Shown here piece after piece: positions 1 through 64,000 of a stretch of DNA of 64,000 bases. Where the stretch lies: assembly GCF_021412625.1 (NCBI RefSeq), contig NZ_JAKCFI010000007.1, forward strand, positions 186,001-250,000, given 5' to 3'. Source of the stretch: Myxococcus stipitatus (GTDB lineage: Bacteria > Myxococcota > Myxococcia > Myxococcales > Myxococcaceae). The notes beneath the pieces were generated by a model, which saw only the letters and a list, made by a program, of their open reading frames with translations, was not told the origin of the DNA and ran no database searches. Numbering within the stretch: position 1 is the first letter of the stretch; every line of letters starts with the position of its first letter. The translations under genes and the position numbers were made by a program.

Positions 1-2
1 CG

Positions 3-164
3 GGCCGGCACCTGCTGGTGACCGTCTTCCAATCCCACGAAGGAGGGCCCGCAGGTGGAGCCCTGGAGGTCTTCCGTGTGCAACCAGGGAATCAGGCTCG
101 ACTCCATCACGTGGGTCGCATCCCGATGCCACATGGCGTTCACCATGTGCGGATTTCGCACTGA
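3..164 (+). CDS. C-terminal fragment of an unidentified protein, cut by the window edge
   Basis: An open frame enters from the left edge and stops with TGA at 162-164, giving 53 residues. The peptide (starts GRHLLVTVFQSHEGG, later ALEVFRVQPG and HVGRIPMPHGVHHVRIS) has the alternating hydrophobic pattern of beta strands. Its codons favour G/C in third position, as a real high-GC gene would. I do not recognise the family, and the start lies outside the window. The frame overlaps nothing else that looks coding. It could be a beta-propeller-like repeat protein, but that is only an impression. Confidence 0.45.
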   Translation, partial: GRHLLVTVFQSHEGGPAGGALEVFRVQPGNQARLHHVGRIPMPHGVHHVRISH

Positions 165-340
165 GGCGTCCTCGCATTCCAGCAACGCTTGGGTCACCAC
201 CCTGCGACGACGACACCACCTCCCCGCCTTCGCGACTCTCCAATTATTTCCAGCTATTCCGCTAAAAGCCGGAAGCGCACTTCGACGCACGCGAGCTTCC
301 TTCATGGGGCTCGGTCCGGACCAAGGGAACGGGAGAAGTC

Positions 341-1445
341 ATGAAGCGTTTGACGTGGACAATGACCGCCACGCGATGGTTGTTCATGGGCTGGCTCACA
401 GGCACGGATTCACGGCCACGGTGGCCGTGTGCAATCAAGGCACGCTGCCTGCCTATGACGCCTTCATCGAATTCTATCTCTTCATCGATGGTGAGCTGTC
501 ATTGCCCCAGCCCGGCCCCCTACCGGCAGTTCAGCAATCGATTGGTGGCGCGGCGCTCGGACTCCTCGACCCAGGCGAATGCACGACACGGCAAGGACCG
601 CTCGCCGCGCATCTGCCGCCGGCATCCTCGGGAGACGGGGCGTACTTCCTGGGTGCCATCGTGGACGCCACCGAGGTCGTCGAGGAGCCCCTGGAGGACA
701 ACAACAGCGCCACGCGCCGCTTCGCCTCCCTTCCTCCCCTGGCCACTCCCGACGACACCTCCCTCTTCTTCGGCGCCATCGTCGATGACCCGGACTCGCT
801 TCCCGAGCTGCGCGAGGACAACAACGCCCTCGCCTCTCACCGCCTCGGCGTCGGCAACGGGCCCGACCTCGTCGTCTCCTCCTTGAGTGACCCCTCCAGC
901 ATTCGCCAGGGGGACCCTCTCACCTCCTCCGTCACCGTCTGCAACCAGGGGAGTCCAGTCCTCCTTCCTCCGTCCGCCTCTACCTCTCCCTCGACGACTC
1001 ACTCGCCCTGCCTCACCCCTCCTCCAGTCCCTGGCCTCCTCCGCCTCCTCCCACCGACCAGCTCGCCTTCACCAGCGTCCCCATCCCCTCTCTCCAGCAG
1101 GGCGAGTGCACCACCCGCTCCGCCTATGGGCCGGCCCAGCTTCCTCCCGCCTCCCAGGAGGACGGCCCCTTCTTCCTCGCCGCCATCGTCGATGACCCGG
1201 ACTCCGCCTTCGAGCTGCGCGAGGACAACAACGCCTTCGTCCATGGCCTCATCGGCGTCGGCAGCGGGCCTGACCTCGTCGTCACGACGGTGACGGGCCC
1301 GTTCGCCGTGTACCGGGATGCCGCGTTCACCGCGTCGATCCGTGTCTGCAACCAGGGCACCGATCCCAGCACCCAAACCTCGGTATCGGTGTACCTCTCC
1401 ATGGACACCGACCTGACACCCGACCTGTCCATGCCCTTCTGGTAG
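341..1445 (+). pseudogene. CARDB-repeat secreted protein, broken by two frame changes
   Basis: An ATG at 341 follows a purine-rich ribosome site (GGGAGAAG) and encodes a signal-peptide-like start, MKRLTWTMTATRWLFMGWLTG, in frame 2. From about 410 to 960 the recognisable protein continues in frame 1, with VAVCNQGT, LDPGECTT, LEDNN and NGPDLVVSS. From about 960 to the TAG at 1443-1445 it continues in frame 3, with QQGECTTRSAYGPAQLPPAS, ELREDNN, GPDLVVTTVTG and IRVCNQGT. These repeats match the CARDB pattern (PDLVV ... VCNQG ... GEC ... DNN) common in myxobacterial secreted proteins. Two frame changes plus an apparent loss between the signal peptide and the first repeat make an intact product unlikely. 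The last repeat is also cut short. Confidence 0.7.
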
Positions 1446-1485
1446 CCCCAAGAGAAAGGGGCAGGCACCGATGGGTGCCTGCCCC
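1446..1485 (-). terminator. Rho-independent terminator of the DUF1501 operon
   Basis: A perfect 12-bp stem (GGGGCAGGCACC 1458-1469 with GGTGCCTGCCCC 1474-1485) encloses a 4-nt loop. Read on the minus strand it is followed by TTTCTCTT, so it fits the end of the operon that stops at 1530. It may also stop transcripts coming from the CARDB remnant on the plus strand, although that side lacks a T-run. Confidence 0.6.
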
Positions 1486-1529
1486 ACGTTCTCGTGACAA
1501 TCCCCGCGTCGGACCGACGAAGGAGAGCC

Positions 1530-3107
1530 CTACCCCTTCCGGAGGCCCACGACCTCGCCGTAACCACCGGGGATGAAGAACTCGTGCGTCTCCATGCCCA
1601 TGATGCGCAGCGCGGTGGTGACGACATCGGCGGACCTCGGGACGCGCTTCGACGTCTGTCCCGTCTCCTCGATGATGTCCACCGGGACGCCCAGGCCGCG
1701 CGTCGTGTAGGAGCCGACCTGGCGGTTCCCAGCCACGTTGCCGCCGGCGAAGAAGACCGACGTGTACGGGTGGTGATCATCCGGCAGGACGTAGTTTCCG
1801 TCCGACCCGCGGAAGGCCCAGCTCCGGCCGAACTCGCTCATCACCAGCACGAGGGTGTCGTCGAGCAGCGTCTTGCCCGGCTTGCCCGGCGCGGGCGTGT
1901 TCTTCATCTCCCCCAGGAACCGCGCGATGCAGTCCATGAGGCCGCGGCCGTGCGCGCTGCTGTAGGCATGGCCCGACCCGTTGTGCGTGTCGAAGTCGAG
2001 CTTGAGCGACACATGCACGGAGGTGCACAGGTCCGACTTGAGCAGGCGCAGCGCCATGTCCATCCGAGGGTCGAGCCCCGTGAGGTGGAAGTTCGCGAGG
2101 CCGAACGTGTAGGTGAACGTCTCGTTCAGGTAGCTCGACAGGTACGCGGGCCGGTTCGTCTTCAGCGTGTCGATCCCCTGGGTGCCCTCCAGCTTGGACA
2201 CGACATCCGTCGCCAGCACGCGGGAGACGGACGACAGGGACCCATGGAGGCCCTCCAGGTAGCTGTCCACCTTCGCCGTGGAGCGGCCGATGAACGGCCG
2301 CGCCTGGGTGAGGGAGTAGCGCTCCACCGTCGTCGTCTTCAAGGTGCTGCCCGTGGGCTCGCCGCGGGCGTTCAGCTCGGCGCCCTCGGTGCGCGCATCC
2401 AGGCCGGTCCACCAGGCGTTGTCCGCGGGCTTCGCCGAGAGCATCGGCTTGAGCGCCTCGAGGGACGGGACCTGGACCGGCGAGGCGTGGGAAGGCAACC
2501 CCATGCCGACCGGCGTGCCACGCTCTCCGGCGACGACGACGAACGGCAACGGACGCGTCTCCCGGTGCTTCTCGTACAGGTGGTTCGCGATGATCGAGTG
2601 CACGGCGGGGGCTCGATAGTCCGAGCCGGCGACGCCGCACATCGCGGAGATGAAGGCGCTCGCGTGGTCATTGGTTCCCTGGTCGATGCCATGCAGCGCG
2701 CTGAACTGCTCATGCAGGGCGAAGTGCTTGTAGCCGTACATGAGCGGACTGAAGTTTCCGCGCGCGGCGGGGTCCGCGGGGTTCCACGACTGCCAGGTCC
2801 GCAGCGGCTTGTAGGGACCATTCGCGGGCGCCAGGTCCACCAGCTTGCTCGGCTCGAAGAAGCAGGGCTCGCTGCTGTAACCGCCGGCCCCCGGCATGCA
2901 GGCCGGGATGTCCGCGTCCTCCAAGGGGTTGAAGTAGTACGCGGGTCTGAAGCCGCCCGGGATGTAGATGACCGCGAGCCGGGAGGGCAGGTCCGAGTCC
3001 GCGGCGCGGGCGATGCCGGAGCGCAGCAGCCCCGCCCGGTCGAGGAGCGCGAGCTGCCCTGCTCCGAGGGCCCACTTGAGCAGTGTGCGGCGAGAGGTGT
3101 TCGGCAT
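1530..3107 (-). CDS. DUF1501 family secreted protein
   Basis: This 525-aa protein begins with a twin-arginine-like leader (SRRTLLKWALGAGQLALL, near residues 5-22), so export in folded form is likely. The C-terminal half carries LVLVMSEFGRS followed by a DDHHPYTS segment, the hallmark of the DUF1501 family, which is distantly related to sulfatases and alkaline phosphatases. Other landmarks are an early IYIPGGFRPAYYF segment and a DFDTHNGSGHA metal-site-like segment. The enzymatic activity of the family is not established. It is the last gene of a three-gene operon, 12 bp after the cytochrome-like lipoprotein, and in other bacteria such genes also sit beside cytochrome-like DUF1592-type genes. 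The family call is firm; the function is unknown. Confidence 0.85.
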   Translation of the reverse strand: MPNTSRRTLLKWALGAGQLALLDRAGLLRSGIARAADSDLPSRLAVIYIPGGFRPAYYFNPLEDADIPACMPGAGGYSSEPCFFEPSKLVDLAPANGPYKPLRTWQSWNPADPAARGNFSPLMYGYKHFALHEQFSALHGIDQGTNDHASAFISAMCGVAGSDYRAPAVHSIIANHLYEKHRETRPLPFVVVAGERGTPVGMGLPSHASPVQVPSLEALKPMLSAKPADNAWWTGLDARTEGAELNARGEPTGSTLKTTTVERYSLTQARPFIGRSTAKVDSYLEGLHGSLSSVSRVLATDVVSKLEGTQGIDTLKTNRPAYLSSYLNETFTYTFGLANFHLTGLDPRMDMALRLLKSDLCTSVHVSLKLDFDTHNGSGHAYSSAHGRGLMDCIARFLGEMKNTPAPGKPGKTLLDDTLVLVMSEFGRSWAFRGSDGNYVLPDDHHPYTSVFFAGGNVAGNRQVGSYTTRGLGVPVDIIEETGQTSKRVPRSADVVTTALRIMGMETHEFFIPGGYGEVVGLRKG

Positions 3108-3119
3108 GGGGTCCTCGTC

Positions 3120-4172
3120 TCAGTAGGTGATCCACAACGGGTGGCGAACGAGCGCGGCGCAGACGCCCACCCAGGCCAGGCGCGTGCTCTGCTTCTCCAG
3201 CGGGAGGTAGACCTGCTCGAACAGCGCCGTCAGCTCGGCATCCGAGGGCGACTGCCCCAGCATGCGCAGATAGAGGTTGCGCAGGTTCTTCTTCACCAGG
3301 TCCGGACTCTTGGTGGAGTTGTCGGCGAGCGTCACGTAGCGCAGCACGGCCGTGTTGTTCGTCTTGTCCACGGCGCGTCCGCACCAGGCTTGCGACATCT
3401 GGACCAGCGTCTGCCCGGCGGAGGGACCGAAGACCGCGTCCTTCTTGCGGTACGTGAGCGAGTTGCCACCTCCGAGCCCCTCGTAGCGCTCGACGGCGCG
3501 CAGGTCGGAGACGTACTCGCCGGAGATGCCAGGAGCCCAGTCCCCCGGCCAGATGAAGAACTTGTTCCAGTTCACGACGTAGGCGCGGTTGCGCCAGTCG
3601 GGGTTGCTGGTGCTGACGAAGTCCTCGAGGGTGAGCCCGAGCTGGTCCATCAGGCTCACCACCATCTCCTCGGCGGAGAGCCGGCGGACGCGGAACTCCG
3701 TGGGCGACGGGACGTCGAGCTGCTCGGTGGGCTCGGGCAGTTCGCGGATCCAGTCCTCGACCTGGGCGATGGTCATCGTGACCCGGCCGCTGGCGACGAG
3801 GTCGTCGTAGGGCTGGCCTGGCGGCATCTGGGGATAACTGCCAGGAGCGTTGCCCTTGAGCATCTGGACGAGGAGGCTGTTCGCTGGATCCCCGCGCTTG
3901 ACGTACTTCTCGTTGTAGACGAGCCCACTCTCGAACGCCGCGAGCGAGGCGAAGATGGGCTTGTTCCCGTTGACGTGACAGCCCTCGCAAGCGGGAGCGA
4001 GCGCCAGCCGGACGGCGTCGTTGTCGTTCTTCGCGGCACAGGTGGTGCCACCGTCGTCGGGGGGATTCCCGGTCCCCTGCTTGACGGAGCCCTCGCCGAA
4101 GCAGCTGGCCAGGGTGAGTGGGAGGGAGAGGAGGACGGCGGCGGCGAGGAATGAACGCGAGCTGGACATCAC
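3120..4172 (-). CDS. cytochrome c-like lipoprotein with one CxxCH haem motif
   Basis: A 350-aa protein with a lipoprotein signal (LPLTLASC, cysteine near residue 23), so it is probably anchored in an envelope membrane. One CEGCH haem-attachment motif lies around residue 63 in a cytochrome-c-like segment, followed by the MPPG context typical of planctomycete-type cytochrome domains. The rest (SPTEFRVRRLSAEEMVVSLMD onward) resembles the all-helical regions of DUF1592/DUF1549-type proteins. Its ATG overlaps the stop of the upstream gene (ATGA at 4169-4172), so translation is coupled. A role in a surface redox or degradative complex is inferred from the family and not shown by the sequence. Confidence 0.75.
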   Translation of the reverse strand: MMSSSRSFLAAAVLLSLPLTLASCFGEGSVKQGTGNPPDDGGTTCAAKNDNDAVRLALAPACEGCHVNGNKPIFASLAAFESGLVYNEKYVKRGDPANSLLVQMLKGNAPGSYPQMPPGQPYDDLVASGRVTMTIAQVEDWIRELPEPTEQLDVPSPTEFRVRRLSAEEMVVSLMDQLGLTLEDFVSTSNPDWRNRAYVVNWNKFFIWPGDWAPGISGEYVSDLRAVERYEGLGGGNSLTYRKKDAVFGPSAGQTLVQMSQAWCGRAVDKTNNTAVLRYVTLADNSTKSPDLVKKNLRNLYLRMLGQSPSDAELTALFEQVYLPLEKQSTRLAWVGVCAALVRHPLWITY

Positions 4173-6010
4173 AGGCCCCTCCGCAGCTCGGGCTGCTCGA
4201 AGAGATAGCGGATGAAGGGACGGACCTTGCGGTCTCCCGCGACGAACTCCCGTGAGAGCTTGTCGATGAAGCCCTTCTCCGTGGCGGGGTTCAGGTCCCG
4301 ACCGATGACCAGCGAGTAGAGCTTGCGCACGGCGCAGCGGTCGAACTCACCGGAGCGGATGAGGAGCTTGCCGAAGCCCAGGGGGCCTGCCGTCCCGTCG
4401 CCGTGTTCTCCCAGCAGCGTGTACGACTCCGGCATCGCGTCGAGCATGATGGCCTCCGGGTTGGTCTTGAGCTGCTCGGGGGTGACCGGCGTCAGCACGG
4501 TGTTCGGGACGAACGCGTTCCTCCAGCGCGCGCCAGGCGAGGAGCCATCGTAGGGATAGCGGCCGGAGATCCACTCCGCGGTGATGCGGTGCTTGCCCAC
4601 CCCGGGCAGGAACGGCCAGGGGACGTAGTAGCTGGCGTGCGGGGTGAAGTCCCAGCGCTTGAAGTAGATGGCCGCGGGGTCGAGCGTCTTGTGGCAATGC
4701 AGGCACGTCCCGCCCGTGGCCGGGTCGATCTCCAACGGCGGGAAGTGCACGTCGGCGGGAGGCGGCGAGAAGTTCTGGCAGGCGAAGATCTCCAGGAACC
4801 GGGCGGCGCGGACGCGCTCGCGGGGGAACGAGGACATCGACCCCATCATGGTGAGCACGCCCGCGGCGGCCATTCCCTGGATCTGCTCGGTGGTGGTGCG
4901 CGGGTCGAAGCGGAAGGCGCGGTCGATGCTGCCGGAGCGCGAGCGGTCCGGGGTGAGCGAGAGGTGGAACGGCTCCAACTCCTCCACGACGAACTCGCGC
5001 CACGCCTGGGGGTCGTTCGGCGTGGGGTGCATGGGGTCGCGGGGCGCGTTGCCCACGTCCGGGCGCCACCAGGTGGTGTTGGCGTCGGTCTGCTTGCTGC
5101 CGCCCATGTTGCGACCGAAGCGGACATAGAGCGCGCGCAGCCAGTTGGTCCCGACGGAGTAGTTGCCGATGACCAGGTCCGAGAGGGGTCGGTCGTGCCA
5201 CGCGAGGTGCGCGAACAGACGCGCGGGCTCCTCGTAGGGGTGACGGCGTTGACTGGTCAGGCCGCCGGTGCCAGTGCTGTTCAGGCCGGCGATCGGCGAA
5301 CACCACACCAGGTTGGGCCCACACCCACAGCCACGGGGAAGACCGGGGTCGTAGTAGCCGCCCGAGGCGACGCCGCAGTCGTAGACGGTGCCATTGCTGG
5401 AGTCGGTGACCGTCTTCGTGTCGGAGCCGGCGGCGCCGAGGACCTGGACGGTGGTGCCCGGAGCCCACCAGGGCTCGACCTCGCGGACCACCGGGACCGC
5501 CGGTTGGCCGGCGTGGTCCTTGTCGTTGCACTGTTGCCCGGGATCCCCGGAGGGGAACTCGTTCACGGCGTAGTACGCGCCGGGGTGGAGGGAGCTGTCC
5601 GCGCAGCGGAACAGGTGACCGGACATGTCGCCCTGGTACGCGTCACCGACGGCACCCGTGGTGTAGGCGCCCACGGTGATCCAGTCGTGCCCGAAGTTCA
5701 CCATCCGTTCGTAGAACTTCGGCGACGCGAGCACCTCGTCGAGCGTCGAACGCAGAATCGAGGCGCGGGCCGCGGGAGTGGCGGCGGCCTCCATGGCCTC
5801 GTACTGCTCGACGGTCGGCGTGGAGCCCGTGAGGCCGAGCACGATGCGCCGCAGCAAGCGCGTATCGCTCATCTGGTCGTTGGGGGGATCGACCGGTCCG
5901 GACGGCTCGGGTTCACATTGCTGCGCATGCGCGTCGGGCCCGAAGAGGCCGGACGTCGCGAACAGCACGGCCGCGAGGGCCGCGCTCTTCCAGGGCAGGT
6001 GCCAGTGCAT
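4169..6010 (-). CDS. secreted DUF1592/DUF1588-like protein with a CxxCH motif
   Basis: I place the start at the ATG at 6010 because it opens a clear Sec signal peptide (MHWHLPWKSAALAAVLFATS, cleavage after DAHA). An in-frame ATG at 6100 would add 30 residues ahead of the signal. No good ribosome site precedes 6010. The mature protein is about 585 aa. It has a helical N-terminal part (MSDTRLLRRIVLGLTG), a middle part ending in LEIFACQNFSPPP, and a CLHCHKTLDP haem motif at about residue 430. This arrangement fits the DUF1592/DUF1588/DUF1585 cytochrome-like families. It is the first gene of the operon with the two downstream minus-strand genes. Confidence 0.7.
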   Translation of the reverse strand: MHWHLPWKSAALAAVLFATSGLFGPDAHAQQCEPEPSGPVDPPNDQMSDTRLLRRIVLGLTGSTPTVEQYEAMEAAATPAARASILRSTLDEVLASPKFYERMVNFGHDWITVGAYTTGAVGDAYQGDMSGHLFRCADSSLHPGAYYAVNEFPSGDPGQQCNDKDHAGQPAVPVVREVEPWWAPGTTVQVLGAAGSDTKTVTDSSNGTVYDCGVASGGYYDPGLPRGCGCGPNLVWCSPIAGLNSTGTGGLTSQRRHPYEEPARLFAHLAWHDRPLSDLVIGNYSVGTNWLRALYVRFGRNMGGSKQTDANTTWWRPDVGNAPRDPMHPTPNDPQAWREFVVEELEPFHLSLTPDRSRSGSIDRAFRFDPRTTTEQIQGMAAAGVLTMMGSMSSFPRERVRAARFLEIFACQNFSPPPADVHFPPLEIDPATGGTCLHCHKTLDPAAIYFKRWDFTPHASYYVPWPFLPGVGKHRITAEWISGRYPYDGSSPGARWRNAFVPNTVLTPVTPEQLKTNPEAIMLDAMPESYTLLGEHGDGTAGPLGFGKLLIRSGEFDRCAVRKLYSLVIGRDLNPATEKGFIDKLSREFVAGDRKVRPFIRYLFEQPELRRGL

Positions 6011-6319
6011 ACATGAAACAGTAGCACCGTTTGTCACATCCGCGAATCCCGGAGTTCGTCTGTCATTCCGCGAGAATGAGGGGTGGAGTCCCCTCCACAT
6101 CCTGTCTGTCTTTTCTGGTGTCCGCGCCCATCAGGTGAGGGTGGACTCTCCACCACACCTGACTGTCGACCACGACACGGGACAGCGGAGGGGGCTCGCC
6201 ACCCAGAGCGAACGCGCGGAGCGAAAACGTGTGCCCCCGCCCGTGGAGAGGGAGATGATACCGCCGCGGCTCCGACATCGGCGCCGAGGCCGCCCCACCC
6301 CTCCTCCCCGGATCCGTCC
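6011..6319. promoter_or_regulatory. divergent intergenic region with a duplicated small palindrome
   Basis: These 309 bp separate the cytochrome/DUF1501 operon (minus) from the threonine-synthase-like gene (plus) and contain no convincing gene. Two related palindromes lie 58 bp apart: GTGGAG-tccc-CTCCAC at 6083-6098 and GTGGA-ctc-TCCAC at 6141-6153. Each is followed by a similar stretch (CATCCTGTCTGTC and CACACCTGACTGTC). They could be a repeated operator or small extragenic hairpins. I cannot place a convincing -35/-10 pair here. Confidence 0.35.
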
Positions 6320-7567
6320 ATGGCCCGCCAGCACATCCACCGACTCACGTGCCTGCGCTGTGGCAGGCACCACGCCCCCGAGTCGTCCTCCACGTGCGAC
6401 GCCTGTGGACTCGAGGGCATCCTCGACGTGGAGTATGACTACGAGCGCGTCGCGAGCACGATGACCCCGGAGGCCCTGCGCTCGCGCGCCGCGAACCACT
6501 GGCGGTATTGGGAGCTGCTCCCCTTGAGCGATGGGACGCGTCCCCCCTCGCTCCACCTGGGCATGACGCCCGTCGACGAAGCACCACGTCTGGCCGCGGC
6601 GCTCGGCCTGCGCTCGCTGCGGCTCAAGGACGAGACGCGCAATCCCACCTGCTCCTTCAAGGACCGCGCGAGCTCCGTCGGGGTGCTCAGGGCGCGCGAG
6701 GAGGGGCGCGCGGCCATCGCCTGCGCCTCCACCGGCAACGCCGCCTCCTCACTCGCGGGCTTCTCCGCCGCCGTGGGGCTGGAGAGCTTCATCTTCGTCC
6801 CCGCGCGCGCGCCCGAGCCGAAGCTGGCCCAGCTGCTCGTCTTCGGGGCCCACGTCGTCCGCGTCCAGGCCACCTACGACGACGCCTGGGAGCTGTGCCA
6901 GGCCGCCTGCGAGCGCTACGGCTGGTACAACCGCAACTGCGCGGTGAACCCCTACCTGGTCGAGGGCAAGAAGACCGCGGGCCTGGAGCTCGCCGAACAG
7001 CTGGGAGCGGACCTCCCCGACTGGGTCGTGGTCTCCGTGGGAGATGGGTGCACGCTGGGCGGCGTGTGGAAGGGCCTCCAGCAGATGCACCGCCTGGGGT
7101 TCATCCCGCGCCTGCCGCGCTTGCTCGGCGTCCAGGCCGCAGGCAGCCCCGCGGTGGCCCGGGCCTTCGCCGCTGGAGCGGACACCCTGCCCGACGCCGG
7201 AGCGGACACGCTGGCGGACTCCATCGCCGTCTCCCGGCCCCGCAACTGGCGCCGCGCCGTGCGCGCCGTGCGCGAGTCCCACGGCACCCTGGTGTGCGTG
7301 GAGGACGCGGAGATCCTTGAGGCCATGCGCGACACGGCCCGCCTCTCCGCCATCTTCCCCGAACCCGCCGCCGCCGCCGCCACCGCCGGGCTCGCCCGCG
7401 CCGTGCGCGAAGGCACCGTGCACCCGCGCGAGAGCGCGGTCGTGCTGGTCACCGGCAACGGCCTCAAGGACACCCGCGCCGCGCTCCAGGCCACGCGCCC
7501 GCCCCTGGACCTGCCACCGGACCTCGACGCGCTCGACACGGCCCTGCGGGAGCACCGGCTCCTGTAG
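6320..7567 (+). CDS. threonine-synthase-like PLP-dependent enzyme with N-terminal zinc ribbon
   Basis: A 415-aa fold-type II PLP enzyme. The PLP lysine is K114 in NPTCSFKDRASS, followed by the substrate loop ASTGNAASSLAGFSA and a glycine-rich phosphate-binding segment SVGDGCTLGG. The N-terminus has two CxxC pairs (C11/C14 and C26/C29), a zinc-ribbon-like knuckle seen in some threonine synthases. The family converts O-phosphohomoserine to threonine. The ATG at 6320 starts at the zinc ribbon, but its ribosome site is weak. The gene converges on sbnB with a 23-bp gap, so it may be a housekeeping neighbour or a precursor gene for the lipopeptide cluster. The substrate is not evident from sequence. 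Confidence 0.75.
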   Translation: MARQHIHRLTCLRCGRHHAPESSSTCDACGLEGILDVEYDYERVASTMTPEALRSRAANHWRYWELLPLSDGTRPPSLHLGMTPVDEAPRLAAALGLRSLRLKDETRNPTCSFKDRASSVGVLRAREEGRAAIACASTGNAASSLAGFSAAVGLESFIFVPARAPEPKLAQLLVFGAHVVRVQATYDDAWELCQAACERYGWYNRNCAVNPYLVEGKKTAGLELAEQLGADLPDWVVVSVGDGCTLGGVWKGLQQMHRLGFIPRLPRLLGVQAAGSPAVARAFAAGADTLPDAGADTLADSIAVSRPRNWRRAVRAVRESHGTLVCVEDAEILEAMRDTARLSAIFPEPAAAAATAGLARAVREGTVHPRESAVVLVTGNGLKDTRAALQATRPPLDLPPDLDALDTALREHRLL

Positions 7568-7590
7568 GGCCGCGCCCCCGCGCCGGCGCC

Positions 7591-8604
7591 TCAGCGCGTC
7601 AGCTCGGAGAAGAAGTCGGCGATGCGCACGTCCTGCCCGGTCGCGACCGCCTCGTCGTAGACCCACTTGCCCACCGCGAGGTCCAGCACGCCCAGGCCGA
7701 ACGGCGAGAAGATGATGGGCTTGTCCCTCGCCACCTGGCACCGCCCCCGGATGAGCTGCGCGAGCGTCCCCGTGACGAACTCGCGGTTGCCCGTGAGCTT
7801 CTCGGCCAGGTGCGGAGACGTGTTGGCCTTCATCACGTGCTCCACGTCATCCACGATGTTGTAGGAGCGCAGCAGCAGCTCCGGCGCGATATCCCTCAGG
7901 GAGATGTTGAGCACGAGCGGGTTGTGCGCCAGCAGGCTCGCGTCGTGGACATAGGGCGCGGGCGCCACCGTGGCGAAGATGAGCAGCTCGCTGCCGCGCG
8001 CCACCGTCTCCAGGTCGTGAGCCACCACGACGCGCTGGTGACGCTGCTTGTCCACCACCTGGTTGGCGAAGCGGTCCGCCTCTCCAGGCGCGACGTCGTA
8101 GAGCAGCACCTCGTCCATCTCCCAGCCCATGCGCAGGAGGAAGGTGTAGAGGTAGCGGGCGATGAGGCCGTTGCCCACGAGCCCCACCGAGCGCACGCGG
8201 CGTGAGCGGCCATTCATCCACTCCGCCGCCAGCACCGCCGACCCCGCCGTGCGCGCCGCGGAGATGATGGACGACTCGAGGCAGGCGAACGGATAGCCCG
8301 TCTCGTAGCTGTTGAGCACCAGCACCGCCGAGGCCCTCGGAAAGCCCTTGGCCACGTTCTCCGGGTAGCTGGCGATCCACTTGATGCCCGACACGTCGAA
8401 CTCGCCGCCGAGGAACGCCGGCAGCGCGATGATGCGGTCCCTCGGCTTCTCCGGGAACAGCAGGAAGTAGCTGTCGGGATTGACCGACCGCTTGTCGTCG
8501 TGCGCGAGATACGCGGCCTCCACCTTGCGGACGCACTCCTCGACGCGCGAGTGGATGAGCTGGTGGATGACCTTGCCGGTGATGACGGAGAAGTTGAAGT
8601 CCAT
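7591..8604 (-). CDS. sbnB: SbnB-like N-(2-amino-2-carboxyethyl)-glutamate dehydrogenase (Dap biosynthesis)
   Basis: A 337-aa member of the ornithine cyclodeaminase/mu-crystallin family, with the Rossmann motif GLVGNGLIARY at residues 141-151. The region around FPEKPRDRIIALPAFLGG and GIKWIASYPEN is typical of SbnB-type enzymes. SbnB oxidatively cleaves N-(2-amino-2-carboxyethyl)-L-glutamate to L-2,3-diaminopropionate and 2-oxoglutarate using NAD. I chose the ATG at 8604; an upstream in-frame extension of 38 residues looks non-native. It lies 41 bp downstream of the SbnA-like gene on the same strand, so the two form an operon. The three diamino-acid-type A domains in the neighbouring NRPS give the pair an obvious purpose. 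Confidence 0.88.
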   Translation of the reverse strand: MDFNFSVITGKVIHQLIHSRVEECVRKVEAAYLAHDDKRSVNPDSYFLLFPEKPRDRIIALPAFLGGEFDVSGIKWIASYPENVAKGFPRASAVLVLNSYETGYPFACLESSIISAARTAGSAVLAAEWMNGRSRRVRSVGLVGNGLIARYLYTFLLRMGWEMDEVLLYDVAPGEADRFANQVVDKQRHQRVVVAHDLETVARGSELLIFATVAPAPYVHDASLLAHNPLVLNISLRDIAPELLLRSYNIVDDVEHVMKANTSPHLAEKLTGNREFVTGTLAQLIRGRCQVARDKPIIFSPFGLGVLDLAVGKWVYDEAVATGQDVRIADFFSELTR

Positions 8605-8645
8605 GCGAGAGGCGGTTCGCGGGGGATGTCGAGTGGAGGGCGGAG

Positions 8646-9611
8646 CTAGCTGGCGAGGCGCATGGCCCATGTCGGGTTGAAGACCGTATCGAGATAGGCG
8701 GAACCGCGGTCGGCGCACAGGAAGAGCACCTTGGGCGGTCGCGAGAGGGAGCGCATCTTCGGAAGGTAGCGCTTCACGGCGGCATAGGCGGAGCCGGACG
8801 AGCCTCCCACGAAGAGCCCGTGGTCGAAGAGCAACTCACGGCACGCCTGCACCGCCTCCATCTCCGGCACCAGCACCACGTCGTCGATGCGCGCCTGCTT
8901 GAGCAGCTCCGGCACCGTCGTCGCGCCAATGCCGGGGATGTGGCGCTTCTTGGGCTCGCCGCCGAAGATGACCGAACCCTCCGCGTCCACGGCGATCACC
9001 CGGGCGGAGGGGAAGCGCTCCTTCACCCGGTGCGACACGCCGGAGATGGTCCCCCCCGTGCTCACCCCCACGAACACGTAGTCCAGTTCGCTGAAGCTGC
9101 GGCACATCTCCTCGCCCGTCAGCAGGTAGTGGGCCTCCATCGCCTTGGGATTTCCGTACTGGTTGGTCCAGAACGCTCCAGGGATGGCGGCGCACAGCTC
9201 CTTCACCTTGTTCAGCCGCGTCTTGAGGAATCCCCCCTTGTCATCCCGCTCCTCCACCTTGACGACCTCGTCACAGGCGCGGCGGAGGAAGGACTCGTTG
9301 CCAGGCGCGATGTTGGGGTCGATCACCGCGATGAAGCGCAGCCCCAACAGCTGGCAATAGCTGGCGAGCGCGGAGGCGAAATTACCAGACGAGGACTCGA
9401 CGATGGTCGACCCCATCGTCACGTCGCCGGACTCCACCGCTGACTTGAGGATCCAGAACGCGGGGCGGTCCTTCACGCTCCCGAACGCGTTGCAATACTC
9501 GAGCTTCGCGAAGAGCTCGATGCCCTCCATCCGGAGCGGCACCACGGGGGTCTCCCGCAGCCCCTCTTCGAACGCCTTCACGATCACTCGCAGGTCCGTC
9601 GTCTGGGACAT
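8646..9611 (-). CDS. sbnA: SbnA-like N-(2-amino-2-carboxyethyl)-glutamate synthase (Dap biosynthesis)
   Basis: A fold-type II PLP enzyme of the cysteine synthase family, 321 aa. The PLP lysine is in FGSVKDRPA (near residue 47), the substrate loop is SSSGNFASAL, and the phosphate cup is STGGTISG. SbnA condenses O-phospho-L-serine with glutamate to the intermediate used by SbnB. The segments EYCNAFGSVKDR and HIPGIGATTVPELL favour the SbnA subgroup over ordinary CysK. A GTG at 9614 is directly followed by an ATG at 9611; the ribosome site AAGGAA has better spacing to the ATG. The gene is divergent from the synthetase genes, with 172 bp between. Confidence 0.88.
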   Translation of the reverse strand: MSQTTDLRVIVKAFEEGLRETPVVPLRMEGIELFAKLEYCNAFGSVKDRPAFWILKSAVESGDVTMGSTIVESSSGNFASALASYCQLLGLRFIAVIDPNIAPGNESFLRRACDEVVKVEERDDKGGFLKTRLNKVKELCAAIPGAFWTNQYGNPKAMEAHYLLTGEEMCRSFSELDYVFVGVSTGGTISGVSHRVKERFPSARVIAVDAEGSVIFGGEPKKRHIPGIGATTVPELLKQARIDDVVLVPEMEAVQACRELLFDHGLFVGGSSGSAYAAVKRYLPKMRSLSRPPKVLFLCADRGSAYLDTVFNPTWAMRLAS

Positions 9612-9783
9612 CACGCTTTCCTTGAAATGCGCTATTGCAACTCTATGTCGATTTCCCTGTTCATTTCAATATCAATAGTGGAAAACCCAGAGACAAAATT
9701 CGGATAATCCACGAGTTCACAACGCCCTGGGTCGCCCGACGACGCGGGGCAGCGCAACCAAGCCAGGCAAGAGGATTTCAGAG
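9612..9783. promoter_or_regulatory. divergent control region between sbnAB and the PKS/NRPS operon
   Basis: These 172 bp are the only gap that can carry promoters for both the Dap genes (minus) and the 34 kb synthetase-exporter operon (plus). The part from about 9635 to 9720 is clearly more AT-rich than its surroundings (for example TTCAATATCAATAGTGG and ACAAAATTCGGATAATCC). I see several TTG-type hexamers but no pair I would defend as a promoter. The synthetase ribosome site AGAGGA lies about 8 nt before the ATG at 9784. Shared control of precursor supply and synthesis is an inference from this layout. Confidence 0.5.
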
Positions 9784-11853
9784 ATGCCCCGATTCACCAG
9801 GCGCGCCGACCCCCACCTCACGCTGGTCGACCTGTTGAACTGGAGGGCTGGGAACCAGCGGGAGGACCTTTCCTACACATTCTTGGAAGACGAGGAAGGC
9901 GTTGAGTCCTCGGTGACATATGGAGAACTGGACGCGCGCGCTCGGCGGATTGGCGTGGCGCTGGCGGAGGTGGCGCTGGCGGGCGAACGCGCGGTGCTTC
10001 TGTACCCACCCGGCCTGGAATACATCGCGGGCTTCTTCGGGTGCCTCTACGCGGGCGTGGTGGCGGTGCCCGCCTATCCGCCGGACCCCGCCCGGCTGGA
10101 GCGCACGCTGCCGCGGCTGCGGGCCATCATCGGGGACTCACGCGCGACGGTCGTGCTCACCACGACGTTCATCCGCGGCATGGTGGACTTCCTGGCGGAG
10201 CAGGCGCCGGACCTCGCGAAGCTGCGTTGGATGGCCACGGACGAGTTGGCGCAAGGACTCGAGGACGCCTGGCGCAGGCCCGCCGTCGACGGCGGCACGC
10301 TGGCCTTCCTGCAATACACGTCGGGCTCCACGGGTGTGCCCAAGGGGGTGATGCTCAGTCATTCCAACCTGATGAACAATCTCTGGCACGCCAACCAGAA
10401 GATGGAGATCCACGACGACTCGCGCTGCGTCTTCTGGCTGCCGCCGTACCATGACATGGGATTGATTGGGGGCATCCTCGAGCAGCTCTACGCGGGCAAT
10501 CAGGGGACGGTGCTGATGTCGCCGTACGCGTTCCTCAAGCGGCCCCTGCGGTGGCTGGAGGCGATCTCCCGGTTCCAGGCGACGCTTTCAGGAGCGCCCA
10601 ACTTCGCCTTCGACCTGTGCGTGCGCAAGAGCACGCCAGAGCAGCGGGCCGGGCTCCAACTGGGGACGTGGGAGGTGGCGTTCAGTGGCGCCGAGCCCAT
10701 CCGCGCCGAGACGCTGGAGCGCTTCGTGGAGGCGTTCGGCGTCAGCGGCTTCAGGCGTGAGGCCCTCTACCCCTGCTACGGACTGGCGGAGGGGACGCTC
10801 ATCGCCGCCGGTGGATTGAAGGCCGAGCCCCCCATCCTGCTCCCGGTGGAGGTGGAGGCGCTGGAGAAGGGGCGAGCGGTCGAGGCGAGGACGGACGCGC
10901 CGGGGACGCGGGTGCTGGTCAGCTCGGGCCGGACGCTGTGCGACCAGGAGCTGGTCATCGTCGAGCTCGAGTCCGGCAGGCCGTGCCCGGACGGGACCAT
11001 TGGGGAGATCTGGCTCAAGAGCCCGAGCGTCGCCCAGGGCTACTGGAACCGGCCCGAGGAGACCGAGCGCACCTTCCAGGCCCGGCTCGCGGACAGCGAC
11101 GCGGGGCCGTTCCTGCGCACGGGCGACCTGGGCTTCGTCCGGGACGGCGAGCTGTTCGTCGCCGCGCGGCTGAAGGATCTGATCATCCTCCACGGTCGCA
11201 ATCACTACCCGCAGGACCTCGAGTCCACCGTCGAGCTGAGCCACCCCGCCCTGCGGCCCGGCTGCAACGCGGCCTTCGCCATCGACGAGGGCGGCGAGGA
11301 GCGGTTGGTGGTCGTCCAGGAGGTGGACACGCGCCGGCCCTTCGAGGTCGACGCGGTGGTGGCGGCGGTGCGCGCGGCGCTGGCGCAGCAGCACTCCGTG
11401 CAGCTGTATGCCCTCGCGTTGATTCCCCCGGGCGGCATCCAGAAGACCACCAGCGGGAAGATCCAGCGCCGGGCCACGCGCGCCGCCTTCCTCGAGCAGA
11501 CCCTGGAGACGGTGCACCTGTGGCGCGCGTCCCCCGGGGAGGCCGCACCGGTCCCTCGGGTCCCGGTCTCCGCGACACCGGCCCCCGCCGAGCCCCCGGC
11601 GACCGAGCCGCGACCGCATCCCGAGGGGACACGGGCGCTCGTGGCGTGGCTCACCCAGGCGCTCGCGGAAGCCCTGGGCATGTCCGTGGCGGATGTCGAT
11701 CCACGCACGCCCTTCTCCCAGTACGGCGTGGACTCCGTGGTCGGCGTGCGCCTGGCGGGTGACCTGGAGGCACGACTCGGGCGTCCGATGCCCGCCACGC
11801 TGGTGTGGGAGCATCCGACCATCGAGGCGCTCGCGAGGCATCTGAGCCCTGGC
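9784..11853 (+). other. loading module: fatty acyl-AMP ligase plus ACP
   Basis: The N-terminal adenylating domain resembles FAALs more than amino-acid A domains: it has YTSGSTGVPKGVMLSH, the FAAL-type WLPPYHDMGLIGG motif, a YPCYGLAEGTL segment and ends with GGIQKTTSGKIQR. The following carrier has the phosphopantetheine serine in YGVDSVVG (Ser651). FAALs activate free fatty acids as acyl-AMP and hand them to the adjacent ACP without CoA. Chain length cannot be read from sequence. Confidence 0.9.
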
Positions 11854-14800
11854 GATGAGGCCGGGGCGGAAGCGCGCGTTGCCCGCGCGACCAGCGAGGC
11901 GGAACCCATCGCGATCATCGGCCTGGGCTGCCGCTTCCCCCAGGCCGACGGAGTCGAGGCCTTCTGGCGTCTGCTCTCCGAGGGGGTCGACGCCATCCGC
12001 GAGGTGCCGGCCGACCGTTGGGACATCGACGCGTACTTCGACGCCGAGCCCACCGCGCCTGGAAAGATGACCACCCGCTGGGGGGGCTTCCTGGACTCCG
12101 TCGATGGATTCGATCGCGAGTTCTTCGGCATCTCGCCGCGCGAAGCGGCCCGCATGGATCCCCAGCAGCGCCTGATGCTGGAGGTGGCGTGGGAGGCGCT
12201 CGAGGACGCGGGGCTGCCCGCCGAACGACTGGCCGGCACGCGCGCGGGCGTCTTCGTCGGAATCTCCACCTCGGACTACGGCAGCCAGCAGCTCACCCGG
12301 CGAGGGATGTCGGACGCGTACGCGGGCACCGGGAGCGCGCTGAGCATCGCGGCCAACCGGCTGTCGTACCTGCTGGACCTGCGCGGGCCGAGCCTGGCGA
12401 TCGACACGGCGTGCTCGTCGTCGCTCGTGGCGGTTCACATGGCCTGCCAGAGCCTGCGCTCGGGGGAGTCCGAGGTGGCGTTGGCGGGCGGCGTGAACGT
12501 GGTGCTGTCCCCAGCGCTCACGGTCAACTTCAGCAAGGCGGGATTCATGGCGCCGGATGGGCGGTGCAAGCCCTTCGACGCGTCCGCCAACGGTTATGTG
12601 CGCAGCGAGGGCGCCGGCGTCGTCGTGCTCAAGCCGCTGTCTCGCGCGTTGGCGGACGGGGACACCATCCATGCCGTCATCCGCGGCAGCGCGGTGAACC
12701 AGGATGGCCGCTCCAACGGTCTGACGGCGCCCAACCGGCTGTCCCAGGAGGCGGTGCTGCGCGAGGCCTACCGGCGCGCGGGCGTGTCGCCGGGACGGGT
12801 GCGGTACGTGGAGGCGCACGGCACGGGTACGGCGCTGGGGGACCCCATCGAGGCGCGGGCGCTGGGCGCGGTGCTCGCCGAGGGACGGGCGCCGGGGGAC
12901 ACGTGTGCCATCGGCTCGGTGAAGAGCAACCTGGGCCACCTGGAGGCGGCGGCGGGCATCGCCGGGCTTCTCAAGGTCGTGCTCTCCCTGCGCGAACGGG
13001 CCCTTCCTCCCACCCTGCACTTCCGCGCGCCCAATCCCCACATCCCCTTCGCGGAGCTGCCGCTGCGCGTGCAGCAGCACCTGGAGCCCCTGCCCGAGAC
13101 GGGCGAGCCCACGCTGGCGGGGGTGAGCGCCTTCGGCTTCGGCGGCACCAACGCCCACGTCGTGCTGGAGTCCTTCCGGCCCTCGGAGGACACGAGGAAG
13201 AGCGATGGCTCGCGGGTGCGCCCCCAGTTGCTGCCACTGTCCGCGCGGAGCCCGGCGGCCCTCCGCGCCCTGGCACAGCGATACCTGGCCAGGGTCACCA
13301 GGGATGGCCCTGACGCGGAGGCGCGGCTCGAATCGCTCTGCGACTCGGCGGGGAGGCGGCGCGGCACGCTGGAGCACCGGCTGGCGCTCACCGTCTCCAG
13401 CGCCGAGGAGCTGCGCGAGAAGCTGGAAGCCTTCGTCGCGGGGGAGCGCCGGCCCGGCACGCAAGCGGGGCTGAGCAAGCCGGGCGCGCGGCCGAAGCTC
13501 GCCTTCGTGTTCTCCGGGCAGGGGCCCCAGTGGCCTCGCATGGCGCGCGAGCTGATGCGCCACGCGCCCGTGCTGCGGGAGATGGTCGAGCGGTGCGACG
13601 CGCTGCTCCGTCCCCTGGCGGGCTGGTCCCTTCTGGAGGAACTCGACAAGGAGGGAGGCGCGTCGCGGTTGGCGGAGACCGCGTTCGCCCAGCCCGTGCT
13701 CTTCGCGCTGCAGGTGGGGCTCTCCGCGCTCTGGCGCTCGTTGGGTGTCGAGCCCGATACCGTGGTGGGCCACAGCGCGGGCGAGGTGGCCGCGGCGCAC
13801 GTCGCTGGACTGCTGAGCCTTCCCGACGCCATCCGCGTCATCCACCAGCGGGGCCTCGCTGCCCAGCGGGCCTCGGGCCTGGGGCGGATGGCGCTGGTGG
13901 AGCTGGGAGCGGTGGAGTCCTCGCGGCTGCTCGTGGGACTCGAGGAGCGGGTGGCGATCGCCGCCCTCAACGGGCCGACCTCGACGGTCCTCTCCGGGGA
14001 TGCGGCGACGCTCACCCGACTGGTGGCCTCGCTGGAGCAGCGAGGTATCTACGCGCGCATGCTGGGCGTCGACTACGCGTCGCACAGCCCGCAGATGGAT
14101 GCGTTCTGTCCGGAGCTGGAGCGCTCGCTGACGGGGCTCGCCGTGACGCCGCCCACCCTGCCCATCCTCTCCACGGTGGACGCGCTCCCGGTGACCACCG
14201 CCGCGTACGACGCGGCCTACTGGGCGCGGCAGCTGCGGGCCCCGGTGCAGTTCGCCCGAACGGTGGAGCGGATGCTGGACGAGGGCCACACGCTCTTCGT
14301 GGAGATGGCGCCGCACCCGCTGCTGCTCGCCGACCTGGGGCAGCGCCTGCGGGAGCGCGGGTTGGAAGGCGCGGCGCTGCCTTCGATGCGACGCCGCGAG
14401 GATGAGCGCACGGTGTTCCTCGAGTCGGTGGGGGCGCTGTTCGCGCAGGGCGTGGACGTCCGCTGGGGCGCGCTGCAACCGGCGCGACCGCCCGTGCCGC
14501 TTCCCACCTATCCGTGGCAGCGGGAGCGCTGCTGGCTGCCCGGGCTCGACAAGGACCAGGGGACCGGCGAGGACGTCGCGGACGAGGGGCTCGAGGACAC
14601 GGAGTCGCTGGGGGATTGGCTCTACGGCGTCCAATGGGAGCCGCTGGCCCCTCCGGACGCGACGGTGGCACCAGGCGCGCCCTGGCTGCTGCTGGCCGAC
14701 GCGGGAGGCACCGCGGAAGCGCTGGCCGAACGCCTGCAAGCCAGGGGTGAGCAGGTGGAGCTGCTGCCGCGCGGAGAGACAGGCACCGTGGCCGTGCGCG

Positions 14801-17800
14801 AAGCCGTGGCGGAGCGGCTCCAGGCCCGGGGCCTCACCGGGCTGCGCGTGGTGCACCTGTGGGGGCTCGACGCGGAGGTGCCCGCGGAAGGGAGCGTGGC
14901 GGAGCTCCGCGCGGCCCTGGCGCTGGGCTGCGCTCCGGCCGTGGGAGCCATCCAGGCCCTCACGCGAGCGCCCCGGGCGGGATCGCGGCTGTGGGTGGTG
15001 ACGCGCGGAGCCCAATCCACGGGCGGCGCATCCCATCCCGTGGCCACGGCCCAGGCGCCTCTGTGGGGGCTGGGCCGGACGATCGCCTCCGAGCACCCGG
15101 ACCAGTGGGGCGGCGCCATCGACCTGTCCCCCGCCACCGAGGCCCGGCAACAGGTGGAGGCACTGCTCCGGGCCCTGGCGGCGGAGGGCGAGGAGCAGGT
15201 CGCCCTGCGCGACGGGCAGCTGCTCGTGGCGCGGCTGGTGCGGCGGCGCGAGTGGAGCCGACACGCGTCCCTCCCGCGCCTCCGCCCGGACGCGACCTAC
15301 CTCATCACGGGTGGCCTCGGCGGCCTGGGCTCGCGGGTGGCGCGCTGGCTCATCCGACAGGGCGCGCGCCGACTCCTCCTATTGAGCCGCACGCGGTTGC
15401 CTCCGCGCGCGCAGTGGCGGCGGCTCGAGGAGGGCACCCCCATGGCCGGCCACGTGCGCACCCTGCGGGAGCTGGAGGCGCTGGGCGCCAGCATCCACGT
15501 GGCGAGCATGGACGTGGCCGACGAGGCCGCGCTGCGCGCCTTCCTCGAGGCCTTCCGCGAGGAGGGTTGGCCAGACATCCGCGGCGTGGTGCACGCAGCG
15601 GGCGTGCTGCACGACGAGGACCGCAAGCTGTCGAGCATCGACGAGAAGGACCTGGAGTCCATCCTGCGGCCCAAGGCGGAGGGAGGCTGGCTGCTGCACC
15701 AGCTGCTGCGCGACGCGCCGCTGGATTTCTTCGTCGGCTTCTCCTCCGTGGCGGCGCTGTTCGGCTCGCCCGTGCAAGCCGCCTACTCGGCGGCGAACGC
15801 GTTCCTGGACGCGCTCGCGCACGAGCGCCGGGCGCGCGGCCTCCCCGCGCTCAGCATCAACTGGGCGCCCTGGGCCGGGCCGGGCATGGGGGTGCGGCCG
15901 GACCAGGAGGGCCGGCTCGCGGGCCTCGGATTCCAGCCCATGGCGCCCGAGCGTGCCCTCGCGGCACTCGGGTTGTTGATCGGCTCGAACCAGGCCCAGG
16001 CCGGGGTGATGTCGGTGCGCTGGGACGTGCTCCGCCAGCTGATGGGGACGGCGCGTGAGCCTCGCTTCCTGGCGCACCTCCGCGACACGGAGGCGAGCTC
16101 CAGCCGTGGCACCACCACGGGAGGAGCCCTGCGCGAGCAGTTGCGTTCGCTGGGGGACGCGGAGCGACGGGCACGGCTCGCGGAGTTCCTGCGCGCCGAG
16201 GCGGCCGCCGTCATCGGCCTGACGCCCTCGCGGCTCGAGATGGACCGGCCACTCAACACGATGGGCTTCGACTCGATCATGGCCATCGAGCTGCGCAATC
16301 GCATCGTGGCGCGGCTGGGGGTCCAGCTCCCCATCGTGGAGTTCGTCAAGGGCCCCACCTTGAACGAGCTGGCCACCACGCTCGCGGAGCAGCTCTCACT
16401 GGAGGGCGCCACGCCCACGGCCCGGGTCGAGATTCCCCTCGTGCGCCATCAGCCGACGAGCCCGGACGCGCCCATCAACCTCCATCCGCTCGCGTATTCG
16501 CAGGAGCGGATGTGGTTCATCCAGCAGATCGAACCCGAGAGCGTGGCTCACAACGTGCCGCTGGTGCTGCGCCTGCGCACGGTGCTGGACATCGAGGCGC
16601 TGCGCCGCGTCTTCGACGAGCTGATGCGGCGCCACGAGCCATTGCGGACCTCCTTCCGCCAGCAGGACGGTGTCCCCCAGCAGGTGGTCGAGGAGTCCTG
16701 GACGGTGGAGCTGCCGCACCAGGACCTCCGCTCGCTGCCCGAGGCCGAGCGTGAGGCCCAGGCGCTCGCGCGCGCCATGGAACTGGCGCGGCGCCCCTTC
16801 GACTTGAGCCAGGGCCCGCTGCTGCGACTGGCGCTGTACCAGCTCGCCGGGGACGAGCACCTGTTGGTGATGGTGATGCATCACATCGTCACCGACGGCT
16901 GGTCGCTGGAGGTCATGGCCAGGGAGCTGGTCGAGCTCTACGAGGCCTTCAGCCGCGGGCAGCCCTCGCCGCTGGCGCCGCTCCCCGTGCGCTACGCGGA
17001 CTTCGCGCGATGGCAGCGCGACAGCCTCCAGGGCGAGGAGCTCCACTCGCTCCTGACCTGGTGGAAGCAACAGCTCGGCGATGCCCCGCCCGTGCTGGAG
17101 CTACCGGGAGACCGGCCCCGCCCGGCGGTGCGCAACAACCAGGGAGCCCGCCATCCCATCCGCGTTCCCCGCCCGCTCGCCGAGCGCCTCAAGCAGCTCA
17201 GCCACCAATCGGGCGTCACGCTCTACATGACGCTGCTGGCGGGTTTCCAGACGCTGCTCCACCGCTACTCGGGCCAGGAGGACATCTGCGTGGGCTCGCC
17301 CACCGCGGGCCGCACGCGCTCCGAACTCGAGGGGCTCGTCGGATTCTTCCTCAACACCCTCGTGATGCGCGGTCGCGTGTCGCCCCACCTCACGGTGCGC
17401 CAGCTCCTGGCGCAGGTGCGCGAGGTGGCCCTGGGTGCCTACGCCCACCAGGATGCGCCCTTCGACAAGCTGGTGGAAGTGCTCCAGCCGGTGCGGAGCT
17501 TCAGCTACACGCCGCTCTTCCAGGTCCTCTTCATCTTCCACAAGTCACACCTGGGCGCGAACCTGTCCGGTCCCCTCTCCAGTGTGGTGGACCTGCATAC
17601 GGGGTCGGCGACGTATGACCTGACGCTGCAGTTGACGGAGGACGACGAGGGCCTCGGCGGCACGCTGGAGTACAGCACCGAGCTGTTCGACGAGACCACC
17701 ATCGCCCGGATGGTGCGGCACCTGCTGCGGCTATGGGAGGCGATGACAGAGGGAGAGGAGCAACGGCTGGGGGACCTGTCGTTCCTCACGCCCGAGGAGC

Positions 17801-19765
17801 GTCACACCCTCCTCGTCCAATGGAACGACACCGCTCGCTCCGACTTCCCCCAGCACCTCTGCCCCTACCAACTCTTCGAGTCCCACGCCCGCCTCTCCCC
17901 CGACTCCATCGCCGTCTCCTTCCTCCACCGCTCCCTCTCCTACGGCCAACTCAACCGCCTCGCCAACCGCGCCGCCCGCCTCCTTCGCTCTCTCTCCGTC
18001 GGCCCCGACGTCCTCGTCCCCCTCCTCAGCGAGCGCAACCCCGAGCTTCTCGCCTCCATGCTCGCCGTCTCCAAGGCCGGCGGCGCCTTCCTCCCTCTCG
18101 ACCCCCTCCTCCCTCCCCAGCGCCTCGCCGCCGTCCTCTCCCAATCCCGCTCATCCCTCGTCCTCGTCTCCAGCGAGCTTCTCCCCTCTCTCCAGCTCGC
18201 GCTCGACTCCCTCCCTCCCTCCTCCAGGCCCCGCTTCCTCCTCATCAACGACGTCCTCTCCTCCTCCCTCCCTGACTCCGACCTCGAGCCCCTCTCCTCT
18301 CCCTCCAACCTCGCCTACGTCATCTTCACCTCCGGCTCCACCGGAGTCCCCAAGGGCGCCATGGTCGAGCACCGCGGCATGCTCAACCACCTCTTCGCCA
18401 AGAATCGCGACCTCGGCTGCTCCTCCTCCGACGTCATCGCCCAGACCGCCTCCCAAAACTTCGACATCTTCGTCTACCAGAACCTCACCGCCCTCCTCCT
18501 CGGCGCTCGCACTCACATCGTCTCCAACGACGACGCCCTCAGCCCCGACAGGCTCCTCTCCCAAGTCCGCTCCCACCGCGTCTCCATCCTCAACATCGTC
18601 CCCTCCCAGCTCCGCTCCCTCGTCGACGCGCTCACCCACCGCCCCTCCTCCCGCGACGCCCTCTCCTCCCTCCGCTGGATGGTGCCCACCGGCGAGGCAC
18701 TCCCTCCCGAGTTGTGCCGCGAATGGTTGGCCCTCATGCCCTCCATTCCCCTCCTCAACGCCTACGGCCACACCGAGTGCTCCGACGACCAGGCCCACTT
18801 CCCTCTCCTCTCTCCTCCCTCCTCCTCCTCCACCCCCATCGGCCGCCCCATCCAGAATCTCCGCTTCTACGTCCTGGATGAGCGCCTCAACCCCTTGCCC
18901 CTGGGCGCCACCGGCGAGCTCTTCATCGGCGGCCTCGGCGTCGGCCGCGGCTACCTCGGCGACCCCTCCAAGACGGCAGAGAAGTTCCTCCCAGACCCCT
19001 TCTCTCCCCTCCCGGGCGCTCGCCTCTACAAAACCGGCGACCTCGGCCGCTGGAATGCCTCCGGCCTCCTCGAGATGCTCGGCCGCGTCGACTTCATGGT
19101 GAAGCTGCGCGGCTTCCGCCTCGAGCTCGGTGAAGTCGAAACCGCCCTCTCCCGCTTCCCCTCCGTCCGCGACGCCGTCGCCGTCGTCCGCACCGACTCC
19201 GGCCTCCAGCGCCTCGTCGCCTACGTCGTCCCCAGGGCCGGCCACTCCCTCTCCTCCTCGGACTTGCGCTCCTTCCTCAAGGACTCGCTCCCCGAGCACA
19301 TGGTGCCCTCCCTCTTCGTCCTCCTCGACTCCCTGCCCCTCACTCCCAACGGCAAGGTCGACCGCAAGGCACTCCCTCCTCCCACCGCCTCCTCCTCCGC
19401 CGACGCCTACCTCCCCCCTCTCGGCCCCATCGAGGAGTCCGTCGCCTCCATCCTCTCCTCCGTCCTCAAGCTGCCTCGCGTCAGTCGCTCCGACAGCTTC
19501 TTCGACCTCGGCGGCCACTCCCTCCTCGCCACTCAAGCCCTCTCCCGCATCAACCTCGAATTCGGCGTCGAGCTCCCTCTCCGCCAGCTCTTCGAGAACC
19601 CCTCCGTCGCCGGAATCTCCGCGCTCGTGACGCAGCATCAACTCGCGGGAGTCCAGGAGGACCAGTTGGAGCACCTGATCGCGACCATGGAAGAGCTATC
19701 GGACGAGGAGGTCCAGGCCCTCCTCGACGCGGACACCCTCACGAACGACAAGAAGCCTTCCGCCA

Positions 19766-19773
<8 letters not shown>
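9784..19773 (+). CDS. hybrid lipopeptide synthetase: FAAL-ACP-KS-AT-KR-ACP-C-A-PCP
   Basis: A 3329-aa megasynthase that starts the lipopeptide. Domains in order: fatty acyl-AMP ligase 1-575 (YTSGSTG at 178), ACP (Ser651), KS 705-1130 (Cys877 in DTACSSSL, then VEAHGTGT and KSNLGH), AT 1245-1560 (Ser1331 in GHSAGE), KR to about 2080 (TGGLGGLG at 1843, Tyr2001), ACP (Ser2164), C 2235-2660 (HHIVTDG at 2366), A (FTSGSTG at 2848), PCP (Ser3246). There is no DH, ER or aminotransferase, so the expected starter is a 3-hydroxyacyl chain. The C-terminal tail (QLEHLIATMEELSDEEVQAL) looks like a docking helix. The stop overlaps the next start by 8 bp. The last 1.9 kb, apart from the tail, is nearly identical to DNA in the next gene. 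Confidence 0.95.
11881..16413 (+). other. PKS module KS-AT-KR-ACP, one reductive extension
   Basis: The KS has its Cys-His-His set intact. The AT carries YASH (1431-1434), the signature usually seen in methylmalonyl-CoA-specific domains, where malonyl-specific ones carry HAFH. The KR keeps the Lys, Ser and Tyr catalytic positions. It has LHD where B-type reductases have LDD, so a B-type (D-hydroxy) outcome is likely but not certain. Without DH the unit should stay a 3-hydroxy, probably 2-methyl, acyl group. Confidence 0.75.
16441..19638 (+). other. NRPS module 1 (C-A-PCP), predicted diamino acid
   Basis: The C domain accepts the acyl chain (HHIVTDGWS). My alignment of the A domain to the GrsA specificity positions reads D-I-Y-N-V-T-A-D-D. 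The two acidic residues at the end (TECSDD segment) are what a second, positively charged amine in the side chain would need. With SbnAB next door, Dap is the leading candidate and Dab the alternative. The A-PCP part is a near copy of module 3. Confidence 0.6.
17736..19613 (+). repeat. A-PCP direct repeat, copy 1 (module 1)
   Basis: This stretch recurs at 25747-27624 at a constant offset of 8011 bp with no net length change. It starts in the last codons of the C domain (EAMTEGEEQRLGDLSF) and ends in the last helix of the PCP (LFENPSVAG). The encoded proteins are identical until the A-PCP linker (TASSSADAY here, TAASSSDAY in copy 2). I see only a handful of substitutions, all near the 3' end. 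Inside the repeat leucine is mostly CTC and serine mostly TCC, giving long C/T-rich runs. The flanking domains prefer CTG and AGC/TCG. Confidence 0.95.
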
Positions 19774-42586
<22,813 letters not shown>

Positions 42587-42599
42587 GCGAGGACGCACC

Positions 42600-44255
42600 A
42601 TGGCACTCATCCAATTGCTGCTGCGGACGTCACGGGCCGGCGTCCTGCTATCCGTGTTGCTGGGCCTCGTCTCCGGTGCCAGCAGCGCGGGACTGCTGTC
42701 CCTCATCAACCAGGCGCTCGCCACCGAGGAGCGCTCGGGCTTGCTGCCCGCCTTCGTCGGGCTGTGCATCCTGCTGCTGGTGACGAAGGCGGGCACCCAG
42801 CTGCTCGTCAACCGCTGTCACCAGGACGCGCTCCTCGGCCTGCGGTTGGAGCTCAGCAACGGCATCCTCCGCGCGCCACTGCGGCGACTCGAGGAGCTCG
42901 GCGCCCACCGGCTGACGAGCACGCTCATCACCGACGTCCAGGTCGCCAGCGGCAGCCTCATCGTGGTCCCACACGTGCTCTGTCACCTCGCGGTGATGGT
43001 GGGCTGCCTCGTGTACCTGGTGTGGCTCTCGGTCCCCACGTTCCTGGCCACGCTCGGGCTGCTGGCCGTGGGGTTCGTCACCTATTGGGTCCCCTCGCGC
43101 TACGCCCTGAGGGCTTTGGGACGGTCGCGAGAGGAGCTGGACACCCTCTTCAGGCACTTCCAGACGCTCATCCAGGGCACGAAGGAGCTCAAGCTGCACC
43201 GCCCCCGGCGCGACGCCTTCGTCCACCAGCAGTTGCACCCCACCCTGGAGCAGCTGCGGCGGCTGCACACCCACAGCCAGGGCCTCTATGCCGTCAGCAG
43301 CGTGTGGGGCCTCTCGCTCTTCTTCTTCGTGGTCGGGCTGCTGCTCTTCGCCCTGTCCTCGTTCGGCCATGTGCGCACGCACGAGCTGGTCGGCTTCACG
43401 CTCACCCTCCTCTACCTGCAGCAGCCCCTGGACTACGTCATGGGCTGCGTGCCGACGCTCAGCGGCGGCAACATCGCGCTCGGTCGCATCCAGGAGCTCC
43501 AGCACATCCTGGCCACTGGCGAGAGCGACCTCCAGCCCGTCCTGGTCAACGGTGGGTCCGCCCGGGACGCCGCGTTCTCCGTCCTGGAGCTGCGCGGCCT
43601 CACCCACACCTATCACCGCGAGCAGGAGGACAGGCCCTTCATCCTCGGCCCCCTCCACCTGACCATCCGGCGAGGTGAGCTGCTCTTCGTCGTGGGAGGC
43701 AACGGCAGCGGCAAGACGACCCTCGCCAAGCTGATCACCGGCCTCTACACCCCGGAGGGAGGACGCGTGGTGTTGGATGGAGAGGACATCTCCGACGAGA
43801 ACCGCGAGCGCTATCGCCAGCTCTTCACCACCGTCTTCTCGGACTTCTATCTCTTCGAGAGCATGCTGGGCTTGACGCCGGACACCGTCGAGGAGCGAGC
43901 GCAGGGCCACCTCGAGCGCCTGCAACTGTCCCACAAGGTCCGGCTACAGGATGGAGTCCTGTCCACCACGGCCCTCTCCATGGGGCAGCGCAAGCGGCTG
44001 GCGCTGCTCACCGCATATCTGGAGGACCGGCCCATCTATCTCTTCGACGAGTGGGCCGCGGACCAGGATCCCGAGTTCAAGCGATTCTTCTACGAGGTGC
44101 TGTTGCCGGACTTGAAGCACCACGGGAAGACGGTGGTGGCCATCACCCACGATGACCGCTACTTCCACCTGGCGGACCGCATCGTGCGACTGGAGAACGG
44201 ACAGGTGCGGGAGGCGGGAGCCCTGCAACAGCTCCCGGAGGCCACCGGGAGCTGA
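42600..44255 (+). CDS. SyrD/PvdE-type cyclic peptide ABC exporter
   Basis: A 551-aa half-transporter with an N-terminal membrane domain (about six segments within residues 1-285) fused to an ATPase. Walker A is GGNGSGKTT at 366-374, Walker B is YLFDEW at 480-485, and the signature is LSMGQRKR at 459-466, the shortened form typical of the SyrD/PvdE family rather than LSGGQ. These proteins export non-ribosomal lipopeptides or pyoverdine precursors across the inner membrane. I chose the ATG at 42600, 13 bp after the NRPS stop, because it opens directly on the first membrane helix. The gene is evidently co-transcribed with the synthetases. Confidence 0.93.
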   Translation: MALIQLLLRTSRAGVLLSVLLGLVSGASSAGLLSLINQALATEERSGLLPAFVGLCILLLVTKAGTQLLVNRCHQDALLGLRLELSNGILRAPLRRLEELGAHRLTSTLITDVQVASGSLIVVPHVLCHLAVMVGCLVYLVWLSVPTFLATLGLLAVGFVTYWVPSRYALRALGRSREELDTLFRHFQTLIQGTKELKLHRPRRDAFVHQQLHPTLEQLRRLHTHSQGLYAVSSVWGLSLFFFVVGLLLFALSSFGHVRTHELVGFTLTLLYLQQPLDYVMGCVPTLSGGNIALGRIQELQHILATGESDLQPVLVNGGSARDAAFSVLELRGLTHTYHREQEDRPFILGPLHLTIRRGELLFVVGGNGSGKTTLAKLITGLYTPEGGRVVLDGEDISDENRERYRQLFTTVFSDFYLFESMLGLTPDTVEERAQGHLERLQLSHKVRLQDGVLSTTALSMGQRKRLALLTAYLEDRPIYLFDEWAADQDPEFKRFFYEVLLPDLKHHGKTVVAITHDDRYFHLADRIVRLENGQVREAGALQQLPEATGS

Positions 44256-44270
44256 GCCCCTCGCCGCCAC

Positions 44271-45698
44271 TCAGCTCGCTGCGGAGGGCACGAGGGTGAG
44301 GACGCCTCGAGAGAAGAGCGACTGCAGCCGCGCGAGTCCGGCCTCGTCGCCGGGAGGCGCGACCTCATTGACGGTGCGGTGCAGCACCCGCTCCAGGCAC
44401 TCCACCTCCGCGCGCTCCAACACGAGGTTCTGGAAGTCACTCGCCACGCGTCCCGTCTCCGGGTCCAGGTGACGTACCAGGGGCCCTATCTCGATGCGCA
44501 GCGTGTCGAAAGCGGGAGGCTCCGGCTCATGCTCGAGCTGCTCCAGGCTCTGTTGAATCCCTCGCCCGAAGGCCGCGCGGGTATAGGTGCGCTGGACGTA
44601 CTCGCGTCCACGCTGACACGCCTCGCGCGTCGCATCCGGTTCCCGCAGCGCGCGGAGGATGCGCTCGGCCACGCGGGCGTGCGAGCCCGGCACCCCGAAG
44701 GCGATGTCCACGTCCTCGACGACGTGGATTCCGTGGTCCGGTGGCAGGTTGAAGCGGTTGTTGCCGATGCCGTTGGTGAAGACGGGGCAGCCGTTGAATA
44801 CGGACTCCAGCACGTAGCAGCCAAAGGCTTCGGGGATGGTGTTGTAGGCGAGCCCGAGGCGGCACACGCGGAACAGCTCGAAGAGCGCGGTCTGGCTCAT
44901 GTGAGGAACGGGGATGAGGAGCTCGTCCAACCGGCACCCGAGCGTCGTGAGCACCTCGCGTGGCACGGTGACATCCAGCGGATAGCCCTGGAGCAACGAA
45001 TGATGGAGGTAGGCGAAGTCCTCGGCGAACACCACGAGGCGGAAGCGCCGCGCGTCGCCCTGCTCCCGGGCGTGTTGATGGAGCTGGAGCAGGATGCGGA
45101 AGACGGCATTCCAATCCGGCTTGCTGGCCTGCACGGCGTGAACGAGCACGCTCGTCTCCGCCGCACGGCGCACGTAATCCGGCAGCGGGCCTCCCGTCAT
45201 GCCTGGGTGTCCATCCGGCGCTTCCACGCAAGGGAGGGGCGCCGCGAGCGCCTCGACACGGGTGAAGCCCCGGGCGTCCAGACACCGGCGCCGACGCCAG
45301 TCCGGCAGCGTGAGCAGCGAGGTGATGACCCGCTGGACATAGGGGGACAGTGCCCAGTACCGGTCGATGACGGGGTTGTCGATCCACACCCCTGGCGAGC
45401 CGATGAGGCCGTGGAAGAGGACGAGGTTCCTGTGGGCAATCGCTCGGCTCGGTGGGCGGATGCCCAGGGCGAGGTCGCAGTAGACGGCGAGGTCCACGGG
45501 AGGCTCGGCGGTGAGCCGGCGGATGCGATCCGCGCTGGCCAGGGGGACGCGCTTGTCAGCGACCCCGATCCGCTGCCGGTAGAACGTCGTGGTCGCGTAC
45601 CCCAAGCGCTTCAGCTCGTCCTGGAGGACGGCGTTGATGGCGCCTGGCGCACCACCGAAGGGCTCCTCCTCGAGGAACAACTTCACCTCACCTGCCAT
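44271..45698 (-). CDS. GT4-like glycosyltransferase
   Basis: A 475-aa GT-B fold glycosyltransferase. The C-terminal half holds the GT4 E-x7-E motif in PEAFGCYVLE, followed by NGCPVFTNGIGNNRFNLP, which resembles the donor-binding loop. The N-terminus (VKLFLEEEPFGGAPGAINAV) resembles group 1 transferases. The ATG at 45698 follows AGGAGG with ideal spacing and overlaps the end of the upstream glycosyltransferase gene by 16 bp, so the two are coupled. The gene converges on the exporter with 15 bp between. Donor and acceptor are unknown. Tailoring of the lipopeptide is plausible from position only. Confidence 0.75.
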   Translation of the reverse strand: MAGEVKLFLEEEPFGGAPGAINAVLQDELKRLGYATTTFYRQRIGVADKRVPLASADRIRRLTAEPPVDLAVYCDLALGIRPPSRAIAHRNLVLFHGLIGSPGVWIDNPVIDRYWALSPYVQRVITSLLTLPDWRRRRCLDARGFTRVEALAAPLPCVEAPDGHPGMTGGPLPDYVRRAAETSVLVHAVQASKPDWNAVFRILLQLHQHAREQGDARRFRLVVFAEDFAYLHHSLLQGYPLDVTVPREVLTTLGCRLDELLIPVPHMSQTALFELFRVCRLGLAYNTIPEAFGCYVLESVFNGCPVFTNGIGNNRFNLPPDHGIHVVEDVDIAFGVPGSHARVAERILRALREPDATREACQRGREYVQRTYTRAAFGRGIQQSLEQLEHEPEPPAFDTLRIEIGPLVRHLDPETGRVASDFQNLVLERAEVECLERVLHRTVNEVAPPGDEAGLARLQSLFSRGVLTLVPSAAS

Positions 45699-47038
45699 GC
45701 GACGCCTCCTGGCCCGGAGTCGAGAAACCGTTGAATGACGTCCACGCATCGAGCGTTCGACTCCGCGTCGTGGAAGTGCGCGCGCATCCGCTCGGCGGCC
45801 CGGCGATACGAAGGCTCATGCGACACCTTCTCCACCAGTGACAGCAGCCGCTCGGGCGACAACCGAGACGGGTCCAGCCGTTCGCCGAGGCCGTGGTAGA
45901 CGACCCGCGCGGCGATGCCCGGCTGGTCGTGGAGATGGGGGACCACGACCATGGGGACGCCGAAGTGGATGCTCTCCTTCACGCTGTTGAAGCCGCCATG
46001 CGTGACCATGGAGGTGGCACGTCGCAACAGTTGGAGCTGGGGGACCTGTTCGACGGCGATCAGGTTGGGGGGAGCACTCTCCAAGCCCGGGGTGCGCCCG
46101 GTTCGACCCAGCGACAACACGAGACTCCAATCGGGTCGGCGACGGGCGATCTCCAACACGGCGCCATGGAAGAGGGCTTGCGTCTCCGCGCGATACTGCA
46201 TGGTGCCGAGAGAGAAGAGGTGGAGGGGCTTGTCCTCGGGGAGCCGCTCCCAGGGGAAGTCCGGCTCCTGGCGCTCCAGGTCGATGGAGGCCTCCGTGTA
46301 GAGGTACTGCCCGCCCGTGCGAGCCCTGCCGAACTCGACGAACTGACGTGGACAGAGCACCAGCTCGGGTAGCCGAAGCCCGGGGCTCTGTCCCTCGAAG
46401 TCGAGCGCCTCGGATGGAAAGCCATGGCGTCGGGCCAGCAACCGCAGGTAGCGCCGGTTGGGCGAAGACAGACCGAGCCACACCTTCACGGCATCGCGCC
46501 AGTTGCGCGCGGAGAGACGCCACCAGGCCCCGGCGATGCGGGCGCGCGTCACCCACCGTCCATCGGGAATCTCCCCCGAGCCCAGCGGTGGCTCCCCCGG
46601 CTCACGGCGCAAGGGAATGGTGGTGTTGAACAGCAGCACGGGCACGCCGTGGCCGTACGCGACCAGCGGTGGGTGGGGCATCAGCACGTCACACAGCAAG
46701 AGCTCGGGCCGAAGCGCCTTCAGGAGCCCGTCCAGCTCGCCCTCCATCATGGCTCGCAGCATGCCCGTCTGCATCGCCATGAACTTCCGGGCGAACAGCA
46801 ACAGTTGGAGGCCGCGCAACCCGGACGCCTCTTTCACGGCCCGCGCGTACGTGCCCTTGGGACAGAGCCGCTCGAAGATGCGGACGAACTCGAACCCCTC
46901 GGCGAGGACCGGATCCTCGATGTCCGCGATGCTGCAGTAGACGACGCGATGCCCGCGCTCCCGGAGCTGCTTGGCGAGCCGGAGGGTCGGGTTGACGTGC
47001 CCCCTCTCCGGAAAGGGGGCGATCAAGATGGTGGCCAT
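45683..47038 (-). CDS. MGT/UGT-family (GT1) glycosyltransferase
   Basis: A 451-aa protein with the start MATILIAPFPERGHVNPTLR, where the GHVNP segment holds the catalytic His typical of macrolide and UDP-glucuronosyl-type transferases. The C-terminal donor motif is THGGFNSVKESIHFGVPMVV followed by HDQPGIAARV. Such GT1 enzymes glycosylate small molecules such as natural products, more often than polysaccharides. An in-frame ATG at 47056 would add six residues and has a slightly better purine-rich leader; I prefer 47038 by family N-terminus. It is the first gene of the two-gene glycosyltransferase operon beside the lipopeptide exporter. Confidence 0.82.
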   Translation of the reverse strand: MATILIAPFPERGHVNPTLRLAKQLRERGHRVVYCSIADIEDPVLAEGFEFVRIFERLCPKGTYARAVKEASGLRGLQLLLFARKFMAMQTGMLRAMMEGELDGLLKALRPELLLCDVLMPHPPLVAYGHGVPVLLFNTTIPLRREPGEPPLGSGEIPDGRWVTRARIAGAWWRLSARNWRDAVKVWLGLSSPNRRYLRLLARRHGFPSEALDFEGQSPGLRLPELVLCPRQFVEFGRARTGGQYLYTEASIDLERQEPDFPWERLPEDKPLHLFSLGTMQYRAETQALFHGAVLEIARRRPDWSLVLSLGRTGRTPGLESAPPNLIAVEQVPQLQLLRRATSMVTHGGFNSVKESIHFGVPMVVVPHLHDQPGIAARVVYHGLGERLDPSRLSPERLLSLVEKVSHEPSYRRAAERMRAHFHDAESNARCVDVIQRFLDSGPGGVAWQVR

Positions 47039-47249
47039 GGGGGAAACCGGGCCCATGAACTCCCATGCGGACTCCGTGCATGGCGTGTCACGTGCGAATC
47101 ACGATATACCAGAAATCACTGATGACGCGGAAGACTGAGTCCCGCGGCCTGACCCCGAGTCCACACCTTCGACACATGACCACCGAGCAGTTCGCCCCCG
47201 ACTCCAGCGCAGCAATCGACTCCTTCACGGTCGTATCCGTGCCCTCGCG
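47039..47249. promoter_or_regulatory. divergent region between the glycosyltransferase pair and the O-antigen-ligase-like gene
   Basis: These 211 bp hold no gene I can support. On the minus strand TGGTATATC (complement of 47103-47111) resembles an extended -10 element about 65 bp ahead of the glycosyltransferase start, but no good -35 matches it. The plus-strand gene at 47250 has no visible ribosome site. Confidence 0.3.
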
Positions 47250-48725
47250 ATGAAGCCTTCCCCTGCCCCAGCGCTTCCCGTCGCGAGTTCTTCAGCCAGC
47301 CGCCAGTGGACACGCGTCATCGTCCTCGCGCTCGCCGCGCTGTTCCTCTGCATCGCGGGAGGAGTCGTCTGGAGCACCGGGAAGTATGGGTTGCTCGTCG
47401 TGTTCCTCTTCATGGCCGGGCTGTCCTTGCGAAGCCCGAGGCAGCTGCTCTTCCTGTTCGCCTTCGCCCTCCCCTTCCTCCAAGGAGGCTCGAGGCCGGA
47501 CCTCTACATCGTGGCGCCTGTCCTCGAGGTCATCCTGCTCGTCTTCTTCGTCCTCTGGTTCCTGAGGGAAGCTCGGGGATGGATGGCGTCACCCGGGCTC
47601 ACCTGGGGAGACCTGCCCTGGTTGCCATTCTTCGTGGTGGCGACGGGCTCGGCGCTCGCGGCGGGCGCGGCCCGGCTGGACGACCTGGGCTGGCCCGCGG
47701 ACGCCTTCGACCTCTCCGCCGTCCTGTTCCGGCACTCGATGCTGGGGCCTCTCTTCCCTGCGAGGGCGCTCTTCTCCCTGCTGGAGATGTTCCTGCTGTA
47801 CCAGTTCGTCCGGTCGAAGCTCGAGCGCGAGGACGCCGAGACGCTCGCCCACGCGCTGCTGGGCTCGGCCTGTCTCGTGAATCTGTTCGGCCTCGTCGGT
47901 TACTTCCGGGTCGACCTGAGCGGGTATTTCCACGGCACCAACAGAGCCACCTCCGTGTTCTCGGGCCCCAATCAGCTCGCCACCTGCCTGCTCATGAGTC
48001 TGCCGTTGAGCGCGGCCCTGGTGCGCACGGCACGAAACCGTCTGGGTCGGGGGCTCGCTGCGTTCTGTCTGCTGACGGGGATACCGCTGCTGTATTTCAC
48101 CCGCTCCCAGGGCGCGTGGCTCGCGGTCGTCGCGGTGGCCGGAGTCCTCGTGACATGGCTTCTCGCGACCGGCACCGCCTCACGACGGAGAAGAGCGTGG
48201 TTGCTGCTAGCCGTCCTGGGGGTGCTGGGCATCGTGATGGCGGTCTACCTGGTGGCGACGCGAACACCCGAGCAGCTCAACGCCCTGTCGGATGGGCGGT
48301 ACTTCCTGTTGCTGGCGGGGCTCGAGATGGTGCGAGCCAGCCCGCTCCTCGGAGTGGGCCTGGGCAACTTCTACCAGCATCTGGGGGGCTTCTATCCGAA
48401 TGACATCGCGGGTCGGGCTCAACACGAGCACGCCCACAACATGTACCTGCAGGTGTTCGCGGAGCTCGGGTTGATGGGGCTGGTGCTGCTGCTGTGGTTC
48501 TACTGGGGCATCCTGCGGCGCGCGGCCACCGTGGCGCCTCGGCATGCGCTGACCACGGGCCTGCTCGCCGCCGTGCTCGGAGTGCTGGTCCACTCCCTGA
48601 CCGACTACACGCTGCTGATCATCCCCACCGCGTTGATGTTCGCGCTGGTGCTGGGGATGTTGGATGTCCTGACGCAGCCGCCCCGCGCGCAGGCAGCGGA
48701 CTCACCCGGTGCGTCCCTCCGCTGA
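47250..48725 (+). CDS. O-antigen ligase/polymerase (Wzy/WaaL)-like membrane protein
   Basis: A 491-aa polytopic protein with about 10-12 hydrophobic segments. The large periplasmic loop ends in HEHAHNMYLQVFAELGLMG, the signature of the Wzy_C/WaaL superfamily. GVGLGNFYQHL just upstream is also typical. These proteins join or polymerise lipid-linked glycans in the periplasm. The 3' end overlaps the convergent glycosyltransferase gene by 24 bp. A role in exopolysaccharide or LPS assembly is likely. A link to the lipopeptide is possible only by proximity. Confidence 0.8.
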   Translation: MKPSPAPALPVASSSASRQWTRVIVLALAALFLCIAGGVVWSTGKYGLLVVFLFMAGLSLRSPRQLLFLFAFALPFLQGGSRPDLYIVAPVLEVILLVFFVLWFLREARGWMASPGLTWGDLPWLPFFVVATGSALAAGAARLDDLGWPADAFDLSAVLFRHSMLGPLFPARALFSLLEMFLLYQFVRSKLEREDAETLAHALLGSACLVNLFGLVGYFRVDLSGYFHGTNRATSVFSGPNQLATCLLMSLPLSAALVRTARNRLGRGLAAFCLLTGIPLLYFTRSQGAWLAVVAVAGVLVTWLLATGTASRRRRAWLLLAVLGVLGIVMAVYLVATRTPEQLNALSDGRYFLLLAGLEMVRASPLLGVGLGNFYQHLGGFYPNDIAGRAQHEHAHNMYLQVFAELGLMGLVLLLWFYWGILRRAATVAPRHALTTGLLAAVLGVLVHSLTDYTLLIIPTALMFALVLGMLDVLTQPPRAQAADSPGASLR

Positions 48726-49604
48726 ATCCGATGGGGCAGGCGTACTGGTCCCCGCGGACTCCAGGGGTTTGATTGTGCGAAGGCGCATCAGGAGCTCCCA
48801 CCGCTCGTGGAAGAAGTGGTCGTGGGTGCGCCAGGTGGCCATCCCCTTGCGGTGGGCCGAGAGGCACTCGCCCACGGGGCCGACGTCCTCGAGCCACGGC
48901 CTGGTATTGCCGCTGAAGCTCAGGAGGAGATCCTCGCCGTTCCGCATGTCTCCGACCTCGAGCTTCAGCAGGCTCGCGAGCCTGAACAGCTCCCGGACAT
49001 GCTCGCGCGTGAAGACGTAGAGCCGGTTGAGGACATCGACCTGGCGCCGCCCTCGGAGCCCCACCCGCCAGCCCATGAACCTGCTCGGGACGCCTTCCCC
49101 TTCGTAGCATTCCCCCTGGAATCCGCGGGGCACAGCGGGCTCGGACAGCAGCGCCGAGAAGAGCTGTTGGAGCTGTTCGGCGGACGCGAAGGTGTCGTCA
49201 TCGATGGCGACGAAGTATTCGCCCGGCTCGTGTCGGGCCAGTTCGAAGCGCAGCCCCGCGGGTCGACGGACCGGCTGGTCCACACAGTGCAACCGCTCGT
49301 CACGCACTCGCACCCAATCCGCGATGCGGTACTCGGGGTTGTTGTTGGAGACGAGGATGCGGTCGACGAAGTCCGCGCGCAGCAGGCTGCGCACGAGCGG
49401 CTCCATGTTTCCGACGCGCCGGTAGCTCAGGAGGATGACGGTGAGCCGCTGCGGCCCCAGCGCGGCGACGCGAGGCCCCTGGTTCGCCTGCTCCTGCCAG
49501 GCCCTGAAGTCCCGCAGATACTTCAACCGGCCCGGGAACAACGAGCCGTACTCAGGCACCCGCACGAAGGACGAAAGCAGTTCGTTCCAAGGAGGAGGGA
49601 GCAT
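48702..49604 (-). CDS. glycosyltransferase with a DDD metal motif (GT2/GT64-like)
   Basis: A 300-aa protein. Residues 54-60 begin a Rossmann-like half (LTVILLSYRR), SNNNPEYRI follows, and the metal-binding motif is FVAIDDDTF at 131-139. The acceptor half includes RNGEDLLLSFSGN and ends near HDHFFHERWELL. The arrangement recalls exostosin-like GT64 and small GT2 enzymes. There is no signal or membrane anchor, so it is cytoplasmic. The ATG at 49604 is preceded by GGAGGAGGGAG, a strong ribosome site. It converges on, and overlaps by 24 bp, the O-antigen-ligase-like gene. Confidence 0.7.
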   Translation of the reverse strand: MLPPPWNELLSSFVRVPEYGSLFPGRLKYLRDFRAWQEQANQGPRVAALGPQRLTVILLSYRRVGNMEPLVRSLLRADFVDRILVSNNNPEYRIADWVRVRDERLHCVDQPVRRPAGLRFELARHEPGEYFVAIDDDTFASAEQLQQLFSALLSEPAVPRGFQGECYEGEGVPSRFMGWRVGLRGRRQVDVLNRLYVFTREHVRELFRLASLLKLEVGDMRNGEDLLLSFSGNTRPWLEDVGPVGECLSAHRKGMATWRTHDHFFHERWELLMRLRTIKPLESAGTSTPAPSDSAEGRTG

Positions 49605-49720
49605 ATCAGGACAGGTGTAGGACCCGACCGCCGCGCGGCCTTGGCTCAGTGAGCTGAATCGATCATATCCGGATCTACTCCCGAGACATATTGAGTCAGC
49701 GTTACTAGAACAACTCGAAG

Positions 49721-50776
49721 CTACTCACAGTGGACGAGGTCGATCAGCGCGAACGCGGGCTCCTCTCGGAACCTGCTGGAGGGCCTCAGGAACCGGCGCT
49801 GCCGGATCTCCCCACGGATGCCATACAGGACCTCGTCACATTCGAGACCGGAGAAGGTCCAGCGCTTCTCGAGTCCGGCCCGGACGTAGCTCTCATCCGC
49901 GGCGACCTGGCTGTCCAGCTCCGAGGATGAAGGTGGGAACACCTCCCTGAAGGCGATGTCGCGGGACTGCGCGACGCGGAGGTAGTTGAGGACACCCAGG
50001 GCAATTGCCCGCGCGGCCTTCTGGTTGTACTCGGGCCGCGACAAACGCTGGTCCTCCTCGGGGTCGTTGAGGGGAGAGACTTCGACCAGCACCGCGAGCA
50101 TCCGGGCGTTCTTGAGCACGACGAGGGACGAGGGCATCACGCCCTTGTTGAACGTGCCGAGCCCCTGCGACAGCGCGGACACGATGTTCTGTGCGAGAGG
50201 GAGCGACAGCTCGTCTCCCGGGGCGATGTAGGCCCGTGACGCCCGCAGGCGCTCTGGACGGAACCCGGGGATGTCCGTGGGTGTGAAGTCGTGGTGGATG
50301 CTGATGAAGACATCGCAGTTCTTCGCATTGGAGAAGTCGCTGCGGCACAGCAGCTCGGCATGTCGGTCGGGCGCCTGACCGCAGCGCACATCCTCGGTCC
50401 GGGTCATCTCCACCTTCGCGCCGGCCAGCCGCAGGTCCTGCTGGAGATACTGGGCGACGCGGAGGTTCACCGCGCCCTCGGTCTGCCCGGAGACGACGCC
50501 CTTCGTTCCTCCCGTGTAGACCTCCTTGGGGAACCTGCCCTCCCCTCCATGCCCGGGATCGATGCAGAGGGTCGCCCCCGCCAGGGGGGCGCGGGCGTTC
50601 CAGGGTCCGGCGGTGGGTTGCCACGCCTTCTTGGGGTATTTCGGGTACAGCGCGCCACGGACACATGCGCTGGCGATGACGAGCGCCAGCACCCCCAGTC
50701 CCGTTAGGATGATCCTTCCCTTCTTCATTCCCGACGCGCCCCACGTGTACCGCGAGTTCACCGGACGCCGCGTCAT
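49721..50776 (-). CDS. N-acetylmuramoyl-L-alanine amidase (Amidase_3)
   Basis: A 351-aa protein with an N-terminal membrane anchor or uncleaved signal (residues 21-40) and a zinc amidase domain from about 68. Zinc ligands are His76 in CIDPGHGG, Glu100 in GQTEGAVN and His161 in ISIHHDF; the catalytic Glu is E232 in LVEVSPLNDPEED. The enzyme cuts the MurNAc-L-Ala bond of peptidoglycan in the periplasm. About 70 C-terminal residues lie beyond the catalytic domain and are unassigned. The ATG at 50776 has GGAG five bases ahead; an internal ATG at 50728 is the alternative. It is divergent from a peptidoglycan glycosyltransferase. Confidence 0.85.
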   Translation of the reverse strand: MTRRPVNSRYTWGASGMKKGRIILTGLGVLALVIASACVRGALYPKYPKKAWQPTAGPWNARAPLAGATLCIDPGHGGEGRFPKEVYTGGTKGVVSGQTEGAVNLRVAQYLQQDLRLAGAKVEMTRTEDVRCGQAPDRHAELLCRSDFSNAKNCDVFISIHHDFTPTDIPGFRPERLRASRAYIAPGDELSLPLAQNIVSALSQGLGTFNKGVMPSSLVVLKNARMLAVLVEVSPLNDPEEDQRLSRPEYNQKAARAIALGVLNYLRVAQSRDIAFREVFPPSSSELDSQVAADESYVRAGLEKRWTFSGLECDEVLYGIRGEIRQRRFLRPSSRFREEPAFALIDLVHCE

Positions 50777-50845
50777 ACCATCTCCGCCCCATGCTTCGCC
50801 CCACGGGTGGGGACTGACCTATGAGGGCGGCGGTATGCTCATGTC

Positions 50846-51772
50846 ATGGCTCGCCGTGTCTTTTCACGACTCACCAAGGCAGCATTGGCGGCCGCGGGGC
50901 TGCTGGCTGTCACCCTCCTCGTGCTGATCGGGACGACGCCCGATGTAACGCCGCTGGAGAGGCACCTCCCGGAGCACACGAGCTATATGCGCGCGAGGGC
51001 GGCCACCCTGGGTTTGCCCGAGGATGTCTACCGAACCGAACCCATGGAGGTGGTCACCACGGCACCGCTCCTCGCATGCGCCGTGGTCAAGTCGGAGGAT
51101 GTATCGTTCTTCCGCCATGGCGGCTTGGATTGGGATCAGCTCATGAATGCCATTGCATCCATGAGACGTCAGGTCATGGGTGCCAGCACGATCACGCAGC
51201 AGTTGGCGCGCAACCTGTATCTCACCCCGGACCAGACCGTCGTCCGCAAGCTGCGCGAGGCATTCATCGCCCGTGCCCTCGAGCGGAAGCTCTCGAAACA
51301 CCGCATCCTCGACATCTACCTCAACGTCATCGAGTGGGGGCCCGAGAGCTGGGGCATCGTTTCCGCGGCCCGGTACTACTTCCGCAAGGCCCCTGCGGAG
51401 CTGGACGTCTTCGAGGTCAGCTTCCTCTCAGCGATCATCCCGGCGCCGCGGCAACCGCTACAGGGCGCGAATCTCGCGCGCGCGGAGCGGGTTCAGCGCC
51501 GGGTGCTCTACCAGCTCTACGTGTCGGGGATCATCGAGGAGGGGGACTGGCATCGAGCCATGGCACGCGCCCGCGCCACGTTCGCCAGTCTTCGACAGGG
51601 ATTGGCTCTCGAGGAGGCCCTGTCGTGCCCCCAGTGCCGGTTGGAGGGGGATGACGGAGCCGAGCCGCCCCTCGTCGTCCGGATGGAGGAGGCGCCCTTG
51701 CCCCGGGAGGCCTGGCTGGAGACGGGGTGTGGCGTCGAACGGAACCTGCGCGAGGTGAGACGCCCCCTTTGA
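50846..51772 (+). CDS. mtgA: monofunctional biosynthetic peptidoglycan transglycosylase (GT51)
   Basis: A 308-aa protein with one N-terminal membrane helix (residues 12-30) and a GT51 domain. The catalytic Glu is E84 in VKSEDVSFFRHGG, followed by GASTITQQLARNLYL at 112-126 and RKLREAFIARALE with the second conserved Glu. The enzyme polymerises lipid II into glycan strands and lacks a transpeptidase domain. The C-terminal 60 residues, with a CPQC pair, are an extra tail of unknown role. It is divergent from the amidase gene with 69 bp between the starts. Confidence 0.88.
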   Translation: MARRVFSRLTKAALAAAGLLAVTLLVLIGTTPDVTPLERHLPEHTSYMRARAATLGLPEDVYRTEPMEVVTTAPLLACAVVKSEDVSFFRHGGLDWDQLMNAIASMRRQVMGASTITQQLARNLYLTPDQTVVRKLREAFIARALERKLSKHRILDIYLNVIEWGPESWGIVSAARYYFRKAPAELDVFEVSFLSAIIPAPRQPLQGANLARAERVQRRVLYQLYVSGIIEEGDWHRAMARARATFASLRQGLALEEALSCPQCRLEGDDGAEPPLVVRMEEAPLPREAWLETGCGVERNLREVRRPL

Positions 51773-51865
51773 GGAGCAGCGACGTGCCAAGCAGCGCTAC
51801 CATCTCAGACCTGGGCGGAGGAGTTGGACGCAGCTGATGCACCATGTCCGAGATTCCAAAGCAGT

Positions 51866-52828
51866 TCAGCGCTCCACGCCCCCTCTGCGGTTCGGCGCCG
51901 CAGTGGCCGCGCTACCAATCAGTGACCCGAACCACTCTTGCGCGAGCGGCCCCACCGCATGGATGCCTTCGCCATCGAGCACGAGTACGGCCACGCCCTG
52001 CGTCCTCAGGAACTGTTCCCGCGCATCGCTGATCGGGGCATTTGTCACCAGACAGAGCCGGTCCTCGCTGCTTCCGTCGAAGTGGCGGTACTCCAGGAGC
52101 TGCGAGAGCGCGTAGCGGGTCTGTTTCACCTCGGTACTGGCATCAAGCGTCTTCGCCTCGAAGATGACGCGGCGCCCATCGACCGGGTTCGTTGCCCACA
52201 AGTCTACGGAAGTAGTGATCTCCTGGAGCTCGATCCACCCCGCCCCCAGCAAATGCCGGTGGAGGGCGATGAGAAGGGTTCGATGTCCCTGGGTGGCCTT
52301 CTCGCGACGGGTCAACGTCTCCGCTGGGTCCTCGCGCTCTTCGCTCGGAACGAAGGGAGCGACGGATTGAGTGGGGTCGAAGGAACGGGGCGTTGGAGAC
52401 CGCCGCCTCCCATCTCGAAGCTCCGCCATCATTGGCGCATCGGGGCTCTCCGTCGCTGGAGCAGCGGGAGGAGAGGCCGCCAGAAGCCGCCCGTCGGCTG
52501 CATGCAGTTCCCCGAGGTCAGCCCCGCTCACCACAGCGCCATGCGTGCTGGGACGTGACAAGTAGTCGGCGTAACGCCTGAGAGCGACCTGTACGTCTCT
52601 GTCTCCGCCTGGGCCCAGTTTCTCAGCCAGCGCGCGGTCATCTCGAATGCGGTCAACCCACGCAAGCAAGACGCCGGGGCTCGCCCCCTCCACCTTCCAC
52701 CCCGTCACCGCCTCAAGGCGGCGCAGACGCGAGGCGTAGTCACTTGCTGCCTCGGGTCCAAGCGGGGCCCCTGTCTTGCGCGAGACGTACCCGCTAGCCA
52801 AGTAGCGCTGGAATTCGGGGAACGACAT
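51866..52828 (-). CDS. PD-(D/E)XK nuclease-like protein with helical N-terminal domain
   Basis: About 320 aa. The C-terminal part has the restriction-endonuclease-like pattern: an Asp in [10 protein letters not shown], a VIFEAKTL strand with the E-x-K motif, then [13 protein letters not shown], the Gln-containing helix of many PD-(D/E)XK families. The N-terminal half ([15 protein letters not shown] ... [13 protein letters not shown]) looks like the SAM-like helical domain found in tyrosine recombinases. The middle is a Pro/Ala-rich linker. I chose the ATG at 52828, with AGGA seven bases ahead; the ATG at 52858 is possible. The frame stays open into tRNA-Pro, but that extension is not real. 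No methyltransferase partner is visible. Confidence 0.6.
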
Positions 52829-52969
52829 GGCGGCATCCTGCGACGGCGCATCGCCCATCTGCAAAGGAGGCGAGGAGCCCCCACGGCGCGCGACATGGAG
52901 CAATGCCCCCCGGGCGCTCCCCTCACCCACCGCGCCCTCGCTTGCCGCAGACGCCGAGCCCCACAGCCC

Positions 52970-53017
52970 AAAAACAAAGGCCCTGGAGCTCCGGCTTTCG
53001 CCAAGAACTCCAGGGCC
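52970..53017 (-). terminator. Rho-independent terminator of tRNA-Pro
   Basis: On the minus strand a 10-bp stem (GGCCCTGGAG with CTCCAGGGCC, at 53008-53017 and 52979-52988) is followed by a T-rich tract (TTTGTTTTT). It lies 9 bp beyond the 3' end of tRNA-Pro. Confidence 0.85.
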
Positions 53018-53025
53018 TTCGATGG

Positions 53026-53100
<75 letters not shown>

Positions 53101-53138
53101 TACTGCTGTGTGCTGCTGCCGCCGTGAAGCGGTGCGCC

Positions 53139-53167
53139 CTTATGCCCCTACACGCTGCCCAGGTCAA
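53139..53167 (-). promoter_or_regulatory. promoter of tRNA-Pro
   Basis: TTGACC (complement of 53162-53167), 17 bp, then CATAAG (complement of 53139-53144). Transcription would begin about 30 nt before the tRNA. The sequence fits a vegetative sigma-70-type promoter. Confidence 0.65.
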
Positions 53168-53197
53168 GCAGGAGCAGCAGGGGGGCGTGGGAAAAAC

Positions 53198-53587
53198 TCA
53201 ACCCTCGGCGTCGTCCATTCCCTCTTCGTCGAAGTCCTCGCCCCGGGCCTCCGCCGCATCCGCCGCCGCCTCCTCCCGCGCGTCGATCTCCGCATGATCC
53301 TCCGGCGGAGCCTCCCCGTTCAGGGCACTCTTCAACACCTGGCTCGGCCGGAAGGTCAGCACCCGACGCGCCGAGATCTCGATCTCCTTCCCTGTCTGCG
53401 GGTTGCGGCCCACGCGCGCCTTCTTCTGGCGCACCTGGAAGTTGCCGAACCCGGAGATCTTGATCTTGTCGCCGCGCTCCAGCGTCTCCTTCAGAGTGTC
53501 GAACACGAGCTCGACGATCTCGGCCGACTCCTTCTTCGAGAAGCCGACCTTCTCGTAGACGCCCTCGATGATGTCCGCCTTCGTCAT
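53198..53587 (-). CDS. ihfA: integration host factor alpha subunit with acidic C-terminal tail
   Basis: A 129-aa HU/IHF-family DNA-bending protein starting MTKADIIEGVYEKVGFSKKE, with the DNA-arm signature GFGNFQVRQKKARVGRNPQT at about residues 46-65. The last 35 residues are very acidic (for example EARGEDFDEEGMDDAEG); standard IHF alpha ends near 99 aa, so this is an added tail. The ATG at 53587 has GAGGA at good spacing. It lies 99 bp after pheT on the same strand, the classical pheST-ihfA order, and is probably transcribed with it. Confidence 0.93.
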   Translation of the reverse strand: MTKADIIEGVYEKVGFSKKESAEIVELVFDTLKETLERGDKIKISGFGNFQVRQKKARVGRNPQTGKEIEISARRVLTFRPSQVLKSALNGEAPPEDHAEIDAREEAAADAAEARGEDFDEEGMDDAEG

Positions 53588-53686
53588 GCGAATCCTCGGG
53601 ATGCCCTCACCCTCAGCGCGGTGAACGCCCGGCCACTGTTGCAGCCTTCCCGAAGGCAAGTCAACCCTCTGACTTCATTCAGGAAT

Positions 53687-56101
53687 TCAGGCACGCAAAG
53701 CGGCGCCCAGGCGCCGGTTCACCTCGTCGACGATGCGCTGGTGCGCCTCGCTGACCTCCACGTCGGTCAACGTCCGCTCGGGCGAGCGGTAGCGCAGCGC
53801 GTACGCCAGGTTCTTCTTCCCCTCCGGAATCGGCTTGCCGGTGTACACGTCGAACACCAACGCGTCCTCCACGAGCGGCCCTCCCACCTCGAGGATGACC
53901 TTCCGCACCGCGTCGTTCGCCAGCTCCACTGGCACCACCACCGCCAGGTCGCGCAGCACCGCCGGAAACTTCGGCAGAGGGTGGTACTCGGGCACCAGCC
54001 GCGCGGCCGCGTACATCGGCTCCGTGTCCAGTTCGAACACGAACACTCCCTCCGGCAGCCCCAGCGCCTTCACCACCCGTGGGTGCACCTCCCCCACGTA
54101 CCCCAGCACCGTGCCATCCGCCCCCTTCACCTCCGCGCTGGCTCGCGGGTGGTATGCCGCCGGCCCACCCGGTGACCAGGTGATGCCCTCCACCCGCAGC
54201 GCCCCGAACACCGCCTCCACCGCCCCCTTCACGTCGTAGAAGTCCGCCCGCGCGTCCTTCTCCGTCCAGCTCCGCCCCCGACCCCGCCGCCCCCACACCA
54301 GCCCCGCGACCCGCGACACCTCGCGCGCCGCCGGCCGCGTCCCCTGCCCGCCCTCGGCATCCCTGAAGTACGCGCGCCCCGTCTCGTAGATGGCCACCGT
54401 CTCCACCTGGTGCCGCACGCTGCGCGACAGGTTCTCCAGGAGCCCCGGCAACAGCGTGGTGCGCATCACCGACTGCTCCGTGCTCAGCGGGTTGAGCAGC
54501 GCCACCGGCTGCTCCTTCCCCCCCAGCACCTCCAGGCTCTTCGGCGCGACGAACGAGTAGTTCACCACCTCGTCCAGCCCCGCCCCCGCCAGCGCGTGGC
54601 GCAGCCGACGCTCCGCCTCCGCGTGCGCGGGCTCCGGCGCCAGCTCCGCCAACCCGCGCGGCAGCTTCGCCGGGATGTTGTCGTAGCCGAACACGCGAGC
54701 GACCTCCTCCAGCAGGTCCTCCTCGCGCTCCACGTCCACGCGCGCCCGCGGCACCTCATACGTCGCGTGCCCCGCGCCCTCCTCCACCTTCTTGAAGCCC
54801 AGCGCCTCCAGGATGCGCCGCACCTCCGCCTCGGGCACCGCCACGCCCAGCACCTTCTCCACCCGGGCGAAGCGCAGCGTCACCTTCCGGGGAGGCTTCG
54901 GCGCCGGGTACACGTCCACGCGCCCGGGCGCCACCGTCCCACCCGACAGCTCCGCGAGCAGCTGCGCGGCCCGGTCGATCGCCGGCACCACCGCGTCGAT
55001 GTCCGCCCCACGCTCGAAGCGATGCGAGGCCTCCGTGTGCAGCACGTGGCGCTTCGCCGTCCGCCGCACGCCCGAGCCCTGGAAGTTCGCCGCCTCCAGC
55101 AGCACGCGCGTCGTCTTCTCCGACACCTCGCTGTCGCCACCGCCCATGACGCCCGCCAGCGCCTGGGGACTCTTCTGGTCGCAGATGAGCAGGTCATCCA
55201 CGTCGAGCGTCCGCGCCTTGCCGTCCAGCGTGGTCATCTTCTCGCCGCGCGTCGCCGTGCGCACGACGATCTCCGGCCCCGCGACCTTGTCCAGATCGAA
55301 CGCGTGCAGCGGCTGCCCGTACTCCAGGTTCACGTAGTTGGTGACGTCCACCACGTTGTTGATGGCCCGCACACCACACGCCTTCAGTCGCTCCTGCATC
55401 CACTGCGGAGACGGCTGGATGGTGACGTTCTCCACCACGCGCGCCACGTACCGGGGGCAGCGCGCCGGGTCCTCCACGCGCACCTTCACGCGCTCGGACG
55501 TCGGCGTCCCGGACTCCGCGAACCTCGGCTGGGGCAGCTTCAGCGCCGCGCCCGTCACCACGCCCACCTCGCGCGCCACGCCCAGGTGGCTCAGCGCGTC
55601 CGGACGGTTCGGCGTGACGTTGACCTCCAGCACCACGTCGTCCAGCCCCAGCGCCTCCGCGATGGGCGTGCCCGGCTTCAGGTCCGCGGGCAGGATGAGC
55701 AGGCCGCTGGACTCCTCGCTCAGCCCCAGCTCCTTCGACGAGCAGAGCATGCCGAAGCTGTCCACGCCGCGCAGCGCCGCCTGCTTGATCTCCACGCCGT
55801 TGGGAAGCTTCGTGCCCACCGTGGCCAGCGGCACCTTGTCGCCGACCTTGTAGTTCTTCGCGCCGCACACCACCTGGAGCAGCGCCGTCCCGCCGATGTC
55901 CACCTGCGTGACGGACAGCTTGTCCGCGTTGGGGTGCTGCACGGACTCCTTGATCTGCGCCACCACCACGCCCCGCAGCCCTTCCGCGGGACGCTCCAGG
56001 CCTTCGATCTCCAGGCCCGCGGCGGTCAGCTTCCGCGCCAGCTCGTCCACGGACGGCGGCAGCGCCACGTAATCGCCGAGCCACTTCACCGAAATCTTCA
56101 C
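53687..56101 (-). CDS. pheT: phenylalanyl-tRNA synthetase beta subunit
   Basis: An 804-aa protein, the usual length. It starts MKISVKWLGDYV at a GTG (56101), has the EMAP-type tRNA-binding OB domain at about 40-150, B3/B4 editing and B5 domains in the middle, and a C-terminal ferredoxin-fold anticodon-binding domain (PKFPAVLRDLAVVVP, GKPIPEGKKNLAYALRYR). With PheS it forms the alpha2-beta2 enzyme that charges tRNA-Phe. The upstream extension to 56146 is not supported by family N-termini. It follows pheS by 89 bp. Confidence 0.96.
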   Translation of the reverse strand: MKISVKWLGDYVALPPSVDELARKLTAAGLEIEGLERPAEGLRGVVVAQIKESVQHPNADKLSVTQVDIGGTALLQVVCGAKNYKVGDKVPLATVGTKLPNGVEIKQAALRGVDSFGMLCSSKELGLSEESSGLLILPADLKPGTPIAEALGLDDVVLEVNVTPNRPDALSHLGVAREVGVVTGAALKLPQPRFAESGTPTSERVKVRVEDPARCPRYVARVVENVTIQPSPQWMQERLKACGVRAINNVVDVTNYVNLEYGQPLHAFDLDKVAGPEIVVRTATRGEKMTTLDGKARTLDVDDLLICDQKSPQALAGVMGGGDSEVSEKTTRVLLEAANFQGSGVRRTAKRHVLHTEASHRFERGADIDAVVPAIDRAAQLLAELSGGTVAPGRVDVYPAPKPPRKVTLRFARVEKVLGVAVPEAEVRRILEALGFKKVEEGAGHATYEVPRARVDVEREEDLLEEVARVFGYDNIPAKLPRGLAELAPEPAHAEAERRLRHALAGAGLDEVVNYSFVAPKSLEVLGGKEQPVALLNPLSTEQSVMRTTLLPGLLENLSRSVRHQVETVAIYETGRAYFRDAEGGQGTRPAAREVSRVAGLVWGRRGRGRSWTEKDARADFYDVKGAVEAVFGALRVEGITWSPGGPAAYHPRASAEVKGADGTVLGYVGEVHPRVVKALGLPEGVFVFELDTEPMYAAARLVPEYHPLPKFPAVLRDLAVVVPVELANDAVRKVILEVGGPLVEDALVFDVYTGKPIPEGKKNLAYALRYRSPERTLTDVEVSEAHQRIVDEVNRRLGAALRA

Positions 56102-56190
56102 AGGTCCACCCTCTTGCTCACTGGCCGATGACAGGAGCGCGGCCACGCCACCCCGCCTCGCGGGGCTCGCGAAGGGCCGCGCCCGGGGAC

Positions 56191-57240
<1,050 letters not shown>

Positions 57241-57292
57241 GGCCTACCGCCTCCGTTCCAAGCCCTCCGGCAGCCCGTGTCGGCACCGGGGC

Positions 57293-57324
57293 AAAAAAAA
57301 TGGGCCGCCCCGACGAGGCGACCC
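57293..57324 (-). terminator. intrinsic terminator or attenuator between rplT and pheS
   Basis: On the minus strand an 8-bp stem (GGGTCGCC with GGCGGCCC, one T-G pair) is followed directly by A and eight T. It lies 75 bp after the rplT stop and 52 bp before the pheS ATG. I looked for a Phe-rich leader peptide ahead of it and found none; the only short frame (starting MGCPRAPWPC) has no Phe. Confidence 0.75.
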
Positions 57325-57399
57325 GTTCAGTCACACGGCCAGGGCGCCCGAGGGCACCCCATCCGGTCTGTCACCAGCCCTCCCGGGCCGGCGTGTGTC

Positions 57400-57747
57400 T
57401 CAGGCCGCCTTCGCGATGTTGGCGACGGCCGCAAAGCCCGCGGGGTCCGCGATGGCCATGTCGGACAGGACCTTGCGGTCCAGGCTGATCTTCGCCTTCG
57501 CCAGGCCGGCGATCAGCTTCGAGTAGGACAGGCCGACCGTACGGGCCGCCGCGTTGATGCGGACGATCCACAGGCGACGGAAGTCCCGCTTGCGCTGCAT
57601 GCGGTCACGGCTGGCGTAGTCCAGCGCGCGCTCCACCGCCTGGTTGGCGCGGCGGTAGCAGTTCTTCCGGCGGCCGCGGAAACCCTTGGCCAGCTTCAAA
57701 ATCCTATTGCGACGGCGACGAGCCTTTACACCCTTCTTGACGCGCAT
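57400..57747 (-). CDS. rplT: 50S ribosomal protein L20
   Basis: A 115-aa basic protein, [20 protein letters not shown] at the start, with the L20 landmarks [10 protein letters not shown] and [15 protein letters not shown]20 binds 23S rRNA early in large-subunit assembly and in other bacteria represses its own operon. It follows rpmI by 92 bp. Confidence 0.97.
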
Positions 57748-57839
57748 GTGTCACTCACTCCGGACTGCGTAGGTTGTCAGCCCCGTGGCGCCGGCTTCAC
57801 GCCGCTCCGACGGAGCCCACGAGGTTTCCGAGCCGCGGC

Positions 57840-58046
57840 TCAGGCCCCGTAGGGGAACATCTCCTTGATGACCTTCTTCGCATCCATGTCGCGAAGATGG
57901 CCAGTGCCGCGATTGCCGCGCTTCTGCTTCGGCGTCTTGGCGTGCGTGAAGAGGTGCTTGCCGTAGGCCTTGCCGTGCTTGACCTGGCCGCTCTTCTTCA
58001 CCTGGAAGCGCTTCTTCGCGCCACTGCGGGTCTTCAACTTCGGCAT
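57840..58046 (-). CDS. rpmI: 50S ribosomal protein L35
   Basis: A 68-aa basic protein starting MPKLKTRSGAKKRFQVKKSG, as L35 proteins do. The frame stays open upstream to 58103, but the family start is the ATG at 58046. A purine-rich stretch with GGAAGGA and AGGA lies upstream. It is normally preceded by infC, which is missing here. Confidence 0.95.
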   Translation of the reverse strand: MPKLKTRSGAKKRFQVKKSGQVKHGKAYGKHLFTHAKTPKQKRGNRGTGHLRDMDAKKVIKEMFPYGA

Positions 58047-58303
58047 CGTCCTGATTCCTTCCTTACAGCGTGCCGTCAGCTTCGCGGCCTCAGGCGTTGT
58101 CACTTCGCGGCCACGGCGGATAGCCGGCAGCCTGTACCACTATTTCGTTTCGACTGGAACGGCCACCGTACCGCTTTGGACACCGCTCGCCTGCTCCGTG
58201 TGGGCGAATTCACGACCCCGGAACATGAGGAAGTTCGGCACGATACTTGGGTGCGACGGGGAGTCAAGGCCCGTCAGCAGGCCCACGGCCGTCACCCCAC
58301 CCC
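58047..58303 (-). other. thrS-rpmI spacer where infC would be expected; possible infC trace
   Basis: In many bacteria translation initiation factor IF3 (infC) lies between thrS and rpmI. Here only 257 bp separate them, far too little for a gene of about 180 codons. On the minus strand one frame reads MFRGREFAHTEQ (about 58191-58226), which resembles the conserved IF3 C-terminal motif FRGREMAHQ. The flanking residues do not continue the similarity convincingly. Either it is a relic of a deleted or moved infC, or it is chance. Confidence 0.35.
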
Positions 58304-60232
58304 TCACGGCAAGGCGGCCTCCTTCGCCAGGAGGGTCTCGAAGTCCGCCAGCTTCATGCTCTTGAGGTCCTCGCCGCCGTAGCGACGGGGCGCCACGGCC
58401 TGGGCCTCCACCTCGTTGTCGCCGACGACGAGGGTGAAGGGCACCTTCTGGAGCTGGGCCTCGCGGATCTTCGCGTTGAGCGTCATGCCGCGCTCGTCCA
58501 GGTCCACCCGGTAGCCCTTGGCGCGCAGGTCGTCCCGGACCTTGCGCGCGTAGTCGAGCTGCCGGTCCGCCACGGTGACGAGCACCGCCTGCACCGGCGC
58601 CAGCCACGTGGGGAACGCGCCCGCGAAGTGCTCGATGAGGATGGCGGTGAAGCGCTCGAAGGAGCCGAAGATGGCGCGGTGGAGGACGACCGGGCGGTGC
58701 TCCGCGTTGTCCTCGCCCACGTACGTCAGGTCGAAGCGCTGCGGCGCGAGGTAGTCCAGCTGCATGGTGCCCAGCTGCCACTTGCGGCCGATGCTGTCCG
58801 ACACGGCGAAGTCGATCTTCGGGCCGTAGAAGGCGCCGTCGCCCGGCGCCAGCTCGTACTGGAGGCCCAGCGACTCGAGCGCCGCCTTGAGGCCACCCTC
58901 GGCGCGATCCCACAGGGAGTCGTCGCCCAGCCGCTGCTCGGGACGCGTGGACAGCTTCACCGCGTAGGTGAGCCCCACCGCCTTGTAGACGCGGTCCAGC
59001 AACGTCACGAAGCGCCGCACCTCGTCGGTGATCTGGCTCTCCATGCAGTAGATATGGGCGTCGTCCTGGGCGAACTGGCGCACGCGGGTGAGGCCGCCGA
59101 GCGAACCGGCCGCCTCGTTGCGGTGCAGCACGTCCTGCGTGTGCAGGCGCAGCGGCAGGTCCCGGTAGCTGTGCTTCTTGAAGCCGTAGAACAGGTGGTG
59201 CGACGGGCAGTTCATCGGCTTGAGCGAGAAGTCATGCTCCCCCGTCTCGCTGTCGAGCACGAGGAACATGTTCTCCTTGTACTTGCCCCAGTGACCGCTC
59301 GTCTCCCAGAGGCCCTTGTTGAACATCAGGGGCGTCTTGATCTCCACGTAGCCGTCGCCCGCGGTCAGCTGGCGCATCCAGTCGGAGAGCGTCTGGTAGA
59401 GCGTGGTGCCCTTCGGCGTCCAGAAGGCGGCGCCCGGCGCGTAGTGGTGGAAGTGGAAGAGGTCCAGCTCCTTGCCCAGCTTGCGGTGGTCGCGCTTGCG
59501 GGCCTCCTCGACGCGCGTCAGGTACTCCGCCAGCGCCTTCTTGTCGAAGAAGGCCGTGCCGTAGACGCGCTGGAGCATCGGGTTGCGGTGGTCGCCGCGC
59601 CAGTAGGCTCCGCTGGACGAGAGGATCTTGATGACGCCGATCTTCCCGGTGCTCGGGGCGTGGGGCCCCAGGCAGAAGTCCACCCAGTCGCCGTGGGTGT
59701 AGAGCGTCAGCGTCTTGGCGCCGCGCGCGGCGATGTCCTTGACGATCTCCACCTTGAACTTCTCGCCCTTCTCCTCGAAGAGGCGGATGGCGTCGTCCAT
59801 GGAGATTTCGGTGCGGACGAAGGGCGCGTCCTTCTTCAGCTCGGCGTTCGCCTCGGCCTCGATCTTCTCCAGGTCCTCGGGCGTGAAGGGCTTCTCGCGG
59901 AAGAAGTCGTAGTAGAAGCCCTCCTCCGTCGCCGGGCCGATGGTCACCTGGGTGCCGGGGAACAGTCGCTGCACGGCGCTGGCCACCACGTGGGCCGCGT
60001 CGTGGCGGATGAGCTCCAGCGACTCCGGGCTCTTGGGGGTGAAGATCTGGAGCTTCGCGTCCTCGTCCAGCTTGCGGGCCAGGTCCATGTCCTGGCCGTT
60101 CACCCGGGCGAACAGCGCGGCCTTCGCCAGGCCAGCGCCGATGCTCTCACGCACGAAGTCCGCGATGCTCGTACCCCGGGCGGTCTGCTTCTGACTGCCG
60201 TCCGGGAGCGTCACCGTGATCATGTCGGACAT
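58304..60232 (-). CDS. thrS: threonyl-tRNA synthetase
   Basis: A 642-aa class II synthetase of normal length. It has the N-terminal TGS domain ([10 protein letters not shown] onward), the editing domain, and the catalytic core with the zinc Cys in [10 protein letters not shown] and motif 2 region [20 protein letters not shown]. The C-terminal anticodon-binding domain is near [20 protein letters not shown]. It charges tRNA-Thr. The ATG at 60232 has a GAGG ribosome site that sits just after the T-tract of a terminator-like hairpin. The only promoter seen upstream precedes tRNA-Val, so thrS probably depends on readthrough past that hairpin. Confidence 0.96.
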
Positions 60233-60243
60233 GCGAGACCTCG

Positions 60244-60287
60244 GAAAAACTGCGGGCGGCAGGCCTCTTGGAAGCCATGCCGCCCGC
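60244..60287 (-). terminator. intrinsic terminator/possible attenuator between tRNA-Val and thrS
   Basis: On the minus strand a perfect 10-bp stem (GCGGGCGGCA with TGCCGCCCGC) is followed by AGTTTTTCC. The T-tract ends about 12 bp before the thrS start, directly ahead of its GAGG ribosome site. It can terminate the tRNA transcript and also gate thrS. Confidence 0.8.
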
Positions 60288-60307
60288 TGATTTAACTTCT
60301 ACTGTGT

Positions 60308-60379
<72 letters not shown>

Positions 60380-60404
60380 GGTTGCTGCTGCCGAAGTGCG
60401 CGGG

Positions 60405-60433
60405 GAATTACAGCGGGCTCCCCCGGCTGTCAA
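60405..60433 (-). promoter_or_regulatory. strong sigma-70-type promoter of tRNA-Val (and probably thrS)
   Basis: A perfect -35 TTGACA (complement of 60428-60433), a 17-bp spacer and a -10 of TAATTC (complement of 60405-60410). Transcription would start some 20 nt before the tRNA. It is the best promoter match I see in the window. Confidence 0.8.
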
Positions 60434-60463
60434 GGGAACATAGCGAGCAGCCTCGATCTTCCT

Positions 60464-61150
60464 TCATTCCGCACGCGCCAGCAGCGCGCGGACCCTCGCC
60501 ATCACCGCGTCGAACATGGCGGGCGTCAGCCGGCCCGTCTGCGTGTTCTGCTGACTGACGTGGTAGCAGCCCACGAGGGTCCGACCGTCCGGCAGCGCCC
60601 ACTCCGCCCCATGGCCGAAAGCGGGCCGCGGCGACGGCAGCGCCACCCCGGAGCGCTCCAGGGACACGAGCGCCGCGTTCCACCCGATGGCCCCCAACGC
60701 CAGCAGCACCTTCGCCGGCAGCAACGCCATCTCCCGATCGAGGAACGGGGCACAACGGACCAGCTCCTCGGGCAGGGGCTTGTTGTCCGGCGGAGCACAG
60801 CGGGCGGCCGCCACGATGAAGGCGTCCTTCAGGACGAGCCCGTCGTCCCGGTGCTCGCTCGTCCCCTGGTTCGCGAAGCCCGCCCGGTGCAGCCCGGCGA
60901 AGAGGAAGTCGCCAGAGCGATCCCCCGTGAACATCCGCCCCGTCCGGTTCGCCCCATGGGCCGCGGGCGCCAGGCCCACGATGACCATCCGCGCCCGGGG
61001 ATCTCCGAAGCCCGGCACCGGCCGTCCCCAGTAGGTCCACTCCCGGTACGCGCGGCGCTTCACCCGCGCGACCTCCTCACGCCACTCCACCAGACGGGGA
61101 CACTTCCGGCAGGTGGAGATCTCCTGGTGCAGCCGCTCCCACTTCGTCAC
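60464..61150 (-). CDS. family 4/5 uracil-DNA glycosylase with iron-sulfur cysteines (UDGb-like)
   Basis: A 228-aa DNA repair enzyme. Motif A is GLAPAAHGANRTGRMFTGD (from residue 59), with Ala where family 1 has the catalytic Asp, as in family 5 (UDGb). Motif B is HVSQQNTQTGR (from 197). Four cysteines (C14, C17, C118, C133) are placed as the [4Fe-4S] ligands of families 4 and 5. It removes uracil and possibly other deaminated bases from DNA. The start is a GTG at 61150 with GGGAG about 10 bases ahead. Confidence 0.9.
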   Translation of the reverse strand: MTKWERLHQEISTCRKCPRLVEWREEVARVKRRAYREWTYWGRPVPGFGDPRARMVIVGLAPAAHGANRTGRMFTGDRSGDFLFAGLHRAGFANQGTSEHRDDGLVLKDAFIVAAARCAPPDNKPLPEELVRCAPFLDREMALLPAKVLLALGAIGWNAALVSLERSGVALPSPRPAFGHGAEWALPDGRTLVGCYHVSQQNTQTGRLTPAMFDAVMARVRALLARAE

Positions 61151-61211
61151 GTCGCGCTCCCACTCGTTGCCGGCCGGCTCGAGCCCCGCGAGCCGACGCC
61201 GACGCGGGGCC

Positions 61212-62432
61212 TCACGGCGCCCGGGCCTCCCCCGTGTACAGGTTCGTCCGCTGGTAGCGCTGGATGACCACGCGCAGCACCACCTTGAGGATCGCCGCCA
61301 CCGGCACGGCCAGGAGGATGCCCACGAAGCCGAACAGCTCGCCGAAGGCCAGGATGGCGATGATGACCGCCACCGGCGCCAGCCCCACCTTCTCTCCGAC
61401 GATGCGAGGGGTGATGACGAAGCCCTCCAGCATCTGCCCGATGATGAAGGTGCCCGCCACCACGCCGAGCTGCCACGGGCCCTGCCACGACAGCATCAAC
61501 CCCACCAGGGAGAGGAGGATTCCCACCCCCGTCCCCAGGTACGGCACCATGTTGCCGAAGCCCGCGATGACGCCGATGACGATGGCCATGTCGATGCGCC
61601 CCACCGACAGGCCGATGGCGTAGATGACCGACAGCACCGCGCCCACCGTGAGCTGACCGCGCACGAACGCGGAGAGCACCTCGTCCACCTCCGCGAAGCG
61701 CCTGCCCACCAGCTCCACGGAGCGCCGGGGCAACAGGTCCTTCACGCGGCCCAGCAGGCGCGGGTAGTCCTGGAGGAAGAAGAAGGCCAGCACCGGCACC
61801 ACCGCCAGTCCCAGCAGCGTCGCCACGAAGCGGGCGGTGTTGCCCGCGAAGCTCGCCAGGATGCGCGCGGCGGCGGGCCCGGCGCTCTGCACCAGGTCGG
61901 ACGCCTGCTCCCCCAGCTCCGTGGTGCGCTGCCGCACCAGCTCCGGCAACGACGTCCCCAACAGCGCCTCCACCCGGGGGACGACCTGGGTGCTCGCGCG
62001 ACGGAAGAAGTCCGGCAGCTTCAAGGCCTCGTCGCGGAACACGGGGACCAGGTACAGCACCGCCCCCACGAGCAGCAGCGTCCCGCCCACGAACACGAGC
62101 GTGGTCCCCAGGGTCCGGTCCATGCCCCGCCGCTCCAGGGCCGTCACCATGGGGTTGAAGATGTAGGCCCCCGCCAACGCCAGGAGCACCGGCACCGCCA
62201 CCCCGCCGAACACCGCGAGCAGCGCGAACACCAACCCGAGCGCCCCCACCATCACCGCGGCCCACCACAGGTCGATGCGACGGGCCGCCTCCTCACTCAA
62301 ACCCACCTCCGGCGCCGGCCGGTCGGTCGCGGCCACCTCGCGAATCCGCCCCACTCCCGAGACAGCGTGCAGCGTGGACCCGGCGGCTCCGCTCTCGTCG
62401 GGCCGAGGACTGACTTTCTTGCGGCGTGCGAT
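61212..62432 (-). CDS. AI-2E/PerM family membrane protein, probable ATC start codon
   Basis: A polytopic protein with about eight membrane segments and the family landmarks GNMVPYLGTGVGILLSLVG and PRIVGEKVGLAPVAVIIAIL. The family is of uncertain substrate; members have been linked to AI-2 export or Na+/H+ exchange. The first conventional start is a GTG at 62354 with no ribosome site (380 aa). In frame 26 codons upstream an ATC at 62432 has AGGAG seven bases ahead and opens a basic N-terminus (ARRKKVSPRPDES). I extend the gene to this ATC (406 aa). If wrong, use 62354. Confidence 0.8.
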   Translation of the reverse strand: MARRKKVSPRPDESGAAGSTLHAVSGVGRIREVAATDRPAPEVGLSEEAARRIDLWWAAVMVGALGLVFALLAVFGGVAVPVLLALAGAYIFNPMVTALERRGMDRTLGTTLVFVGGTLLLVGAVLYLVPVFRDEALKLPDFFRRASTQVVPRVEALLGTSLPELVRQRTTELGEQASDLVQSAGPAAARILASFAGNTARFVATLLGLAVVPVLAFFFLQDYPRLLGRVKDLLPRRSVELVGRRFAEVDEVLSAFVRGQLTVGAVLSVIYAIGLSVGRIDMAIVIGVIAGFGNMVPYLGTGVGILLSLVGLMLSWQGPWQLGVVAGTFIIGQMLEGFVITPRIVGEKVGLAPVAVIIAILAFGELFGFVGILLAVPVAAILKVVLRVVIQRYQRTNLYTGEARAP

Positions 62433-62656
62433 GACCGTTCTCCTGTTGTCCTGCGCGTGCGTCCCGACTCTTCCAAGCCGCCCGGTCGCCTCTCGAAAGC
62501 ACCGGAACGGCCCGCAAGCGCCACGTCCGCACGGGCCGTGTCGGACTACCTTCGCCCACCACTCCCCGTCATCTCAAGGGGACACGGGGAGGGTCGCCTG
62601 CCCGGCGGCGAGGCGGGCCCTCGTCTCGGGAGCGCTTTCCTCCAGGCCCGATGGAT
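62433..62656. other. intergenic stretch upstream of the PerM-like gene
   Basis: About 220 bp with no supported gene. It contains an imperfect inverted repeat (GGCCCG ... CGGGCC on the minus strand, near 62510-62545) without a T-run, and no clear promoter. If the conventional GTG start of the PerM-like gene is used, the gap grows to about 300 bp. Confidence 0.4.
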
Positions 62657-63022
62657 TCAGGGCGTGTTCCCACCCGGGGCGCTGATCGCGCGAAGCTCCA
62701 CGGTGAGCCGGGCCCGGGCGCCGCTGGGCTCGTAGTACGTGGTGTACGGCCAGTACCCCTGCTTCTTCACCTCGATCTGATGCAGCCCCACGCCCAGACG
62801 CAGCCCCCGAGGCGCGCCCGCGTAGTCGCGACACACGCCCTGGAGGACCCCATCCAGGTAGACCTCCGCGTCGTCCGGCACGCAGTTGAGCGCCACGTCG
62901 CCGCTCGGACGCTCCGCGCTCGCCAGTCCCTCGCGCGCCCGGATGAGGGCCACCGGCTCCTGACTCCCCGCGCAGCCCGCCCCCGACACCACCCACGCCA
63001 ACACCACGAACCTCGAACGCAT
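62657..63022 (-). CDS. small PEGA-domain-like lipoprotein
   Basis: A 121-aa protein with a lipoprotein signal (VLAWVVSGAGC, cysteine at residue 17). The rest fits a PEGA-type beta domain: VALNCVPDDAEVYLDGVLQG followed by LGVGLHQIEVKKQGYWPY. PEGA domains occur in surface or stalk proteins of many Deltaproteobacteria. It starts 19 bp after the LPP20-like gene and is probably co-transcribed. Exact function is unknown. Confidence 0.75.
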   Translation of the reverse strand: MRSRFVVLAWVVSGAGCAGSQEPVALIRAREGLASAERPSGDVALNCVPDDAEVYLDGVLQGVCRDYAGAPRGLRLGVGLHQIEVKKQGYWPYTTYYEPSGARARLTVELRAISAPGGNTP

Positions 63023-63041
63023 GCCGGGGATGCTCCCACCC

Positions 63042-63857
63042 TCACTGCAGGACGATGACGACGCGGCCCTCGGACAGGAAGCGCGTGTCGACCTCGCCGA
63101 GCGTCTTCACGTCATCCGCCGCGAGCACCAGGTCCGACCCCTTCGCGCCCGTGGCCTTCACCACCATGGGCTTCTCGCCCACCAGCGCGGCCCGCTTCGC
63201 GGCATCCAGGTCGTCGAACCACGCGGCCACTCCCGTCGAGCCCCGCGCCTGCGAAGGGAGCGCCGCCGCGCCATAGACGGCCTTGCCGGACGCATCCAGC
63301 AGTCGCGGCGCGAGCACGGGCTTCACCCCCAGCCCCCGCGCGTCCACCACGAGCCCCGTGTACTTCCGGGTGCCGGCGCCGTTGAACGCGATGACGGCCT
63401 CGGCGGAGGACTCCACCAGCGCCGCGGTGACGACGGCCAGCGGGACCTCCACGTCGAGCTCCACCCCACTGTCCGAAAAGAAACGCTTGGCGACGACCTT
63501 GTACCCGCGGATGGCCTCCTCGACCCGGAGGCGCACGTCGTCGCGAGCCATCTCGTCACCCACGCTGCGGTCCGCGCTCACATGCAACACGCGCACGCGC
63601 TCGAGCAGGGTGCGGTACGCATCCGCCTTCGCGGAGCGCTCGGCGCCGAGCCTCGCCTGGGAGGGATTGGCGGCCTTCAGGTCCGGGGCACCCGCGCCGG
63701 TCGCCCGGAGCACCTGTCCCTCCCAGTTCACTCCCGGCGTCGCCACCCGCCGGGGAGCCACCGCCGCGGACACGGGCTTCGAGGCCCGCGCCTCGCGCCC
63801 CTGGGCCAGCGCCGTCAGCGGCACCACCAGCAACAGCCCCCAACAGGAAGGCCTCAC
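63042..63857 (-). CDS. secreted LPP20/FlgT-N-like protein
   Basis: A 271-aa protein with a Sec signal (RPSCWGLLLVVPLTALAQ). I chose the GTG at 63857 because GGAGGAG lies at ideal spacing; the frame is open to 63890. The middle resembles the LPP20/FlgT-N fold: AKADAYRTLLERVRVLHVSA, then VEEAIRGYKVVAKRFFSDSG and VELDVEVPL. These proteins lie in the periplasm or outer membrane and in some bacteria serve flagellar or surface structures. It heads an operon with the small PEGA lipoprotein. Upstream to the window end (63858-64000) I see a possible TTGACT box but no firm promoter. Confidence 0.7.
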   Translation of the reverse strand: MRPSCWGLLLVVPLTALAQGREARASKPVSAAVAPRRVATPGVNWEGQVLRATGAGAPDLKAANPSQARLGAERSAKADAYRTLLERVRVLHVSADRSVGDEMARDDVRLRVEEAIRGYKVVAKRFFSDSGVELDVEVPLAVVTAALVESSAEAVIAFNGAGTRKYTGLVVDARGLGVKPVLAPRLLDASGKAVYGAAALPSQARGSTGVAAWFDDLDAAKRAALVGEKPMVVKATGAKGSDLVLAADDVKTLGEVDTRFLSEGRVVIVLQ

Positions 63858-64000
63858 GAAACTCCTCCAGTCCGCACCCGAGTCCACCACGGGTCAACCC
63901 AGGACAGAACGGCGGCTCATTCAACGGGGCCGCCTCGAGAGAAGTCAAGGCATCCACCCGAAGGGGGCGATGCGTCGCGTCAGTTCTCGCTCGCCGGGCG

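What the first reader, a model, noticed from the sequence alone, without database searches (positions are those of the whole stretch)
6320..47038. Apparently undescribed glyco-lipopeptide-type gene cluster (FAAL-PKS-heptamodular NRPS with Dap supply)
One continuous set encodes fatty acid activation, a single reductive polyketide extension, seven amino acid modules with two epimerases, a thioesterase, a SyrD-type exporter, Dap synthesis and two glycosyltransferases. My A-domain reading gives acyl - Dap/Dab - D-Dab/Dap - Dap/Dab - Gly - Asp - D-aromatic - Asn, a short lipopeptide with three adjacent cationic residues. I do not recognise this order as a known myxobacterial product. Domain order is seen directly; product and novelty are inferred.
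Basis: partly seen in the sequence, partly recalled or inferred. Interest (0 to 1): 0.75.

Follow-up and report, generated by a model that had tools for sequence, protein, structure and literature searches.

The report
Orphan glyco-lipopeptide cluster with three Dap
This stretch of a soil-predator (myxobacterial) genome is a 47-kb inserted block of genes that very probably builds and exports a sugar-decorated, positively charged fatty peptide not described in the papers I could search; it is a new example of a familiar kind of antibiotic-type assembly line, sitting at a chromosomal spot where related species carry different assembly lines.

Summary
Two overlapping genes (9784-19773, 19766-42586) encode FAAL-ACP-KS-AT-KR-ACP, then seven C-A-PCP modules with E domains in modules 2 and 6 and a terminal TE; all motifs checked are intact. 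A SyrD/PvdE-type exporter, SbnA/SbnB, a PALP enzyme and two glycosyltransferases flank them. Codes read [+]-D-[+]-[+]-Gly-Asp-D-aromatic-Asn.

New results. (1) Sister clusters with code DIWQITADDK lack SbnAB and carry a Dab aminotransferase beside FAAL; this genome has SbnAB and no Dab aminotransferase over cut-off, so all three cationic residues are most likely Dap. (2) Modules 1 and 3 share a perfect 1,654-bp A-PCP repeat, with a pocket code (DIYNVTADDK) seen in no other top-scoring A domain of 195 genomes. (3) The cluster is a 46.9-kb island beside tRNA-Pro, replacing 2 kb in the nearest relative. All 15 genus genomes with enough flank carry NRPS/PKS genes within 40 kb on that side, 0 of 10 on the other. 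(4) The cluster probably extends to 49.6 kb. (5) The AT motif (YASH) suggests methylmalonyl.

No relative shares the module order and no described product was found. New member of a known kind; the product remains inferred.

The parts
6100..52966 (.). Genomic island (46.9 kb) carrying the whole cluster; the nearest relative G002 has 2.0 kb in its place
   Evidence: window 1530-6099 aligns to G002 at 87% and 52967-53689 at 95%; nothing collinear between them
6320..7567 (+). PALP (threonine-synthase-like) PLP enzyme, optional partner of SbnAB; role unknown
   Evidence: Pfam PALP, NCBIfam threonine synthase PRK08197 just over cut-off; beside SbnAB also in G015 and G026, same cluster in G055
7591..8718 (-). 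SbnB-type dehydrogenase (L-Dap synthesis, step 2)
   Evidence: TIGR03944 427.5 bits, cut-off 326.9
8646..9614 (-). SbnA-type PLP synthase (L-Dap synthesis, step 1)
   Evidence: TIGR03945 402.7 bits, cut-off 349.95
9784..19773 (+). Megasynthase A, 3329 aa: FAAL-ACP-KS-AT-KR-ACP-C-A1-PCP
9820..11523 (+). FAAL domain
   Evidence: closest solved chain 7r7e, E 4e-171
11902..15876 (+). KS-AT-KR extension unit; AT motifs GHSAGE/YASH (methylmalonyl-type), KR without the A-type Trp (B-like)
17736..19389 (+). Copy 1 of a perfect 1,654-bp repeat (end of C1, all of A1)
17875..19356 (+). A1, code DIYNVTADDK, predicted L-Dap
19766..42586 (+). Megasynthase B, 7606 aa: modules 2-7 and TE; overlaps the end of gene A by 8 bp
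21293..22759 (+). A2, code DIWEITADDK, predicted Dap (made D by E2)
23117..24355 (+). Epimerase E2 (HHLVVDG)
25747..27400 (+). Copy 2 of the perfect 1,654-bp repeat (end of C3, all of A3)
25886..27367 (+). A3, code DIYNVTADDK, predicted L-Dap; A-domain protein identical to A1
29099..30523 (+). A4, code DILQMGMIWK, Gly
   Evidence: the close code DILQLGMIWK is Gly-activating in PMC12283262
32270..33724 (+). A5, code DLTKVGHVGK, Asp
   Evidence: PMC12283262 reports this code for Asp and Asn, with most such sequences favouring Asp
35462..36883 (+). A6, code DACTIAAVCK, aromatic residue
37235..38485 (+). Epimerase E6 (HHLVVDTVSW)
40025..41479 (+). A7, code DLTKVGEVGK, probably Asn
41786..42583 (+). 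Type I thioesterase (GWSMGG)
42531..44255 (+). SyrD/PvdE-type ABC exporter
   Evidence: TIGR01194 503.5 bits
44271..45698 (-). GT4-like (GT-B fold) glycosyltransferase; start at residue 18 of the longest ORF by conservation
45683..47056 (-). GT1 (MGT/UGT-type) glycosyltransferase
47250..48725 (+). Wzy_C / O-antigen-ligase-like membrane protein, probable cluster member
48702..49604 (-). GT2 glycosyltransferase, probable cluster member
53023..53099 (-). tRNA-Pro(GGG) at the right border of the island, conserved about 590 bp 3' of pheT

Best explanation
A complete, probably functional hybrid FAAL-PKS-NRPS cluster for a cationic glycosylated lipopeptide. FAAL loads a fatty acid as acyl-AMP onto ACP. 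One KS-AT-KR round adds a malonyl- or, more likely, methylmalonyl-derived unit, giving a 3-hydroxy (2-methyl) acyl chain. Seven modules then add L-Dap, D-Dap, L-Dap, Gly, L-Asp, a D-aromatic residue and L-Asn, and TE releases the product (hydrolysis, or ring closure on the 3-OH or a Dap amine; unknown). SbnA and SbnB make Dap. GT1 and GT4 add one or two sugars in the cytosol and the TIGR01194 exporter secretes the product. Shown by sequence: gene set, domain order, motifs, pocket codes, precursor genes, island borders. Inferred: substrates, methyl branch, sugar, release mode, activity (membrane-directed, from the charge pattern).
For: Architecture and motifs. Codes. Modules 1-3 fall in a fully supported clade of A domains with codes ending TADDK (SH-aLRT 100). 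The best solved match for A1/A2 whose identity I could check is PvdL, aligned through E-C-A; the pyoverdine line includes Dab (PMC11855355; that the matched PvdL segment is the Dab module is my inference from domain order). Supply test: G043, G050 and G056 carry DIWQITADDK, no SbnAB, and a Dab aminotransferase over cut-off directly beside FAAL, whereas this genome and seven others with TADDK domains have SbnAB and none over cut-off. sbnA/sbnB-type genes in clusters of the Dap-containing chitinopeptins are precedent (PMC9248904). The GT1+GT4 pair recurs beside FAAL clusters of Corallococcus and relatives.
Against: No chemistry and no expression data. DIYNVTADDK has no characterised counterpart that I could find, so Dap at positions 1 and 3 rests on clade membership and precursor supply. 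YASH occurs with GHSAGE rather than the canonical GHSQGE, so I put methylmalonyl at about 60%. The aromatic residue is unresolved. MIBiG could not be queried. SbnAB could feed another cluster in the same genome.
Confidence: 0.72

Rival explanations
1. One or more of modules 1-3 takes Dab (for instance Dab in module 2), so the cationic block is mixed Dap/Dab.
For: Dab and Dap codes overlap strongly (two Dap codes share 80% identity with Dab codes, PMC12283262). A2 (DIWEITADDK) differs from A1/A3 (DIYNVTADDK) at three of ten code positions (239, 278, 299), so the two types could have different substrates. A close solved A domain is from PvdL of the Dab-incorporating pyoverdine line.
Against: No Dab aminotransferase over cut-off in this genome (best 207 bits against 401.6), while the Corallococcus relatives without SbnAB carry one next to FAAL; SbnAB stands beside the cluster.
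Confidence: 0.2
2. The fatty acid is a leader that is cut off after export, as proposed for corramycin and known for pyoverdine, so the final product is not a lipopeptide.
For: FAAL-primed corramycin in Corallococcus is proposed to be deacylated (PMC10099666). The exporter family TIGR01194 also includes the pyoverdine-type exporter (own knowledge).
Against: No Ntn-hydrolase or serine-peptidase-type acylase among the window proteins scanned with Pfam. The FAAL-loaded chain is elongated by a full KS-AT-KR unit before the peptide, which would be an odd investment for a discarded leader. The rest of the genome was not searched for acylases.
Confidence: 0.13
3. The cluster makes an already described compound that is missing from the open-access papers searched.
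For: MIBiG, subscription journals and theses could not be searched.
Against: The described myxobacterial lipopeptides found (myxochromides, cystomanamides) have different module orders (PMC9581180); corramycin differs (PMC10099666); searches combining Dap/Dab, lipopeptide and myxobacteria gave no match.
Confidence: 0.08
4. The perfect 1,654-bp repeat joining modules 1 and 3 is an assembly artefact rather than a biological duplication or gene conversion.
For: Exact repeats of this length are hard to resolve in short-read assemblies, and the genome is in 47 contigs.
Against: Both copies have distinct flanks inside one contig of at least 250 kb, and the PCP-side flank carries seven mismatches, so the copies are not simply duplicated. 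Near-identical A-domain pairs also occur within other clusters of the family.
Confidence: 0.15

Closest known systems
Corallococcus FAAL clusters with GT4+GT1 and a Dab aminotransferase (C. carmarthensis, C. sicarius, Corallococcus sp. AS-1-6)
   Same: FAAL 69-70% identical, one KS-AT-KR unit before the first amino acid, first module of the TADDK clade, GT4 and GT1 beside FAAL, TIGR01194-type exporter in C. carmarthensis
   Different: Dab instead of Dap supply; peptide [Dab]-D-Thr-Asn-D-Ser-aromatic, then (seen in full in C. carmarthensis) a second PKS module and further modules
Cluster of genome G016, same genus, same pheT/tRNA-Pro site
   Same: FAAL, GT1, GT4, exporter, Wzy_C protein, GT2; Asp and D-aromatic modules, the Asp domain in one clade with A5
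   Different: No PKS unit between FAAL and the first module, no TADDK modules found in the stretch read, Asp-D-aromatic at positions 1-2 instead of 5-6
Chitinopeptins and isopedopeptins (Bacteroidetes)
   Same: Lipopeptides containing Dap; the chitinopeptin clusters hold sbnA/sbnB-type genes (PMC9248904)
   Different: Different phylum; chitinopeptins are longer, rich in hydroxylated residues and have another residue order; no glycosyltransferase pair was mentioned in the passages read
Cystomanamides (Cystobacter fuscus)
   Same: Glycosylated myxobacterial lipopeptides (PMC9581180)
   Different: Asn-Asn-Phe-glyceric acid-Tyr, 3-amino fatty acid, FkbH domain; none of these is here
Corramycin (Corallococcus coralloides)
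   Same: FAAL-primed NRPS/PKS line (PMC10099666)
   Different: 12 modules with a HAD/FkbH-type second module; proposed to lose its fatty acid

Membership tests
FAAL-primed PKS/NRPS lipopeptide assembly line | FAAL and ACP at the start of the first megasynthase | tested here: met
FAAL-primed PKS/NRPS lipopeptide assembly line | Co-linear C-A-PCP modules with intact motifs, E/DCL pairing and terminal TE | tested here: met
FAAL-primed PKS/NRPS lipopeptide assembly line | The product keeps the fatty acyl chain | not testable with these tools
   needs LC-MS; no acylase among the window proteins scanned
Dap-containing lipopeptides (SbnAB type) | sbnA and sbnB orthologues in the cluster | tested here: met
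   both over NCBIfam cut-offs
Dap-containing lipopeptides (SbnAB type) | A domains of the Dab/Dap clade | tested here: met
   15-row TADDK clade, SH-aLRT 100
Dap-containing lipopeptides (SbnAB type) | Dap rather than Dab is loaded | tested here: inconclusive
   indirect: no Dab aminotransferase over cut-off in the genome; present beside FAAL in the relatives without SbnAB
Glycosylated lipopeptides | Glycosyltransferase genes conserved with the cluster family | tested here: met
   GT1+GT4 pair beside FAAL clusters in several genomes
Glycosylated lipopeptides | Sugar attached to the product | not testable with these tools
   needs MS/MS
Cystomanamide | Asn-Asn-Phe-glyceric acid-Tyr module order with an FkbH domain | tested here: not met
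   module codes; reference order from PMC9581180
Myxochromide | N-methylating Thr module first, 5-7 residues ending in Gln | tested here: not met
   reference order from PMC9581180
tRNA-borne integrative island | Insertion beside a tRNA gene with a near-empty site in a close relative | tested here: met
tRNA-borne integrative island | Integrase gene and a repeated piece of the tRNA end (att) | tested here: not met
   no second copy of 12 or more bases of the tRNA ends in the window, no 12-base direct repeat at the borders, no integrase among the island proteins scanned

The most novel reading that the evidence does not exclude
The cluster makes a glycosylated lipopeptide with three consecutive Dap residues (L-D-L), loaded at positions 1 and 3 by a new pocket type (DIYNVTADDK) copied between modules by gene conversion, and the tRNA-Pro/pheT flank in which it lies is a genus-wide exchange site where whole NRPS/PKS assembly lines are swapped.
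Probability: 0.45. Interest if true: 0.68.

Novelty: new member of a known kind. Interest (0 to 1): 0.5.

Why it matters
A short acyl peptide with a Dap-D-Dap-Dap head would be a compact cationic lipopeptide, a charge pattern of the kind found in membrane-directed antibiotics, and it comes with its precursor, sugar and export genes, so it is a practical target for isolation or heterologous expression. Two results reach further. The comparison of Dab-supplied and Dap-supplied sister clusters offers a way to separate Dab from Dap codes, which published code tables do not separate well. The tRNA-Pro/pheT flank gives a fixed place to look for different lipopeptide lines in any strain of the genus, and a system in which replacement of whole assembly lines can be studied.

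Tried and rejected
Literature searches for the pocket codes themselves found nothing. Searches for a described Dap or Dab lipopeptide from myxobacteria found none with this order. I considered that the m1/m3 code (DIYN...) meant an Ala-type domain; the tree puts it in the TADDK clade, apart from the DLFNNALTYK domains. A first impression that LgrA was the closest solved A domain was wrong: its score summed two domains. att-like repeats and integrases at the island borders: none found. The genome-contig scan with the GT4 alignment returned only Corallococcus and Archangium and did not name the host of the window.

Full report
OBSERVATION. The window is G000:C7:186001-250000 of a 10.1-Mb genome. 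Its genus could not be named by the tools; relatives in the same family include Corallococcus and Archangium. Gene A (9784-19773) and gene B (19766-42586) overlap by 8 bp. Pfam and internal searches give: A = FAAL, ACP, KS, AT, KR, ACP, C1, A1, PCP1; B = C2-A2-PCP2-E2, C3-A3-PCP3, C4-A4-PCP4, C5-A5-PCP5, C6-A6-PCP6-E6, C7-A7-PCP7-TE. All C and E domains hold HHxxxD, KS holds DTACSS, the carrier proteins hold their serine motif and TE holds GWSMGG. C3 and C7, the two that follow an E domain, are 56% identical to each other and about 30% to the other C domains, which fits the D-L pairing. An architecture like this does not arise by chance.

SUBSTRATE CODES. Aligned to GrsA: m1 DIYNVTADDK, m2 DIWEITADDK, m3 DIYNVTADDK, m4 DILQMGMIWK, m5 DLTKVGHVGK, m6 DACTIAAVCK, m7 DLTKVGEVGK. 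Gly and Asp for m4 and m5 agree with codes quoted in PMC12283262. m5 and m7 fall in separate clades, which favours Asp then Asn. m6 belongs to an aromatic group but Phe, Tyr and Trp cannot be told apart.

DAP OR DAB. The A domains of m1-m3 fall in one clade of 15 with SH-aLRT support 100, all with codes ending TADDK. I used precursor genes as the test. SbnA/SbnB occur together in ten genomes of the family in the sample. The three Corallococcus genomes whose TADDK code is DIWQITADDK (G043, G050, G056) lack SbnAB and instead hold a Dab aminotransferase over the TIGR00709 cut-off within about 250 bp of FAAL. Of the nine SbnAB genomes tested, including the window's own, eight have no Dab aminotransferase over cut-off; G033 has both. 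The simplest reading is that DIWQITADDK loads Dab and that the window's three modules load Dap. Caveats: the three Dab-type clusters are related, so they are one or few events, and other aminotransferase families could make Dab.

REPEAT. The A1-PCP1 and A3-PCP3 units share a perfect repeat of 1,654 bp (17736-19389 and 25747-27400) followed by about 212 bp with seven mismatches. This looks like recent gene conversion on top of an older duplication. Near-identical A-domain pairs with equal codes occur within several other clusters of the family, so the process is general. DIYNVTADDK itself was not seen in any other of the top-scoring A domains from 195 genomes of the phylum.

POLYKETIDE UNIT. 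The AT carries GHSAGE and YASH; relatives carry YAFH or FASH at the same place. By the usual rule YASH means methylmalonyl, so a 2-methyl-3-hydroxy acyl chain is more likely than a plain 3-hydroxy acid, but the rule is not calibrated for this clade.

TAILORING AND BORDERS. GT1 and GT4 recur together beside FAAL clusters. GT4 has no family hit above cut-off, but a moderate AlphaFold model matches GT-B retaining glycosyltransferases such as HepE, TreT and WaaG. The Wzy_C protein and the GT2 have their only close homologues in the genus in G016, inside its FAAL cluster, so I include them. A Wzy-type ligase with a GT2 could mean a second, extracytoplasmic sugar transfer; this is speculation.

ISLAND AND HOTSPOT. 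In the nearest relative, G002 (PheT 94% identical), the counterparts of window 1530-6099 and 52967-53689 are collinear and separated by only 2.0 kb instead of 46.9 kb. The right border lies 56 bp beyond the 3' end of tRNA-Pro(GGG) at 53023-53099, which is found about 570-590 bp 3' of pheT in all 23 flanks examined. On this side, all 15 genomes with at least 32 kb of flank (window included) have NRPS/PKS domains within 40 kb; on the other side 0 of 10 do. By module content they fall into roughly nine or ten types (my grouping); several genomes share a type by descent, so the independent number is nearer nine than fifteen. The exact insertion point was tested only for the window against G002; the opposite flank holds housekeeping genes and is an easy control; no att repeat or integrase was found. 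Homologous recombination between conserved flanks is therefore as likely as site-specific integration.

MECHANISM. See the best explanation. The gene set supports acyl-AMP loading, one reductive extension, seven condensations, TE release, cytosolic glycosylation and ABC export. The cationic head and lipid suggest a membrane-directed compound of a predatory bacterium; activity is untested.

NOVELTY. Described myxobacterial lipopeptides found in the open literature have other module orders (PMC9581180; PMC10099666) and no relative fetched here has the same order. This is a new member of a known kind, with a new peptide order and a new pocket code.

Noticed in passing
53023-53099 (-) and 3' flank of pheT across the genus: The tRNA-Pro(GGG)/pheT flank carries NRPS/PKS clusters of about nine types within 40 kb in all 15 genomes with enough flank; 0 of 10 on the other side.
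   Followed up: partly
17736-19389 and 25747-27400: Perfect 1,654-bp repeat between modules 1 and 3; similar A-domain homogenisation within other clusters of the family.
   Followed up: yes
6320-7567 (+): Threonine-synthase-like PALP enzyme that accompanies SbnAB in five genomes; its role in the pathway is unexplained.
   Followed up: partly
47250-49604: Wzy_C ligase-like protein and GT2 shared within the genus only with the G016 lipopeptide cluster; possible extracytoplasmic glycosylation of the peptide.
   Followed up: partly
G016:C1:11695186 onward: Asp-D-aromatic module pair at positions 1-2 resembles modules 5-6 of the window, with the Asp domains in one clade; suggests exchange of a two-module block.
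   Followed up: no
49724-51769: N-acetylmuramoyl-L-alanine amidase and transglycosylase genes lie inside the island beside the cluster; possible cell-wall or self-protection role.
   Followed up: no
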